Assembly (NCBI RefSeq): GCF_009826975.1
Contig: NZ_WUMO01000008.1
Location: 124,001-188,000 of the forward strand
Length of the DNA: 64,000 nt
Source: Flavobacterium sp. HBTb2-11-1
Lineage (GTDB): Bacteria > Bacteroidota > Bacteroidia > Flavobacteriales > Flavobacteriaceae
Reading direction: 5' to 3'
In this document: in pieces, positions 1 through 64,000 of the stretch
Position numbering within the stretch: position 1 is the stretch's first letter
Layout of the letters: every line of letters begins with the position of its first letter
Notes under the pieces: model-generated
Seen by the model: only the letters and a program-made list of their open reading frames with translations
Databases searched by the model: none
What the model was told of the DNA's origin: nothing
Made by a program: the position numbers and the translations under genes

Positions 1-7
1 CACGTTT

Positions 8-1057
8 ATGAGTAAAGTACTTATCATTGAAGATAATGAACACATTAGAGAAAATGTAGTTGAAATACTTGAACTTTCAGGCTATGAAGTATTTGATGCA
101 GAAAATGGAAAAAAAGGCGTTGAAATTGCCTTGAAAAACATTCCCGATATTATCCTGTGCGATATTATGATGCCTGAACTGGATGGTTACGGCGTGCTTC
201 ACATCTTGCAGAAAAATGCCCAGACCCAGGCTGTTCCCATAATATTTTTAACTGCAAAAACTGAAAGAGCGGATATAAGAAAAGGCATGGAGCTTGGCGT
301 AGATGATTACCTCACAAAGCCATTTGACGATCTAGAACTTTTGAGGGCTATAGAAGCCCGCCTCAAAAAAAAAGATGCACAGCAACTTTTCTACGGGCAT
401 ACGTCCGAAAATCTCAAGACAATTATTTCCAGAGAGGATGGACTTTTAAAACTTAAAGAAATTATGCTGGATCGAAATTCGAGAAAGTATAAAAAAAACC
501 AGTATATACACTGTGAAGGCGATCATGTAGGAGGAATATATTATATTATAAGCGGTAAAGTCAAGACTGTAAAACTTACCGAAGAAGGTCGTGAACTTAT
601 TACGGGCATTTACAAAGAAAATGACTATCTAGACATCAGCATTTTATTTACAGGCAATCTCTACCTCGATACAGCAATTGCGATGGAAGATACTGAATTG
701 AGTTTTCTTCCCCTTGAACAGCTCGACAAATTGCTATTCCTATACCCTGACGTTGGCACCAAATTTATAAAGATTCTCTCCAAAGACATGAGGGATAAAG
801 AAACACGTCTTTTACAGATTGCCTATATGTCTGTCAGAAAAAGAATTGCACAGGGAATTGTACATTTATTACAGCAGCATAGCAGGGACGGCTCTACAAT
901 AAAATTCAGCAGGGACGATCTTGCCGCTTTTTCAGGTACCTCTCCAGAAACAGTCAGTCGCACTCTTACTGATTTTAAAGAAGAGGGATTAATTGAAAAG
1001 ACAGCTGGCACTATCCATATTCTGAATTTAGAAAAACTGAGTAAAATTAGAAATTGA
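8..1057 (+). CDS. Response regulator receiver fused to a CRP/FNR-family transcription factor
   Basis: The protein has an N-terminal receiver domain (about residues 1-120) with the acidic pocket at Glu8/Asp9, phospho-acceptor Asp52 in the CDIMMPELDG motif, Thr82 and Lys104. A cyclic-nucleotide-binding-like beta-barrel follows (about 155-250), then a CRP-type winged helix (about 295-345, motif FSGTSPETVSRTL). It therefore resembles a transcription factor controlled by phosphorylation rather than only by a small ligand. The four-cysteine cluster of FNR is absent. No histidine kinase is encoded nearby, so the phosphodonor is unknown. A CRP-like palindrome starts 8 bases after the stop, and similar palindromes precede several genes up to 11.3 kb, suggesting it controls this stress block. 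The start fits the usual beginning of a receiver domain. Architecture is certain; targets are inferred. Confidence 0.9.
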   Translation: MSKVLIIEDNEHIRENVVEILELSGYEVFDAENGKKGVEIALKNIPDIILCDIMMPELDGYGVLHILQKNAQTQAVPIIFLTAKTERADIRKGMELGVDDYLTKPFDDLELLRAIEARLKKKDAQQLFYGHTSENLKTIISREDGLLKLKEIMLDRNSRKYKKNQYIHCEGDHVGGIYYIISGKVKTVKLTEEGRELITGIYKENDYLDISILFTGNLYLDTAIAMEDTELSFLPLEQLDKLLFLYPDVGTKFIKILSKDMRDKETRLLQIAYMSVRKRIAQGIVHLLQQHSRDGSTIKFSRDDLAAFSGTSPETVSRTLTDFKEEGLIEKTAGTIHILNLEKLSKIRN

Positions 1058-1064
1058 TTTTTAA

Positions 1065-1076
1065 TGACCAGCATCA
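1065..1076. promoter_or_regulatory. CRP/FNR-like palindrome TGA-CCAGCA-TCA upstream of hsp20
   Basis: This TGA-N6-TCA dyad lies between the fusion regulator gene and hsp20. The surrounding 19 bases (AATGACCAGCATCACTTTT, 1063-1081) recur exactly in inverted orientation at 8286-8304. Its centre lies about 60-65 bases upstream of the start point expected from the -7 box at 1122-1129, a usual position for a CRP-type activator. Binding by the neighbouring regulator is inferred. Confidence 0.6.
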
Positions 1077-1121
1077 CTTTTTCAGCTGATCTGCCTCATT
1101 CTCCGGCTTTCTAATGTGTAG

Positions 1122-1129
1122 TACTTTTG
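1122..1129 (+). promoter_or_regulatory. Putative -7 box of the hsp20 promoter
   Basis: TACTTTTG matches the Bacteroidota -7 consensus TAnnTTTG, 43 bases before the hsp20 start codon. No clear -33 TTG is visible at the expected distance, which fits a promoter that depends on an activator bound at 1065-1076. Confidence 0.45.
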
Positions 1130-1171
1130 AGTCATTCATTTCAGAAATGTTCAACTTAAAATTTTTAAACA

Positions 1172-1624
1172 ATGACAACATTAGTTCCAACACAGAAAAA
1201 AAACAGCTCTCAACTGAGCGTTTTTGACGATTTTTTCAGCAGCCGTTTTCCTGATTTTTCTCCATTTTTCAGTTTTGGCAATCAAAATGGAATATTCACG
1301 GCTCAAGCAAATATAATTGAAAACAGTAATGATTTTGAAATAGAAATCGCCGCTCCAGGTTTTAAAAGCGAAGACTTCAAAGTAGAAATAAAAGACGGAG
1401 TCTTACATGCAAGTGCAGAAAAAGAAGAAGAATCTGAAGAAGAAAATAAAAATTTCAGAAAAAAAGAATTTTCTTTCAGTTCTTTCAGCCGTGCCTTTGT
1501 GCTTCCTGAAAATATAAACTCAGATAAAATTGATGCCAAATATAAAAATGGGGTATTAAAACTGGCACTGCCCAAAAAGAAAAGCAGTACTGCTAAACCT
1601 GTACAGCATATCAAAGTGAACTGA
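1172..1624 (+). CDS. hsp20: Small heat-shock protein (Hsp20/alpha-crystallin family)
   Basis: A 150-residue ATP-independent holdase chaperone of the cytoplasm. The alpha-crystallin domain spans about residues 40-140 and starts with the typical IIENSNDFEIEIAAPGFKSEDF segment. The late NGVLKLALPKK motif is the conserved G-V-L strand region, and the Lys-rich tail is usual for the family. The N-terminal 30 residues are Phe- and Ser-rich, as expected for the oligomerising arm. It has its own promoter-like region with a CRP-like site, and a hairpin terminator follows. Induction by the adjacent regulator is an inference. Confidence 0.93.
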   Translation: MTTLVPTQKKNSSQLSVFDDFFSSRFPDFSPFFSFGNQNGIFTAQANIIENSNDFEIEIAAPGFKSEDFKVEIKDGVLHASAEKEEESEEENKNFRKKEFSFSSFSRAFVLPENINSDKIDAKYKNGVLKLALPKKKSSTAKPVQHIKVN

Positions 1625-1629
1625 TTCTG

Positions 1630-1662
1630 AAATCAGGATGACTCTGGCAGCCATCCTGATTT
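1630..1662 (+). terminator. Hairpin terminator after hsp20
   Basis: A perfect 11-bp stem (AAATCAGGATG at 1630-1640 with CATCCTGATTT at 1652-1662) begins six bases after the hsp20 stop and ends in a short T run. The next gene starts only 36 bases later without an obvious promoter, so read-through is possible. Confidence 0.65.
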
Positions 1663-1697
1663 TACAGTAGTAGATAATCTTAACCAAACTGTCTGTT

Positions 1698-2528
1698 ATG
1701 AAAGTTACTAAACACTCAGGGCATATTGTACCGTTTGACAAATCCAAACTAAAGCTTTCACTTCAAAAATCGGGTGCTGCTCCTGCCCTGATAGAACAGA
1801 CTTTACAGCTTATCGAAAACCAGCTTTATGACGGCATCACTACAAAAGAAATATACAAACTAGCTTTCTCAACCCTAAAAAAAGCTTCAAATGGGCATGC
1901 TGCCAGATATAATCTGCGGTATGCCCTACAGCTGCTTGGGCCTGATGGCTTTTTCTTCGAAAAATTTATTTCGAGACTATATGGTGCAGAAGGATTTCAG
2001 ACTAAAACGAATCTGGCGCTACAGGGAAAATGTGTCTCACATGAAGTTGACATTGCTCTTAAAAAAGAAAATAAAATCTGGATGGTGGAATGTAAATTTC
2101 ACAGTAGCAGAGAGAGCGCTTCGGATGTAAAAGTTCCAATGTATATATTATCGCGTTTCAATGATCTTAAAGCACGGCAGCATACTCTTTTCTCTGGAAA
2201 GGAAACTTTCAGCTCCTGCATCTTGGTAACCAACAACCGTTTTACAAAAGATGCTGAAACTTTTGCAGTCTGTTCTGGAATTGAGCTTTTGAGCTGGGAT
2301 TTTCCTAAAGACAACGGCATTAAAAACAAAATAGACCAAGGAATGCTTTATCCTGTTACCTGCCTCACAACCCTCTCTCTTGTTGAGAAAGAAAAACTGC
2401 TTATTTTGAATCAGACACTGGTCAGGGATATTGTCAATGACTCTAAAAATCTTTCAATAATAGGACTGAGCGAAAACAGGATCAGAAATGTATTAAAAGA
2501 GGCTTCGCAAATTTGTAACTTTATTTAA
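1698..2528 (+). CDS. ATP-cone domain protein with a restriction-endonuclease-like domain
   Basis: Residues 1-90 match an ATP-cone, the nucleotide-sensing module best known from ribonucleotide reductase and NrdR. Residues 90-200 look like a PD-(D/E)xK nuclease fold of the Mrr type: Asp118 in HEVDIAL and Glu131-x-Lys133 in VECKFH form the metal-binding signature. The C-terminal 70 residues are helical and unassigned. A nucleotide-gated nuclease or nucleic-acid-binding role is inferred; the substrate is unknown. Its stop codon is one base from the start of the metallo-beta-lactamase gene, so the two are almost certainly co-translated. Position after hsp20 suggests a stress role. Confidence 0.75.
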   Translation: MKVTKHSGHIVPFDKSKLKLSLQKSGAAPALIEQTLQLIENQLYDGITTKEIYKLAFSTLKKASNGHAARYNLRYALQLLGPDGFFFEKFISRLYGAEGFQTKTNLALQGKCVSHEVDIALKKENKIWMVECKFHSSRESASDVKVPMYILSRFNDLKARQHTLFSGKETFSSCILVTNNRFTKDAETFAVCSGIELLSWDFPKDNGIKNKIDQGMLYPVTCLTTLSLVEKEKLLILNQTLVRDIVNDSKNLSIIGLSENRIRNVLKEASQICNFI

Positions 2529-2529
2529 A

Positions 2530-3885
2530 ATGAAAATAAAATTTATAGGAGGTGCTGGAACAGTTACAGGCTCTAAAACACTAATAGAAAGCAATGGCAT
2601 TAGAATATTGGTGGACTGCGGTCTTTTTCAGGGTCTTAAAGTACTCAGGGAACTTAACTGGCAACCTCTGCCGGTTCCCGCTTCAAGCATTGACTGCGTG
2701 CTGCTGACGCATGGCCACTTAGATCATTGCGGCTGGCTTCCGAGGCTTGTTGATCAAGGTTTTAAGGGCAAAATATATTGTACAGCCCCAACAAAGGAAG
2801 TTGCCGAGCTCGTATTAATTGACAGTGCCAAAATACAGGAAGAAGAAGCTGAGAGAGCTAACCAAAAGCAGTATTCAAAACATAATCCTGCAGAACCGCT
2901 TTATACGTTACAGCAGACAGAATGCGTTTTTCCACTTTTTAAAGTTGTTCCTCTCAATGATTCTATTGTTATAGCCAATGATATTACAGCCATTTACTCC
3001 AATGCTGGGCATATAATTGGCGCCTGCAGTATAACAGTAAGCATAGAAGGCAGAAAATTGGTTTTTTCAGGTGATATAGGCCGTGACGATGATGTTTTAA
3101 TGTATGCCCCTCAAAAACCAGTTCAGGCCGATTATGTATTTTTAGAAAGTACTTACGGTAATCGGCTTCATCCTGAAATTGATTCCAAAAAAGAACTTGA
3201 AAAATATATTACCAGTACAATAAGCTTTGGTGGAACAGTAATAATTCCAGGATTTGCCGTAGAACGCACCCAATCTATTATGTATCTTCTCTGGCAACTT
3301 AAAAAAGAAGGACGAATTCCGAATGTGCCTTATATTTTGGATACTCCTATGGGCACAAGTGTGCTGAGCATCTTTTTAGAGAATCCAAAGTGGCATAAAC
3401 TCTCAATTGACGACTGCCATCAGATGTGCGGCATGTTTAAAATAGTTTCGGAATTTGAGCAGACCATGAGAATAATTGAAGATCCGCAGCCTAAAGTTGT
3501 TTTGGCAGCAAGTGGTATGGCTACTGGTGGCCGGGTCTTGTCATACTTCGAACACTATCTTCCTATGGAGAAAACAACTGTTATAATTGCAGGTTATCAG
3601 GCGGAAGGTACCCGCGGAAGAAAACTTCTGGAGGGGGCAGATGAAATAAAAATATTTGGAAATTATTGTAAAGTGAATGCTAAAATCTTGCATATAGAAG
3701 GATTATCGGCTCACGCGGATCAGAAAGGTCTTGCAAACTGGCTTTCTAATCTTACCTATGCTCCAAAATGTGTGTATTTGGTTCATGGCGAAAATGAGCC
3801 TGCAGACGAGCTGCGGATTAAAATTAGGGAGAGATATGGATACCAATGCAATGTCGCTTTAATGGGAAGCGAGATAGAAATTTAA
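2530..3885 (+). CDS. Metallo-beta-lactamase/beta-CASP family hydrolase (RNA-processing type)
   Basis: A 451-residue protein of the CPSF73/archaeal-CPSF-like family, usually RNA endo- or exonucleases. The zinc motif HGHLDH is at residues 61-66, the MBL motif with GDIGRD near 180, and a beta-CASP insertion with the AAS-GMATGGRVL and SAHADQ motifs is in the second half. The C-terminal VYLVHGENEPADEL segment is the usual end of the family. No secretion signal is present, so it acts in the cytoplasm. It is one base downstream of the ATP-cone/nuclease gene, suggesting joint action on nucleic acids under stress. Family assignment is strong, substrate unknown. Confidence 0.88.
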   Translation: MKIKFIGGAGTVTGSKTLIESNGIRILVDCGLFQGLKVLRELNWQPLPVPASSIDCVLLTHGHLDHCGWLPRLVDQGFKGKIYCTAPTKEVAELVLIDSAKIQEEEAERANQKQYSKHNPAEPLYTLQQTECVFPLFKVVPLNDSIVIANDITAIYSNAGHIIGACSITVSIEGRKLVFSGDIGRDDDVLMYAPQKPVQADYVFLESTYGNRLHPEIDSKKELEKYITSTISFGGTVIIPGFAVERTQSIMYLLWQLKKEGRIPNVPYILDTPMGTSVLSIFLENPKWHKLSIDDCHQMCGMFKIVSEFEQTMRIIEDPQPKVVLAASGMATGGRVLSYFEHYLPMEKTTVIIAGYQAEGTRGRKLLEGADEIKIFGNYCKVNAKILHIEGLSAHADQKGLANWLSNLTYAPKCVYLVHGENEPADELRIKIRERYGYQCNVALMGSEIEI

Positions 3886-4031
3886 ATTTAACCTAAATTA
3901 AAAGCATCCGTAAAAAACATGCATCCATATAATGTAAAAAAGCAATTCGAAATCAAATAGCGAAAATTGTTTTGTCCACATTTTTTTTTGCGCAGCTTTC
4001 TAATAAAAACCTGAGAGTCACAACCACTTTT

Positions 4032-4469
4032 TTACTCAACAGCTACTTTAGGAAATATATGAACCCTTATATTTAAAGCATTTAGCACCAGACTATGTCG
4101 TCTGCACAATGAAAATATTTTCAGGGCTTTATTTATCTGTCCACTATTGCTAATTACTACTGCTGGCCTGATCAGGATATCTGTAATTTCGGATGTTTCA
4201 TCTGATATTGAAAATGTTGCTCTGCCAATACTGTTGAACTTTTTATAATGAATCCCTTTATTTTTAGCCATCTTTAAATACGCTGTCATGTAGGAGCTCA
4301 GAATAGAAGCAATAAAAAGATGCTCCGCCGTCCAGACATCATCTTTAACAGGACTCAGACAGCAGTGCGCAGCTACTTGGAGCTTATCCTCAAAAAGCAC
4401 TGAGCGTAACTCTGCATTTTGATCCTCTTTCCAAAGAAGGTCTACCTGATAATCTTTTGAAGTTTCCAT
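4032..4469 (-). CDS. OsmC-like protein lacking both usual cysteines
   Basis: A 145-residue OsmC/Ohr-fold protein, a family of thiol peroxidases that reduce organic hydroperoxides. The conserved helix segment DVWTAEHLFIASILSSYMTAYL (45-65) is clear, but the peroxidatic Cys position reads Ser59 and the second Cys (usual HC-L) reads Ser126 in RRHSLVLNAL. The remaining cysteines (36, 37, 122) are elsewhere. It may therefore be non-catalytic or use another chemistry. It is transcribed divergently from the membrane protein at 4766, with two CRP-like palindromes in the shared intergenic region. The fold is likely; peroxidase activity is doubtful. Confidence 0.8.
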   Translation of the reverse strand: METSKDYQVDLLWKEDQNAELRSVLFEDKLQVAAHCCLSPVKDDVWTAEHLFIASILSSYMTAYLKMAKNKGIHYKKFNSIGRATFSISDETSEITDILIRPAVVISNSGQINKALKIFSLCRRHSLVLNALNIRVHIFPKVAVE

Positions 4470-4573
4470 GATAATTCTAGCTTGGCTAATTACCGTAATT
4501 TCATTTATGCTAAGATTGATTTAAAAAACATACCGCACGCCTCTAAATTAATCATTTACCGATTAAGACTAAA

Positions 4574-4585
4574 TGATTCCCATCA
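4574..4585. promoter_or_regulatory. CRP/FNR-like palindrome TGA-TTCCCA-TCA
   Basis: One of two TGA-N6-TCA dyads in the divergent region between the osmC-like gene and the membrane stress gene. Its centre is about 110 bases upstream of the osmC-like start. The flank AATGA...CATCACTTTT matches the site before hsp20. Confidence 0.5.
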
Positions 4586-4636
4586 CTTTTCCCAAGGCTA
4601 TCAAAAGATAACACCATCCAAAACCATTTCAAGAGA

Positions 4637-4648
4637 TGATGCACATCA
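4637..4648. promoter_or_regulatory. CRP/FNR-like palindrome TGA-TGCACA-TCA
   Basis: Second dyad of this divergent region, 63 bases (six helical turns) from the first. The wider sequence ATGATG-CA-CATCAT is a fully symmetric 14-mer apart from its centre. It lies about 120 bases upstream of the gene at 4766. Confidence 0.5.
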
Positions 4649-4765
4649 TTTTTAATTCCAGCATATTAATGCAATTTTACTAAACAGAAATTAAAAAAAA
4701 CAAATTACAATTTCTGTTTTCCCACCCATAAAAAGATATGGGGAGTAATAACTAAATGACTGGCC

Positions 4766-5275
4766 ATGAAAAATCATAAATTAATTATAGCGCACTTTCA
4801 AACCCAGCAGCAGGCAGAAAATGCAATAATAAAATTGAAAAAATACGGTTATGACATTACCAAATTATCAATTATTGGCACAGAATGTTATATCCAGCGG
4901 AATGTTGTGGGCTACTACACTATATATGACCGGATGGAGAAATGGAGTTCTATAGGATTATTTGCTGTGGGTTTAACTTCAATAGTATTTGGCTCCTTAT
5001 TCTTTTTTAACCTAATGAACATTTCTGCTATCAAAATGCCCATCATATACGCTTGTATAGCAATACTTACAGCAGCTTCAATATCTCTTATTGCTATAGC
5101 TTTTTCAAAAAATAGAGTCATTGAATATAGAACTGAAATCAGAGCTCGAAAATTTATGCTGTGCGCCGACGATTCTTCTGATAAAATTAAAAAAATACAG
5201 ACCATACTTGAGGTGCATCTTCCAAAAGAAAATTCACCTTCTGCAAAAGAAAATCAGATGATTCTGGAAAACTAA
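4766..5275 (+). CDS. General-stress-protein-17M-like membrane protein
   Basis: The N-terminal 55 residues (KLIIAHFQTQQQAENAIIKL...) resemble the GSP17M/YflT stress domain, which begins with a short beta strand and a helix bearing Gln/Ala pairs. Two hydrophobic segments follow, about residues 58-80 and 86-107, then a charged C-terminal tail. Such proteins are typically induced by heat or osmotic stress; their biochemical function is unknown. It is 52 bases upstream of a BON-domain gene on the same strand and probably co-transcribed with it. Confidence 0.65.
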   Translation: MKNHKLIIAHFQTQQQAENAIIKLKKYGYDITKLSIIGTECYIQRNVVGYYTIYDRMEKWSSIGLFAVGLTSIVFGSLFFFNLMNISAIKMPIIYACIAILTAASISLIAIAFSKNRVIEYRTEIRARKFMLCADDSSDKIKKIQTILEVHLPKENSPSAKENQMILEN

Positions 5276-5327
5276 TAAAAACAGAGCAAAGAATTTTAAC
5301 GATTAACTATCATAAATTAGAAATAAA

Positions 5328-5996
5328 ATGAAAACAGATGAAGAATTACAAAGAGATGTGCAGAATGCCATAAAATGGGAACCGCAGCTTCATGCAGCAG
5401 AAATTGGAGTGACTGCCAAAAATGGCGTAGTGACCCTTATGGGAACAGTCGACGCCTATTTCAAAAAAAGTGAAGCGGAGAATGCCGCTAAAAACGTTGA
5501 TGGTGTGCGAGCAGTTGTAGAGGAAATTGAAGTCAAATATTCCAACAGTGCAAAATCAGACAATGATATTGCTAACGACGTACTAAAAGCTCTTATTGAC
5601 TGCTGGTCAGTACCTAATGAGAATTTAAAAGTAAAAGTAGAAGATGGATGGATTACACTGGAGGGCAATCTTACTTGGAATTACCAAAAAAAAGCGGCGG
5701 AAAAAGCCATATCGTATCTTACAGGCGTGAGAGGAGTCACCAACCACATCAAAATCAAGTCTGAAATTCAAAATGAGATTGACAAAAAAGATGTTGAAAG
5801 AGCTTTGAAAAACAACTGGACACTGCACTCTCAAAATATATTAGTGCGTGTAGATGGCACGACAGTTATTCTTACTGGAGCTGTTTCATCGCTTTACCAA
5901 AAGGATCTTGCCGAAAAAACAGCATGGAAAACTCCAGGTGTATGGTCAGTTGATAACCAGCTGGTTGTCCAACACAAATATTCTCCAGCTTTATAA
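5328..5996 (+). CDS. Triple BON-domain protein
   Basis: The 222 residues consist of three BON modules (about 3-70, 78-145 and 150-217), each with the alternating pattern of an amphipathic helix, a GxVTLxGxV strand and a helix ending in GV. BON domains, as in OsmY, bind membranes or ligands and are common in osmotic and stress responses. No signal peptide is visible, so the protein appears cytoplasmic, unlike periplasmic OsmY. It is a paralogue of the genes at 9790 and 10487; all three begin with the same EEL/ALQ-x-EVQ-AL-KWEP layout. Confidence 0.88.
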   Translation: MKTDEELQRDVQNAIKWEPQLHAAEIGVTAKNGVVTLMGTVDAYFKKSEAENAAKNVDGVRAVVEEIEVKYSNSAKSDNDIANDVLKALIDCWSVPNENLKVKVEDGWITLEGNLTWNYQKKAAEKAISYLTGVRGVTNHIKIKSEIQNEIDKKDVERALKNNWTLHSQNILVRVDGTTVILTGAVSSLYQKDLAEKTAWKTPGVWSVDNQLVVQHKYSPAL

Positions 5997-6071
5997 TAGC
6001 TAGAAATGCAGTCTTAATTCATAATATGCCAAAACCTTTCTGAAAAGAAAATCAATGAAGCTTAATTTAAA

Positions 6072-6083
6072 TAATCGGCATCA
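6072..6083. promoter_or_regulatory. Degenerate CRP-like site TAA-TCGGCA-TCA
   Basis: It differs from the TGA-N6-TCA sites by one base and is followed by TACTTTT, similar to the CACTTTT flank seen at the other copies. It lies about 80 bases before the small membrane gene at 6154, first of a likely three-gene unit ending with the universal stress protein gene. Confidence 0.3.
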
Positions 6084-6153
6084 TACTTTTATTGGAGATA
6101 TATGGGCATGGGATATTTTGCTAAAAAAAAACAAATTTTAAAATTTAATAGCT

Positions 6154-6306
6154 ATGCTTATTTTATCATTCGTGGGGATAATCTTATTAGTAGTAATGAT
6201 TTTTGTTTTTGTTCAAAATGCAAAAGACAAAAAGACACACGAGGAAGATTTAAAAAGGGATCTGAATAACTATGACGAGGAATCTGAATTGCACGATGTC
6301 GAATAA
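6154..6306 (+). CDS. Small single-span membrane protein, 50 residues
   Basis: An ATG-started frame encodes one hydrophobic segment (residues 2-20, LILSFVGIILLVVMIFVFV) followed by a charged, Lys/Glu/Asp-rich tail. Placed between the BON gene and the membrane protein at 6350, it ends 43 bases before the latter. Its layout resembles the many short N-in/C-in stress micropeptides, but no family is recognised. Support comes from the membrane-protein-like composition and from tight packing in the unit; expression is unproven. Confidence 0.55.
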   Translation: MLILSFVGIILLVVMIFVFVQNAKDKKTHEEDLKRDLNNYDEESELHDVE

Positions 6307-6349
6307 TTAAGGAAGACAGTTTCTTTTGAAATTTTTAAAATAGCAGCTA

Positions 6350-6850
6350 ATGAAAACACTACTCATTTATTCGCTTTTTGCCATTTCGGCAATTCTTCTA
6401 TGTTTGAATCGCTATACTGCGTTATATATTAATAATTCTATTCTGCATTTTTTAATATTCTATACAGCAGTTTTTACTTTCACATTAATAATCGGTCGGT
6501 TTACAGACAGACTAAAAACTACAGCGTCGAGAATTATTACTGCATTGATCATAGCAATATTATGTTTTCTGAATTCTTTTTTAACATGGCCTGGAGACTG
6601 GAAAACACAGACTGTTCTATATCAGAGCAAAAAAACGCCCCAGAGAACAATAGAATTTCAAATGAGAGGTGACCGCTTTTCTTTTGGCTATAAAAAACGA
6701 ATCGTAAACCGTCTGAAACTATTTCCTGCATTTGATTGGACATCAGACATTGATACTGCAAAAATTGACTCCGCAGAATGGAAAAAAGTTGATAAATATT
6801 TAAACGAAATGAAATTAACTGAACAGAAGAAGTATGATGCTCTTTTCTAA
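6350..6850 (+). CDS. Hypothetical membrane protein with three transmembrane segments
   Basis: The N-terminal 95 residues hold three hydrophobic segments (about 3-20, 31-50 and 60-80). A soluble C-terminal domain of some 85 residues ends with a Trp/Lys-rich amphipathic region (TAKIDSAEWKKVDKYLNEM). No family is recognised. It sits 26 bases upstream of the universal stress protein gene and 43 bases after the small membrane gene, so the three are probably one transcript belonging to the stress block. Confidence 0.6.
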   Translation: MKTLLIYSLFAISAILLCLNRYTALYINNSILHFLIFYTAVFTFTLIIGRFTDRLKTTASRIITALIIAILCFLNSFLTWPGDWKTQTVLYQSKKTPQRTIEFQMRGDRFSFGYKKRIVNRLKLFPAFDWTSDIDTAKIDSAEWKKVDKYLNEMKLTEQKKYDALF

Positions 6851-6876
6851 TTTTCTGCATATTATAAATTAAAATC

Positions 6877-7698
6877 ATGAAAAAGATATTGGTTACTACA
6901 GATTTATCCCAAAACTCAAAAACAGCTGTACGTTTTGCCATACAGCTTGCTTCCCAGACTCCTTATGAGCTAGTCTTCTATCACGCTGACACCTCATTTG
7001 CAATAGACCCTTTCTCGGCTGTAACCTTTGCGACTCTTCGCGCTGCAGACAATAAAGAACTTATGAAATTTGTAAACACACTTTACAAGCAGACCGGAAA
7101 AATTTCAGGCAAAATTAGTTTTATCACTGAGAGCAGGCTCGATGTTAGCAGTGCCATAATTGAATGCGCGGCAAAAGTCAAAGCAGATTATATTTGCATA
7201 GGCACTCGTGGTGGGGGACTGATCAATAAATTGTTAGGCACACATGCTTCTAGAATTTTAAATGACTCCCCTATTCCTATCTTTGTGGTGCCACGCCATT
7301 ACCGAACAAAAACTATCAGCTCCGTATTCTACCCCTCCGATATTGAAAATTTTTCCCATGAAATCCAGTTAGTCAAAAAAATCTCATCATTATTTGATGC
7401 TAGAATTTCAGTTTATCACTATAATTATTTTAAAAATGAGCAGGATATTAAAAATAAATTAAATAGCATTGAAGACAAATATAAATCGGAAAGAATCGTT
7501 TTTTATTTTAAAAAACTTCCCGCTGAACAGTCTCTTCACAGAAGTATTCAGATTGACATCATAGTCACAAAACCATCTCTCATTGTTATGTTTGCAAAAG
7601 AAGACAGAACTTGGTTTGAGCAGCTCCTCCAGCCACTTAAAAGTTCCGAAAAAGGCTTTGATACTAGGACACCTATGTTGGTTTTCAGAAAAGAATAA
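6877..7698 (+). CDS. Tandem universal stress protein
   Basis: The first UspA domain (1-140) keeps the ATP-binding signature: a Gly-rich loop GTRGGGLINKLLGTHASRIL at 109-128 followed by the PIPIFVVP strand. The second half (146-273) keeps the overall fold pattern but lacks this loop, so only one nucleotide site is likely. Usp proteins are cytoplasmic stress-endurance factors. A rho-independent terminator follows, marking the end of the transcription unit. Family certain, precise function unknown. Confidence 0.88.
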   Translation: MKKILVTTDLSQNSKTAVRFAIQLASQTPYELVFYHADTSFAIDPFSAVTFATLRAADNKELMKFVNTLYKQTGKISGKISFITESRLDVSSAIIECAAKVKADYICIGTRGGGLINKLLGTHASRILNDSPIPIFVVPRHYRTKTISSVFYPSDIENFSHEIQLVKKISSLFDARISVYHYNYFKNEQDIKNKLNSIEDKYKSERIVFYFKKLPAEQSLHRSIQIDIIVTKPSLIVMFAKEDRTWFEQLLQPLKSSEKGFDTRTPMLVFRKE

Positions 7699-7704
7699 AA
7701 AATA

Positions 7705-7730
7705 GGCAGGCCATTATTTTATGGTCTGCC
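7705..7730. terminator. Bidirectional terminator between convergent genes
   Basis: GGCAGGCCAT (7705-7714) pairs with ATGGTCTGCC (7721-7730), with one G-U pair and a 6-base loop. T-rich sequence follows on the plus strand and A-rich sequence precedes it, so it can serve both the usp gene and the convergent lipoprotein gene. Confidence 0.8.
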
Positions 7731-7773
7731 TTTATTGTTTTAAAAATTAAAATCACTTTTTAATTAAGTCACT

Positions 7774-8208
7774 TTAAGGGAGCTCATAAACATCCAATTC
7801 ACACAAGGCCGCTTCAAGTCTCATTTTTTCCTGAAGGTAATCAATCTTCAAAGAATCTAATGTGTGGCTTACATCTTGATCAAAGTGGTCTATGCTTACC
7901 TCGTAATCTTTGATATAAGCAACCTTCTGTTTCAACCGATCTAGATGATATTGGGCTTTTACAACATTATTTTTATTTCTTTTCGCTGCTCTAGGATTGT
8001 CTATCTCTTTCTCAATCATGGATTCTGCTGAGGCAATAATACTGTCAGCTTCTCTATTTAAGGAAAACCATTGCCTAAGAGTTCTTTTCTCTATATTTAG
8101 AGCCTGAATCGAATCCTGACTAATTTCTTCTTGATTGGAATTTAGCCCATCCTGGCACGAATAAATCAATGCTGCCATCAAAGCCATTATATACAATTTT
8201 GTTTTCAT
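7774..8208 (-). CDS. Hypothetical lipoprotein, 144 residues
   Basis: A SPII signal peptide ends in LIYSC, giving lipidation at Cys18. The mature protein is charged and mostly helical, with coiled-coil-like stretches (about 40-70 and 85-130). Asn/Gln after the cysteine does not suggest a Bacteroidota surface-export signal. No family is recognised. It is divergent from the lipoprotein gene at 8358 and shares with it a region containing a CRP-like palindrome; its own -7 box candidate is at 8250-8257. Role within the stress block is inferred only from this. Confidence 0.6.
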   Translation of the reverse strand: MKTKLYIMALMAALIYSCQDGLNSNQEEISQDSIQALNIEKRTLRQWFSLNREADSIIASAESMIEKEIDNPRAAKRNKNNVVKAQYHLDRLKQKVAYIKDYEVSIDHFDQDVSHTLDSLKIDYLQEKMRLEAALCELDVYELP

Positions 8209-8249
8209 GATGCTGATAGTTAAATTGTTAGTTTTCTGTAAAGTATTCC

Positions 8250-8257
8250 CAAACTTA
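8250..8257 (-). promoter_or_regulatory. Putative -7 box for the minus-strand lipoprotein gene
   Basis: On the minus strand this reads TAAGTTTG, a match to TAnnTTTG, 42 bases upstream of the start at 8208. The CRP-like site at 8291-8302 lies further upstream. Confidence 0.4.
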
Positions 8258-8290
8258 ATTTATATCAAAAAAAAGAGACAGAAGTAAAAG

Positions 8291-8302
8291 TGATGCTGGT
8301 CA
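8291..8302. promoter_or_regulatory. CRP/FNR-like palindrome TGA-TGCTGG-TCA
   Basis: It lies in the divergent region of two lipoprotein genes. The 19 bases 8286-8304 are the exact reverse complement of 1063-1081 before hsp20. A -7-like TAACTTTA at 8326-8333 puts the site centre about 42 bases before the expected start of the plus-strand transcript, a common position for CRP-family activators. Confidence 0.6.
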
Positions 8303-8357
8303 TTTTTGATTTAAAGCGGGAATTATAACTTTAATACTAATTTTAAGAAGAATCGAG

Positions 8358-8990
8358 ATGAAAAAAAGTGCTTATATAGTATTGTTCTCAATATTAATCG
8401 CTCAGTGCTCAAGCACAAAAATCATTAGCACCTATAAATCAGAAGAGCCGTTTAGTCTTGAAAATGGAAAAATAGCAATACTGGCTCTGACAGAAGGACC
8501 TGATGAAGAACTGCGAAAAAAAATGGAAAATCATATGGCCGACGATTTATGTAATCTTGGGTATGAGGCGTTATCCACAATTGACTTGTTGGGTTCTGAT
8601 AAGTCTAAAGTACAAGATGAAAAAGAAATATTAAAAAATCTGCAGAAAGAAAATGTAGTTTCGGTATTGACTATCGTTCTGCTTCGTCTTGATAAAGAAA
8701 AATATCATGCGCCAGCAGGTATGTATGATCTGGTAAATCAATATCGATACAGTGATTTTTATCCTTACTATGCAGCCATATATGGAAAAATATATCAGGA
8801 TGGCTACTACATTAACAATACAACTTATTTCTGGGAAAGCAATCTATATAGAATATCCGATCAAAAACTGCTTTATTCGGTTCGCACAGAATCTTTTAAC
8901 CCTTCGGGCATTTCAAATCTTGCCCATCAGTATGGCAAAATAATAATACAGAATATGCTTCAAGAAAATGTGATCAAAGAATTAAACTGA
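8358..8990 (+). CDS. Hypothetical lipoprotein, 210 residues
   Basis: A SPII signal ends in LIAQC, giving lipidation at Cys17 followed by Ser-Ser. The mature part has an alpha/beta pattern: a strand near GKIAILAL, a helix EELRKKMENHMADDL, a segment resembling periplasmic proteins that bind at the outer membrane, and an aromatic stretch YYAAIYGKIYQDGYYINN at 135-153. No family was recognised with certainty. The CRP-like palindrome about 60 bases upstream suggests co-regulation with hsp20. Confidence 0.65.
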   Translation: MKKSAYIVLFSILIAQCSSTKIISTYKSEEPFSLENGKIAILALTEGPDEELRKKMENHMADDLCNLGYEALSTIDLLGSDKSKVQDEKEILKNLQKENVVSVLTIVLLRLDKEKYHAPAGMYDLVNQYRYSDFYPYYAAIYGKIYQDGYYINNTTYFWESNLYRISDQKLLYSVRTESFNPSGISNLAHQYGKIIIQNMLQENVIKELN

Positions 8991-9046
8991 TAAAATCATT
9001 TGCTTTCTTTAAATCATAATCAAAGCAAAGAATTTTAATGCTAGAA

Positions 9047-9742
9047 CTAAAATTTTGGCTTTAGTCCATAACGCTTTATACTGTGTTCAATAATGAAAAG
9101 TCTGGCTTGTTCAATATCGTCTGTAAACATAAAAAGATTTAAATCCGACTCATTTATGGTTCCCTGTTTTTTCATATAATGGATATGCTCAATAAGTGCC
9201 TTATGATATTGGGTGTTAAATATAACTATTGGAAAATTTCTAATCTTTTGAGTCTGGATCAGTATCAGTGATTCAAAAAACTCATCGAGTGTCCCAAATC
9301 CGCCAGGCATTACGATAAAAGCAAAAGAGTACTTCACCAAAACTATTTTACGCACAAAAAAATGCTTTGCCTCCACCCACTTATCAAGATAAGAATTAGG
9401 AGTTTGATCAACGGGGAGCTTTATATTGCATCCCACGGATTTTCCACCTGCTTCTCTAGCTCCACGGTTTGCTGCTTCCATTAAGCCTGGTCCGCCTCCT
9501 GTCATAATCGTAAAACCAAGTTTAGCATATTGCCCAGCTGCGTGCTTTGCAAATTCATAATAGGGATGCCCTTCGCTAAAACTTGCCGAACCGAAAAAGG
9601 TTATGCAAGGTCCCACTGAATAAAGTTTTCGAAAACATCTTACCAATTCCATTAAAATAGCCGTTATGAATCTCAGTTCTGCAAATCTTGACTGCGGTCC
9701 TTCCAAAAATTTAATTTCAGCCTTTTCATTTCGATCTGCCAT
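9047..9742 (-). CDS. LOG-family (TIGR00730-like) nucleotide phosphoribohydrolase
   Basis: A 231-residue Rossmann-fold protein with the GGGPGLMEAANRGA motif (82-95) and the signature PGGFGTLDE (146-154), which contains the catalytic Arg/Glu pocket of the LOG family. Members hydrolyse nucleoside 5'-monophosphates such as AMP or cytokinin ribotides to base plus ribose 5-phosphate; older annotations as lysine decarboxylase are misleading. It is cytoplasmic. It lies 47 bases downstream of the BON gene at 9790 and is probably third in a BON-BON-LOG unit. Family strong, substrate open. Confidence 0.88.
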   Translation of the reverse strand: MADRNEKAEIKFLEGPQSRFAELRFITAILMELVRCFRKLYSVGPCITFFGSASFSEGHPYYEFAKHAAGQYAKLGFTIMTGGGPGLMEAANRGAREAGGKSVGCNIKLPVDQTPNSYLDKWVEAKHFFVRKIVLVKYSFAFIVMPGGFGTLDEFFESLILIQTQKIRNFPIVIFNTQYHKALIEHIHYMKKQGTINESDLNLFMFTDDIEQARLFIIEHSIKRYGLKPKF

Positions 9743-9789
9743 AGCCTATAATTTAAAATTCTGCTAAATATCTTCGCTGTTTTTTTGCT

Positions 9790-10461
9790 TTAACACAAAT
9801 AAGGCTGTTCAAGATTTACTTTTAAATGATTTATGACTTTTATGATACCTGGGGTTTTGTAAGCAATTCTTTCTGCTTCTTCTTTCTGAAAAATAGAGCC
9901 GACAATACCAGAGAGCTGCACTGTAGCGCCAGCAACTTGAATATCAATTTCATCTGTATCAAAGGCCCAGTGTCTACGGAGTGCTTTCTCAAGTATTTCC
10001 TTCTCAGCCTGATCGCTAAGTTCTTTCTTTAGTTTTATATTATTACTCACATCCCTTACTCCAGACTGATTTCTAATTAAATCCAGAGCAGTCTCACGCT
10101 GAAAATTCCATGGAACTATCCCTTCGGCTGTTACATTTCCCTTTTCAACTGTAAGATGAATTGCTCCTTGGGGCACGACCAAGTTTTCTTTCAGCTTTTT
10201 TACGAGTCTTGTCGCAATATCCTGATCTGAAAGAGCAAAATCTTTATCGATTTTCACTTCAATTTCGTCCACAATTGCAGCCACGCCTCTGATTTTCTTT
10301 GTAGCATGAAGAGCTTCAGTCTTTTTTATCAGATTCTCGACCGTTCCGGTCAGAGTAACAATTCCTTCTTTTACAATTACCCCAATTTCTGCTGCATGTA
10401 GCATTGGTTCAAATTTTAATGCTTCCTGTATTTCCTGCTGTAATGCCTCATTATTTTTCAT
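9790..10461 (-). CDS. Triple BON-domain protein
   Basis: 223 residues with three BON modules (about 3-70, 80-145, 150-218). It starts MKNNEALQQEIQEALKFEPML, closely like the paralogues at 5328 and 10487. There is no signal peptide, so it appears cytoplasmic. It is 25 bases downstream of the other BON gene and should be co-transcribed with it and with the LOG-family gene. Family members bind membranes or small ligands during osmotic stress; a specific role is not evident. Confidence 0.87.
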   Translation of the reverse strand: MKNNEALQQEIQEALKFEPMLHAAEIGVIVKEGIVTLTGTVENLIKKTEALHATKKIRGVAAIVDEIEVKIDKDFALSDQDIATRLVKKLKENLVVPQGAIHLTVEKGNVTAEGIVPWNFQRETALDLIRNQSGVRDVSNNIKLKKELSDQAEKEILEKALRRHWAFDTDEIDIQVAGATVQLSGIVGSIFQKEEAERIAYKTPGIIKVINHLKVNLEQPYLC

Positions 10462-10486
10462 ACCTTTTTAGTTTAATTATTCATTC

Positions 10487-11146
10487 TCAATTAAATTCCA
10501 CCAAAATTTCATTGTCTACGTACCATACTCCTGGGGTATTCCAAGCAATTCTCTCTGCTTCCTCTTTTTGGAAAAGTGAATCGACAACTCCGCTAAGAAA
10601 AATAGTTTTGCCATCTACTCTAACCTTAATATTATCGACATCCAGCAGCCAGCTACGGCGAAGCGCTTTTTCAACAACTTCTTTTTCCATTTCATTTTTA
10701 ATCTCGGCCTGTATCTTTATTTCATCAATTACTCCTCTGACTCCGTTCAGATAGCGGATTGCATCATCGGCTGCTTTTCTTTGGAAGTTCCAGTGCAAAA
10801 TTCCTTTAAGAGTGACCCACCCGTCTTTCACTGAAATGGTCAGTTTGTGATCTGGAACAGCCCAGTTTTCATGCAGGGCTTTAGCTACCGAATTTTTAAT
10901 TTCTGCGTCACTCTTAATATCTGAAATAAATAAATCTACTTTGACATTATTGATTACACTTTTTACACCAGAAATCTTTTTTATGACGTATTCTGCTTCT
11001 TTCTTCTGTGCGTAGGTATCTACCATTCCTCCAAGGCTGACCTGACCATCATCAACCTGCACATCGATCTCTGTTGTTTGAAGCAGAGGTTCCCATTTGA
11101 GGGCGTCTTTGACTTCCTTTCTTAAGATATCATTATCTTTTTTCAT
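10487..11146 (-). CDS. Triple BON-domain protein, first of the BON-BON-LOG unit
   Basis: 219 residues with three BON modules (about 3-70, 78-143, 148-214). It shares the same repeat phasing and a conserved W-FQR-KAAD-AIRYL-GVRGV segment with the plus-strand paralogue at 5328, to which it looks closest. It is cytoplasmic as no signal peptide is seen. Upstream are a 25-bp palindromic element and two CRP-like dyads 22 bases apart, which suggests induction together with the rest of the stress block. Confidence 0.88.
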   Translation of the reverse strand: MKKDNDILRKEVKDALKWEPLLQTTEIDVQVDDGQVSLGGMVDTYAQKKEAEYVIKKISGVKSVINNVKVDLFISDIKSDAEIKNSVAKALHENWAVPDHKLTISVKDGWVTLKGILHWNFQRKAADDAIRYLNGVRGVIDEIKIQAEIKNEMEKEVVEKALRRSWLLDVDNIKVRVDGKTIFLSGVVDSLFQKEEAERIAWNTPGVWYVDNEILVEFN

Positions 11147-11175
11147 GGCATCTTTTTTTAATGAGTACTTTAATT

Positions 11176-11200
11176 ACGCATAAAGTATTCTTTTATGCGT
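11176..11200. promoter_or_regulatory. Palindrome in the promoter/leader of the BON-BON-LOG unit
   Basis: ACGCATAAA (11176-11184) and TTTATGCGT (11192-11200) are perfect inverted arms around a 7-base loop. The element starts 30 bases before the start codon and contains a -7-like minus-strand TACTTTAT. It could be an operator or a leader hairpin. Confidence 0.4.
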
Positions 11201-11235
11201 TAAGCAAAATTGAAAAAAGAATTGCGTACAAAAAA

Positions 11236-11269
11236 TGACCTGCATCAGTCTTAAAAATGACCTCAATCA
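11236..11269. promoter_or_regulatory. Pair of CRP/FNR-like palindromes upstream of the BON-BON-LOG unit
   Basis: TGA-CCTGCA-TCA (11236-11247) and TGA-CCTCAA-TCA (11258-11269) have centres 22 bases apart, about two helical turns, so two dimers could bind the same DNA face. Both are preceded by an A run (AAAAATGACC). They lie 90-125 bases upstream of the BON gene start. Confidence 0.55.
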
Positions 11270-11387
11270 TATATTGAGAATTCATAATCAGCTAAATTTA
11301 GTGTAATTTATAAAATTGATAATCAACATAATAACACAATTAAAATGGACTTAATACTATTCCGCTACATTTTGGACAACTCATACC

Positions 11388-11562
11388 ATCACTAACTTTG
11401 GAACACTATGCCGCATTTTTACTCATTTTAGCTCATTTAAGGCAACATTAAAACAAAAAAGATGAGCATTACTTCTCATCTTTAAATTATTCATTTCTAA
11501 AATTTATTCCATTTCAAAAGGTTAGAATTTCAAAATCTCATATCACTAATTTTGAAACACTA
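11388..11562 (+). repeat. Imperfect direct repeat flanking the terminator
   Basis: ATCACTAACTTTGGAACACTA (11388-11408 minus its last base for brevity) recurs at 11542-11562 with two substitutions (19 of 21 identical); a CTCAT precedes each copy by a few bases. The copies start 154 bases apart. They may be remnants of a small element or recombination site; no transposase is nearby. Confidence 0.4.
11458..11483 (-). terminator. Rho-independent terminator of the beta-barrel gene
   Basis: AAAGATGAG (11458-11466) pairs with CTCATCTTT (11475-11483) around an 8-base loop. On the minus strand the stem runs into TTTTTTGTTTT, a typical U tract, about 130 bases after the stop at 11612. Confidence 0.75.
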
Positions 11563-11611
11563 CTGAATCGTGGCTGTTTCAGTTTTCTTTGCCTTGATAC
11601 TGCGGTCTTTA

Positions 11612-12052
11612 TTACAGCTTCAATGTCAATCCAATGCCCGGAGAAAATCCTGAAACATTCCCGCCTCCAATCTCTACATAAACGCCCCACTTATCATTCC
11701 AAAACCATCTTCCGCCTATCTGTAGGCCAACATTAAAATCACTTTCATCGTGCCCGTTATTATCATGGTCATCTCTCAAATCGAAAGAATAGCCTACATT
11801 AGCTCCGCCATATACATCCCAAGCATCATCGGTAATGCCAAATACATGATCGAAATAATAATTTCCCTTTACTCCAGCATTGAGCCAGTCAAGATCCAGG
11901 GTTGTTCCGACTCCAGGGGCAATGGTAATATCCCTATGGACCGGTATTTCATAATTAATGCCTACAAGGCCAAAGTTCAATTCTTTTCTTGCCTGTCCAA
12001 AAGCACTTGCAAAACCTAATACCACAAAAACTGATAAAGCAATTTTTTTCAT
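11612..12052 (-). CDS. Small outer-membrane beta-barrel protein
   Basis: A 146-residue protein with a cleavable signal peptide (MKKIALSVFVVLGFASAFGQ, cut after about residue 19). The mature part alternates hydrophobic and polar residues with Gly/Asn/Asp turns (ITIAPGVGTTLDLDWLNAGVKGNYYFDH, shown here in part), as in eight-stranded OmpW/OmpX-like barrels, and ends with a C-terminal aliphatic strand GIGLTLKL. Function is unknown. It has its own terminator. An exact family was not assigned. Confidence 0.7.
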   Translation of the reverse strand: MKKIALSVFVVLGFASAFGQARKELNFGLVGINYEIPVHRDITIAPGVGTTLDLDWLNAGVKGNYYFDHVFGITDDAWDVYGGANVGYSFDLRDDHDNNGHDESDFNVGLQIGGRWFWNDKWGVYVEIGGGNVSGFSPGIGLTLKL

Positions 12053-12656
12053 ATTCTTTTTTTTTTAATGTTACACTTAAATTCAACTATAATTAACCGA
12101 TAAATCCTAAAAAACAGAGATAAGATAATTTTAAGTCCAAAAAATAGAGTTTTTATTAGTGTTTATTAGACCAGAAATTAAACTATCTATTGACTTAAAT
12201 CGCCATAAGCCGTGAGGCGACAATTATTTGAGATTAGCATGACCTTAAAATTAAAGCCTTAAAATTTAAACGAACGCCTATTCTCGTTTTATCTTGTTTC
12301 ATTTTATAAGATGAAACCAAATTGCCGCAATATGGGACAGCATTTGGAACTTTATCATTAAGAACTACAGTAACCCACAACACAATAAACTATTAAAAAA
12401 TAAAAATTAGCAGTTCTATTTTTTTCAAGAATCCTCCTTTATTAATTTCGGCTGCATTCTTTATCAGGGAAAACTTTTTACTTTTATTACTTTCCTTTTT
12501 ATCTGTTGCTGTAAAAGATATTGCAATCTCAGCATGCTTTTTTTTTTTACTTCAAGCCCTGTTTTTTTCATTCCTAAAAATTAATCAGATCTTAAGCGTG
12601 CTTAGAAAGTAAGGCTATTGTTATTTTCTAAATAAGACTCGAAAATGGCTAAATGC
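12053..12656. other. Long AT-rich intergenic gap, mostly featureless
   Basis: This separates the stress block from the xylan locus. A short hairpin (TCGCC near 12200 with GGCGA near 12220) and an inverted GTTTCAT/ATGAAAC pair around 12296-12317 are visible but weak. Pyrimidine-rich runs fill 12420-12560. No reading frame, RNA gene or clear promoter is supported. Confidence 0.5.
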
Positions 12657-12705
12657 AGTTTGGTCTGCTAATCATTATTTTTTTTAATGACTAGCAGACC
12701 AAACT
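12657..12705 (-). terminator. Strong terminator hairpin of xylan unit A
   Basis: Arms AGTTTGGTCTGCTA (12657-12670) and TAGCAGACCAAACT (12692-12705) form a perfect 14-bp stem, extended by TCATT/AATGA inside the loop. It begins 16 bases after the last esterase stop. The U tract beyond it on the minus strand is weak, so it may mainly protect the 3' end. Confidence 0.75.
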
Positions 12706-12721
12706 CAATATTTAGACTATT

Positions 12722-13906
<1,185 letters not shown>

Positions 13907-13922
13907 TTATAAAAATTGCATC

Positions 13923-15050
<1,128 letters not shown>

Positions 15051-15057
15051 TTAAAAG

Positions 15058-16356
15058 TTATTTTACTTCTGGAACAATAATTTGATATTTTCCGCTAAGA
15101 TGCATTAGGCTAAAAAGATACATCAGTCCATCATAATAGGGATCAAAGTAACCGTCTTCGTAAGGTTCAAGCTTTGCGTTCCAAACCGCATGAACAAAAT
15201 CTAAACTTTCTTTACCGGGATTGACTAATGATGCTGTTGCTGAAGTGGCTACTAATCCTATAGAATGTCTTAGCTTTTTGACAGGGCCAGCTTGAAGGAT
15301 AAAGTCGGGAGTTGAACCATCCAAATTAAATTGGTCCTCAAACTTGTCTAATCCTTTCGATCTAAGAAAATCTTGAAAACGTTTGGCGTATCCTTCCTGC
15401 CATTTTTTATCCTTTCCATACCAAGTATAGTCCATTGCCACATTCATCGGAACGCGCCAAGAATCGTAACGAAATCCCGGAGGCATCCACGGAGTGGGAT
15501 GCGGTTCGCCATTAAACTCAGTATAATCTGAATTTAAACCTGTTACGGGATGGCATGCATTATGTAGAAAATTACGCGAAACTTCTGCACATTCTTTATA
15601 AAATTGTTCATGGCCATCTTTAGCGTATAATGCCCATATTTCATAGAATGCTGGAACATGGTAAGAGGGATCTGTCCAGTTATAACCACCTCCTTCAGGC
15701 ACAAATGAAATCTGTTTGTGTTCGGTGTTTATAATGTTATGTACATTGCCAGTGCCATCTTTTTTCCACATGGCATCTAGTATTTTTCTGGCTTCTTTGT
15801 AGTAGTCAATTCCCGTAGTGTTTCCCCATTTGTTAGAAGCAAAAAGAAGGCTTGTAACAAAATATAATTCACCATCTGAAGCCGAACCTGGAGAATTCTG
15901 CTTTTTCGTCAACGGATTGACGCTCCAAGCAAAATAACCTTCTCTTGGCCCGTCTTGATGCTGCATATATTTTACAGACCATCTCCACAAACGATCAAAA
16001 ACTTCTTTCTTGTTGAGCTGAACGGCAACCATCATACCATAAGACATTCCCTCGGTACGGGCATCTTTATTTTTAATGTCAGAAGCATATCCTAAAGAAT
16101 TGCCTTCTTCAAAATATATTTTATTTGGGCCTTCGAATATATCAAAATAAGCTTTGGCTACTTTCTTGTCTATTTCATTTTGGCTGTAGCCTGCTTCTTT
16201 AAAAAGGTTTCGATATTGAGGTCTTTCAGATTCTGTCGCTGCTGTTTTCTTTTTCTTCTGTGCTTTAACCGAAATTGGTGCAATAAGCATGGAGACTAGC
16301 GCCAAAACTGCAATTGCAATTAAATATCGGTTTGATTTTTTTTTATATGCAATCAT
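15058..16356 (-). CDS. GH8 reducing-end xylose-releasing exo-oligoxylanase
   Basis: 432 residues with a signal peptide or anchor (about 10-32) and an (alpha/alpha)6 GH8 domain. Glu102 in ARTEGMSYGMM is the family acid; Asp161 in SASDGELYF and Asp308 in RVPMNVAMDYTW are the other conserved acidic residues, the latter at the base position. The TEGMSYGMM/SDGELYF signature is that of Rex enzymes (EC 3.2.1.156), which clip xylose from the reducing end of xylo-oligosaccharides with inversion. The context, between GH43 and esterases in a SusCD unit, supports this over chitosanase or endoglucanase activity. Confidence 0.87.
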   Translation of the reverse strand: MIAYKKKSNRYLIAIAVLALVSMLIAPISVKAQKKKKTAATESERPQYRNLFKEAGYSQNEIDKKVAKAYFDIFEGPNKIYFEEGNSLGYASDIKNKDARTEGMSYGMMVAVQLNKKEVFDRLWRWSVKYMQHQDGPREGYFAWSVNPLTKKQNSPGSASDGELYFVTSLLFASNKWGNTTGIDYYKEARKILDAMWKKDGTGNVHNIINTEHKQISFVPEGGGYNWTDPSYHVPAFYEIWALYAKDGHEQFYKECAEVSRNFLHNACHPVTGLNSDYTEFNGEPHPTPWMPPGFRYDSWRVPMNVAMDYTWYGKDKKWQEGYAKRFQDFLRSKGLDKFEDQFNLDGSTPDFILQAGPVKKLRHSIGLVATSATASLVNPGKESLDFVHAVWNAKLEPYEDGYFDPYYDGLMYLFSLMHLSGKYQIIVPEVK

Positions 16357-16406
16357 ATTTATCTGTTTAAATATTAATCATTCATCTGAAAACAAAATGA
16401 GATTTT

Positions 16407-17369
16407 TTATTTTACAGGATTTACACCTTCGACAGTCTGCACTATTTTTTGGATGCTTCCGTCTTTGTTGTAATGCATGTAATCAACGCAAATTGAACGT
16501 CTGTAACTGCCTCCTGTTGGCAAACTTCCGTTGTGATAAAAAAAGTATGACTTTCCTTTATAGTCAATAATTCCAGGATGTGTGGTAAAACTATTCTGTA
16601 CATTTTCTTGGATAATTCCCTGATACTTCCATGGTCCCGTTATGCTTTTTGCAGTGCAATATTCTATCATTTCGGGTTTTGTTCCAGCGCTGGCATACAC
16701 TAAATAATAAAGTCCTTTTCTTTTGTACACCCACGGTCCTTCGATATAATTTTTAGGTTTGAAAGTGGTAATTTCTCCATCCAATTCTATCATGTTTTTC
16801 TTAAGTTTTACCCATTTGCAGCTTCCATTCCCCCAAAACATATAGGCTTGTCCATCATCATCTATAAATACAGTTGGGTCGATATCATCCCAACCATACT
16901 TCATATCTGTTGTCATTTCATTTATGATAAGCGCTTTTCCAATGGCGTCTTTAAAAGGACCTGTTGGACTATCTGAAACTGCCACGCCTATTGCAGCACC
17001 TCCTTGGCTTACTTCGTCTTTTTTATGAAATGTAGAAACAAACCAATAGAATTTTCCATCTCTTTCTATACACTGAGCTGCATACGCATCACCTGTGGCC
17101 CAAGAAAATGTGCTCGGAGAAAGCGGTGCTCCATGATCTTTCCAATCTTTCATATTGGTTGTAGAAAAAACGTGCCAGTCGGACATTTTATAATTAGTAT
17201 CTTCCTGAGTTGCCACATCATGCCCTGTGTATAAGTACAAAGTGCCTTTGTGGACAAGAGGAGCTGGATCTGCAGTAAAAATATCTTTGATGATAGGGTT
17301 TTGTGCTTCTGCCTGCATTGCAAATAAATTACAGAAGAGCACAAATAAAATTTTGCCTGTATTTTTCAT
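16407..17369 (-). CDS. GH43 glycosidase (beta-xylosidase/alpha-L-arabinofuranosidase)
   Basis: 320 residues: signal peptide 1-22 and a single five-bladed beta-propeller. Catalytic residues are readable: base Asp34 in FTADPAPLV, pKa modulator Asp164 in [13 protein letters not shown] and acid Glu210 in YIEGPWVYK. There is no accessory domain, which is short for the family but complete. It probably acts in the periplasm on xylo- or arabinoxylo-oligosaccharides imported by the adjacent SusCD. A terminator-like hairpin and a TTAAC repeat tract separate it from susD. Substrate assignment beyond pentosides is not possible by eye. Confidence 0.87.
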   Translation of the reverse strand: MKNTGKILFVLFCNLFAMQAEAQNPIIKDIFTADPAPLVHKGTLYLYTGHDVATQEDTNYKMSDWHVFSTTNMKDWKDHGAPLSPSTFSWATGDAYAAQCIERDGKFYWFVSTFHKKDEVSQGGAAIGVAVSDSPTGPFKDAIGKALIINEMTTDMKYGWDDIDPTVFIDDDGQAYMFWGNGSCKWVKLKKNMIELDGEITTFKPKNYIEGPWVYKRKGLYYLVYASAGTKPEMIEYCTAKSITGPWKYQGIIQENVQNSFTTHPGIIDYKGKSYFFYHNGSLPTGGSYRRSICVDYMHYNKDGSIQKIVQTVEGVNPVK

Positions 17370-17440
17370 TTTATTTGATTTAATTGAAATAATTACGAAA
17401 ATGCGATTAGTTTTTTCTCCAGTTTTATTTCTGTAAACAA

Positions 17441-17468
17441 TAAACAGCGCAGTGAAATGCGCTGTTTA
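17441..17468 (-). terminator. Intercistronic hairpin after susD of unit A
   Basis: TAAACAGCGCA (17441-17451) and TGCGCTGTTTA (17458-17468) form a perfect 11-bp stem with a 6-base loop. On the minus strand it is followed by TTGTTTACAG. It lies between susD and the downstream enzyme genes and could lower expression of the enzymes or protect the susCD message. Confidence 0.65.
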
Positions 17469-17475
17469 CAAAAAA

Positions 17476-17552
17476 CTAACTTAACTTAACTTAACTTAAC
17501 TTAACTTAACTTAACTTAACTTAACTTAACTTGACTTTATTTAACTTAAACT
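17476..17552. repeat. Pentanucleotide microsatellite (TTAAC)n
   Basis: Ten perfect tandem copies of TTAAC occupy 17481-17530. Degenerate units (CTAAC before; TTGAC, TTTAT, TTAAC after) extend it to about 17552. It sits in the 3' region of susD, between its stop codon and the hairpin at 17441-17468, and is not coding. Confidence 0.95.
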
Positions 17553-17570
17553 AACCAAAATTTAATTATC

Positions 17571-19064
17571 TTAATAACCAGGATTGTTATCGCTTGGTTT
17601 TATTTTAGGATTAGAAGATGTTTCTCTATTTGGTATTGGCCATAATTCACTTTTACCAGGAGTAAAACCTGTTCCTTGCAATACTGTACTTGCCAGACCC
17701 CATCTTATAAGATCATCAAAACGAGATTGCTCTCCAGCAAATTCTACTTGGCGCTCGTGTACAATTGCAGCAAAAACCGCTTCTTTTGTTGGTGCAATAG
17801 TGGTTGTCAGGTTTGCTCTGTCGCGAACTTCTTTAATGTATGCTATTGCTGCTGCCTGCGAACCTCCATCTCTTTGGTTTTCACATTCTGCTTTCATAAG
17901 CAATACATCTGCATATCGCATTACTTTAAAGTTAATGCTTGAACGTGTCGCTTCATCTTCTCTATTGTAATAGTTTTGATATTTTTTCCAACCCGCTCTT
18001 CTAATACCTGCAGAGGTAGTAAAATTACTTGCCACCATAACTTTGGTTCCTTTTAGATAAGACGAACCAGGAACATAAAAAGTATCCCCAAAGCGATTAT
18101 CACCTACTTCATACGAATCTAAAAGCTCATCTGATGGGTAAACATTGTACCAGCTAAGATTTCCGTATTCCTGACCTCTAAGCGTTGACTCATCAAAACC
18201 AGTTCCGCCGCTATCACCAACAGCTCCCCATTGATCACCAGTTCCATTTTTTTCATCAAACTCAATTTCAAAAATCGATTCTTTACCGTGTTCGGTCTCT
18301 TCCATGAAGTTGTTGTAAAAATTACCTTTATCTTCAAGGCTATAACTTGTCACATTATTTAATGCTGCTAAAGCTTCATTATATTTCTTTTGATACAGCA
18401 ATACTTTTCCCAATTGTGCATAAGCTACTTCTTTATTCGCTCTTCCAACTGCCTCTGAAGCTTTTGGCAAAAGATTTTGTGATGCAAATACAAGATCTTC
18501 TTCTATCAACGCATAAACCTCTGCTTTAGGGCTTCTTGCATTTCCGACAATAGTACCCGTTTTATAAATTGGCACATCTCCAAAACGTCTAACTAATAGG
18601 AAATAATAGTAGGCTCTTAAAAAATGAGCTTCTCCTAAATATTTGTTCTTTTTTTCTTGAGATAAAACAGAATTTGGAAGAGCATTGATTTTAGGCTCGT
18701 TGTCCAACACAAAATTGGCTCTTGATATTCCTGTATAACAAGATTCCCAATAGTATTGGATAATATCATTTCCTGCATTAAAAGAAAAATCCTGAAAAGG
18801 TTTCTTGTTACCTTCTAACTGCGGATTTCCTAAAGCATCATGTCCCATAAGGTCCATCGCAAAGAAAAGGTTTCTTCCATAAAGCCCTCTTGTTTGAAGG
18901 TTGGCGTACGAAGCGTTTACGGCAGATTGTACCTGCGTTTCGGTTTTAAAGAAAGTTTCAGGCGATAAAGTATTGGGATTAGTCAATTCTAATTCGCTAC
19001 TGTCACATGACGTTAGAGTTAAAGCTCCAGACAGTACTATAAGTATATATTTAATTTTTTTCAT
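17571..19064 (-). CDS. SusD/RagB-family outer-membrane glycan-binding lipoprotein (unit A)
   Basis: 497 residues. A SPII signal ends in TLTSC (Cys20), then Asp-Ser-Ser. The N-terminal TPR-like segment includes the typical NPNTLSPETFFKTETQVQSAVNASYA start, and the C-terminal end has FDDLIRWG and LWPIPNRE, both usual for SusD. It caps the paired SusC barrel and delivers xylan oligosaccharides. The gene begins 12 bases after susC, and is followed by a repeat tract and hairpin. Confidence 0.95.
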   Translation of the reverse strand: MKKIKYILIVLSGALTLTSCDSSELELTNPNTLSPETFFKTETQVQSAVNASYANLQTRGLYGRNLFFAMDLMGHDALGNPQLEGNKKPFQDFSFNAGNDIIQYYWESCYTGISRANFVLDNEPKINALPNSVLSQEKKNKYLGEAHFLRAYYYFLLVRRFGDVPIYKTGTIVGNARSPKAEVYALIEEDLVFASQNLLPKASEAVGRANKEVAYAQLGKVLLYQKKYNEALAALNNVTSYSLEDKGNFYNNFMEETEHGKESIFEIEFDEKNGTGDQWGAVGDSGGTGFDESTLRGQEYGNLSWYNVYPSDELLDSYEVGDNRFGDTFYVPGSSYLKGTKVMVASNFTTSAGIRRAGWKKYQNYYNREDEATRSSINFKVMRYADVLLMKAECENQRDGGSQAAAIAYIKEVRDRANLTTTIAPTKEAVFAAIVHERQVEFAGEQSRFDDLIRWGLASTVLQGTGFTPGKSELWPIPNRETSSNPKIKPSDNNPGY

Positions 19065-19076
19065 CGTCTTTAAGTA

Positions 19077-22000
19077 TTAAAATGTAACATCAATTCCAAA
19101 AATTACTGATTTTGGCTGTGGATATCTTCCTAAATCAATACCTGCTGAATTTGCATTACCATCTGCTCTTGCAATTTCTGGATCTAAACCAGAGTAATTT
19201 GTGATTGTAACAAGGTTCTGTCCACTGATGTAGAATCTCGCTTTTGAGAAATAGCTTTTAAAAGCATCTCCTGTCAATGTATATCCTATAGCGATGTTTT
19301 TTAATCTTGTAAAAGAACCATCTTCAATATAGCGTTGGTTTGCAGAAGACCAGTTAATATCTGCACCTTGTGCTCTTGGCAATGTAGCCGAAGGATTTGT
19401 TACCACACCGTTTACAACATTTGCTCTATCTAAAACATCTGTGCTGGCGTTGAACAGACGGTTCATTCCTTTTAAGTCAAAAGTGTTTGCATTATATATA
19501 TCGTTTCCTGCAACTCCTGTAATAAAGCAATTGAAATCAAAGTTTTTATATGCTGCACTTAGATTTAAACCGTAAGTAAAATCAGGGTACGGATTTCCGA
19601 TGTTTGTTTTATCATCTGAATTGATCACTTTATTGCCATCACGATCAACAATTCTTATATCACCTGGTTTTATAGCCGTCTGACCTGGTCCAAAAACAGC
19701 ATCCACTTCTGCCTGATTTTGGTAAATTCCATTGGTCTGATATCCATAAAAATAGAATAATGGCTGTCCTACTTCTAATCTAGAGAAATTTTCCAAACCT
19801 GCTCTTGCAGAAGGCCCCCCTAATACGCTAGTCACTCCAGGCGCTAGACCAACCACTTCGTTTTTACTTGTTCCTAGATTTGCTACTGCAGACCATGTAA
19901 AGTCTCCTTTTCTGTCATTGTAACCAATAGAAACTTCAAAACCGCTCACTTTTACGTCTGCAATATTTTGAATCTGAGTTCCGCCACCTGCAGAACCAAC
20001 AGAAGCAGCCAAAGGAACTGCGAAAAGAATATCGCTGCTTTTATTATTGAAATATTCGAACGAACCGGTTAGCGCATCATCAAATAAACCAAAATCAACA
20101 CCAATATTTCGATCCAGTTTCGATTCCCATTTCAAGTCCGGATTAGCCGCAACACCTAAAGAAACACCTGGTGCATTTGCCCCTCCAATTGGGTAATTGT
20201 AGTTTGCCAATAAAGTAGCACTGTATTGGTAATTTTCTATTCTATCGTTTCCTGTTGTCCCTGTACTAGCTCTAAGTTTTAAAGTGCTGAAAATAGAATT
20301 TTGCATAAAGTTTTCTTTCGCAATATTCCAACCTAATGCAACAGAATAGAAATTCCCCCAGCGATTATTTGCCCCAAAACGAGAAGATGCATCTCTACGT
20401 CCTGAAAGAGCTAAAAGATATTTACCATCATAATCATAGTTGATACGAGCAATATAACCTAAGTTTTTTTCTTCATAATTAGCAGACCCTAAACTTCCCT
20501 CATTATATCGCAACTGATCTATTTCGTTTGAAATATAGTATTTGCTTCCTGCTGCTAAACTTTGTCCTTTTCCGTCAATTTTAGTAATAACTCCCAATAC
20601 TTCAAGATTGTGCTTTTGAGCAATCGTTGTTTTGTATGTTAAACTATTATCAAAAACAATAGTTTGCCCTTGAGAATTTGTTTCATTTGTTGAAGAAAAT
20701 GCTTGTTTGTGATAAGAACCATCCTGAAAACTTGGAATAAAAGTATGGTCTTTACTTGTATAGTAATCTAAAGAAACTTGCGATCTGAATTTCAAACCTT
20801 TGTAAATTTCTAATTCTGCGTAAATATTCCCGATAATAGATAGGTTATTAATTTTCTGATACCCTAAATTTGCTACACGCACTGGGTTTTCAGCATCATT
20901 TCCATCAATTGCGCTAGGACCTTGATAACCTCCTAAACTACTTTCATTGTAAATTGGCAAATACGGAGCCATTTTAATGGCATGCTCTAATAATGTTCTT
21001 CCGCCTGAGCTTCGTTCTGGATTAATCGTGCTGAAAGAAACCCCCATGTTGCTTCCTATTTTCAGTTTTCCAATATCCTGAGTATTATTGGCTCTAAAAG
21101 AATAACGTTCGAAACCAGTATTTATAATAGCTCCATCCTGTTTCATATATTCAGCAGAATAGCGTCCTGTTGAAGTCTCTGTACCATTTGAAAAACTTAG
21201 GTTATAATCCTGCATAACACCGGTTTGAAAAATCTGGTCTTGCCAGTTGGTATTGATATTTCCAAACTCAGCTGCTCTAGCCGTTAAGTCGCTTCCTAGA
21301 TCTTTAGCATACTGAAGGTATTGCTGTGTATTTAAAACACTATATCTTTTTGTTACTTCCTGCCCTCCCACGTAAGTGCTAAAGCTTAATTGACCAGGGC
21401 CTTTTTTTCCTTTTTTAGTAGTAACCATAACTACACCGTTAAAAGCCTTAGAACCATATAAAGCTGTTGTAGAAGCATCTTTCAAAACCGAGATGCTCTC
21501 GATGTCATTAGGGCTTAAACCTGAAAGATTCCCAGTTAAAACTCCATCAATTACATACAAAGGAGCGCTATTTCCCATTGTTGCTAGTCCACGAATGCTA
21601 ACGGTAGGATTAGAACCAGGCGCACCGTTTACGACTGTAACCCCTGCTGCACGTCCTTGCAAAGCCGATTCAGCATTGGTAATAGGCACTGCGGCAATAT
21701 CTTTTGAACTTACCGTAGAAACTGCTCCTGTAACTTTCGCTCTCTTTTGAGTACCATAGGCCACTACAACTTCATTTAAGTTTTGTGTGTTTTGAACAAG
21801 AGTTACATTGATTGAGCTTCTTTCACCTACAGTAATCGTTTGTGAAACTAAACCAACGTAAGAATACGTTATTTTATCAGTAGGATTAACTCCTTTTAAA
21901 GAGTACTTACCGTCAAAATCTGTTGATGCGCTATTCTGCGTACCTTCTACATTAACACTGGCACCTGGCAACGGAAATCCCGAAGGGTCGGTAATCACGC

Positions 22001-22085
22001 CATGAATGGTCTTTGATTGTGCCATTATACTATGGCTGCTAAGTATCAGCAGTCCGATTAGTGCAATTTTGAGCTTTAACTTCAT
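19077..22085 (-). CDS. SusC-family TonB-dependent oligosaccharide transporter (unit A)
   Basis: 1002 residues: signal peptide 1-23, a carboxypeptidase-D-like N-terminal domain (26-100), TonB-box motif EVVVAYG (105-111), plug (115-225) with the usual LYVIDGVLTG and SVLKDASTTALYGSKAFNGVVMVTT-type motif, and a 22-strand barrel ending in IFGIDVTF. It is the first gene of unit A and should import xylan-derived oligosaccharides. Its promoter carries an ACAAYCGRTTGT operator about 175 bases upstream. Confidence 0.95.
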   Translation of the reverse strand: MKLKLKIALIGLLILSSHSIMAQSKTIHGVITDPSGFPLPGASVNVEGTQNSASTDFDGKYSLKGVNPTDKITYSYVGLVSQTITVGERSSINVTLVQNTQNLNEVVVAYGTQKRAKVTGAVSTVSSKDIAAVPITNAESALQGRAAGVTVVNGAPGSNPTVSIRGLATMGNSAPLYVIDGVLTGNLSGLSPNDIESISVLKDASTTALYGSKAFNGVVMVTTKKGKKGPGQLSFSTYVGGQEVTKRYSVLNTQQYLQYAKDLGSDLTARAAEFGNINTNWQDQIFQTGVMQDYNLSFSNGTETSTGRYSAEYMKQDGAIINTGFERYSFRANNTQDIGKLKIGSNMGVSFSTINPERSSGGRTLLEHAIKMAPYLPIYNESSLGGYQGPSAIDGNDAENPVRVANLGYQKINNLSIIGNIYAELEIYKGLKFRSQVSLDYYTSKDHTFIPSFQDGSYHKQAFSSTNETNSQGQTIVFDNSLTYKTTIAQKHNLEVLGVITKIDGKGQSLAAGSKYYISNEIDQLRYNEGSLGSANYEEKNLGYIARINYDYDGKYLLALSGRRDASSRFGANNRWGNFYSVALGWNIAKENFMQNSIFSTLKLRASTGTTGNDRIENYQYSATLLANYNYPIGGANAPGVSLGVAANPDLKWESKLDRNIGVDFGLFDDALTGSFEYFNNKSSDILFAVPLAASVGSAGGGTQIQNIADVKVSGFEVSIGYNDRKGDFTWSAVANLGTSKNEVVGLAPGVTSVLGGPSARAGLENFSRLEVGQPLFYFYGYQTNGIYQNQAEVDAVFGPGQTAIKPGDIRIVDRDGNKVINSDDKTNIGNPYPDFTYGLNLSAAYKNFDFNCFITGVAGNDIYNANTFDLKGMNRLFNASTDVLDRANVVNGVVTNPSATLPRAQGADINWSSANQRYIEDGSFTRLKNIAIGYTLTGDAFKSYFSKARFYISGQNLVTITNYSGLDPEIARADGNANSAGIDLGRYPQPKSVIFGIDVTF

Positions 22086-22233
22086 ATTAATTGTTTTTGT
22101 TTGGTTTTAAATAGTTAATGGTTTTTGTTTTAAATTAGCATGGGGTTCATATATGTTTTATTTTATATTGAGAATCTTTTGCGCAAAAAGCCGATTTCGA
22201 TAGGAGATCAATTTTACAAACAACAGATCATCA

Positions 22234-22270
22234 CAAATATAAAAAAACAACTTATAAAACAATCGGTTGT
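22234..22270 (-). promoter_or_regulatory. Unit A promoter with operator over the -33 box
   Basis: On the minus strand the operator ACAACCGATTGT (22270-22259) contains TTG, followed after 18 bases by TATATTTG (22241-22234), a full match to the Bacteroidota TAnnTTTG box. The flanking AAAC...GTTT extends the dyad to 16 bp. Superposition on -33 suggests control of polymerase access. Confidence 0.75.
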
Positions 22271-22569
22271 TTTATTATTAATTTAAAAAATACTCAAAAA
22301 ACAACAGAAATAAAAACATTTAAAATATTTTTAAACCAAAAAAAATAATAATTATACATTTTAAAAATAATTTCGAAAATAAAAAATAATAATTCGGTAG
22401 CCAACTGACCCATTTTCTACAAAAAATATAAATATTCAAAAAAGAGGATAAAACTTTCAAAAACCATTAAATTATAAGTAAAAATTTACTAAAACCAGTT
22501 GAAAAGATAAATTTTGCAAGTAATCTTATAGCAACATTGGCTAAAAAAGAAATAAAAAAAGTCAAAATA

Positions 22570-22581
22570 ACAATCGGTTGT
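22570..22581. promoter_or_regulatory. Distal operator of unit A
   Basis: ACAATCGGTTGT, identical to the proximal copy, centre-to-centre 311 bp upstream of it. No TAnnTTTG box lies at the matching distance, so it is probably an auxiliary site. It is 50 bases beyond the GH10 terminator. Confidence 0.7.
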
Positions 22582-22630
22582 TAAAAAAGTTATCTGTTTC
22601 TTAGCTGCGAAACGTATTTTCATAAAAAAA

Positions 22631-22652
22631 GCCCGATGCAATTGCATCGGGC
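22631..22652 (-). terminator. Rho-independent terminator of xylan unit B
   Basis: GCCCGATGCA-AT-TGCATCGGGC is a perfect 10-bp GC-rich stem, followed on the minus strand by seven Ts. It lies 24 bases after the GH10 stop and closes unit B. Confidence 0.93.
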
Positions 22653-22675
22653 CACAAAGTATACTTAAAAGTATA

Positions 22676-24382
22676 TTATTTCATTCCGTTTAGTCCATCT
22701 GCAAATCCTGCGTAGGCTGGCTTACGGGTAAACTGAATATCCCATAAAGCTTGTTTTTCGCCCGGAAGCCAAGAGGAATCCTTTTTGCTGTCGGTAACTC
22801 CCCAAACTGTAATACCATACCTTTGTTTGGCTGGAATATATTTTGAGTACATATCTACAACATATTTATACATTTCAGCTTGTTTTTGAAGCATACTTTC
22901 AGTAACGTTTCCAGTCCCTACTGCTATATCCAGCTCCGATACTTTAATAAGTTTTCCAGTTGCCGCCAATAATTGAAACATGGATGCGATATTTTCTTTA
23001 TTAGAGTTAATGCTAATGTGCATCTGTGTGGCAATCCCGTCAACTTTTTGTCCTTTGCTTTCAATATACTCTACGTATTTAATAAGTCCTTTGCATTTAT
23101 CCAGATTATATTCCATATTGTAATCGTTAACAAATAATTTATCGGTTGGATTACCGTACTTTCTTGCCAATCTAAACGCTTCTACAGCATAATCCTTACC
23201 TAAATAATCTTGCCAGAAAAATTCATCCGCTGCCAAAGTTTTTCCAATACCTGTTTTTAATTCGTACGGTTTGCCGTCATCCATTGGCTCATTGACTACA
23301 TCCCAAGCTTTTACTGTAGCACATTTTTTCACCATTTCTGAAATCCATTTTTCAAGACTTTCATTAATGATAGTTTTTTTCTGCTCTGGGGTTTTCTCAA
23401 TAATTGTACTTCCTCCTGTTGGATTATATTTCTTTAATGTAATATTATCAAAATAGTAGTTAGTCGCTGTTTTTCCCAGATTAAAAGCAATTACCCCGCA
23501 AGTTGCCTGCTCTGCCGAAACGGTAATTTCTTTTGTATACGTTGTCCAAGTAGGCGTTGAAGAAATTGTTCCGAAAAAATCCCAGTGCTTATAGGCTCCT
23601 GGAGTTACATGCGCCTGTGTAGAATAAGAAGCATTTACATCTGAACGAACATCCATAGACAGCTGATATTTTTCGCCTGCTTGAACAGCTGGAGAAAATT
23701 TTATAAATAGCTGTGCCTCCCAGTCATTTGCTCGAACTGCGGCATTGGTTACTTTAAGCGCTCTGCCCAATCCGTTTGCTCCTCCACCAACTGCAGTATA
23801 GGCAACAGTTACATTTGAATTCACTTGATAATTGGAAGCATTGTCTGTTTCAAAATCATTGCCAGTCACAAGATCCCAACTTGGCCCTCCGGTTGACGGA
23901 ATGATTACCGGTGCAATAAGACTTTTTAAGTAGGTTGCATTTTGATTGGAATGCCAGCACAAAGTATGTCCAAATATTGTAACTCCAGATTGCTGGCTAG
24001 CTGCCAGCAGTTTATCTATTCCTGAAAAGTCAAATGTACCGTCATTTTTAACTACCGCTCCATGCTTCATTTCGTAGCCCATGGTGATTTCATCAAAATT
24101 TCGATCTACAAGCCTTTTCACAACTCCACCAGAAACATACTCAGACAATGATATTCCGGCGCCCAATTTAAAATCTGGATTGCTAGATCTGTCCACGTAT
24201 GTTTTTAAATCTTTATAGGCATCTATTTTTTCCTGATTGGCAATTGATTCAGGTTTAGCATATTCAAAATCTAAAACACTATCATTTGCACAGGACCAGA
24301 CCGCTGCTGCAGTGCAGAACAGCGTCGCCATTTTATATAATTTATTCATATTGTTTAAATTTATACTTTTAATAATTTTCAA
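22676..24382 (-). CDS. GH10 endo-beta-1,4-xylanase with an inserted carbohydrate-binding module
   Basis: 568 residues. The lipobox AAVWSC (Cys31) predicts an outer-membrane lipoprotein. The GH10 barrel is split: residues 45-157 include the TLCWH motif (140-144), about 168-320 form a CBM4/9-type beta-sandwich, and the barrel resumes with acid/base Glu365 in DVVNEP and nucleophile Glu483 in KVSELDI. This is the architecture of the Xyn10 surface xylanases of gut Bacteroides xus loci, which often carry one or two inserted CBMs. It is the last gene of unit B and should cut xylan at the cell surface. A second start, Met12, would give a more typical signal peptide. Confidence 0.93.
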   Translation of the reverse strand: MKIIKSINLNNMNKLYKMATLFCTAAAVWSCANDSVLDFEYAKPESIANQEKIDAYKDLKTYVDRSSNPDFKLGAGISLSEYVSGGVVKRLVDRNFDEITMGYEMKHGAVVKNDGTFDFSGIDKLLAASQQSGVTIFGHTLCWHSNQNATYLKSLIAPVIIPSTGGPSWDLVTGNDFETDNASNYQVNSNVTVAYTAVGGGANGLGRALKVTNAAVRANDWEAQLFIKFSPAVQAGEKYQLSMDVRSDVNASYSTQAHVTPGAYKHWDFFGTISSTPTWTTYTKEITVSAEQATCGVIAFNLGKTATNYYFDNITLKKYNPTGGSTIIEKTPEQKKTIINESLEKWISEMVKKCATVKAWDVVNEPMDDGKPYELKTGIGKTLAADEFFWQDYLGKDYAVEAFRLARKYGNPTDKLFVNDYNMEYNLDKCKGLIKYVEYIESKGQKVDGIATQMHISINSNKENIASMFQLLAATGKLIKVSELDIAVGTGNVTESMLQKQAEMYKYVVDMYSKYIPAKQRYGITVWGVTDSKKDSSWLPGEKQALWDIQFTRKPAYAGFADGLNGMK

Positions 24383-25447
24383 TTATTTGGCAACCGGTGT
24401 AAATAATTCTGCAGTCACGCCTCTGTCACGAAGTACCAATGTATCTTGGGTCGTTAGGGTAAAATCTTGAAAATTCACTTTATAGTCTAAATAAAGAGCA
24501 TCGCGATCTTTGCTTCCCCAGCTGTTTTTTTCTCCTCTTTTCACAAATTTACCTGTGCCAGTTGCGGTAAACTGAGTGCTATTGTTTCCAGAAATAGTAC
24601 AGCCATTATTATCATCAAATGTGAGCACCAGATTGAAATTAATATTGGCTCCTGTATTATCTTTAATAGTAACTGGAAAATCTATAGTTTTCATTGACAA
24701 AGTATTGATTCTGTTAACCTGATCTTTTTCAACATATTGGTTATGACGCGTTACTACTCTATTAAGCGCAGTGTTTCCATTATTTCCAACAAAAGTGTCT
24801 TTCCCTCTTCTCAAATAAAATCCATCCCAAGGATTTACATATTTAATAGCGTAAAAAACATAATCTTTAGGAGCCACACTCCAATCAGAAGCTATAGGTC
24901 TTAATGGATTTGCAACAAGTGCCTTTCCTGATAAAATAGAGTCAGCATTCACCACTTTCGTCATTTGAAGCGGAATAACATAGGTCTTTTTTATAGCTAG
25001 AGGATCTGCAAAGAAAGCATCTGTCAACTGCACTTCGACTCCTCCAGAAATCTGTCCTTTCGGAATAACAATTTTATTGCTTAAAAGCGTGTAGTAATTG
25101 GCAGGCATTGCTACAATCTGATCGCCTCCGCTGTTAAATAAAAGATTTGATGTTAAAGCATTGGCAACCGAAACATCAATTGTTACTTCTTTATTATTCT
25201 CGTAAACCCCGCCCACGGTTCCCATAATTTTACATTTATGTTGGTTATCCAGCGAAGTATCAAATATGTCTTCTCCTAAAGTTATGGTTCTAACAGGAAA
25301 CTGATAGGCAAAATACACTGCTGAATATTCGTAATCATCAAAATTTTGATCATCGTTAGTGCATGATGCTGTAAATAAGCCAAAAAGAACCGCGGCCATT
25401 AAAAATATCTTGTTTTTCATTTTTCTATACAATTTTATAATAGACAT
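24383..25447 (-). CDS. Surface glycan-binding lipoprotein of the DUF1735/DUF5627 type (XusE-like)
   Basis: 354 residues with lipobox FTASC (Cys29; Met10 is an alternative start giving a shorter signal). The first half shows a DUF1735 (BT_3987-like) beta-sandwich, with the usual IPKGQISGGVEVQLTD segment near 135-150. The second half resembles DUF5627. In xus operons the gene between susD and GH10 encodes a surface glycan-binding protein; synteny here is the same. It ends directly before the GH10 start (adjacent bases), indicating translational coupling. Binding of xylan is inferred from position. Confidence 0.8.
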   Translation of the reverse strand: MSIIKLYRKMKNKIFLMAAVLFGLFTASCTNDDQNFDDYEYSAVYFAYQFPVRTITLGEDIFDTSLDNQHKCKIMGTVGGVYENNKEVTIDVSVANALTSNLLFNSGGDQIVAMPANYYTLLSNKIVIPKGQISGGVEVQLTDAFFADPLAIKKTYVIPLQMTKVVNADSILSGKALVANPLRPIASDWSVAPKDYVFYAIKYVNPWDGFYLRRGKDTFVGNNGNTALNRVVTRHNQYVEKDQVNRINTLSMKTIDFPVTIKDNTGANINFNLVLTFDDNNGCTISGNNSTQFTATGTGKFVKRGEKNSWGSKDRDALYLDYKVNFQDFTLTTQDTLVLRDRGVTAELFTPVAK

Positions 25448-25463
25448 TTAGACAGAAATAATT

Positions 25464-27200
25464 CTACCATCCTTTGTTCTGAATCAGAGCGTTAAACTTA
25501 AGAACCTCAGAATATGGTATTGGACCATATTTCATATGTTCTTGAAAAAGTCTATTTTCTACCGTAATTTTCTGATAAGCACCTCCTTGAATTTTCATTC
25601 CTTCTGCCGCGTTAGTTAAATTCAAATTCCATCTGCGCAAATCCCAAAATCTAAAACCTTCGAAACATAATTCTAATCGGCGCTCATTTCTAATTAAGTT
25701 GCGCATCGCGGATTGATCTGATTTAATAGATTCTAAATACAAATCAGGCTGGCTTATTCCTGCTCTTTTTCTTAAGGCTTGAATTACGTCATAGGCTGAA
25801 AATCCTGCAGATCCTGTAGCCAATGGCCCCCATGCTTCGTTTGCCGCTTCAGCATAAATTAAATACAGTTCTGTGTATCTCATACGAGGTTTGTAATGTC
25901 TCTGATTGTTTACAGCATTTGGATTTAAGTTAACGTCCTGACGCAATAATTTTTTCAAATAATAGCCTGTTCTAGTCGATGTCCCCACTTTATTTAGCGC
26001 ATCATTTGTGCTTCCGTCACTTGCTGTTGTTATTACGGTATTGTTTACTCCCGCAGTAGCTTGATTGACTAAAATAAATTTCTGCAAACGCGGATCACGA
26101 TTGGCATATGGATTGGCAGCATTATAATTACTGGCTGGATCTGTAATAGGATATCCATTGGCCATTGGGAAAGCATCCACTAAGTTTTGAGTTGGGTTAA
26201 CACGCCCTTTTCCAAAAAGTGTCGGAGGGAAATTATCGCTTTCCAAAGTATTGCTTTCTGCAATATCCGATCTCCAGATTACTTCTTTAGGATTTACTCC
26301 ACCCCCTAAACTGCTCAATTCAGCTGCATTATTATACCAATTCAGTCCGTTCGGATCGATTCCTGCAATTCCGCCGTTAAGATTTAGCAAATCTCCAGCA
26401 TATTTAGCCGCATTTTCCCACGTAGTAGTACTTGCAGAACTAAAAGCTGGGCTTGCAGCCAATAAAGCCGCTTGAGCTCTTACTACTTGTGCAATTCTAG
26501 AAGACATTCTCTGTCTGGCATATTGCCCAAATACACGATTATAATCGGCTAGATTATCATATCCTGGAGGCAGAGTGGCAGCATCTTCAAAATCTAATGG
26601 AAGCAATTCTACCGCTTTTGCCACATCGGCATACAATTGTTTCATACAATCTTCAAATGAACTGCGGGCAACGTTGAAGTTTGAAGTTGAAGTTTGAGGT
26701 TCTAACAAAACCGGAACCCCTAATAATTCACCATTTGCGGCAACTCCTGCATGAGCCTGTAACAAGTAATACATATAAAGCGCACGCAGCCCGTAAGCCT
26801 CGCCTTTTAAACGGTTTCTAAACAATACGCTAACATTATCATCTTTTGCCCATTTTACTTTATCGGCTTCTGCAAGAAATATATTCAGATATTGAATAGC
26901 GCTTTTTGAATTAGTCCATTGATCTAACGGGTTGAAATTGGCCGTCCATTGTCCTGTCGCCACTTTAAGATAGTTGCTATTGATATCATTGGTAACAGCA
27001 TCATCTGTAGCTACATCATTAAAAGACCAAGAATTTCCGGGCAATCTGGTATAGGCATTTAAAAGAATTCCCTGAGCATATTCTGCTTCAGCGTACATAT
27101 CTTTCAATCCCCTGTTATTTTCTATCGCAGGCTCGATCAAGTCATCACAGCTGCAAAAAATAAACACAACTGATATAAAGGTTAATAATTTTATTTTCAT
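25464..27200 (-). CDS. SusD-family lipoprotein, second pair of unit B (XusD-like)
   Basis: 578 residues. The signal peptide ends in IFCSC, with lipidation probably at Cys18. SusD features include ATDDAVTNDINSNYLK near the start, LKGEAYGLRALYMYYLLQAHAG (TPR helix, shortened here), and RNERRLELCFEGFRFWDLRRW near the end. It follows the SusC at 27228 by 27 bases and precedes the XusE-like gene by 16. It is the partner of the second transporter in the xus-type core. Confidence 0.94.
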   Translation of the reverse strand: MKIKLLTFISVVFIFCSCDDLIEPAIENNRGLKDMYAEAEYAQGILLNAYTRLPGNSWSFNDVATDDAVTNDINSNYLKVATGQWTANFNPLDQWTNSKSAIQYLNIFLAEADKVKWAKDDNVSVLFRNRLKGEAYGLRALYMYYLLQAHAGVAANGELLGVPVLLEPQTSTSNFNVARSSFEDCMKQLYADVAKAVELLPLDFEDAATLPPGYDNLADYNRVFGQYARQRMSSRIAQVVRAQAALLAASPAFSSASTTTWENAAKYAGDLLNLNGGIAGIDPNGLNWYNNAAELSSLGGGVNPKEVIWRSDIAESNTLESDNFPPTLFGKGRVNPTQNLVDAFPMANGYPITDPASNYNAANPYANRDPRLQKFILVNQATAGVNNTVITTASDGSTNDALNKVGTSTRTGYYLKKLLRQDVNLNPNAVNNQRHYKPRMRYTELYLIYAEAANEAWGPLATGSAGFSAYDVIQALRKRAGISQPDLYLESIKSDQSAMRNLIRNERRLELCFEGFRFWDLRRWNLNLTNAAEGMKIQGGAYQKITVENRLFQEHMKYGPIPYSEVLKFNALIQNKGW

Positions 27201-27227
27201 ACTAATTAAATAAGTGTTTTCTAAAAT

Positions 27228-30200
27228 TTAAAATAATGCTTTAAGACCTAGATTGAAGTATCTGGTTTGCGGAGCGCTGCCAATGTTCAATTCCATATGC
27301 TCTCTCTCTTTTGCTATAGTCGCAAGATTCGCTCCTAGCGCATAAACACTTAAACCATTAAAGAAAGTCTGACTCAGTGCTTTTTTTGGAAAATCGTAAG
27401 TAATCTGAACCTTAGAAAGATCAATTCTATTGGTGCTGTAAATCCAGAAATCTGATGAGCGGTAATTATTATCGCTATTCAATGAAGTTAATCTAGGGAA
27501 TGTAGCCGTGTCTTTGGTTTCTTCTGTCCAGCTGTTGCGAACGTTTACAGAATATTTATCTTCTCCATCTATCCAGTAGTACGAGTTATTCTTCATGCCG
27601 TAAGCACCCGTCTGGCCTGTAACGATGGTAAAAAACGTAAAGTTATTCCACTTAGCAGTAAAGTTAACTCCAAAGGTAAATGGAGCACCGTTCCACCCAG
27701 CTTTACCTAGATAAACCTCATCCTTCACATCAATTATGCCGTCGCCATTTTGATCTTTATACTTAATGTCACCCGGTTTAACTTGCCCGAAAGTCTGCGA
27801 AGGCGAGTTTTGGATATCGTTTGCATCTCTAAAGAAGCCATCGCTTTTAAGTCCCCATAAAGCATCTAAAGGCTTGCCTTGTCTGTTTTGATAAGAATCT
27901 TCATAAAGTTCTGCACGTTTTGAAGCTTCTGTATTTAAATAAGTTCCTGTAAAGCCAAGCGCTAAATCTACAGTTCCGACTTTTTTGTTAAATCTCAAAT
28001 CAAAATCAAAACCTGTACGCTTATCATCATTATAATTGATGTAAGGAATAAACGATGTATTTGGCCAGCCTGTAGTATAATAATTTGGATACAAGCTTGC
28101 CGCCTGAATAATATTTCCTTCTATTTTATTAACGAAAAAATTACTGTTAAGTGTGATTAGTTTCTTAAAGAATGAACCTTCCAAAGCAACGCTTATTTCT
28201 TTTCTTTTTGCAAAGCCAAGATCTAAGTTTTCACCTCTTCTTGAGTCGGTGCTTCTGTTCAATGCTCCATCTCTCCAGCTAAACCAAGCTCCGTCAGTCT
28301 GAGTATAGATGCTCTGATACAAATAATAGCCGTTTACGTCAAGATCTGTATTTAAGACACCTCCTGATACTGACAATTTAAGATTGTCGATCGCGCTTAT
28401 ATTCTTCATGAATTCTTCTTCTGATAATCTCCATCCAACAGACATCGTTGGAGAAAATGCGCCGCGGTTTCCTTCAGCAAATTTTGCTGAGTGCACATAT
28501 ACGCCATTGAATTCTGCAAAATACTTTTGATTGAAATTATAAGCTGCGTTTAATCCTAAATTGGCATTACTCGTTTTATGATACACTTCAGATCGTGATT
28601 GCTGAAATCCTGAAGCTGTAAGCATAGCCGATACATTATGCTGCTCTTTTATTTTTTTTATATAATTAAATTGTCCTGAAAAAGCCACTGTCTGGTCAAA
28701 AGCACTATTGCTGATATTTTGCACTCCAGATTTTGCATCTTTTCCATATTTCGTTAAAGAACCAATTTGATCAAATCCCGCGTAAGTATTCCAATTTGCT
28801 TCATAAGTAGCATATGAATTGTTGTAAGACTGAGTATAAGAGGTAGCATAATCTACAGCAAAATCAGTGTGAAATGAAAGTCCATCCAATAAATCTCCCA
28901 ACTTCACATCAACGCCTGTATTAAATTGGAACTGACGGCTTGTGAACGTATTGTATCCTCCAGCATAAATGGTTGCAAACGGATTGGTCGGATTCAATTG
29001 TGTACCGCCCAAAAGATATTGGTTATCTATGATATAATTACTGCTATTTGCAAGAGCTAATGTCGCTTTATCCCCTGGCTCAATCATACTAATTGGCAAT
29101 AAAGGGCTAAACAGATGCGGTCTTAAAGTAGATGCATTTTGCCAATAATCGGTATTCACTCCTCTTGTATTTGAATAAATGGCATTGGCACCAATTGTAG
29201 CAGAAATTCTATCATTAATATTTAAATCTACGTTACCTCTAATATTGAATCTGTTCATATTATTATTAGCCGCTTCGCCAAAGTCTTGCAAAGGATCTTG
29301 CTGTGATAGAAAATTGACATTTGTAAAATATCTGGCTACTTTATTACCGCCCGTAATTTCGACATTGGCATCGTAATTAAAATAAAATTTCTTTATGTAT
29401 TCGGGTGCATAATAATTAACATTCGGATATCGGTATGGATTTTTCCCCGAAGCAAAATTATAGATTGTTTCATCTGAATATAAAGGATCTAAACCATCAT
29501 TAACCCTTGCCTGATTGTAATACTGCATGTATTCTGCAGATCCAAGATATTTAGGCAGACTCTTTGGTATAAAAACCCCATTGTCTAGTCTTGATGTAAT
29601 CTGCTGTTTTTGAATTTTACCTTTTTTTGTCGTAATGTAAATCACTCCTTTAGCAGCACGGCTTCCGTAAAGCGCTACGGCAGATGCTCCTTTCAAAAAG
29701 GTTATCTGATCTATTTCAGTTGTTAATATTGAATTGGCAGGTCTTGGAAAGCCATCTACCAATACCAAATCGCCTCCCATTCCCCATATACTTCCATTAT
29801 ATCCTCCCACAAGAGCCTGAACTCCGTCAAGACTATAAGTCGTATAATTTTTGTCTATAATTTGAGGTACATTTAGATAAGAAATACCTCCCATCAAATT
29901 CTGGGCATCTTCTTTTTTGAAAGCAATCTGCACTTGGTCTGCCGCAATGCGATTAAGACTTAAATCGTCTATTCCTGCAGAAGCTTTAACCGAAAGGGAT
30001 TGATATCCTGGCGCCTGCACTACCAAATCTGCATCTGGCGTTACTGTGATGGAATAACTTCCTGAAGCATCTGTAGTTACTGAAACATTATCCTGAGTAC
30101 TTGCTAAAGTTGCATTTTCAAGAGGTTTGCCATCTGCTCCAGTTATAATCCCAGTTAAGTTTATTTTTTGATTATTTTGTGCAAGGATTTTAGCAGGTAA

Positions 30201-30251
30201 CAAAGTTAATACTGCAAAACATAGCACTATTTTAAGCTGTATAAATTTCAT
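27228..30251 (-). CDS. SusC-family transporter with divergent TonB box, second pair of unit B (XusC-like)
   Basis: 1007 residues: signal peptide 1-25, CarboxypepD-like domain (30-100), plug and barrel. The canonical EVVVxGYG segment is absent; at its place stands DQVQIAFKKED (VQIAF, 107-111). The plug motif ALYGSRAAKGVIYITTKKG is intact. Such SusC are typical of the second transporter in xus operons. It should form a complex with the SusD at 25464. Whether VQIAF acts as TonB box is inference. Confidence 0.93.
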   Translation of the reverse strand: MKFIQLKIVLCFAVLTLLPAKILAQNNQKINLTGIITGADGKPLENATLASTQDNVSVTTDASGSYSITVTPDADLVVQAPGYQSLSVKASAGIDDLSLNRIAADQVQIAFKKEDAQNLMGGISYLNVPQIIDKNYTTYSLDGVQALVGGYNGSIWGMGGDLVLVDGFPRPANSILTTEIDQITFLKGASAVALYGSRAAKGVIYITTKKGKIQKQQITSRLDNGVFIPKSLPKYLGSAEYMQYYNQARVNDGLDPLYSDETIYNFASGKNPYRYPNVNYYAPEYIKKFYFNYDANVEITGGNKVARYFTNVNFLSQQDPLQDFGEAANNNMNRFNIRGNVDLNINDRISATIGANAIYSNTRGVNTDYWQNASTLRPHLFSPLLPISMIEPGDKATLALANSSNYIIDNQYLLGGTQLNPTNPFATIYAGGYNTFTSRQFQFNTGVDVKLGDLLDGLSFHTDFAVDYATSYTQSYNNSYATYEANWNTYAGFDQIGSLTKYGKDAKSGVQNISNSAFDQTVAFSGQFNYIKKIKEQHNVSAMLTASGFQQSRSEVYHKTSNANLGLNAAYNFNQKYFAEFNGVYVHSAKFAEGNRGAFSPTMSVGWRLSEEEFMKNISAIDNLKLSVSGGVLNTDLDVNGYYLYQSIYTQTDGAWFSWRDGALNRSTDSRRGENLDLGFAKRKEISVALEGSFFKKLITLNSNFFVNKIEGNIIQAASLYPNYYTTGWPNTSFIPYINYNDDKRTGFDFDLRFNKKVGTVDLALGFTGTYLNTEASKRAELYEDSYQNRQGKPLDALWGLKSDGFFRDANDIQNSPSQTFGQVKPGDIKYKDQNGDGIIDVKDEVYLGKAGWNGAPFTFGVNFTAKWNNFTFFTIVTGQTGAYGMKNNSYYWIDGEDKYSVNVRNSWTEETKDTATFPRLTSLNSDNNYRSSDFWIYSTNRIDLSKVQITYDFPKKALSQTFFNGLSVYALGANLATIAKEREHMELNIGSAPQTRYFNLGLKALF

Positions 30252-30292
30252 TATTCTATATTTTTTTTTAGTTTATTAAAATAGTCTATGAA

Positions 30293-32182
30293 CTACCATC
30301 CTGGATTCTGAGAAAACTCCATATACATATTTACGTCTGCATTTTTTAATGGCAGCCAATAATGTTTTTCAGAAAATTTTCGCTCCAATATTACCACCTC
30401 GCGAAGATTAAGCACTTTGTTTTGGCTTGGATTGTTTACATCCAATGGACCAGCTCTATCAAATTCAATTGACTTCTTCAAAGTATACGGACTATCAATT
30501 AAAAGCATCCAGCGGCGTAAGTCATTAAAACGGTGTCCTTCAAAACTTAATTCGACCGCACGTTCACGTCTTACCTCTCCAATAAATGCATCCAAACCAC
30601 CTGTAAATACAGCCGCAACATGGCCCACACCTGCTCTATCGCGAATCACATTTATAGCATCAACAGCTGTTTTTGAGAATTGCGGATCTTTTCCTGCTGC
30701 ACCACCATAACCTACTGCAGCAGCTTCTGCATACATGATATAGATATCTGACAGACGCATCCACGGAAGATGGATATTAAGATTGTTGCCATATCCAAAA
30801 CCATCATCAAATTTATTGGCTGTTCTTGGAATGAACTTATACAGCAAATATCCTGTTCTGCTTCCTGAACTTATATTTCTATAGCTTCCGTCAGTATAAA
30901 GGTTGGCATATCTGTTTTGTTCTTCATTTGCAGGCATCGATCCTGTAACGCATTTTACGCCATCAAAAACAATATCATTATAAAAACGAGGATCTCTTCC
31001 TTTCCAAGGATATTGCGGATCATATCCTGATTCTGGATCAGCTTTAGTAATATCTTTAATCGGCATTCCGTTTGCCATTCCGTAATTGTCAACATAATTT
31101 GCCGTTGGCAAAAACTTCACATCACCATCACAAATTTGAGGAGCTGGCTGATATTGTTTTGAAGTTCCCCAGTTAGATCCGTTTGCTCCATAATAAGGTC
31201 CTCTAAAAATCGCTTCTGTCGAGCCAGGCATTCTCCAGTTACCGCCTGTTGTATAAAAATTATCACTGTATTTACTAAATGGAACCAATTTATACTGAGA
31301 TGCACCGCTTTCTGTTATCATTAGAAGTTCAGCAAAAGCTCTTGCCGCTTTTTTGCAGTATTCAGCATCATAACCTGCATTTCCTGTTGACACTTTATTC
31401 ATTAACGGACTTCCTGCCCATAGATAATTTTTTCCTAAATATCCAAGAGCCATTATTTTATTAATACGAAGTTCGTTTTTTCCTAAAGTTCTCTTTCCAA
31501 TGGTGGTATCATCCCAATTCACTGGCAGTAAATCGGCCGCCTCTCTAAAATCGTTTCCTGCTTTATCTGCGCATTCCTGATATGTAAGTCTTGGCAATCT
31601 TAGTGGCTGATCGCTTGGAAGCACTTGATCGATATAAGGAAGTCCTCCAAAATACTGCATGAATTGAAAATGAAACCAGCCTCTAAAAAACAAAAGCTGT
31701 CCTTTTATCATTTTCTTTTCTTCCTCAGTATACTCCGTCATTTTATCAATATTGGCCAGTCCTATATTCGCTTTGCGTATTCCAGCCCAGCCTAATGTCC
31801 ACAAGTCCTTAGCAAAACGGTCGGTATTGGTGCTTACATTTCTTCTGTTCATCCAGCCAGCCTGCCATCCGTCAAACTCAGTCTGCCATCCCCAAAAATC
31901 CCCTTTATCTATTTTACATACAAAGTGGAAATCACGAGCTGTAGATTGAATCTCATCTTCTCCCCAATTCCATGAATTAGTCCAATAAGCATTTGTAAAA
32001 TCAGGAATGCAGTGGTATAATTCTTCTGTAAAGCCTTGAAAATTTTCAAAATTTTTGAATGCCTCTTCTGAAGAAATATCAGAATCAGCTGATTTTTCCA
32101 GATAATCGCTGCATGATCCCGCAATTAAAAGCGTAATTAAAACAATGCTGTACTTTACTATAGTGTTGATATATTTTTTCAT
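30293..32182 (-). CDS. SusD-family lipoprotein, first pair of unit B (XusB-like)
   Basis: 629 residues. Lipobox IAGSC (Cys24) is followed by Ser-Asp. SusD hallmarks: KGQLLFFRGWFHFQFMQYFGG-type helix (residues around 165-185), FEGHRFNDLRRW near 570 and a C-terminal NPGW. It is 41 bases upstream of the second susC and 10 bases after its own SusC partner. Longer than average because of loop insertions between 290 and 440. Confidence 0.95.
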   Translation of the reverse strand: MKKYINTIVKYSIVLITLLIAGSCSDYLEKSADSDISSEEAFKNFENFQGFTEELYHCIPDFTNAYWTNSWNWGEDEIQSTARDFHFVCKIDKGDFWGWQTEFDGWQAGWMNRRNVSTNTDRFAKDLWTLGWAGIRKANIGLANIDKMTEYTEEEKKMIKGQLLFFRGWFHFQFMQYFGGLPYIDQVLPSDQPLRLPRLTYQECADKAGNDFREAADLLPVNWDDTTIGKRTLGKNELRINKIMALGYLGKNYLWAGSPLMNKVSTGNAGYDAEYCKKAARAFAELLMITESGASQYKLVPFSKYSDNFYTTGGNWRMPGSTEAIFRGPYYGANGSNWGTSKQYQPAPQICDGDVKFLPTANYVDNYGMANGMPIKDITKADPESGYDPQYPWKGRDPRFYNDIVFDGVKCVTGSMPANEEQNRYANLYTDGSYRNISSGSRTGYLLYKFIPRTANKFDDGFGYGNNLNIHLPWMRLSDIYIMYAEAAAVGYGGAAGKDPQFSKTAVDAINVIRDRAGVGHVAAVFTGGLDAFIGEVRRERAVELSFEGHRFNDLRRWMLLIDSPYTLKKSIEFDRAGPLDVNNPSQNKVLNLREVVILERKFSEKHYWLPLKNADVNMYMEFSQNPGW

Positions 32183-32192
32183 AATTCTCCGT

Positions 32193-35100
32193 TTAAAATA
32201 TAATATTGGCTCCCAGATTAAATCGCTTTACAGTTGGATAAGCTCCTTGTGATGCCCATCCTGTTCCTGCAAAATTGGACTCTCTATCATCTGGCATTTT
32301 TGACCATAGATACAAGTTGTTTCCGTTTACATATACTCTGATACTTTGCAGACCAGCAGATTTTATCCATTTTGATTTCCCATCAAATGTGTAGGCAATC
32401 TCAGCGTTCTTTAGACGCAGGTATGAGGCATCGTACATGTATCTGCTTCCATTATTAAAACCGCTTGCAGTAGATAGCCAGCGAGGCATTGGAGAATCGG
32501 CATTTGTATTATCTGATGACCAGAAAGATCCTTGGTCGTAAACCACATGGTTCTGCTCAGACAAACTGGTTAAAACTACTTGTCTGGTCACATTACTTAC
32601 TCCGTAAAACTGAACAAATGCACTGAATCCTTTCCAGTTTACTCCAAAAGTAGTATTGTAGGTATTTTGCGGTGTCCCCGAATATCCAAACGGAATATTA
32701 TCTTTAGCATCTATAATCCCATCGGCATTAAAGTCTAGAATATTATAATTGCCTGGCAATTTTTGTCCGTCATTTGTGCTATGTATAGTGCTGGCATATA
32801 ATTCATCCCATGTGTTGTAATAGCCATTGCTGACATAGGAATAACTCTGTCCAATTGCTTTTCCTTCACCTTTTTGGTAATCTGGCAGCAATTCAGGATT
32901 ATCGGCACTTATGATTTTGTTTTTGGCATGTGTCATGCTGGTATTCAACCAAAGATTTAAGCCACTTCCAAAAGTATAATTAAATTTAAGCTCAAGTTCA
33001 TACCCTCTATTTTGAACCTGCCCAAGGTTGGCAACCGGAGCAACTGCTCCATAATAAGACGGTATTGCTCTTCTAAAACCGTCTAGTAAGATATCTCTTC
33101 GGTCTTCGCGATAAACATCAAAAGTTCCCGAAACCAGTCCTTTGAAAAAACCAAAGTCAACCCCAATATCGCTCTTTTTGGCTACTTCCCAATGCACATC
33201 AGGATTACCTACAGAAGCTTCTTTGTACCAAGTGTACGGGCTCTGTTCTGCAGCTTCTCCCGTGACTCCCATCAAGGCATTTCCTCCATAAGCCCACTGC
33301 GACATATACAGCCATCTTCCGTTTACGTTGTCATCTCCAATTTCTCCGTAAGTGGCACGTATTTTTAACAAATCAAGAAATGATTCTGTCCCTTTCATGA
33401 AATTTTCTTTGGTAACAATCCAACTCACCCCTCCAGAGGAGAAAAATGCAAAACGGTTCTCTTTATCAAATTTCTCAGATCCATTGTAGGCACCGTTATA
33501 TTCTATAAAATATTTATCGGCGTAGTTATAAGTGGTACGGAAAACCCAATCTTCTCTAAAGTGCGGAATCTCGCTTCCCCTAGCCGTCTGGTATCTATTA
33601 AAAAGCCCTAAAACACCAATATCATGTTTCTTGGCAATTTTGGTATGATAGTTTAATTGCAACTGATAGAAAAGGTTACGGACTGAAGCGCCATCATTTA
33701 CTGTTCCTGGACTTGGCGACCACTTAACACCTTCTTGAAAATCGAATCTGTTATTAAAATCAAAACTGTTTTTATACAACACCAAACCCGTATTTGGATC
33801 TATCCATTTCTGCTGCACATCATTATATAAATCGTTTACTCCTCGGTTGTTTTCCACGAAAGTATTATCAAGCGCAATCATTCCTTTAAAACTAAGTCCT
33901 TTAAGCACTTTATCTAAGTTTTGCTCCAGCGTGAAGTCGGTGTTTAATTTTGTAGTGGTTACATACTGTACCCCACTTATTGCTAAATTTAGCACAGAGT
34001 TAGATGCTTTACCCTGATTCGGAGCATAATACCCCCAAGAACCATCAGAATAGTAAGGCAAGAACACATCCGGAGCTGTTGAATACGCCGCATCCCACAT
34101 TGGATACTCGCTTCCCGAAGCTCCCCAAGGACTCTTCTTAACGCCATGAGAACCCGCAAGTCCAACTTTAAAAACGGTACTTGGCGTAATTTGAAAATCT
34201 AGGTTGCTTCTAACATTCAAACGGTTATAACCATAACCTGCATCATATCCTCTATTGTTATTATATTTTTTAAAAAGATCCCCTTCGCTTACAAAATCAG
34301 CACTAGCAAAATACTTTACGTATTTGGTTCCTCCGCTTACGTTTAAACTTGCATTATAAGACATTGCATAATCTTTAAAAAGCGTTTTCTGCCAGTCAAC
34401 ATTCGGATAACGCTCAGCCTCAGCTGTATTAGCAGGGAATCTGTATTTATCAATTATAGCCTGTGGCAGATAATCGTTCCAGCTAGAAGGGCTTAGAGCC
34501 AATTCGTATTCAATTGCCCTGTTTTTGACCATAAGCGCATCGTAAGCATCTAATTTAGCTGGCAATTCTGAAGGCACTTTTACGGTAGTATTGACAGTGG
34601 TTCTTATTAGCGCGGCACCAGAACGGCCTCGTTTGGTCGTGATAAGAATTACACCATTGGCTCCTCTTACTCCATAAACTGCAGTAGCTGAAGCGTCTTT
34701 TAAAACCGAAACCGATTCTACAGAAGTTATCTCGACACTATTCATTGATCTTTCTACCCCATCTACTAAGATCAGCGGTTGGGCATTGTTCCAAGTACTG
34801 GCGCCACGAATAAAAAGCTGCGGATCTTCTTCACCCGGCATACCAGTACTGGCAGACGTAATTAATCCGGGAACGTTACCAGTCAAAGCCGCACCAATAC
34901 TGTTAACTCCCGCAGAACGTTCCAGCGTTTTACCAGAAACCTGTGCGATTGATGCAACCAAACTTGCTTTTTTCTGCTTTCCGTATCCAACAACAATTAC
35001 TTCGCCTAAATCGGTCTGATCTTGGCTCATTTCTGCATTAATTTCAGATTTACCTTCTACGGCTATCTCCAACGGTTTAAACCCTACACTTGTAAAAACC

Positions 35101-35393
35101 AAAACCGATTTTGAAGAGGGAACCTTTATAACATACTTACCATCTATATCGGTAACAGCAATTGCATTCGGCACGTTTTTTACGGCAACATTTACCCCTG
35201 GAATTCCCAAATGGTCATTAGCAGACGTTACACGTCCTGTTATTATAATTTCTTGATTAGTCTGGAATACTGCTTTTTCCAAAGGTTTCGCCTTCTCAGC
35301 AGCCTGCACTGCACCTGTAAACAAAAACTGAAACAAAACTCCTAAGGGCAGATACTTCAAGCCATTAAAAATTTCACGTAATTTTATTCTCAT
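32193..35393 (-). CDS. SusC-family TonB-dependent transporter, first gene of unit B (XusA-like)
   Basis: 1066 residues with a signal region to about residue 31, CarboxypepD-like domain (48-122), TonB box EVIVVGYG (131-138), plug (140-250) and large barrel ending in FNLGANIIF. It opens the SusC-SusD-SusC-SusD-SGBP-GH10 unit. This order is that of the Bacteroides xusABCDE-xyn10 core, the hallmark of xylan use. The promoter lies about 255 bases upstream with an embedded operator, giving a long leader of about 250 bases. Confidence 0.95.
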   Translation of the reverse strand: MRIKLREIFNGLKYLPLGVLFQFLFTGAVQAAEKAKPLEKAVFQTNQEIIITGRVTSANDHLGIPGVNVAVKNVPNAIAVTDIDGKYVIKVPSSKSVLVFTSVGFKPLEIAVEGKSEINAEMSQDQTDLGEVIVVGYGKQKKASLVASIAQVSGKTLERSAGVNSIGAALTGNVPGLITSASTGMPGEEDPQLFIRGASTWNNAQPLILVDGVERSMNSVEITSVESVSVLKDASATAVYGVRGANGVILITTKRGRSGAALIRTTVNTTVKVPSELPAKLDAYDALMVKNRAIEYELALSPSSWNDYLPQAIIDKYRFPANTAEAERYPNVDWQKTLFKDYAMSYNASLNVSGGTKYVKYFASADFVSEGDLFKKYNNNRGYDAGYGYNRLNVRSNLDFQITPSTVFKVGLAGSHGVKKSPWGASGSEYPMWDAAYSTAPDVFLPYYSDGSWGYYAPNQGKASNSVLNLAISGVQYVTTTKLNTDFTLEQNLDKVLKGLSFKGMIALDNTFVENNRGVNDLYNDVQQKWIDPNTGLVLYKNSFDFNNRFDFQEGVKWSPSPGTVNDGASVRNLFYQLQLNYHTKIAKKHDIGVLGLFNRYQTARGSEIPHFREDWVFRTTYNYADKYFIEYNGAYNGSEKFDKENRFAFFSSGGVSWIVTKENFMKGTESFLDLLKIRATYGEIGDDNVNGRWLYMSQWAYGGNALMGVTGEAAEQSPYTWYKEASVGNPDVHWEVAKKSDIGVDFGFFKGLVSGTFDVYREDRRDILLDGFRRAIPSYYGAVAPVANLGQVQNRGYELELKFNYTFGSGLNLWLNTSMTHAKNKIISADNPELLPDYQKGEGKAIGQSYSYVSNGYYNTWDELYASTIHSTNDGQKLPGNYNILDFNADGIIDAKDNIPFGYSGTPQNTYNTTFGVNWKGFSAFVQFYGVSNVTRQVVLTSLSEQNHVVYDQGSFWSSDNTNADSPMPRWLSTASGFNNGSRYMYDASYLRLKNAEIAYTFDGKSKWIKSAGLQSIRVYVNGNNLYLWSKMPDDRESNFAGTGWASQGAYPTVKRFNLGANIIF

Positions 35394-35646
35394 ATTAATT
35401 AAGATGTTTGAACTAATTATTTTTTTTTATCTCTTCTCTAATTGATAAGCAGCATAAACAAGGAAAGACGCATCCCATGGAATAATACATAACTGCTTAT
35501 AATTATCATGGCTTCATGTCGAATTGTGAGTCATTGTTTTGTGGTTTAAAAGGTTGGTTAGTAAGTTTCTATAGTTCATCTGACTTCACTATTTGATTAA
35601 TGAAATCTTTGGTTTGTCTGAGAAATGAATGTGAATTTTATGTTAA

Positions 35647-35684
35647 CAAAAATATAGAAAAAATTGAATTACACAACCGATTGT
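35647..35684 (-). promoter_or_regulatory. Unit B promoter with operator over the -33 box
   Basis: On the minus strand the operator ACAATCGGTTGT (35684-35673) provides the -33 TTG; 19 bases later TATTTTTG (35654-35647) matches TAnnTTTG. The asymmetric centre is in the opposite orientation to units A, C and D, consistent with a symmetric dimer binding either way. Confidence 0.75.
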
Positions 35685-35972
35685 TTGAAAAATTATTGAT
35701 AATTATTAAAAAAAACACATAAATAAAAACACAATAAATATTTTTTATCTTAATATTTTACATATTATTTAATTTTAAAAGCTTTTTGATTCGAAACGAT
35801 AGTAGGTTTTCAATTTAATCTCAAATTCATTAATAATTGTGTATTTTACACTTAATAATAAAACCTCTATAAAAATAGAAGTATAGTATTACAAAATCAG
35901 TGCTTTGAACCACTGTAAAACTCTAGAATAATGCGTTTTAGGATTTTATAAAAAATATATTTCGTCAAAAAA

Positions 35973-35984
35973 ACAACCGATTGT
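35973..35984. promoter_or_regulatory. Distal operator of unit B
   Basis: ACAACCGATTGT, identical to the proximal copy and 300 bp upstream of it. No -7 box lies at the matching distance. It is about 50 bases beyond the unit C terminator. Confidence 0.7.
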
Positions 35985-36036
35985 ACCCTTTCTTAACACA
36001 ATAATATTTTAACTTTGACAGACACTTAGAAATAAA

Positions 36037-36065
36037 AAAACCAGCTTAAAATGTAAGCTGGTTTT
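36037..36065 (-). terminator. Rho-independent terminator of xylan unit C
   Basis: AAAACCAGCTTA (36037-36048) pairs perfectly with TAAGCTGGTTTT (36054-36065) around a 5-base loop; the minus strand continues with Ts. It lies about 40 bases after the GH97 stop. Confidence 0.9.
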
Positions 36066-36103
36066 TAGTTAAGACTCAATTAAATCTCAAGTATGAAAAT
36101 TTC

Positions 36104-38050
36104 TTAGTTGGTTATTACTATCCCTCCGTTTTTAGGCATTTTTATTTCAACTTCTTTGTTTTTGCTAATCTTCAGCATACTCACTTTTCCGTTTAGCTGA
36201 TCGTCGTCGGCGTAATAATTTACCGCCACGCCAGAATCAAGCATATCTAGTTTTAATTTTGTTTTAAATACCTGATTTGTAGCATTAATTCCGGCAATAT
36301 ACCATTTTGCACCTTTTCTTCTGGCTAGTATTGCATATTTACCTGGGTAGCCTTCTAAAAACCGAACCTCATCCCATACCGTCGGCACTTCTTTCATAAA
36401 TTTTATGGCCCAATCGGGAGCATCTGATAGATTGTTTGGCGCTAAAGCAAAATGCTGTACTCCGCTTTGAAACAGCACAGAAGTCGCTAATGCAAAGACA
36501 TCAGAAGTCATTCTTTTTGAACCTTTATTCGGAATATTATCGCTGTTATAGAATTTATTCAAAGCACTTCCTCCAAAATCCATACTTCCTACGACGTTTC
36601 TGATAAAAGTATGCGTTGCCGCACTTGTTGCCTCGTTATCACAGCTTTGCTGTCCAAAATGCAGGTTTTCACTTGCCAGAACGGCTTCGCTAGATGCATA
36701 ATTTGGATACATGCGCTCCCAGCCTCTAGGCAGTGTGCAGCCGTGAAAAATAACCATGATTCCAAAATCATTCGCATCTGTTAAAATATCTTCGTATAAT
36801 TTCATGGTAACCTGCTTGTCTCCTCCAAAAAAATCCACTTTAATACCTTTTACGCCGATACTTTTCATCCATGCCATTTCTTTTCGTCGCATGCCTGAAT
36901 TATCCATTATTCCTCTCGGGCCTTGCGGAGCATCATTCCAATAACCATTTGAATTGTACCATAAATAAAGGCCTACTCCTTTTTGTGCGCCGTATGTTGC
37001 TAGTTCTGCTATTTTATCACGGCCTATCTGGGTATCCCAAAGCGCATCGATTAAAATAGTTTCATATCCCATTGCAGCACTAAAATCGATATACTGCTTT
37101 TGTACTGGGAAAGTAGTATTGCCGTCCATTTTCATAATCCAGCTCCAAGTTCCTTTTGTATATTGATACGCTTTAGAAGCTTCATACTTTGGCTTAACCA
37201 AATCGAATGGAATAGTAGTTTCGACAATTGGCGCTAATGTTTCTCCAATGGTAATGGTACGCCATGGCGTTTCTCCTGCAAGCGGAATTCCTGGAGAAGT
37301 GGTCCCGTTTCCGTTATTTTCGCCTGGCGTTGGAAATCCGATGGTATATAATCCGTTCTCATGCCCTATTAATCGGCTTGCACAATAGCCGCTGTCTACG
37401 CCTGTTTCAGAAATTAAAACCCATCCGCTATTGTTTACTTTAAACAAACATGGAAACGTGTAGCCATTTCCCCATCCGTTTTTTCCAATAGCATCATCAA
37501 GAGTGTAGGAGGTTTCATAACTAGGTGCTGTTCGGGCATACCCTGTCATTGGATTGCTTTGCGGACATAAAAATGTAGTGGTTCCTTTAGGCAGCAAAAA
37601 GCCTGAAACTTCTTCCTGAACGACACAAGAAAGAGTTTCTTTCTGCGGATATAACTTATATTTAAATCCCAGATTATTATTGCTTACTCTAAATATGACG
37701 TCAAAAGCAGATTTGCCATCTTTGGTAAACGAAAAAACGGCTTCATTCGCGGTATATTGGACATTGCTTTTTTTTATGTTGCGAAGCTGATAGGATTCTT
37801 CGATTTTATTTTGGGTAATATTTGTTGCTAAAGCCAATCCAGAGCTTAAATCCCCTCCAGCATTTGTTTTTAAACCAAGAGGAGATTTCTCTATGAATGT
37901 TTTTTCATTGTAGATTACGCTATACTCAGCCTTTCCGTTATTTACAGAGACCGATACAGCAAGTTTGCCGTCGGGGCTTTTTACTATTGATTGGGCGTTT
38001 AGCTTAAAGAAACTGACTAAACATAAAAAAATTAAACATTTAAAATTCAT
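36104..38050 (-). CDS. GH97 glycosidase, probably retaining alpha-galactosidase type
   Basis: 648 residues: signal peptide 1-19, N-terminal beta-super-sandwich (22-285), (beta/alpha)8 barrel (290-555) and C-terminal beta domain. The barrel has YLWYNSNGYWND (362-373) and Asp406 in GIKVDFFGGD, where retaining GH97 enzymes carry their nucleophile; inverting SusB-type enzymes lack an acidic residue there. The likely role is removal of alpha-linked galactose or glucose side groups from xylan. It is the last gene of unit C. The retaining assignment rests on one motif. Confidence 0.87.
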   Translation of the reverse strand: MNFKCLIFLCLVSFFKLNAQSIVKSPDGKLAVSVSVNNGKAEYSVIYNEKTFIEKSPLGLKTNAGGDLSSGLALATNITQNKIEESYQLRNIKKSNVQYTANEAVFSFTKDGKSAFDVIFRVSNNNLGFKYKLYPQKETLSCVVQEEVSGFLLPKGTTTFLCPQSNPMTGYARTAPSYETSYTLDDAIGKNGWGNGYTFPCLFKVNNSGWVLISETGVDSGYCASRLIGHENGLYTIGFPTPGENNGNGTTSPGIPLAGETPWRTITIGETLAPIVETTIPFDLVKPKYEASKAYQYTKGTWSWIMKMDGNTTFPVQKQYIDFSAAMGYETILIDALWDTQIGRDKIAELATYGAQKGVGLYLWYNSNGYWNDAPQGPRGIMDNSGMRRKEMAWMKSIGVKGIKVDFFGGDKQVTMKLYEDILTDANDFGIMVIFHGCTLPRGWERMYPNYASSEAVLASENLHFGQQSCDNEATSAATHTFIRNVVGSMDFGGSALNKFYNSDNIPNKGSKRMTSDVFALATSVLFQSGVQHFALAPNNLSDAPDWAIKFMKEVPTVWDEVRFLEGYPGKYAILARRKGAKWYIAGINATNQVFKTKLKLDMLDSGVAVNYYADDDQLNGKVSMLKISKNKEVEIKMPKNGGIVITN

Positions 38051-38109
38051 ACAATTTATTTTTGGTTAATGGCTAGAGCTTTTTTTGGAAAAATACTGTT
38101 TTTAAATCA

Positions 38110-39480
38110 TTATTTCGAAAACATCCAATAATCAAAATACATGATTTTGTCAGCAGCTTTTCCTTTGAATATAAAAAAGAGATCGTGTACTCCTGAAACT
38201 TTCTTGATATCTGTTGTAACCAAAGCCCATCTATCATCTCCTCCTGTCATAGGAATTTTTACTGTTCCCAGTAATTCTCCGTCAAGACTATCCAATCGTA
38301 TTTCCATAGACACATTTCCGTTGTGCGTGGTACCGACACGGGCAGTAAATTTTGAAGCACCCGATTCACGAAAATCCACATCACGTACTTTTGTGTAGGC
38401 ATTATTTTTCATGGCTGTTATAAATACGCCAACTTCCTTGTTCTGCATCGCTTTTACGTCTTTTGACCAAGCTATAGTTTCTGCTTCTGACTTCACATAA
38501 GGATTCAGCGTGCCTATTCCTTTTTTGATGCCTTCTGTCATGTTCATTTCTTTTACTTTTCCATCAGAATTAAACTGGAGTTCTTCTACAGCTACAGATC
38601 TCGTAAAACCGCTGCCTCCCGGCAATGCTCCATTATGATAAAAGAAATAGGTTTTTCCTTTAAAATCTACCACTCCAGGATGATTGGTAAAACTTTCTCC
38701 TTGTGTAGGCATTACAACTCCTTGATATTTCCATGGCCCAAGCGGACTTTTGCTTGTAGAATAACCTATATGTTCAGAAATAGGTCCCGCGGCAAAAAAC
38801 ATATAATACGATTTATTTCTTTTGTAAAGCCATGGCCCTTCTTCATAAGTAGTGGGTCTGCGCGGATCTTCTTTTCCTGTACGCTTTCCAAATGCTTCTA
38901 CAGTATTTGGAAATACCTGTATCTCATCATTATACGAAATCATGTCTTCATTTAATTTCACATAATGGCAAACGGGATTACCCCATAATAAATACGCTTG
39001 TCCATCATCGTCTATAAAAACCGTTGGATCAATGTCGGCGTTGCTGTTTTGTACTAATGGCTTTCCTAAAGGGTCTATAAATGGTCCGTACGGACTGTCT
39101 GAAACCGCTACTCCAATTCCGTTTTTACCTTGATTATCTGTAATTGGCGCATACAAATAAAATTTGCCTTTTCTTTCTATGCATTGAATTGCCCACGCAT
39201 TCAATTTCGCCCAGCTAAAATCTTTATACGATAATACCGCGCCATGATCTGTCCAGTTTACCATATCTTCTGTAGTGTACAATTTCCAGTCATTCATAGT
39301 AAACCAAGTAGAATCGTCTTCGTCATGCGAAGTATATAGATACAGTTTATTATTGTAAACCATCGGCGCTGGATCTGCTGTATAGCTTGTCTGTACAATA
39401 GGGTTTTGGGCAAAACCACATAGAGGAATACTACATGCTGCTAAAAGCCTTAATCTTTTTAAATAAATTTTATATGGCAT
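38110..39480 (-). CDS. GH43 with C-terminal CBM6 (arabinoxylan-active)
   Basis: 456 residues: signal peptide about 1-24, GH43 propeller (28-335) and CBM6-type beta-sandwich (343-456, with [16 protein letters not shown] and [14 protein letters not shown]). Catalytic Asp36 (YTADPAPM), Asp151 ([13 protein letters not shown]) and Glu214 (YEEGPWLYK) are present. The GH43-CBM6 layout is common in arabinofuranosidases and xylosidases acting on arabinoxylan. It has a closely related neighbour at 39519, probably a tandem duplicate. Confidence 0.9.
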
Positions 39481-39518
39481 TTTCTTTATTTTTTTTACTT
39501 TTTAAACTAGAAATAAAA

Positions 39519-40856
39519 TTATTTAAAAGTCCACCAGTCCAAATTAAACATGGATTTTTCTTCTCCTTTAAATACGAAAAAGATATTATGAAGACCTTTT
39601 ACTTTTTTAACCTTACAGGTAAAATCTTTCCAATTATTTAGGCTTCCAGTGCTTTTTATATTGCACACTCCTAAAAGCGCTCCATCTTTATCATCTAGAT
39701 GTATTTCTATTTTGCCTCCTGAGACAGAAGATGCATTTATCCAGAATTCTTTTGGCGATTTCTTAAAATTAACCGCCTTAACTTCTATGTAATCATTATC
39801 GTCTATCTGAGTGATAAAAACTCCTTTTTGATCCTTTTTATCCGACTTAACTCCCTCACTCCAAGCGATCGTTTCGGCTTCAACACGATTAAAAGGATTA
39901 ATATCTCCTACTGCTGCAGCTCCATCAACGGAGAAATAAGACAGCGTTTTTATCGTTCCATCCGGATTATAAATGATTTCATCCAAGTCTACCGAACGTC
40001 TTTCATAAAATGTAGCAGTCTGCCTTTTTATAATATCATAACTATGCCCAAAAACATACGATTTTCCTTTATAATCAATTATTCCTGGGTGATTCCCTCT
40101 GGTCTTTTCGCTGGCTTCTATAACCATTCCCTTGTATTCCCAAGGTCCCATTGGCGAATTGCTCATAGCATATCCGATTCCTTCTGGACAGCAGGTAGAA
40201 GCATAAGATAGATAATAGTTTCTGCCTTTCTTGTAAACCCACGGTCCCTCTTGATAATTCTTGGGCTTTGTTGGTTCCTTTATTACATCGCCAGAATAAG
40301 AGATCATATCCTCGTTTAATTTTACGTAATAAACATCTGGGTTACCCCAATACAAATAAGCCTGACCATCATCATCTATAAAAGGAGACGGATCTATATC
40401 ATTCCATTTATGATCGGTATCTATAAGACGTTTTCCCAACGGATCTTTAAATGGTCCGTAAGGACTGTCTGACACTAAAACCCCTATTCCATTTCCGTGC
40501 ATAGGTGCATACAAATAAAATTTGCCATTGCGCTCAATAGTCTGAATAGCCCAAGCCCCATTGTCATGTTTGGCCCAGCTGAAATCTTTCAAAGATGCTA
40601 CAACACCTTTTTCGGTCCAGTTTACCATATCTGTAGAAGTATACAAAAGCCAATCAACCATTTTAAATCCTTCTGCATCATCTTCATCATGGGAAGTATA
40701 TAAAAAAACAGTATCCTTATAAACCATTGGAGCTGGATCGGCAGTATATTTTGTCTGAATTATCGGTTTCTGCTTAATATCGCTTTGAGCAATTCCTTGG
40801 AAGGAGACCATGATAAACAAACAGAGAATTGCAATTTTATAGGCGTTTTTATTCAT
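39519..40856 (-). CDS. GH43 with C-terminal CBM6 (arabinoxylan-active)
   Basis: 445 residues: signal peptide 1-23, GH43 propeller (32-325), CBM6-like domain (333-445). Catalytic Asp40 (YTADPAPMV), Asp155 (NDIDPSPFIDDDG) and Glu203 (YQEGPWVYK) are readable. It is a paralogue of the enzyme at 38110 with the same domain order and many shared blocks, such as the TSHDEDD and GPFKDPLGK segments. Different loops suggest a different side chain specificity. Pentosidase activity is likely, exact linkage unknown. Confidence 0.9.
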   Translation of the reverse strand: MNKNAYKIAILCLFIMVSFQGIAQSDIKQKPIIQTKYTADPAPMVYKDTVFLYTSHDEDDAEGFKMVDWLLYTSTDMVNWTEKGVVASLKDFSWAKHDNGAWAIQTIERNGKFYLYAPMHGNGIGVLVSDSPYGPFKDPLGKRLIDTDHKWNDIDPSPFIDDDGQAYLYWGNPDVYYVKLNEDMISYSGDVIKEPTKPKNYQEGPWVYKKGRNYYLSYASTCCPEGIGYAMSNSPMGPWEYKGMVIEASEKTRGNHPGIIDYKGKSYVFGHSYDIIKRQTATFYERRSVDLDEIIYNPDGTIKTLSYFSVDGAAAVGDINPFNRVEAETIAWSEGVKSDKKDQKGVFITQIDDNDYIEVKAVNFKKSPKEFWINASSVSGGKIEIHLDDKDGALLGVCNIKSTGSLNNWKDFTCKVKKVKGLHNIFFVFKGEEKSMFNLDWWTFK

Positions 40857-41011
40857 AATATTTTAAAATTAGAAAATAGAGTTATTTTGCGTGTTTGAAT
40901 TTTTCCATTACTTACAACTTATGCTAACTGCTGAAAACAAGCTTATGATAAAACCAATACTTTATTTTCATCGTTTCTATTTTTATTTTGTATTAAAAGC
41001 TTTTACTAGGA

Positions 41012-42589
41012 TTAATTGGTTTCCGAAATTTTATCGTCAATACGGAAATAATCAAAATCAGCGAAACCTCCAGCCGTTTTAGTAGCGTAATTAAACAGTC
41101 CGAATCGGTAGCCCATAAAATGCGGAATGGTGTATGGCATCTTGATTGATTTTCCTATGGCAGTCCATTTTTTGCCATCTAAACTGTAATAAAATCTTCC
41201 CTGATCTGCTTGATTCCTAAAATCGCATTCGGCTTTAAAATATATTTTGTCCTGATGTAATGGTACACTTTGTACTTCTTTCGCATTTCCTTTTTCAGCA
41301 TCCACCATCACAATTCTTTTTGCTCCTTGATTTACTTTTACTCCCACAAGACCAAAATCTTTTTGCAGTAGCGAAAGACCTGCAAAATCTCCTTCTTTCA
41401 GATTAGAAAGCTCCAGCATTGCAGTTCCAGAACATACTGGACCAAAAGTTCTCTGAGTCAAAATGTTTTTTACATGCGTAAAACTGCTGTCTATTCTAGA
41501 GGTTTTTAATCTCAAATACCCTTTTCTTTCTTTGACCGACCATGATACATTGTCTGGATTATGATTCCATTGCCAAACCAACGGCAGATCATTTTCTCCA
41601 TTTCTTCGGTTAAATTCGTCTGAATTTACAATTCCTGGAATTAGGTTTTTATTGGCTGGAAGGTCTAGATATTGAGGCACTTTACCATTTTCTCCCAAGA
41701 TTGGCCAGCCGTTTTCCCATTTTACAGGAACCAGATACGGAATACGCCCTACACCGCCCGCATCTCTAAACAAATAAGAAAACCATTTGCCATCTGGAGT
41801 ATCGATAAGTCCGCCTTGCGCAACGCCCAAATCCTGCAGTCCGATCTTCCCTTCCCAAGGACCTGTTATAGCATTTGCTCTGTGTATGATTACGGTACGT
41901 ATGCCATTTTTTGGCCAGCATATATTAAACAGATAATATTTCCCTTTAATTTTAAAAAGCTGCGATCCTTCTGCAGGAAGCATAATATCGCTTTGTGCAG
42001 GCGCATTGGCATTTTCTATTAATACTTTCTTGGTTTCTTCTTTTACTCCTGATAAATCCTCTTTTAATTCGATTATTTGAAGTTTTCCGCCTCCCCAAAC
42101 GAGGTAGACTTTGCCATTATCATCAAAAAAGAGAGAGTGATCGTGATAAGAATTGTTTAAGACAATCTTTTTCCAAGGGCCTTTTTCAATATCTTTTGTA
42201 GAAAAAATATAGGTTTTGCCTGTTGTTCCCGAAAAAGTGCTCACATAATACATTCCGTTATGATAGCGTAGACTGCTCGCCCAAGAACCTCGCCCGTAAT
42301 CATTTTTTCCATGATCCAGATTCAGTCGGTCATCATTATCTTCTAAAGTTTGGTACGCATAATTGACCAGATGCCAATTGACTAAATCGCTAGATTTCAT
42401 AATCGGAACTCCAGGGTTCATGTGCATGGTTGTACTGCTCATATAATAAGTGTCCTTAACCCTAATTACAGATAAATCAGGAACATCTGCAAAAATAATG
42501 GGATTCTTAGCTTTGTCCTTTTGCGCATGACCTGTCAGGATAGTCAAGCCAATCGCAAGAACCGTATATATAAAATCTTTTGTTTTCAT
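41012..42589 (-). CDS. GH43 with C-terminal beta-sandwich (xylosidase/arabinosidase type)
   Basis: 525 residues: signal peptide 1-22, GH43 propeller (27-320), and a C-terminal jelly roll of the DUF1349/GH43-C2 type (330-520), which closes the active site in exo-acting xylosidases. Asp38 in ADVPDLSVI, Asp150 in YHDHSLFFDDNG and Glu207 in PAEGSQLFK are the likely base, modulator and acid. The MNPGVPIMKSSDLVNW segment places it with beta-xylosidase/arabinofuranosidase GH43 of the 12-like group. It follows the GH127 gene after a 244-base gap that holds an inverted-repeat element. Confidence 0.88.
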   Translation of the reverse strand: MKTKDFIYTVLAIGLTILTGHAQKDKAKNPIIFADVPDLSVIRVKDTYYMSSTTMHMNPGVPIMKSSDLVNWHLVNYAYQTLEDNDDRLNLDHGKNDYGRGSWASSLRYHNGMYYVSTFSGTTGKTYIFSTKDIEKGPWKKIVLNNSYHDHSLFFDDNGKVYLVWGGGKLQIIELKEDLSGVKEETKKVLIENANAPAQSDIMLPAEGSQLFKIKGKYYLFNICWPKNGIRTVIIHRANAITGPWEGKIGLQDLGVAQGGLIDTPDGKWFSYLFRDAGGVGRIPYLVPVKWENGWPILGENGKVPQYLDLPANKNLIPGIVNSDEFNRRNGENDLPLVWQWNHNPDNVSWSVKERKGYLRLKTSRIDSSFTHVKNILTQRTFGPVCSGTAMLELSNLKEGDFAGLSLLQKDFGLVGVKVNQGAKRIVMVDAEKGNAKEVQSVPLHQDKIYFKAECDFRNQADQGRFYYSLDGKKWTAIGKSIKMPYTIPHFMGYRFGLFNYATKTAGGFADFDYFRIDDKISETN

Positions 42590-42660
42590 AGTTGTTTTCG
42601 TTTTTCTAAAAAATATCAGACGGAAAATATTATGTATTAATTCATCTATTGCATAGTTTT

Positions 42661-42776
42661 TTTAAACACATAGAAACATAGCTTTTAGGTAATTAATATA
42701 GAACTATGTGTTAAAGCTAGCTTTTTCTATACTCTTAAGCAGAAGCAATGAAAATCTATGTTTCTATGTGTTTAAA
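42661..42776. repeat. Inverted-repeat element between GH127 and GH43 genes
   Basis: Twenty-one bases at 42661-42681 are the exact reverse complement of 42756-42776 (core CTATGTTTCTATGTGTTT). The 74-base interior repeats part of the motif (ACTATGTGTTAAAG near 42703-42716) and contains AAAGCTAGCTTT. No coding capacity. It looks like a dispersed palindromic repeat that would fold in the unit C transcript. Confidence 0.85.
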
Positions 42777-42833
42777 ATAAATTTTGCCGCGTTTCACCCA
42801 ACTGGTTGAATTTTATTTTAATTCCCACAAATA

Positions 42834-45116
42834 TTAATTCGTGACAATTCTAAGCTGAGCAAACTTTGGACTTACTTTCCCTTCTTTTGCCAAAATTTTA
42901 ATGTTCAATACTTCGGCATTTTCTATTTTTATTTTGACTGTTTTTTTATCAGAAGCGGCTATTACTGCTGGTTTTTCATTAATCAAAATAGTAGTATTAT
43001 CGCTGTTGAATTCGTCCAAAACGCTGATCTGCAAAATCTGGCCTTTTTTGTTTTTATTCAGCATTTGATACGAAATATAAGCGCGTGTATTGCGCCAGAA
43101 CTTCCCATCCTCGTAACCCGAATTGCTTTTTTCTCCCTTATACAAATGATCTACTTCTGGCTGCTGCTCTCCACAATTTATTTTATCTATTGTTTTGGCT
43201 TCAAGCGCCATCGCTTCAATTTCCTGCTTCTTCAGCAACTCCTGTTTTTCTTTATATTCTTCTTTGGAATACGTCTGAAAATACATTTGATAACGGGCAT
43301 CGTGCACTTCAAAAAAGGGCTCCAATTCTAATGAATCTAAGCTATATCTTAAGTTCGCTGTTTCTTTAAGTTTTGATATATAATCTGCCTTATCCCCAAC
43401 CAAGGCATAGGCTTTATCAAGCGGAATAAATTTTCCTCTTGCAGCGTGTCCCATTCTACTGTCATCTGCAAACAAGCCGTCTAATCCTTCTGTCGAAGTT
43501 TTGGCCGCCAGCACAATTGGCCCTTTGACAAATGCACTCCAATTGGAACCGTCTGGCAGATTTTCTAAATGTAGCGTTGTTTGAAATCTCACTGCTATTT
43601 TATCTCCTGATTTCCATTTTCTTGAAATCGCAACATATTCAGAAGATTTAGAGATTATTTTTTGTTCTTTTCCGTTAATGAATATTGCAAAACTTTCGGC
43701 CCATTTTGGGTAACGGATATTCAAAGCGAAGGTTTTTGCTTTTTTAAGTTTTAAAACTAATTCTGTCTGATTTTCATAAGGGAATTTTGTGGTTTGCTCG
43801 AGTTCTATTTCTTTTTCTTTCCATTTTAAAATTGAAGGAATAAAAAGATTTACAAAAAGATCATTTTGTGTATGGCTGTAAATTAATTCTCCATATTTCG
43901 TATGATTTTCAAGTCCTGTTCCTACACAGCACCACATGCTTGTCTGAGGCTGAGAATACACGCGGTAATGATTTGGGCGAATAGGCGTAAAATACACAAA
44001 ACCTCCTTTTTCTGGATGTTGGCTCGAAAGGATATGATTGTAAAGTGTTTTTTCGTAAAAATCCAGATAATGCACATCATTTTTATCGAGAAACAAAGCT
44101 TTAGCAAGACGTTCCATATTGTACGAATTGCAGGTTTCTGGCCCTTCATTCGATTTTACCATACCGCTGAAATCGTTAACAGGATTAAAATGTTCTGCAA
44201 CACTGTTTCCTCCAAAGGCAACTGTTCGTTTTTGGGTCACATTATCCCAAAAATATTGCACACCATCTGACCATTCTTTATTATCAGAAAGAGCTGCAAT
44301 CTTTTCAAAACCAACCACTTTTGGTATTTGAGTATTAGCGTGAAGTCCTGTGAGTTTGTCTTCTTTTTGCAGTAACGGATTTAATAAAGCTTTATGCGAT
44401 AATTTTTCGGCGGTTTCAAGGTGTTTTTTGTCTTTTGTAATGATATACAAATCGGCAAAAGATTCATTTATTCCTCCATGCTCTGTTGCCAAAACTTTCT
44501 GGATCTGTTCATCAGAAAGCGGACGGATTAATTCTATAAACCAGTCTCCAAGTTTTATTACTATATTTTTTGCTTGCTCACCTCCGGTGTATTGATAAGC
44601 ATCAATTAAACCAGCAAAAAGTTTGTGAATGTTATAAATAGGAACCCAAGTATTGTTGAGTCCAAAACTGCTTCCATCAATATCTCCTTTATGGATTCGA
44701 TCCCAAAAAACTTTGCCTTGCGGAATACCCCCAACATAACCGTTCCCGTTTTTAGCCTGACAGCGCGCCAATTCTGAAAGCATATAGTCTAATCTATCTT
44801 TAAGCTCTTTGTTTCCAGTAGATGCATACATCAAAGCTAAAGCTGAAAGGTAATGTCCGCCAATATGTCCATCCAATCCTATACTTTCCCAATTGCCATA
44901 ACGATCTGCCTTTGGCGGAAGCCCAGATTCTAATAAATAAGGCGCTAGAAGTTTGTCAGGATCTAAAGCTAAAATATACTTTAGATCTACATTTTGAGCA
45001 TTTTTAAATGGCCCTTCTTTTAGTTTTACTTCGCTTAAATCAAATAACTTCATTTGAGCCGATACATTGGCTCCCATCAATAAGGCGAATAGGTAAAATA
45101 AAATGTTGTTTTTCAT
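42834..45116 (-). CDS. GH127 (DUF1680) beta-L-arabinofuranosidase
   Basis: 760 residues: signal peptide 1-20, (alpha/alpha)6 barrel (25-410), beta-sandwich domains and a C-terminal accessory region. The zinc/cysteine catalytic site of GH127 is conserved: Glu327-x-Cys329 in GPETCNSYNM and Cys396-Cys397 in SMWCCVGTGLE. The family removes beta-L-arabinofuranose, or related sugars in GH127-like clades. In this locus it should act on rare decorations of arabinoxylan. It is 18 bases after the GH95 gene. Confidence 0.88.
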   Translation of the reverse strand: MKNNILFYLFALLMGANVSAQMKLFDLSEVKLKEGPFKNAQNVDLKYILALDPDKLLAPYLLESGLPPKADRYGNWESIGLDGHIGGHYLSALALMYASTGNKELKDRLDYMLSELARCQAKNGNGYVGGIPQGKVFWDRIHKGDIDGSSFGLNNTWVPIYNIHKLFAGLIDAYQYTGGEQAKNIVIKLGDWFIELIRPLSDEQIQKVLATEHGGINESFADLYIITKDKKHLETAEKLSHKALLNPLLQKEDKLTGLHANTQIPKVVGFEKIAALSDNKEWSDGVQYFWDNVTQKRTVAFGGNSVAEHFNPVNDFSGMVKSNEGPETCNSYNMERLAKALFLDKNDVHYLDFYEKTLYNHILSSQHPEKGGFVYFTPIRPNHYRVYSQPQTSMWCCVGTGLENHTKYGELIYSHTQNDLFVNLFIPSILKWKEKEIELEQTTKFPYENQTELVLKLKKAKTFALNIRYPKWAESFAIFINGKEQKIISKSSEYVAISRKWKSGDKIAVRFQTTLHLENLPDGSNWSAFVKGPIVLAAKTSTEGLDGLFADDSRMGHAARGKFIPLDKAYALVGDKADYISKLKETANLRYSLDSLELEPFFEVHDARYQMYFQTYSKEEYKEKQELLKKQEIEAMALEAKTIDKINCGEQQPEVDHLYKGEKSNSGYEDGKFWRNTRAYISYQMLNKNKKGQILQISVLDEFNSDNTTILINEKPAVIAASDKKTVKIKIENAEVLNIKILAKEGKVSPKFAQLRIVTN

Positions 45117-45134
45117 TATAGATTGAATTTGAAT

Positions 45135-47609
45135 TTATTGAAAGTAAAAAGTATAAGTTTTCCCTTTTTCTGTCATGATATCATACAAATAAGATGCTTT
45201 AATATTCAGCAATTGAATGTTTGAATCTTTAGAAATAATTGGTTTTTCGGTTTCCTCTACCTCATAAAATAGATTTGGGTTTACACCTGATGCTACTTTC
45301 AAATTTTTATTCTTTTTTAGAATAAGCTCATTAGGAGTTCTTAATCTTAGATTGCCGCCAAGATTAGAATAAATGTTTAAAGCGATTACTTTTCCATTTT
45401 TCCACTTTAAATCTTTTATTTCAAAACCTCCTCTTGCTTTTAAACCGCTTATTGATCCGTATTCTTTTAAAGCATCAGGTAAAGCAGGAAGCAGATGAAT
45501 TGCTCCATCTGAACTTTGCATAAGCATCTCGGTAATACCGGAAGTACAGCCAAAATTACCATCGATCTGAAATGGCGGATGCGCATCAAAAAGATTATTA
45601 TAAGTTCCTCCGCCTTCGTGATTTACGCCAAGCGGTGTCAACTGATTTTGAATTAAGCTGTAGGCATGATTTCCATCCTGCATTTTTGCCCACCAGTTTA
45701 CTTTCCAGCCCATGCTCCATCCTGTAGACACATCGCCTCTTTGCTGCAGTGTATTTTTTGCAGCTGCAAAAAGCTCTGGAGTTCTGTAAGCCGAAATCTG
45801 ATTGGACGGATACAAACCATATAAATGTGAAATATGGCGGTGATTATCTTTCGGATCATCCACATCATCAAGCCATTCCTGCAGCTGATTGTATTTTCCT
45901 ATCTGCATCGGAGGCAGTTTTTTCCTCAATATTCTAAGACTATCTGCAAATTCTTTGTCTTTCTGTAAAACTTCAGAAGCTTTTATCAGCGTACTAAAAA
46001 CATCAAATACAATTTGATTGTCCATAGTAGAACCTGCTGTCATTGCCGAATTTTGATGTGCCTTTGGAGTGTTTTCAGGTGAATTTCCAGGTGCTACGAC
46101 CAGCCATCCGTTTGCAGGGTCTTCAACAAGAAAGTCAGCATAAAAAAGAGCTGCTCCTTTTAATATTTTGTAAGCCGATTTTAAATATGCTGTATCTCCG
46201 GTATATAAATAATGTTCCCAAACGTGCTGGCTCAGCCATCCTCCGCCTGCATTCCACACTCCCCACGTGGCGCCATCAACTGCGCCATTAACTCTCCAGA
46301 TATCGGTATTATGATGCGCCATCCAGCCTCTCGCTCCATACATTACTTTTGCTGTTTCCTGTCCTGTCTCCGAAAGCTCTTGAATCATTTTCAGCAAAGG
46401 TTCATGCATTTCAGAAAGGTTTGTTTTTTCGGCTGGCCAGTAATTCATTTCTGTATTAATATTGATGGTGTATTTGCTATCCCACGCTGGTGCCATGCTG
46501 CGATTCCAGATTCCCTGCAGATTTGCGGGCTGTCCGCCAGGCTGAGAAGATGAAATTAATAGATACCTTCCGTACTGATAATACAAGGTTACAAAAGACG
46601 GATCCTGTACGTTTCTAAAATTGGACAGTCTTTCATCTGTAGGCAATTTAGCTTGTTCGGTACTTCCTAAATCCAGTTTAACTCTTTTGAAATATTTTTG
46701 ATAAGCTGCTATATGAGCCGTTTTCATCTTATCATAATTTTTGACAAATACTTTATCTAGATAAGATTTAGCCAATTTATTTTCATCGGCGTTTACATCA
46801 TTATAATTTACAAAGTTTGAAGCTATAGAAACCATAATAACTACAGAATCAGCTTTATCGACTTTTAACGCATTATCAGCAGTATTTATACTTCCGCCCT
46901 CAATTTTCAATTTTGCCAATGCATTAAACTGAACTTTTCCTTCTACACCTTCATGATCACTAGTGTTTCCCCAAAGTGAAATTTCATTATTGTTGTTAAG
47001 CGTAATTTTCTGTTTTTTATGTTGCGATGTAAAATCGGCTGTAAATGACAATTGTCCAGGTTTATCGGCAGAAAGCTTTATAACCAAAACTCTGTCTGCA
47101 AAAGAGATAAAAGCTTCTCTCGTAAAAGTTACTCCATTTATTTTATACCTTGTTTTTGCAACCGCAGTCTCAATATCCAGTTCACGGTAATAATCAGAAT
47201 ACTTTTCATCTGAGAAATTCAGCTCCAGATTCCCCACAGGCTGAAACATCTGCCCATGAGATTTTTTGGTAATGATAGCCTCATTGATCAGTTTTTCAGC
47301 TTTTTGGTATTCGCCTTGAAAAAGAAATTGTCTTATCTGCTCAAGAGCTTCTTTCGCTTTCGGATTGTCATTTCGGTTAGGACTTCCGCTCCAGACTGTG
47401 CTTTCATTCAGCTGAAAAATTTCTTTTCCGACATTTCCATAAACCATGGCACCCTGAAAGCCATTTCCTATTGGCAAGGCATTTTCCCAAACACCCCCGG
47501 AAGGAGTTTTATACCAAAGCTTTAGATCTGATTTCTCTTGAGCGAATATAGATATCGAGAAGAAAAACAGAAGATTAAACAAATGCTTTTTCATATTTTT
47601 TTTAGCCAT
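45135..47609 (-). CDS. GH95 alpha-L-fucosidase/alpha-L-galactosidase
   Basis: 824 residues with a signal peptide (Met6 is an alternative start giving MKKHLFNLLFFFSISIFAQ). The N-terminal WYKTPSGGVWENALPIGNGFQGAMVYG-type opening, NESTVWSG, the WPAEKTNLSEMHEPL segment, and the GGWLSQHVWEHY motif define GH95. In xylan loci GH95 enzymes can release alpha-L-galactose from complex glucuronoarabinoxylan side chains. It sits between GH115 and GH127 genes, all debranching enzymes. Fucosidase versus L-galactosidase cannot be told from the visible motifs. Confidence 0.9.
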   Translation of the reverse strand: MAKKNMKKHLFNLLFFFSISIFAQEKSDLKLWYKTPSGGVWENALPIGNGFQGAMVYGNVGKEIFQLNESTVWSGSPNRNDNPKAKEALEQIRQFLFQGEYQKAEKLINEAIITKKSHGQMFQPVGNLELNFSDEKYSDYYRELDIETAVAKTRYKINGVTFTREAFISFADRVLVIKLSADKPGQLSFTADFTSQHKKQKITLNNNNEISLWGNTSDHEGVEGKVQFNALAKLKIEGGSINTADNALKVDKADSVVIMVSIASNFVNYNDVNADENKLAKSYLDKVFVKNYDKMKTAHIAAYQKYFKRVKLDLGSTEQAKLPTDERLSNFRNVQDPSFVTLYYQYGRYLLISSSQPGGQPANLQGIWNRSMAPAWDSKYTININTEMNYWPAEKTNLSEMHEPLLKMIQELSETGQETAKVMYGARGWMAHHNTDIWRVNGAVDGATWGVWNAGGGWLSQHVWEHYLYTGDTAYLKSAYKILKGAALFYADFLVEDPANGWLVVAPGNSPENTPKAHQNSAMTAGSTMDNQIVFDVFSTLIKASEVLQKDKEFADSLRILRKKLPPMQIGKYNQLQEWLDDVDDPKDNHRHISHLYGLYPSNQISAYRTPELFAAAKNTLQQRGDVSTGWSMGWKVNWWAKMQDGNHAYSLIQNQLTPLGVNHEGGGTYNNLFDAHPPFQIDGNFGCTSGITEMLMQSSDGAIHLLPALPDALKEYGSISGLKARGGFEIKDLKWKNGKVIALNIYSNLGGNLRLRTPNELILKKNKNLKVASGVNPNLFYEVEETEKPIISKDSNIQLLNIKASYLYDIMTEKGKTYTFYFQ

Positions 47610-47646
47610 TTTAATATTCTTTTATCTGACAAAAGACTTTCAAAAC

Positions 47647-50196
47647 TTATTCAACTGCCCTTTCGCTTTCAGGAGCTCCTAAATAAGAAGGTTTTAAACC
47701 TCCTGTATCGATTAGTATTTTTTGAAGCACAATTCCTGGGTCTAAAACTCTAAAACGAAGTGTATGCTTCCCTGACTTCAGAATAGTGTGTTTAGTTTCA
47801 GAATGAATCATATGCTCTGCCTGCCATTTTCCTAATTCTCCTTTATAATGTCCATTGAAATTTACAAGCTGCGGTTTCTCTCCGTCAAAAGATATTTCAT
47901 ATCGAAGCCCTTTATTGCTGTTAAAATTCAGTGTTGGCGCCAATAAAAGTTCTACTTTAAATTCTCCCGTTGAAGTAAAATGGACTGCATATTCTACAAA
48001 GACATGATCTTCTGCTGTTGGGTAAATATTTTGCGGAAATGTCGTTATGCCACTCAGTGTTTTTCCAAAATCTGGAATTACTTCCCAATGTACTTTTTTC
48101 GAATTATTCATTTTAGAAAAATGGGCTGCATGAATCGATACATAACCATCTTTCTCTATAAAAACTTTCGGAACAACAATTTCGCTATCCGAAAGATATT
48201 TTACCTCTGGAAGAATATTTTTAGGACCATCGTGCCAAGCTTTATAACCTATGCGCATTTGATCCATCATATGAGGCCATTTTCCTCCTGCGATTTCATT
48301 ATTATATTTGTTTTGAAGAACAGAATCGCGTTCAAATTTTACTTTAACCTCATCTGCATAATAATTGGCTAGACTATTTTTTTCTGTTGCGAGTTTTTTA
48401 TTTTTTGCCTGTGCAAAATACATTTCATAAAGATTGCAGCAAGCGTCTATTGGATATAAAATCAGCTGAAAGTAAGCGTCTTTAGATTCATTAGGAAGTT
48501 CGTTGTAAATTCTATAAGCATCCAATGCCAAGTTTTTATAATCATTAACGACATTTTCAAATTCGTTATAATTTTCTAAAGAATAGGTTTTGCTGTCCAA
48601 CATTTCTGGAGTAACACGACGATTAAATTTCGGATAGGTATTTAATAATCGAGCAATTTCTTTAGAATATTTGCTTCCAAACTGTTCTGCTGCCCAACTT
48701 TCTGTGTATCGGAAAAGATTCTGAGAGTTGAAGCTTGTAGGATTCCAAGCCATATCTAAAAAGAAGTTTATTGGAAATTCCATTGGTTTTAAATCGCCAA
48801 CATTCACAATCCAGACTTTATCGACTCCATTTTCGTAGCTCAGATTCATCTGTTCCCAAACCCTTTGTATCGGGCTTATGTTTATCCATTTTGAATTTCT
48901 TGGACCTCCAACATAGTCAAAATGATAATACATTCCGTAACCTCCTTTATGCAAGGGTTTAGAAAGATCTGGAAGTTTGCGGACATTTCCCCAATTGTCA
49001 TCGCAAAATAAAAGAATGACATCATCAGGAACTCGCATTCCCTGATCGTAATAATCTTGAACCTCTTTGTACAAAGCCCAAACCTGAGGTGTTTTATTGG
49101 CGCTTTGCCCTGTTTCTTTCTCAATAATTTTGCGCTGTTCTTTTACAATATTTTCCAGCAGACTTATATTGGTGCCTTCGCTCATTGCCTCGTCTCCATC
49201 GCCACGCATCCCAATAGTTACCAGTTTTTCCCAATTTTTGCTTCGCTGAATCCCCGTTTTCCAGAATTCGTCTAAAACAGTTTTGTTTTTGGAATAGTCC
49301 CAAACATTCGGCAAATTATTTTTTTTAATATAACGTCGCCAGTCGGTTTGTGCCAAAGCCATTGGTTCATGGTGAGAAGTTCCCATTACAATCCCCATCT
49401 CATTTGCTAGAGGCCCGCTCGCCACATCATCGTCATAAAATGCATTTCCCCACATCGCAGGCCACATATAATTGCCCTTTAGCCTAAGTACTAATTCAAA
49501 AACTTTTTCATAAAACTTGCTATTAAAACCGCCAAAAGTAGCTTTTGCCCAGCCACTCAATGCTGGTGCTTCATCATTAAGGAAAATGCCTCGGTACTTT
49601 ACAGCTGGTTCTCCATCTGTGTACATCCCTTTAATGAAATAAATGTTTTCTTTCTGTTTTACAGGCACATCAGCCCAGTAATACCAAGGAGAAACGCCAA
49701 TCTGTTTCGATAATTCATAAATTCCGTAAATCGTACCGCGTTTGTCGCTTCCTGCAATTACGAGCGCTTCGTCTACACCTTTAAAAGGACTTCTAACGTG
49801 TTGTATGATGAATTTTTCATTCTTCCCTTTGAGTTCTTTTCCTTCGATTTTTTTCTGTTTAATTAAATCATCAATAACAGAATTAGATCCGATCGTTCCA
49901 ATGATAATGAGCGGTGATGATGCATTAGGATTTTGGTTTAAAATAAGCGGACGCTGGCCTGTAACTTTTTCAAAATCGGACTGTAGATTATGTACAGCTC
50001 GCAAAATGCCTGCATCTAAATTTGAATTTATCCAAAAAGAAAGTGACAGCGATTTTTCTTTCAGCACCATAACATTCTGGCTTTTATCTTCTGTTATAAA
50101 AGGCTGAGAAGCTTTTGATAGCGTACTTGCTAAAACAAAAATCAAGGCGTATATAAATTTCAAATAGTTTTTCATCAGGTATTTTTTATCATTCAT
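47647..50196 (-). CDS. GH115 xylan alpha-1,2-(4-O-methyl)glucuronidase
   Basis: 849 residues with a signal peptide (Met8 is the likely true start of the secretion signal). GH115 blocks are clear: PWYYWADVPVKQKENIYF, FLNDEAPALSGWA, GNYMWPAMWGNAF, TIGMRGDGDEAM, FCDDNWGNVRKLP and YHFDYVGGPRNSKWIN. A C-terminal beta domain (about 660-849) ends the protein. The family removes 4-O-methyl-glucuronic acid from internal and terminal xylose residues, so this gene shows the locus targets glucuronoxylan rather than plain arabinoxylan. It lies in unit C. Confidence 0.93.
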   Translation of the reverse strand: MNDKKYLMKNYLKFIYALIFVLASTLSKASQPFITEDKSQNVMVLKEKSLSLSFWINSNLDAGILRAVHNLQSDFEKVTGQRPLILNQNPNASSPLIIIGTIGSNSVIDDLIKQKKIEGKELKGKNEKFIIQHVRSPFKGVDEALVIAGSDKRGTIYGIYELSKQIGVSPWYYWADVPVKQKENIYFIKGMYTDGEPAVKYRGIFLNDEAPALSGWAKATFGGFNSKFYEKVFELVLRLKGNYMWPAMWGNAFYDDDVASGPLANEMGIVMGTSHHEPMALAQTDWRRYIKKNNLPNVWDYSKNKTVLDEFWKTGIQRSKNWEKLVTIGMRGDGDEAMSEGTNISLLENIVKEQRKIIEKETGQSANKTPQVWALYKEVQDYYDQGMRVPDDVILLFCDDNWGNVRKLPDLSKPLHKGGYGMYYHFDYVGGPRNSKWINISPIQRVWEQMNLSYENGVDKVWIVNVGDLKPMEFPINFFLDMAWNPTSFNSQNLFRYTESWAAEQFGSKYSKEIARLLNTYPKFNRRVTPEMLDSKTYSLENYNEFENVVNDYKNLALDAYRIYNELPNESKDAYFQLILYPIDACCNLYEMYFAQAKNKKLATEKNSLANYYADEVKVKFERDSVLQNKYNNEIAGGKWPHMMDQMRIGYKAWHDGPKNILPEVKYLSDSEIVVPKVFIEKDGYVSIHAAHFSKMNNSKKVHWEVIPDFGKTLSGITTFPQNIYPTAEDHVFVEYAVHFTSTGEFKVELLLAPTLNFNSNKGLRYEISFDGEKPQLVNFNGHYKGELGKWQAEHMIHSETKHTILKSGKHTLRFRVLDPGIVLQKILIDTGGLKPSYLGAPESERAVE

Positions 50197-50243
50197 TTCA
50201 GATTCAGCTTATTTTAGATCAAAATCTTTGATTCTGCTTTGTG

Positions 50244-52970
<2,727 letters not shown>

Positions 52971-52999
52971 TTAAAGTTGTTTTAATACTAAATGGGATT

Positions 53000-54229
53000 T
53001 CACTTAAATAAATTTAAATCTATGACTTCGCCCATTCTTTGATAACCTAATTCATTAGGATGTAAAAAATCCCCATCATGCATATTTGATAATATGGTTT
53101 TAGAATCGGTTTCCGAAGCCATTTCTTTATCAAAATCTATTACCGCATCAAAATGGTTATTTCGAATCCAAGCATTCACTAGATCTCTTGCTTCTTGTTT
53201 GAAAGGCGCGTCATAAAATGATTTTTGAAAAGGCAAAATCGTACAGCCATAGACTTTTATGCCTCTGGCGTGTGCTTTTTCTATCATAATTTTATAAGCA
53301 TCTATAATTTCTTGGGCTTTTAAAGGAGCATCTTCCGCACGTTTAATTCCGCCTATATCATTTATTCCTTCTAATATTACAAGCCATTTTATACCTGACT
53401 GCGAAAGCACATCACGGTCAAAACGTTCTAAAGCCGTTGGGCCAAGTCCGCCTTTTACAACGCAATTTCCTCCTATTCCTAAATTCAAAACTCCAATATC
53501 TTGAGTTGCTTTATCGGCTGCGAGTCTAGCTGCTAGAATATCGGTCCAGCGATTTTGTTTGTTTGTTCCAGAACCTCGCCCATCTGTTATGGAGTTTCCC
53601 AGACAAACAATATTAGATGCCTTTTTTGATGACACAACATCAAGTCCGATAATAGAATACCAATGATCTGTTTTTATGGCGTCCGAGAAAACATCATTGT
53701 TGAGATTGTCTCCCGCTAAAATATAAGAGGTCGTTCTCGATCCTGGGTGTCCAGTTGTTTTTTGTGATGCAGCTCCATAATAAATGGTTATGGCAAGAAG
53801 CTGGCCTGGCTTTAATTTAAAATTCAGTTTATCTGAAAATATTTCCTGATTTGGATTTAATGTTACTTCTTGATTTCCATTAAAGCTGAGATTTTTTTGT
53901 GTGCTTTTATCAATCGCAGGAGCCTCAAGCACATTGGCTATACTGACTTTTTTTAGAACTGTAGGCTGATCGCTGAATAGATTTGAAAAACGCAGACGAA
54001 TATGCTCTCCTCCAATCGAAACTTTTATAATCTGACGAAGTGTATTTTCGGCCAAACCTGGTGCTGGAGGCATATTGTTTGGTTCTACAAGCATTGGTGC
54101 ACAAGCCCACGATCCGACCCAATTGTCAGCTGCCTTTTGAGAAGATTTTGCTAATTGCTGATTGGCCGTACATCCTATTAAAATGAAAAGCTGTAAAAGC
54201 AATATATATTTTAAATATCTTTTTATCAT
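53000..54229 (-). CDS. SGNH/GDSL-family esterase lipoprotein
   Basis: 409 residues. Lipobox LIGC gives lipidation at Cys20. An N-terminal beta-sandwich (about 38-195) precedes an SGNH hydrolase domain that opens with CLGNSITDGRGSG (block I), has LEGINDIGG (block III) and ends with the DFLHPNELGYQRMG block V Asp/His. Such enzymes deacetylate sugars and oligosaccharides; within a xylan unit an acetyl-xylan or xylo-oligosaccharide deacetylase role is likely. It follows GH43 after a terminator-like hairpin. Confidence 0.87.
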   Translation of the reverse strand: MIKRYLKYILLLQLFILIGCTANQQLAKSSQKAADNWVGSWACAPMLVEPNNMPPAPGLAENTLRQIIKVSIGGEHIRLRFSNLFSDQPTVLKKVSIANVLEAPAIDKSTQKNLSFNGNQEVTLNPNQEIFSDKLNFKLKPGQLLAITIYYGAASQKTTGHPGSRTTSYILAGDNLNNDVFSDAIKTDHWYSIIGLDVVSSKKASNIVCLGNSITDGRGSGTNKQNRWTDILAARLAADKATQDIGVLNLGIGGNCVVKGGLGPTALERFDRDVLSQSGIKWLVILEGINDIGGIKRAEDAPLKAQEIIDAYKIMIEKAHARGIKVYGCTILPFQKSFYDAPFKQEARDLVNAWIRNNHFDAVIDFDKEMASETDSKTILSNMHDGDFLHPNELGYQRMGEVIDLNLFK

Positions 54230-54309
54230 TTCTATTAAAATTTAAAACCTCTTTTTTATCCAAAAAGCATACTTAAATACTGCTTTGATGAATTGCTATC
54301 TGAAAAAGG

Positions 54310-54347
54310 AACTCCCATTAATTCTGCAAACTGAAATAATGGGAGTT
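54310..54347 (-). terminator. Intercistronic hairpin between GH43 and the SGNH esterase gene
   Basis: AACTCCCATTA (54310-54320) and TAATGGGAGTT (54337-54347) form a perfect 11-bp stem with a 16-base loop. On the minus strand CCTTTTTC follows. It lies 18 bases after the GH43 stop and may cause partial termination, separating the first three genes of unit C from the debranching enzymes. Confidence 0.65.
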
Positions 54348-54364
54348 TGAGTTTTTTTTGAATT

Positions 54365-56119
54365 TTATTTCGGATGTGAGTTATTTGATGAAGTGGCATA
54401 TAACCCCACCAAAGCTCCTGTAAATCCGCCAGCGACATTTGTTGAAAGAATATCTCCTGAAACTGGATTCCCAAGATTTTCAAAATCGGCACCGTTTAAA
54501 GCATAACTAAATTGATAATTGTCGCCTGTTGCTTTAACTTGCAAGCGTATTGCTCCTTTCACCTCTATTTTTGCACTTGATATAATTTCTGATTGTCCTT
54601 TTTCCGTTCTTTCCAATAGTATATAAGTCTCTTTTCCTTTCTTAGTAACACCAAAAACATAATTGTAGCTTTCGTTCTGCAGACATACAATTCCTGCCAG
54701 ATCTTTTTCTGACTCTGGCTTATATTCTAAAGTTGTTGTAAAAGAAAAAGTATTATGCTGCTGTCTGTAAAATAAAGTAGAAGTTGGTTTTAGTTCCTTG
54801 ATGTTTACAGCAAATGGCGTAATCTGCAAACCTTTTTTAACAATAGAAATAAAGTGTTCTCTTGGTCCGCGTAATCCAATCCATCTATAATCTAACTTCT
54901 GTGATGTAAAATTTTCTGTAAATGTAAAGTTGCCATTAGGGAAAAAACCATCTTTACCTGTTTTATTTACCACACCGTTTGGCATTTTTAATTTTGGCCC
55001 CATTGGAACTAAACCGTTCTCAAAAACAGGAAAGGTACCTGACCAGTCTACTGGCAGCATAAAAGTTTCACGTCCAGCATTTACTCTATCTTTTTCGTTT
55101 GGACGAATTCCTAAAAATACACCATAATATTTATTGTCTGGACCAAGGACTAAATCTGCATGTCCTGCCCAATCTACTTTGTTGGGTCTGTTTTGAGGGA
55201 AATATCTCTGTGTTAGAATTGGGTTATTAGATGCTGGTTTAAAAGGTCCTTTTGGACTATCGCTAATAAAAACAACTTCGCTATGATTTCCTCCGGTACC
55301 TCCTTCAGCACACATTAAATAGTAATGATTGTCTTTTTTATACAAATGAGGAGCTTCAATCCAAATTGGTTTTTTCGAAAGGTCAACTCCGCCATCCACA
55401 ATAATTTTGTCTGTTCCTGGAATTACCTGATCTTTCTCTAAATCATATTCCCAGACCTTAATTACGCGATGTCCGTTGTACAATTCTTTTCCTTTATCAG
55501 GAGCATCATTGTGCACGACATACCCTTTTCCGTTGTCATCAAAGAAAATAGACGGATCTATTCCGTTAAAAGCTAATTTAATTGGACTTCCCCATCCTTT
55601 TTTTGGATCTTTAGTTTTTACAATGATATTTCCTAAACCGCCTGTAAAAGCAGTAACAATCATATAAAAAGTGTCATTGTGAGGATTGTACGTAATTCCT
55701 GGTGCATAAACTCCAGCACTAATTCCTGTATCATGAGGGTTAAATTCTGAAACGTTATTCAATACCCCTCCTAAATCGGTCCAGTTTACTAAATCTTTAG
55801 AGTGAAAAATGGGCACTCCTGGAAACATGGCAAATGAAGAACATACCATATAGAAATCATCTCCTTTTCTCGTAATGGCAGGATCAGGATAACATCCCTG
55901 AAGAATCGGAGAATAAAATTCATCTTCTTTTAACGGATTGCTTTTGTAAATCTGGTCGTCTCCTACGTAAGTTGCGTTTGAAAAGATGGGATCTTTACTG
56001 CTCTTCTTTTTTTGGATAGTGCTTTCCTGAGCCTGTGTAAGGATAGAGCAAAACAGAACAGCAACTGATATAAGAATCTTTTTTTTATTCCTCATTTTAT
56101 ATTGTTTGTTAAAGTACAT
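54365..56119 (-). CDS. GH43 with C-terminal beta-sandwich (beta-xylosidase type)
   Basis: 584 residues: signal peptide about 9-30 (Met9 is an alternative start), an N-terminal extension, GH43 propeller (70-375) and a C-terminal jelly-roll (390-580). Asp79 in GCYPDPAIT, Asp188 in NGIDPSIFFDDNG and Glu255 in IWIEAPHLYK are the base, modulator and acid. The FAMFPGVPIFHSKDLVNW segment matches beta-xylosidase-type GH43 with this two-domain layout. It is the first enzyme after susCD in unit C and may act on imported oligosaccharides. Confidence 0.9.
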   Translation of the reverse strand: MYFNKQYKMRNKKKILISVAVLFCSILTQAQESTIQKKKSSKDPIFSNATYVGDDQIYKSNPLKEDEFYSPILQGCYPDPAITRKGDDFYMVCSSFAMFPGVPIFHSKDLVNWTDLGGVLNNVSEFNPHDTGISAGVYAPGITYNPHNDTFYMIVTAFTGGLGNIIVKTKDPKKGWGSPIKLAFNGIDPSIFFDDNGKGYVVHNDAPDKGKELYNGHRVIKVWEYDLEKDQVIPGTDKIIVDGGVDLSKKPIWIEAPHLYKKDNHYYLMCAEGGTGGNHSEVVFISDSPKGPFKPASNNPILTQRYFPQNRPNKVDWAGHADLVLGPDNKYYGVFLGIRPNEKDRVNAGRETFMLPVDWSGTFPVFENGLVPMGPKLKMPNGVVNKTGKDGFFPNGNFTFTENFTSQKLDYRWIGLRGPREHFISIVKKGLQITPFAVNIKELKPTSTLFYRQQHNTFSFTTTLEYKPESEKDLAGIVCLQNESYNYVFGVTKKGKETYILLERTEKGQSEIISSAKIEVKGAIRLQVKATGDNYQFSYALNGADFENLGNPVSGDILSTNVAGGFTGALVGLYATSSNNSHPK

Positions 56120-56135
56120 TTCGAAAAATATTAAA

Positions 56136-56160
56136 AAGCCGAGATGGTTACTCCCGGCTT
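56136..56160 (-). terminator. Intercistronic hairpin after susD of unit C
   Basis: AAGCCG (56136-56141) pairs with CGGCTT (56155-56160), with extra pairing inside the loop; TTTAATATTTTTC follows on the minus strand. It stands between susD and the GH43 gene, mirroring the hairpin after susD in unit A. Confidence 0.55.
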
Positions 56161-56246
56161 GTTTAAAACTAAATTAATAAACCCTAATAAGATAATCCAT
56201 AAAATTGATCTTATTTGCTTAGAAATAGTTTTTAGAAAAATAAAAC

Positions 56247-58187
56247 TTAATATCCCGGATTTTGGTACGCTGCTTTTTCATCAGCAGACATTTCCATTCC
56301 ATCGATTTGTCCTTGCGGAATTGGCCTTAAGTAATGATGCGGATCAATTGTTCGGGTTACCACTTCTGGCGTATGCTGTCCGTAGTTAGATCCTCCTATA
56401 GAATATTTCCCAGCAATTTCATTCCATTTTTGTGTTCTTACTAAGTCATACCAACGGTATCCTTCACCAAAAAACTCACGTGAACGCTCAGCAAGAATGT
56501 AGTTAATATCAATTACAGCTGGGGTTGCATTGGTCATGGCTGCGCTATTATCCTGAATTTTAGCCGTATTTCCATTATTGTCCCATTTCCATTTTCCTGC
56601 TCTAGCTCTAAGTACATTTACAAGAGATCTGGCACTCCAAGATCCTGTAGCTCCTTTAACAGCCGCTTCGGCTGCAACTAAATATAATTCAGAGAATTTT
56701 GCGACTGGGAATGGTCTTGTACTTCCTGCATTAGGCTGTCCTAATCCTCCAGCGTTATCTGTTCTGTAAGGTCCAAGCTTCCAGAAACCTGGGTATACAA
56801 TTCTGCTAATGCCTTTTGGAGAAATCACATAATCTGCTCTTCCTGGCAATACCCCGGCACCTACTCCGCTGTCGCCTTGCCCAGAAGGATAAGTGATTGC
56901 AGTTGCAGGCTCATCATTAAGGAAGCTTAAAACAGCGTCTCCTGGTTTAATTGTCAAACCATTAGCATTCGTTAGAGTTGCTACACCTGTAAGTCCCGTT
57001 CCTGTAAGATTCCAGTTGCCTCTATAAACAGTCGCAAATGTTCCATCATATCTAGAATCGTTGGTTTTATCAGCAAATGTGTTAGTAAAAACTTCTATTG
57101 GCGGCGCCATTCTTGTCCACGGACGTCCTAGGAATTGGTTGGCTTCTCTCTGCACTGAAGAAACCGCTGCCGTTCCGTTTTTACTTCTGATGGCAGTATA
57201 GTTCCAAGTCACCATCCAACCCGAAAAGTTGTCTGGAGCACCACCACTACCGTACGTCAGACTTGCACCATTGTAATATTCGCTTTCTTGCGTATGATCT
57301 GCATAAAGCATTACTTCTTTATTTCTGTCATTTGCTCCCGCATTAACATCATAATAAGAATCAAGCAGTCCATAAGACCCTGGATTATTTATTCCTTCTA
57401 CAGCCAAATCATAAGCCTTCTGAAAATACCACTGTGCATTATGTCCATCAGGATCTGTTCTTGGGGCATCTGGATAAGTTGGAATATTATTTGGGTTTTC
57501 CAACCACCAAGCATACGTAAGATATGCCTTTGCTAGAAATAATCGTGCTACTGTTTTGGTTACCGTACCAGTCAATCTCGGCGCATCAGGAAGATCTTGG
57601 ACAGCTGTAAGCAAATCTGGGAAAATAGCTTTCGTATATACTTCAGGAACTGTATTACGTTTAGAATATCTTGAAGGTTTGCTGTTAAACTTTAATTCTC
57701 CAGCTCCTAAATCTAACGGTACACCTCCAAAAGTCTGCACAAGAAGGAAATAATCAAATCCTCTGAAAAATTTCGATTCTGCAATTAAACTGTTGGCAAC
57801 TCCTACAGCCGCACCATTCTCGATAATACCGCTTGCGGTATTGATATCATAATAAGAGTTATTCCACAAAACATCTGAACGGCTTGAAGTCGGATTAATG
57901 ATACCCACACCAGATAAATCGTGATCTTTAAAATTTCCGTCTGCACTCTGTGCATATGTTGCCTCATCTGTTCCTGTCTGGCATGCATTATAAAAATATG
58001 CCTGTCCGTAAATCCAGCGCAAGTGTGCATAATGAGACGTTAATCCCTGTTTAACCCCCTGTTCTGTTTTAAAGTAGCCAGGTTCATAAAAATCATGAGG
58101 TTTTTCCTCTAATATATCAGAGCAGCCGGCTAATGAAAGTAAAACCGTTGATCCTATAATCAAATTTTTAAAAATATATCGTTTCAT
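56247..58187 (-). CDS. SusD-family outer-membrane lipoprotein (unit C)
   Basis: 646 residues. The lipobox LAGC (Cys22) is followed by Ser-Asp-Ile. SusD features: EPGYFKTEQGVKQGLTSHYA at the start, ESKFFRGFDYFLLVQTFGGVP in the TPR region (shortened), AERSREFFGEGYRWYDLVR-type helix and HHYLRPIPQGQID near the end. It follows its SusC by 12 bases. Relatively long for the family, with insertions around 240-470. It is the partner of the SusC at 58200. Confidence 0.95.
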   Translation of the reverse strand: MKRYIFKNLIIGSTVLLSLAGCSDILEEKPHDFYEPGYFKTEQGVKQGLTSHYAHLRWIYGQAYFYNACQTGTDEATYAQSADGNFKDHDLSGVGIINPTSSRSDVLWNNSYYDINTASGIIENGAAVGVANSLIAESKFFRGFDYFLLVQTFGGVPLDLGAGELKFNSKPSRYSKRNTVPEVYTKAIFPDLLTAVQDLPDAPRLTGTVTKTVARLFLAKAYLTYAWWLENPNNIPTYPDAPRTDPDGHNAQWYFQKAYDLAVEGINNPGSYGLLDSYYDVNAGANDRNKEVMLYADHTQESEYYNGASLTYGSGGAPDNFSGWMVTWNYTAIRSKNGTAAVSSVQREANQFLGRPWTRMAPPIEVFTNTFADKTNDSRYDGTFATVYRGNWNLTGTGLTGVATLTNANGLTIKPGDAVLSFLNDEPATAITYPSGQGDSGVGAGVLPGRADYVISPKGISRIVYPGFWKLGPYRTDNAGGLGQPNAGSTRPFPVAKFSELYLVAAEAAVKGATGSWSARSLVNVLRARAGKWKWDNNGNTAKIQDNSAAMTNATPAVIDINYILAERSREFFGEGYRWYDLVRTQKWNEIAGKYSIGGSNYGQHTPEVVTRTIDPHHYLRPIPQGQIDGMEMSADEKAAYQNPGY

Positions 58188-58199
58188 GTCTGTATCTGA

Positions 58200-61100
58200 T
58201 TAAAATGTTAAATTAAGTCCAAATAAATAATTTCTGGTTGCAGGAGTATTTGTACCTATAACAGAAAATCTTCTCTGATAAGAGGCAACAGCCTGATTTT
58301 CGTCACCAAATGAATTCGTTTCAGGATCCATTCCAGATTTATCATGATATGGAGAAAATAGAACAAACGGATTCTGCACTGTGAAATAAAGTCTTAATTT
58401 GTCAATTCCTACATTTTTTGTAAAATTTGGATCAAGAGTATATCCAAGAGTCATTGCTCTAATTTTTACATAAGAAGCATCAAAATACCCCATAGTCGAC
58501 ATATATTTAGGGTTATCCCCGCTTCTGATACCTCTCGGATTAGGAAACTCTCCATCTCTATTATCTGGAGTCCAGTAGTCAACATCTACGTTGCTTCTAC
58601 GTCCGTTTAATAAGTTCATATAGCTTGCACCTCCATATAATGTGCTTATTAAAACACCTCCGCTTTTAAATGCTCCTACTGCATTAAAATCAAATCCTTT
58701 GTAAGTTACATTGGTATTAAAACCTCCCTGAAAGTCTGGATCTGTTTCTATAATCTGGCGATCGCTTGCATTAATAGCACGGGTTGGCGAACCATCTGGA
58801 TTATATTCTCCTGTATATTTCACTTTAATAGATCCTACAACTGTTCCTTGCTGGTTAATTCCTGTTGGTCCTGGCTCAAGAATTGACATATATGGATCAC
58901 CTTCCTGCCAGATTCCAACCTTTTCATAATCATAGATTGAATTAATATTATATCCAACAAACCAATTATTTGCTTCATCACGGCTAGCACCTGATGCTAA
59001 AGCAACAAGTTTGTTTTCATTTTTATAGAAGTTAACTCCCACAGACCATGTCACACCTTTAGGATTATCAAGAATAACTCCGTTCAATGAGATTTCGTAA
59101 CCTTTGTTTTGTGTTTCTCCCACATTGGCCACATAACTGCTTACACCAGATGTTGCTGGAAGTCCCACACGCTGCAATAGATTTTTTGTATTGGTTTTAT
59201 AATATTCAACTGTACCAGATAAACGGTTATTAAAAAATCCGAAATCTAAACCATAGTTCCATGTAGTAGAAAACTCCCATCCCAAATTAGGATTAGGAAG
59301 CTCAGTAACATATACTCCAGTTGAATTATTGCTTCCAAAATTGTACGGTCTTGTGCTTAAAGCTCCTAGCGTTGCATAAGGAGATACTGCCTGATTTGAA
59401 GTTTCTCCATACCCCGCTCTTAATTTCAATAAATTAATGTATTTAATATCTCTCATGAATGACTCATTTGAAAGTGTCCAACCAGCAGATACAGCAGGAT
59501 AAGTTACCCATTTGTTGCCAGGAGATAATCTTGATGAACCGTCAGAACGAACTGTTCCAGATATAAAGTAACGGTTATCATAAGAATACATTAACCTAGC
59601 CATATAAGATGTCAATCCCCATTGCGTATAATCTTGATCTGCCGGATTAATCACTGCTTCTTCCTCACTTTGCCCTAAATTATAAAATTGGAAAGCGTCA
59701 GAAGTAATTCCGTTTCGAGTCACTCTCGAACTTTGTCCTGTGTATTGTTCATTGGAGTACAATCCGACAAAATTTATTGTATGTTTTTGTGCAAATGTTT
59801 TATCATAAGTCAATAAATTTTCCAACAGCCATTGTGTAGACCAACCATTTGTGATTGCCGCATTAGAAAGTGTTGTCGGGTTTACGTCAAAAACTCCCTG
59901 ACCTTCATAATATCCAGCATTTGATGTGCGTAAATTTAAACCTGTATTAAGTCTGTATTTTAATCCCTCAACACCTGGGATTTTAATTTCTGCAAAAATG
60001 TTATTGTAAGAACTGAAAGCTCTATTTAAATTCACATAAGCATCTCCCAAATTTTCAATAGACTTTCTAGTGTAAACCCACTGGTCATCTGCCGCCATGC
60101 TAACTGTTCTTTTCAAAGAACCATCTGCATTGTACGGATTAGCAAGCGGTGAAGTCTGCAAAATAGTTCCTGTTCCGATATTATCGCCATTTGTAATGCT
60201 GTAGTTGCTATTCGTATTGAATCCAATGCGAATAGATCTATTAATCTGCTGGTCTAAACCCGCTCTAAGGCTAAAACGCTCATAGCTTTGGCCAGGAAGA
60301 ACTGATTCTTCTTTATAATATCCTAAGCCTGCATTGTAAGCACCTGTTTCGCTTCCTCCTGAAACGCTAACATCATGGCTAATCATTTCGCCAGAACCGT
60401 ATAGTGAATCCTGCCAATCTGTATTTACATTTCTTTTCTCGTCAACGCCATCTGCATATAACCCTGAATAATCACGAAGAGCAGCAAATTTAGATGCGTC
60501 CATCATAGGATATTTTGAGAAAACCTGTTTAATCCCGCTAAAACCATTGTAGGTAAAAGTAGCTTTTTGATTTTTCTTTCCTTTTAAAGTAGTCACTAAG
60601 ATTACACCATTTGCTCCACGAGAACCATAAATAGCTGTAGCAGAAGCATCTTTCAGGATATCCACAGACTTGATATCTGCAGGATTAATATCTCCTATAG
60701 AACCTGCGAATGGAACTCCATCCAATACCACCAAAGGATCGTTACTTCCTGTCAACGATCTAGTCCCTCGAATCCTGATCTGCATTGCAGCACCTGGTTT
60801 AGAAGAAGTTTGCGTCATCTCAACACCTGGAAGCCTTCCTTGAAGCGCTTGAGTAATATTAGCTGCTGGTACCTCGTTCAATTCCTTGCCGCCAAGAGAA
60901 GCAACAGATCCTGTAACCGCTTCTTTAATTTGTGTACCGTATCCGATTACCACAACTTCCTTTAAGTTATTGGCATCTTCTTCAAGTGTTACATTAATAT
61001 TTTTCTGTCCGTTTACAGCAACTTCTTTGCTTTTTAATCCGATGAAACTAAAAATAAGTACTCCGTTTGCCGGCACATTTATAGAATAAGTACCATCAAA

Positions 61101-61289
61101 ACTAGTGCTCACACCGTTTTTGGCTCCTTTTAAATTAACATTAGCCCCTGGAATAGGACCGCTTGCATCAGTTACCGTTCCTGTAACTGTTGTCTGCGCT
61201 TTAGATTGAAATGAAAACGCAAACATCAGCATAAAAAAACATAAACATTTTAAATGTCTCTGTTTACTTGCAGTAAAGTGGTTAGTCAT
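58200..61289 (-). CDS. SusC-family TonB-dependent transporter (unit C)
   Basis: 1029 residues: signal region up to about 32, CarboxypepD-like domain (34-103), TonB box EVVVIGYG (111-118), plug (120-235) with VLDGVPFAGS and ATAIYGSRGANGVILVTT-type motifs, and a barrel ending in NYLFGLNLTF. First gene of the longest unit, it should import decorated xylan fragments processed by the downstream debranching enzymes. The predicted start of transcription lies about 90 bases upstream of the start codon. Confidence 0.95.
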   Translation of the reverse strand: MTNHFTASKQRHLKCLCFFMLMFAFSFQSKAQTTVTGTVTDASGPIPGANVNLKGAKNGVSTSFDGTYSINVPANGVLIFSFIGLKSKEVAVNGQKNINVTLEEDANNLKEVVVIGYGTQIKEAVTGSVASLGGKELNEVPAANITQALQGRLPGVEMTQTSSKPGAAMQIRIRGTRSLTGSNDPLVVLDGVPFAGSIGDINPADIKSVDILKDASATAIYGSRGANGVILVTTLKGKKNQKATFTYNGFSGIKQVFSKYPMMDASKFAALRDYSGLYADGVDEKRNVNTDWQDSLYGSGEMISHDVSVSGGSETGAYNAGLGYYKEESVLPGQSYERFSLRAGLDQQINRSIRIGFNTNSNYSITNGDNIGTGTILQTSPLANPYNADGSLKRTVSMAADDQWVYTRKSIENLGDAYVNLNRAFSSYNNIFAEIKIPGVEGLKYRLNTGLNLRTSNAGYYEGQGVFDVNPTTLSNAAITNGWSTQWLLENLLTYDKTFAQKHTINFVGLYSNEQYTGQSSRVTRNGITSDAFQFYNLGQSEEEAVINPADQDYTQWGLTSYMARLMYSYDNRYFISGTVRSDGSSRLSPGNKWVTYPAVSAGWTLSNESFMRDIKYINLLKLRAGYGETSNQAVSPYATLGALSTRPYNFGSNNSTGVYVTELPNPNLGWEFSTTWNYGLDFGFFNNRLSGTVEYYKTNTKNLLQRVGLPATSGVSSYVANVGETQNKGYEISLNGVILDNPKGVTWSVGVNFYKNENKLVALASGASRDEANNWFVGYNINSIYDYEKVGIWQEGDPYMSILEPGPTGINQQGTVVGSIKVKYTGEYNPDGSPTRAINASDRQIIETDPDFQGGFNTNVTYKGFDFNAVGAFKSGGVLISTLYGGASYMNLLNGRRSNVDVDYWTPDNRDGEFPNPRGIRSGDNPKYMSTMGYFDASYVKIRAMTLGYTLDPNFTKNVGIDKLRLYFTVQNPFVLFSPYHDKSGMDPETNSFGDENQAVASYQRRFSVIGTNTPATRNYLFGLNLTF

Positions 61290-61386
61290 AAAAATTGATT
61301 TAATTATTAAAATTGGTTTTTGTTAGTTAGCTTTTTTACACTTTAAAAGTGAAAATCTAATATCAACTTAATAAGTGTATTTATTA

Positions 61387-61424
61387 CAAATATAGAAAAA
61401 TATCTATCAAACACAATCGGTTGT
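61387..61424 (-). promoter_or_regulatory. Unit C promoter with operator over the -33 box
   Basis: On the minus strand the operator ACAACCGATTGT (61424-61413), flanked to give a 16-bp dyad ACAC...GTGT, contains the -33 TTG; 19 bases later TATATTTG (61394-61387) matches TAnnTTTG. Confidence 0.75.
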
Positions 61425-61733
61425 GTAATTTTTTATTGAGAAGTACAAAAAAAATACAGCTTAAAAAAATAATTCCTTCATAATTAAGCTTAAAAAAATA
61501 AGAATATTATAAAACAAACTATAACGTTGTAGCTATGTTTAATAAAAATTATGCGTTTTTGGGATATTCTTAAAGAAAACATAAAAATGAAAAATTCTGG
61601 TTTTTGATTTGAAAAAATTAAAATCCTTTAGATTACAGGACTGTAAACAAACACAAAAAACCAGTAAAATCGTACATTAAACAGCAGTAACCTGATTTGC
61701 CAATCTTTAAAATTCTTAAAAATTGTCTTTAAA

Positions 61734-61745
61734 GCAATCGATTGT
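61734..61745. promoter_or_regulatory. Distal operator of unit C
   Basis: GCAATCGATTGT, a fully symmetric core CAATCGATTG with one outer base changed, 321 bp upstream of the proximal copy. No -7 box is at the matching distance. It lies 12 bases beyond the regulator terminator. Confidence 0.65.
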
Positions 61746-61757
61746 TTGTTTTAACAA

Positions 61758-61787
61758 AAAAACCTTTCATTTTCATGAAAGGTTTTT
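61758..61787 (-). terminator. Rho-independent terminator of the GH43-regulator unit
   Basis: AAAAACCTTTCAT (61758-61770) and ATGAAAGGTTTTT (61775-61787) form a perfect 13-bp stem with a 4-base loop; both sides are A/T tracts. It lies 214 bases after the regulator stop. Confidence 0.88.
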
Positions 61788-62000
61788 AAACAAATTCTAA
61801 AAAAAACTTTTGTCTTCTCAAGTAATCGCCAATAAAATATTTCTTATATAAATGCAAGAGAGTCGTGACACTAAATCTTCTTAAGTTATTTACATCTATT
61901 ATATTTTTTTAATAAAGACACAAATAACGTTCTTCAGCTATCATATAACTCAAATTAGAAATTAATGATTGTAATTTTACCAAATCACAATAAATTTCTT

Positions 62001-62711
62001 TTAAAAATTAAAATTGAATTTTGCATTCCAAAATATTTCATGTTTTGGCACATTCAAACTATAAAATTCAGCAGCCCTGTTTGAGACGCCTTCTTCTTTT
62101 TCAGCAAGACCTCGAACTAATCTTCTCTGCAAAATCTTTCTTCTAAAATTAGTCTTATTGATTTCAATGCCCAATATTATTTCATACAAATGAATCACTT
62201 GAAGCAAAGTAAACTTTTCGGGCAAAAGATTGAAGCCAACTGCACTGCAACAAATATTCTTTCGCAATTCTTTAATGCTGAAATCAATTACTCCCATATA
62301 TTTTTCCTCTAAATCAGCTATATGGTGTACATCAATCCAGATTACGTTAGATGGCAATTCGTCATCATCAACTTTTTTTTCTTTGTTCACCATTGCATAA
62401 TATCCGATTGAGATATTTTCTTGAAATGATGCTGATGAGTGATAACCAAATGCCCGTAATTGTTCCAAAAAGAAATCCTCTTCTGAAATATATTTTTTCA
62501 AAATCTTTTGTGCCGTTTTTAATATTGTCTCTCCCTCTTCCAAACTCGCACTAGGTAATCTCCAGTTGCCATTCGTTGCATCATTTTCATTTTTGACAAG
62601 CAAAACTTTTAAGCTCCTGTCTTCAAAACAGAATATTACACAGTCAATTTCTATCTTATTTTCTTGACTTAAATTAAAACCTACTCTCTCTTCTGATTCT
62701 TCTTTTTTCAT
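62001..62711 (-). CDS. Nudix-family transcription regulator (NrtR/AraR-like) with winged helix
   Basis: 236 residues: Nudix-fold domain (22-150) and a C-terminal winged helix (160-225, FTLLQVIHLYEIILG). The Nudix box is degenerate: the usual GG reads Ser54-Ala55 and the catalytic REvxEE reads QKILKKY (68-74), so hydrolase activity is unlikely and ligand sensing is expected. Proteins of this type regulate arabinose/pentose genes in Bacteroides (AraR) and NAD or pentose genes elsewhere. It lies 24 bases downstream of a GH43 gene, in a unit whose promoter carries the xylan operator, so it is a good candidate for binding that motif, though the motif also resembles LacI-type operators. Confidence 0.85.
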   Translation of the reverse strand: MKKEESEERVGFNLSQENKIEIDCVIFCFEDRSLKVLLVKNENDATNGNWRLPSASLEEGETILKTAQKILKKYISEEDFFLEQLRAFGYHSSASFQENISIGYYAMVNKEKKVDDDELPSNVIWIDVHHIADLEEKYMGVIDFSIKELRKNICCSAVGFNLLPEKFTLLQVIHLYEIILGIEINKTNFRRKILQRRLVRGLAEKEEGVSNRAAEFYSLNVPKHEIFWNAKFNFNF

Positions 62712-62735
62712 AGAAAATAAAATTAAAACTCCCTT

Positions 62736-63770
62736 TTAATCAAATAATCTTCTTATTCCGTACGGATCAATCGTTACAATCGAACCGTCTTCCAGATACT
62801 CTATCTTGGTCACTTTCATGCTTCGCAAATGCGTCACGCCTTTTGAAAGGCTCGAATCGTGGTAGAACAGATACCATTCCCCTTCCACTTCGCAGATCGA
62901 ATGGTGCGACGTCCAGCCTATCACCGGATTCAGGATTCTTCCCTGATACGTAAACGGCCCGTACGGACTGTCTCCGATTGCATAGCAGATGAAATGCGTG
63001 TCTCCCGTCGAATACGAGAAATAGTATTTTCCGTTGCATTTGTGCACCCACGAAGCCTCAAAAAAACGGCGCGCATTATCCCCTGCCAGAAGCCCATTTC
63101 CGTTTTCGTCCAAAATCTGGATTTCTCTCGGCTCTTCAGCAAACTCGAGCATATCATCTCTTAACAAAGCCACAATCGGCCCCAAGGCTTTTTCGCCCGC
63201 AAGAGGCTCTTCATTGTTTTCATGATATTCATTATTGCGGTATTTCTGAAGCTGTCCGCCCCAGATTCCCCCAAAATAGATGTAATGTTTCCCATCTTCA
63301 TCTTCAAAGACCGCAGGATCGATGCTGTAGCTGCCTTTTATGGCGTCTTTTTCAGGAACAAAAGGTCCGACTGGCGAGTCTGAAACCGCTACGCCGATCT
63401 GGAAAATTCCGCTGGCGCGTTTGGCAGGGAAATACAGATAATACTTTCCGTTCTTATGTGCGGCATCGGGCGCCCACATCTGCTTTTCGGCCCAGGCAAC
63501 GTCATCCACATGCAATGCAACCCCATTGTCGACAGCTTCCGATGAAATGTCCTCCATCGAAAAGACATGGTAATCCTCCATTCCGAAATGGTCGCCGTTG
63601 TCATTAAATGGAATCCCCGCATCGATGTCGTGCGACGGATAAATGTAAATCTTTCCGTTGAATACATGCGCCGAAGGATCGGCGGTGTAGATATGGGAAA
63701 CTAAAGGCTTGGAAATTGCCAGATTGCTTATTTCTTCAAAATTAATGTGTTCAATGCTGTCTTCAGGCAT
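62736..63770 (-). CDS. GH43 glycosidase without a signal peptide
   Basis: 344 residues forming a single propeller with base Asp31 (IYTADPSAHV), modulator Asp151 (SYSIDPAVFEDEDG) and acid Glu238 (RFFEASWVHK). No signal peptide or lipobox is present, unlike the other GH43 proteins here, so it is predicted to be cytoplasmic and to hydrolyse imported xylo- or arabino-oligosaccharides. Its base composition is higher in G+C than its surroundings (28 of 60 in two sampled lines). It is the first gene of unit D and is followed by the Nudix regulator. The start Met could be later, but no later Met fits the propeller. Confidence 0.88.
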   Translation of the reverse strand: MPEDSIEHINFEEISNLAISKPLVSHIYTADPSAHVFNGKIYIYPSHDIDAGIPFNDNGDHFGMEDYHVFSMEDISSEAVDNGVALHVDDVAWAEKQMWAPDAAHKNGKYYLYFPAKRASGIFQIGVAVSDSPVGPFVPEKDAIKGSYSIDPAVFEDEDGKHYIYFGGIWGGQLQKYRNNEYHENNEEPLAGEKALGPIVALLRDDMLEFAEEPREIQILDENGNGLLAGDNARRFFEASWVHKCNGKYYFSYSTGDTHFICYAIGDSPYGPFTYQGRILNPVIGWTSHHSICEVEGEWYLFYHDSSLSKGVTHLRSMKVTKIEYLEDGSIVTIDPYGIRRLFD

Positions 63771-63922
63771 AGTGATATTTTTCTTTAATAATTAACTTCT
63801 TCTTTCTTTCAGTTCCGTTTCGGTGAAATCTAAAAATTCTGTGAACTGAATTTTATTCTCTTTGCTTGGCTATGCAATTGTCTCTTTTTTCACAATCGCT
63901 AGGATAATAGTTTCAGAAATGG

Positions 63923-63961
63923 CAAAAATAATATTGTTTCCTGATAAAAACAATCGGTTGT
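63923..63961 (-). promoter_or_regulatory. Unit D promoter with operator over the -33 box
   Basis: On the minus strand the operator ACAACCGATTGT (63961-63950) contains the -33 TTG; 20 bases later TATTTTTG (63930-63923) matches TAnnTTTG. Any distal operator would lie about 300 bases beyond it, outside the window. Confidence 0.7.
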
Positions 63962-64000
63962 GTAAAATTATACAAAAAAACATACTATGCAAATTTAGTT

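Follow-up and report, generated by a model that had tools for sequence, protein, structure and literature searches.

The window analysed here is a 64,000-bp stretch of the genome of Flavobacterium sp. HBTb2-11-1 (RefSeq assembly GCF_009826975.1, contig NZ_WUMO01000008.1, positions 124,001 to 188,000), and it contains four xylan-related units encoded on the minus strand. Three of these begin with a gene for a SusC-like receptor and the fourth with a GH43 gene that is accompanied by a Nudix/NrtR-type regulator; a lacI gene is located just beyond the window end (Table 1). No hybrid two-component sensor (HTCS) is found among the Pfam-scanned open reading frames between 12722 and 63770, as a first-pass annotation of this DNA had already stated. 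At the other end of the window, 8-1057 encodes a single protein in which a CRP-type cyclic-nucleotide-binding domain and an HTH are fused to a response-regulator domain.

Table 1. Operators, promoter boxes and leading genes of the four xylan units
Feature	Position	Strand	Basis
Unit 1 proximal operator, transcription-sense ACAACCGATTGT	22259..22270	-	exact match; TATATTTG at offset 29
Unit 1 -7 box TATATTTG	22234..22241	-	offset conserved in orthologous loci
Unit 1 distal operator	22570..22581	-	exact match; 311 bp upstream of proximal operator
Unit 1 first gene, SusC-like TonB-dependent receptor	19077..22085	-	Pfam Plug + CarbopepD_reg_2
Unit 2 proximal operator, transcription-sense ACAATCGGTTGT	35673..35684	-	exact match
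Unit 2 -7 box TATTTTTG	35647..35654	-	offset from operator
Unit 2 distal operator	35973..35984	-	exact match; 300 bp upstream of proximal operator
Unit 2 first gene, SusC-like receptor	32193..35393	-	Pfam Plug
Unit 3 proximal operator	61413..61424	-	exact match
Unit 3 -7 box TATATTTG	61387..61394	-	offset from operator
Unit 3 distal operator GCAATCGATTGT	61734..61745	-	one mismatch; 321 bp upstream of proximal operator
Unit 3 first gene, SusC-like receptor	58200..61289	-	Pfam Plug + TonB_dep_Rec
Unit 4 operator, downstream member of flanking pair	63950..63961	-	exact match; partner 64026-64037
Unit 4 conserved -7 box TAAATTTG	63990..63997	-	between two operators; offset 40-42 in relatives' flanking pairs
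Unit 4 possible second promoter, -7 box of first-pass annotation TATTTTTG	63923..63930	-	offset; putative
Unit 4 first gene, GH43 enzyme	62736..63770	-	Pfam
Unit 4 Nudix/NrtR-type regulator	62001..62711	-	Pfam NrtR_WHD, AraR_C, NUDIX
lacI gene, LacI-family regulator	64200-65231, 200 bp past window end	-	Pfam LacI HTH + periplasmic-binding domain

A palindrome concentrated in xylan and xylose loci

The palindrome ACAAYCGRTTGT has six exact matches in the window (chance expectation 0.00), and the seventh of the copies counted in the first-pass annotation, the distal site of unit 3, differs from it at a single base and fits a relaxed consensus, RCAAYCGRTTGY; with one mismatch allowed, the chance expectation for ACAAYCGRTTGT in the window is 0.30. 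All seven sites are intergenic and 5′ of the minus-strand genes listed in Table 1, so that their placement in non-coding DNA upstream of the four units holds throughout. The anticipated enrichment is also evident in the 5.26-Mb genome, which contains nine exact copies of ACAAYCGRTTGT and none of a reversed-pattern control, all nine inside two xylan/xylose loci; the motif is therefore not common at random in the genome. The three copies outside the window are all on contig C3, two of them between genes for a GH10 xylanase and a GPH-type symporter, and the third 5′ of a gene coding for a GntR/LacI chimera that is followed by xylB, xylA and a transaldolase gene.

All nine exact copies have the hybrid form ACAATCGGTTGT/ACAACCGATTGT. 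Relaxing the outer bases to give the refined consensus RCAAYCGRTTGY, of which the hybrid RCAACCGATTGY is the commonest form, raises the genome count to 15, of which 13 fall in the two xylan loci; the reversed control has no match. The centre is asymmetric, with CCGA/TCGG present in 159 of the 175 sites (91%) in the lacI loci of named Flavobacterium species.

Position of the operators relative to promoters

TAnnTTTG is the -7 consensus of the Bacteroidota sigma-ABfr promoter (PMC6847099, PMC9723704), and it is located at a fixed distance from the operator TTG, with an offset of 29-30 relative to the site, in 34 of 36 proximal sites – drawn from comparable SusC-type and similar promoters in the window and its relatives – versus one of 25 distal sites and one of 1368 background positions. 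Identity in the spacer averages 51%. With the TA of the -7 box set at -12 (PMC6847099), the proximal operator at SusC-type promoters spans about -42 to -31, and its TTG about -34 to -32. The gaps of 18, 19, 19 and 20 bases between TTG and TAnnTTTG that were reported previously are correct, and the overlap of the proximal copy with the -33 region is borne out in three of the four units as well as in the 34 promoters, unit 4 being a poor fit. Because the -33 motif is weak in F. johnsoniae (PMC6847099), the operator is best read as occupying the -33 region rather than as supplying a -33 box. Sites within HTCS coding regions (L118, L140 and L142) were rejected as promoters, since they are inside open reading frames and lack a -7 box at the expected offset.

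The two operators of unit 4 are only 76 bp apart, with the second one outside the window, and the conserved promoter TAAATTTG lies between them, on the minus strand from 63997 to 63990. Site 63950 is thus a member of a closely spaced class of operator pairs (see below), and its pairing with the box at 63923 in the first-pass annotation, although correct in its count of 20 bases, is probably wrong: the main promoter is more probably TAAATTTG. The GH43 gene of this unit has a second copy in the other xylan locus (L010:9864-10898), with 94% DNA and 97% protein identity, and this near-identity suggests a recent duplication that included the symporter-type promoter.

A LacI-family protein is the best candidate binder

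The protein encoded by lacI is the best candidate for binding the palindrome, as judged from the following comparisons. It has the organization of LacI/GalR proteins, with an N-terminal LacI HTH (Pfam LacI, 1.3e-10) ahead of a sensor domain that resembles periplasmic-binding proteins (Peripla_BP_3, 4.7e-31); each match exceeds the curated cut-off. Its nearest solved structures by sequence include CcpA (E 7e-49) and PurR (E 2e-34). A paralog with 82% identity is encoded at the second (GH67) xylan locus. LacI-family operators are typically CG-centred with the core AA-N-CG-N-TT, and RCAAYCGRTTGY contains such a core and is linked to the regulator gene.

In a set of 150 Flavobacterium genomes, the 31 with lacI have a mean of 4.68 motifs (reversed control, 0.52) and the 119 lacking it a mean of 1.00 (reversed control, 1.06), the two groups differing with a Mann-Whitney p of 3e-12. 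Only 0-1 exact motifs are present in the lacI-containing genomes G031, G051, G073 and G077; G073 and G077 do hold relaxed matches, and G031 and G073 are fragmented drafts. The presence of lacI and that of xylan genes are partly confounded; the genomes G044 and G025, which have xylBA and no lacI, contain no hybrid motif.

Linkage of site and gene extends beyond the genus. The surroundings of 58 lacI orthologs, out to about 1.5 kb, contain 45 exact RCAAYCGRTTGY sites, many of them no more than about 300 bp from either end of the gene, and the flanked orthologs include ones of 55-73% identity in other genera; in G281, G249 and G298, for example, the coordinates place the sites in clusters near lacI. 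The DNA-recognition helix is conserved, reading ATSTISRAL across most of the genus with near variants elsewhere. Eighty named Flavobacterium lacI loci (1.4 Mb) contain the 175 sites referred to above and none of the reversed control, with a site no more than 600 bp from lacI in 45 of them. Two of 179 half-site permutation controls gave 91-92 matches in these loci, presumably representing conserved coding words. When 60 loci are laid out, sites are seen to precede SusC genes, the symporter, GH43, GH67 and lacI itself; some genomes encode two lacI paralogs, and no assignment of sites to one paralog or the other is possible there. The dedicated xylan operator and dimeric regulator proposed in the first-pass annotation are thereby strongly supported and a LacI-family candidate can be named; that the palindrome controls the four units is something that we infer.

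Two classes of operator spacing

There are 84 distinct pairs of sites no more than 1 kb apart, of which 35 are separated by 75-99 bp, 41 by 275-374 bp, and eight by other distances. At SusC-type promoters the second operator is 284-351 bp upstream of the proximal one, and the symporter promoter is flanked by two operators 78 bp apart. Short-class operators are at about -54 to -43 and +24 to +35 around the conserved TAAATTTG promoter, and the 78 bp is maintained although identity in the spacer drops to as little as 48%. Both sites of the long class are kept, and the DNA between them has diverged nearly to the shuffled level (0.61-0.64 versus 0.56). The conserved distal sites call for a function separate from that of the proximal ones.

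DNA looping between the paired operators is plausible. The LacI protein is 343 aa in length, compared with 340 for PurR and 360 aa for the chain of tetrameric LacI, and by length and aligned range only it seems to be without the extra helix of the tetrameric protein; if so, looping would depend on contact between dimers or on a further protein. We tentatively propose, as possible rather than probable, that a single LacI-family regulator represses the dispersed Flavobacterium xylan loci by looping without the tetramerisation helix of E. coli LacI, through an operator with an asymmetric CCGA centre that is used in two standard arrangements: pairs 76-78 bp apart with the promoter between them, and pairs 284-351 bp apart of which one member sits on the core promoter.

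The distal operators might instead act alone and not loop to the proximal ones, for example as roadblocks against transcription reading through from the gene upstream or as local stores of repressor, and we regard this as a serious possibility, somewhat short of even. The distal sites of the window are directly after terminator-like hairpins of the preceding gene (as judged by eye), which would suit such a role, and so would the lack of helical phasing. The window spacings of 300, 311 and 321 bp had suggested steps of one helical turn, but these were rejected, no phasing being found among the 284-351 bp spacings either for 22 pairs (best-period p = 0.07) or for the distinct spacings (p = 0.90). 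Independent action does not readily account, however, for the restriction of 76 of the 84 distinct pairs to 75-99 and 275-374 bp, a restriction seen across unrelated promoters and despite the near-complete divergence of the intervening DNA.

A predicted xylan/xylose regulon

We consider it very probable that the palindrome serves as operator for a one-component regulator of the LacI family governing one xylan/xylose regulon, with a dimer that represses until it is released by an inducer. The predicted regulon takes in all four units of the window (the three led by SusC genes and the GH43-Nudix one), and beyond it the lacI/GH3 intergenic region and the GH10-symporter-GH43-xylBA-GH67 cluster. 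When inducer is absent, a LacI dimer at about -42 to -31 would block polymerase, making promoter occlusion the likely mode of repression, and xylose or a xylo-oligosaccharide would release it. An auxiliary operator accompanies each SusC unit, some 300 bp further upstream, and two operators 76-78 bp apart enclose the promoter of the symporter and likewise that of unit 4; with operators paired in this way, two dimers acting jointly – by cooperative binding, and possibly via a DNA loop – would probably strengthen repression.

Most LacI relatives that carry an inducer-binding domain are repressors, which speaks against the protein binding at about -36 mainly as an activator that recruits polymerase, and we think this unlikely. 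The fixed spacing of 18-19 bases to the -7 box would suit contact with sigma, and the weakness of the -33 element in F. johnsoniae (PMC6847099) is also compatible with activation, but the operator covers the polymerase site itself, and the second operator of the flanking pairs, at about +24 to +35, is in the transcribed region, where it would suit repression.

Other regulators encoded at the xylan loci

The GntR/LacI chimera encoded beside xylB-xylA (L010:11283-12290) is a highly improbable binder of the palindrome, even though one site is 5′ of its gene in the source genome and its orthologs are present in 31 of the 150 genomes, a set that almost coincides with the lacI-containing one. It was rejected on co-occurrence with the motif in these genomes: the two with lacI and no chimera average 4.5 motifs (G098 with four and G102 with five), whereas the two with the chimera and no lacI (G044 and G025) average 1.0, and the hybrid form is present four, three, zero and zero times, respectively. 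In other genera, moreover, the sites flank lacI orthologs. In the source genome a 21-base repeat, TGTCATTGCGAGGAACGAAGC (C3:22964-22984), lies 21 bp after the site 5′ of the chimera gene, and it is present seven times in the genome, its reversed control being absent.

It is extremely unlikely that the Nudix/NrtR-type regulator, which is related to AraR/XylR of Bacteroides, is the protein that binds the palindrome and so regulates the operon in which it is encoded. In its favour, it is located in an operator-driven operon of the window, and its Bacteroides relatives are regulators of arabinose and, by prediction, of xylose (PMC4666351, PMC3878776). It was rejected on co-occurrence with the motif in the 150 genomes: an ortholog (at least 56% identity) is present in only six of them, and the 25 lacI-containing genomes without one still average 4.44 motifs. 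The AraR sites quoted in PMC4666351, with AGTGTA-type arms, also look unlike the palindrome. In two relatives, G113 (contig C13) and G074 (contig C8), the Nudix gene is immediately before the chimera gene in the xylose operon, and three regulator families thus meet at the xylose loci of the genus.

Relationship to known systems

Bacteroidota xylan loci are usually discussed in terms of HTCS or, in gut Bacteroides, of a Nudix-type XylR. A likeness in both family and role is offered by XylR of Xanthomonas campestris, a LacI-family protein that reportedly controls xylan genes including those for TonB-dependent transporters, the differences being those of phylum and of promoter type, which in Flavobacterium is TAnnTTTG. 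The core of the PurR operator, GCAAACGTTTGC, departs from RCAAYCGRTTGY solely at two bases' distance from the centre, and the PurR/CcpA branch resembles the Flavobacterium protein in having the closest solved structures by sequence and CG-centred operators; these proteins regulate purine synthesis and global carbon catabolite repression, whereas Flavobacterium LacI tracks xylan/xylose genes.

Such xylan systems are regulated by LacI-family proteins, as in Xanthomonas, or by HTCS, which fill the same role at the xylan loci of gut Bacteroides (PMC12125979); none was found among the open reading frames scanned in the xylan region here. In the relative G008 (L124:1677-5936), an HTCS gene is itself preceded by a LacI-type operator and a TAnnTTTG at offset 29, which suggests that an HTCS may be under LacI control there. 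Bacteroides AraR (proven) and XylR (a predicted NrtR-type regulator) are, like the predicted regulator, one-component pentose regulators of Bacteroidota (PMC4666351, PMC3878776), and a member is encoded in the window, but they belong to another protein family and recognize other sites, and the distribution of the motif does not follow that of the Nudix gene. The chimera adjacent to xylBA, with a GntR HTH and a weak match to the periplasmic-binding domain, has the layout of Bacillus subtilis AraR, but the palindrome does not need it. A lacI gene is annotated at a xylan locus of Gramella flava (PMC5306329). In the literature consulted, which mostly did not extend to subscription journals, we found no report of the operator in Flavobacterium and no description of the paired-operator architecture.

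LacI-family xylan control is already known in Xanthomonas, and the operator architecture in Flavobacterium is worth testing. A LacI-type regulon is predicted with its protein, operator, promoter positions and list of targets, common to dozens of Flavobacterium species; the genus is genetically workable (F. johnsoniae), making the regulon testable, and with operators recurring at two spacings, cooperative repression or looping in the Bacteroidota can be put directly to the test. The operator can also be used as a search tool to find new candidates for the xylan response. For example, a LacI-type site is located 85-91 bp 5′ of the gene for a 640-aa secreted protein in three species (L301:4165-6087, minus strand, genome C23; also L131 and L105). 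This protein has a ricin-type lectin domain and a type IX sorting tail, whereas Pfam gives no match for the first ~390 residues, which resemble GH5 endoglucanases only weakly (E about 7e-4); it is possibly an undescribed xylan-active enzyme.

Follow-up and report, generated by a model that had tools for sequence, protein, structure and literature searches.

The xylan cluster in this stretch of Flavobacterium DNA (the window, 64 kb in length) is almost certainly switched on and off by a LacI-type repressor that is encoded 200 bases past the window edge. From the distribution of its predicted operator we propose that the Nudix gene at 62001-62711 is a target of this repressor; it would encode an accessory regulator with a dismantled effector pocket; we give this reading as a whole a probability of about 0.65.

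The LacI gene beyond the window edge

Among the xylan genes inside the 64-kb window no other regulator ORFs were seen, and the preliminary description took the Nudix protein to be the only regulator of the locus. This is a window-edge artefact. At window-equivalent 64200-65231 (L007:2200-3231), starting 200 bp past the window end and upstream of GH43, lies a gene with the domains of a LacI-family protein, namely a LacI HTH (PF00356, 1.3e-10) and a periplasmic-binding-protein-like domain (PF13377, 4.7e-31). An unlinked LacI protein had been offered earlier as the alternative; the LacI part of that proposal stands, as the operator tracks LacI, but the gene is adjacent rather than unlinked. A second LacI copy, 82% identical to the first, is found at a xylose locus on contig 3 with genes for GH67, GH10, MFS, GH43, GntR and xylulokinase as its neighbours, and no Nudix gene is present at that locus. 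The genes and sites of the GH43-Nudix region are as follows:

62001..62711, minus strand: NrtR/AraR-family protein, in which the Nudix domain (about residues 1-150) is degenerate and is followed by a winged-helix DNA-binding domain (about 151-236); Pfam, PDB, 5bs6 fold match, tree
62736..63770, minus strand: cytoplasmic GH43, the leading gene of the GH43-Nudix pair; Pfam PF04616 (1.4e-28), ORFs
63950..63961: predicted LacI-type operator ACAATCGGTTGT, upstream of GH43-Nudix; conserved in relatives
63990..63997, minus strand: TAAATTTG, a candidate -7 box resembling the TAnnTTTG of Bacteroidetes and lying between the paired GH43 operators; read from the sequence
64026-64037 (window-equivalent, just outside the window): partner operator ACAACCGATTGC, 76 bp from the site at 63950-63961

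The Nudix gene follows GH43 after a gap of 24 nt, and the operator at 63950-63961 lies upstream of both, in agreement with the operon described previously. Inspection of GH43 by eye revealed no signal peptide. The gene shares 94% nucleotide identity with its copy on contig 3 (L021:16863-17897), whereas the adjoining LacI genes are only 75% identical in DNA, which suggests recent copying or gene conversion.

Operators and promoters

Six exact copies of the palindrome ACAAYCGRTTGT occur in the window (none expected from dinucleotide shuffles), and nine in the 5.26-Mb genome, compared with none for the reversed pattern. These nine, six in the window and three on contig 3, are confined to two xylan/xylose loci, and both of these contain a close copy of the same LacI. 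Sites of 12 bp with a central CG are typical of LacI-family proteins, and the earlier remark that the operator looks LacI-type is borne out by the way it tracks LacI across genomes. At the susC promoters the following were located:

58200..61289, minus strand: SusC4, adjoining the Nudix gene, with an operator pair in its upstream region; ORFs
61387..61394, minus strand: TATATTTG, candidate -7 box for the susC4 operon, without variation across the aligned SusC4 upstream regions
61413..61424: predicted LacI operator of the susC4 promoter, covering the -33 region some 19 bp upstream of the TATATTTG box
61734..61745: GCAATCGATTGT, the second of the susC4 operators, placed 321 bp upstream of the first
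22259..22270: same predicted LacI operator, SusC1 promoter
22570..22581: same predicted LacI operator, 311 bp upstream of the preceding site, between SusC1 and GH10
35673..35684: same predicted LacI operator, SusC3 promoter
35973..35984: same predicted LacI operator, 300 bp upstream of the site in the SusC3 promoter

The site at 61413-61424 is kept in all SusC4 upstream regions aligned, and its distance to the TATATTTG box is near-constant at every aligned locus, whether or not a Nudix gene is present; this placement would be consistent with repression at the -33 region. The operators come in pairs of near-fixed spacing, mostly 77-81 bp at MFS/GH43 promoters and about 300-335 bp at susC promoters (loci L104-L134), an arrangement which suggests DNA looping.

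Comparative genomics of the operator

Co-distribution was examined in 150 Flavobacterium genomes, counting LacI homologues at E values of at most 1e-80. Such homologues were found in 32 genomes and orthologues of the Nudix gene in six, all of them among the 32 (p=6e-5). Across the sample the operator co-occurs with the LacI-family gene: mean site numbers, which are correlated by descent between genomes, were 4.4 in LacI-positive genomes without a Nudix orthologue and 1.0 in LacI-negative genomes (p=4e-10). Addition of the Nudix gene to LacI made no significant difference (5.7 versus 4.4 sites, p=0.37). Gene order is unchanged at about 15 LacI-positive loci that lack the Nudix gene, and the MFS gene is again preceded by the same operator pair, in most cases with a spacing of 78 bp. 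In several genomes LacI genes are themselves preceded by operators, at distances of about 80-200 bp, and the motif recurs in the divergent promoter of a LacI gene from another family whose product is only 42% identical.

Because LacI-positive genomes that lack the Nudix gene keep the same operators at the same promoters, the operator would be that of LacI and the Nudix gene one of the LacI targets. That LacI owns ACAAYCGRTTGT we regard as very highly probable. The preliminary description had favoured a different arrangement, in which the Nudix protein binds ACAAYCGRTTGT and autoregulates the GH43-Nudix operon together with the polysaccharide utilization locus (PUL). Its gene does lie downstream of the operator and always within this regulon, but operators are equally frequent and identically placed in LacI-positive genomes without it, and the contig 3 locus has three operators and no Nudix gene. 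Furthermore, the putative operator of the nearest paralogue is a different, 23-bp semi-palindrome, and the 12-bp operator is shorter than the 21-bp sites of BtAraR (PMC4666351). Control of the locus by the Nudix protein through the palindrome is, on these grounds, scarcely credible.

A LacI gene has also been reported inside the xylan PUL of Gramella flava (PMC5306329), likewise in a xylan locus with xylA/xylB; in Flavobacterium, by comparison, comparative genomics assigns a defined operator and regulon to the predicted repressor.

The Nudix-winged-helix protein

The minus-strand ORF at 62001-62711 specifies a protein of 236 amino acids with Pfam matches to NrtR_WHD (4.6e-21), AraR_C (3.3e-7) and, weakly, NUDIX (1.4e-4). 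Its best solved relative is BtAraR of B. thetaiotaomicron (BT0354; PDB 5bs6, 5dd4, 5ddg and 5deq; PMC4666351), with an E value of 2e-26 for 5bs6. The same entry is the top fold match for the predicted structure, a model with a mean pLDDT of 61.6 and a poor winged helix that serves for the fold alone. An N-terminal Nudix fold followed by a C-terminal NrtR-type winged helix confirms, at the level of sequence and predicted fold, the assignment to the NrtR/AraR family. At the positions of the Nudix box (GX5EX7REUXEEXGU) the protein has A55, E61, K69, I70, K72 and K73; thus glycine is replaced by A55, the Arg-Glu pair by K69 and I70, and the two glutamates by K72/K73, and the box reads as dead and non-catalytic. 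Lysines 72 and 73 had been correctly placed at key positions before, and loss of the glycine and of Arg-Glu can now be added; Pfam, the PDB matches and the box alignment all uphold the earlier view of a non-catalytic NrtR/AraR-type protein.

BtAraR shares the two-domain fold, the family and the dead Nudix box with our protein, but the latter is linked to xylan rather than arabinose genes, and the Nudix halves are 23% identical. Its intercalating Arg180 corresponds to Thr187. Overall, the DNA contacts Lys179, Arg180, Asn181, Lys184, Lys204 and Arg205 correspond to K186, T187, N188, R191, N211 and R212, three of the six being identical.

Six Nudix-winged-helix proteins of this kind are encoded in the genome: one linked to araBAD, one to putative NAD/ADP-ribose genes, a tandem pair, one near GH3, and the 62001-62711 protein. 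The araBAD-linked paralogue (L011:9850-10539) adjoins GH51 and araB-araD-araA, keeps the AraR triad and is likely the true AraR of the genome. The second of the six (L010:10201-10893), whose neighbours were assigned by eye to NAD/ADP-ribose metabolism, is separate from the 62001-62711 protein, which has no linkage to NAD genes. The winged helix of the latter is 54% identical to that of its nearest paralogue, the Nudix half only 31%.

A scan of 84,980 species (one genome per species) returned 18 named Nudix loci, nearly all labelled Flavobacterium. In 13 of these the gene follows GH43 in a xylose operon of the order MFS-GH43-Nudix-(GntR)-XylB-XylA, where locus L116 has its contig end right after the Nudix gene and L115 has a further GH43 inserted behind it. 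The remaining five show the arrangement of the window, with the Nudix gene between LacI or GH43 and SusC4, two of them without GH43. In the tree the window type (6 rows, 100/100) falls inside a xylan-linked clade (20 rows, 100/100), to which the tandem pair of Flavobacterium paralogues is sister (100/99). No Nudix relics were found in the gap after GH43 of loci without the gene. A xylan/xylose locus from another family of the class (L184) combines GH10 and a LacI of 42% identity with an AraR-like Nudix-winged-helix gene directly before xylA. The pairing of LacI with Nudix genes seems to have more than one origin.

The effector pocket and selection

BtAraR binds L-arabinose by Arg34, Arg86 and His131 (PMC4666351). 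In our protein these are N41, S93 and Y138, and linkage to araBAD is likewise lacking; the araBAD-linked paralogue keeps the triad, and L-arabinose, one of the ligands expected earlier, is left without support. When the pocket is defined by Arg86, His131 and Gly47 (BtAraR numbering), the residues found are S93, Y138 and S54. Arg86 is kept in 52 of 52 other NrtR-family rows, most of which were drawn by similarity to one paralogue, compared with none of the 20 rows of the xylan-linked clade, and Gly47 is lost in all 20. His131 is kept in the same 52 rows and in 14/14 operon-type rows but lost in 6/6 of the window type. The operon-type rows conserve aspartate at positions 36 (13/14), 48 (14/14) and 92 (13/14), which the window type mostly lacks. 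Since D36, D48 and D92 are conserved, the operon-type pocket may be reshaped rather than empty and, with H131 also kept, "no ligand" may be the wrong description for these relatives.

These residues bear on whether the protein is an ordinary sugar-sensing NrtR-family regulator, a functional counterpart of XylR (BT0791), holding xylose or a derivative in a reshaped pocket. An NrtR-family xylose regulator of that name is predicted in Bacteroides (PMC3878776, PMC4666351), and the likeness, by family and gene context, lies in the linkage to xylB-xylA of most relatives of the window protein, the gene standing in a xylose operon at 13 of the 18 named loci. The operon-type proteins, as noted, conserve D48 and H131 throughout and D36 and D92 in all but one. 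All 20 proteins, by contrast, are without Arg86 and Gly47, and the window subclade is also without His131 and most of the aspartate set; by its description XylR differs from this clade, in which the pocket is lost and the gene belongs to a LacI regulon. We consider such a sensor unlikely here, though a serious contender.

Values of dN/dS ranged from 0.04 to 0.16 overall, 0.02 to 0.12 in the winged helix and 0.06 to 0.25 in the Nudix domain; the DNA-binding domain of the clade is under strong purifying selection. The window copy might instead be a decaying passenger that moved with GH43 into the PUL, as its divergent Nudix half and its absence from most LacI-positive genomes could indicate. That is very improbable given an intact reading frame in all compared loci and a dN/dS against the nearest relative of 0.09 for the whole protein and 0.02 for the winged helix.

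Candidate sites for the Nudix protein

No operator belonging to the Nudix protein itself was found at the xylan loci with promoter motifs and k-mers. One conserved palindrome separate from the LacI sites was noted:

61518..61533: palindrome ACTATAACGTTGTAGC, flanked by the two susC4 operators; no second exact copy in the genome

It is kept in all window-type loci, and its arms resemble those of the tandem paralogues' site. As a Nudix operator it is unproven, near-matches being present also in two genomes without the Nudix gene. The block ATAACCACAAACC upstream of the MFS gene was rejected as a Nudix-specific promoter element, being present in Nudix-minus loci too, and k-mers enriched in Nudix-plus loci were discarded because they reflect lineage.

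The tandem paralogues (C27:67965-69415) have nearly the same recognition helix and wing as the 62001-62711 protein, but keep Arg86, His131 and the GG, and they differ in their neighbours (lepA, and a divergent SusC or FGGY kinase) and in having a site of their own. Upstream of them is a conserved 23-bp semi-palindrome, CTTATRGTNANNTTGACYACAAG (L009, C27 69719-69741; L029-L052 among the Flavobacterium loci compared), which looks like their operator. It often has a second half-site and faces the divergent SusC or FGGY kinase. Sites of this type are single in the genome, at the paralogue itself, and at the xylan loci matches appeared at about background rate only.

Proposed regulation

We propose that the LacI-family sugar repressor (64200-65231) and its contig 3 copy would use ACAAYCGRTTGT as their operator, acting on paired sites that are separated by 76-81 bp at GH43/MFS promoters and by about 300-335 bp at susC promoters, and would be released by a xylan-derived sugar. 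Through the GH43 promoter the Nudix gene would be a target of LacI. Its product appears to be a derived NrtR-family winged-helix protein in which the DNA-binding half is maintained and the canonical effector pocket dismantled; in view of this combination, its activity probably depends mainly on how much protein is produced once LacI has left the operator, or on a non-canonical signal. It could then regulate xylan/xylose genes in an accessory, feed-forward or feedback role. The sequence data are best fitted by a DNA-binding protein under LacI control that is ligand-independent or has swapped its signal, perhaps an accessory regulator that is ligand-blind or ligand-switched. More doubtful is the stricter proposal that these one-component regulators have given up their sensor: the proteins of the clade would still bind DNA but detect no sugar in the pocket typical of the family, LacI would act on them through abundance alone, and they would possibly compete or pair with the sugar-sensing paralogues or act at ACTATAACGTTGTAGC.

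The wiring of this large glucuronoarabinoxylan locus would thus be corrected to a LacI regulon with a defined operator, which is testable in cultured Flavobacterium. A clade of NrtR-family regulators in which the DNA-binding domain persists while residues invariant in all the other proteins examined are gone would offer a clean case of how sensor-regulators lose or swap their signal.
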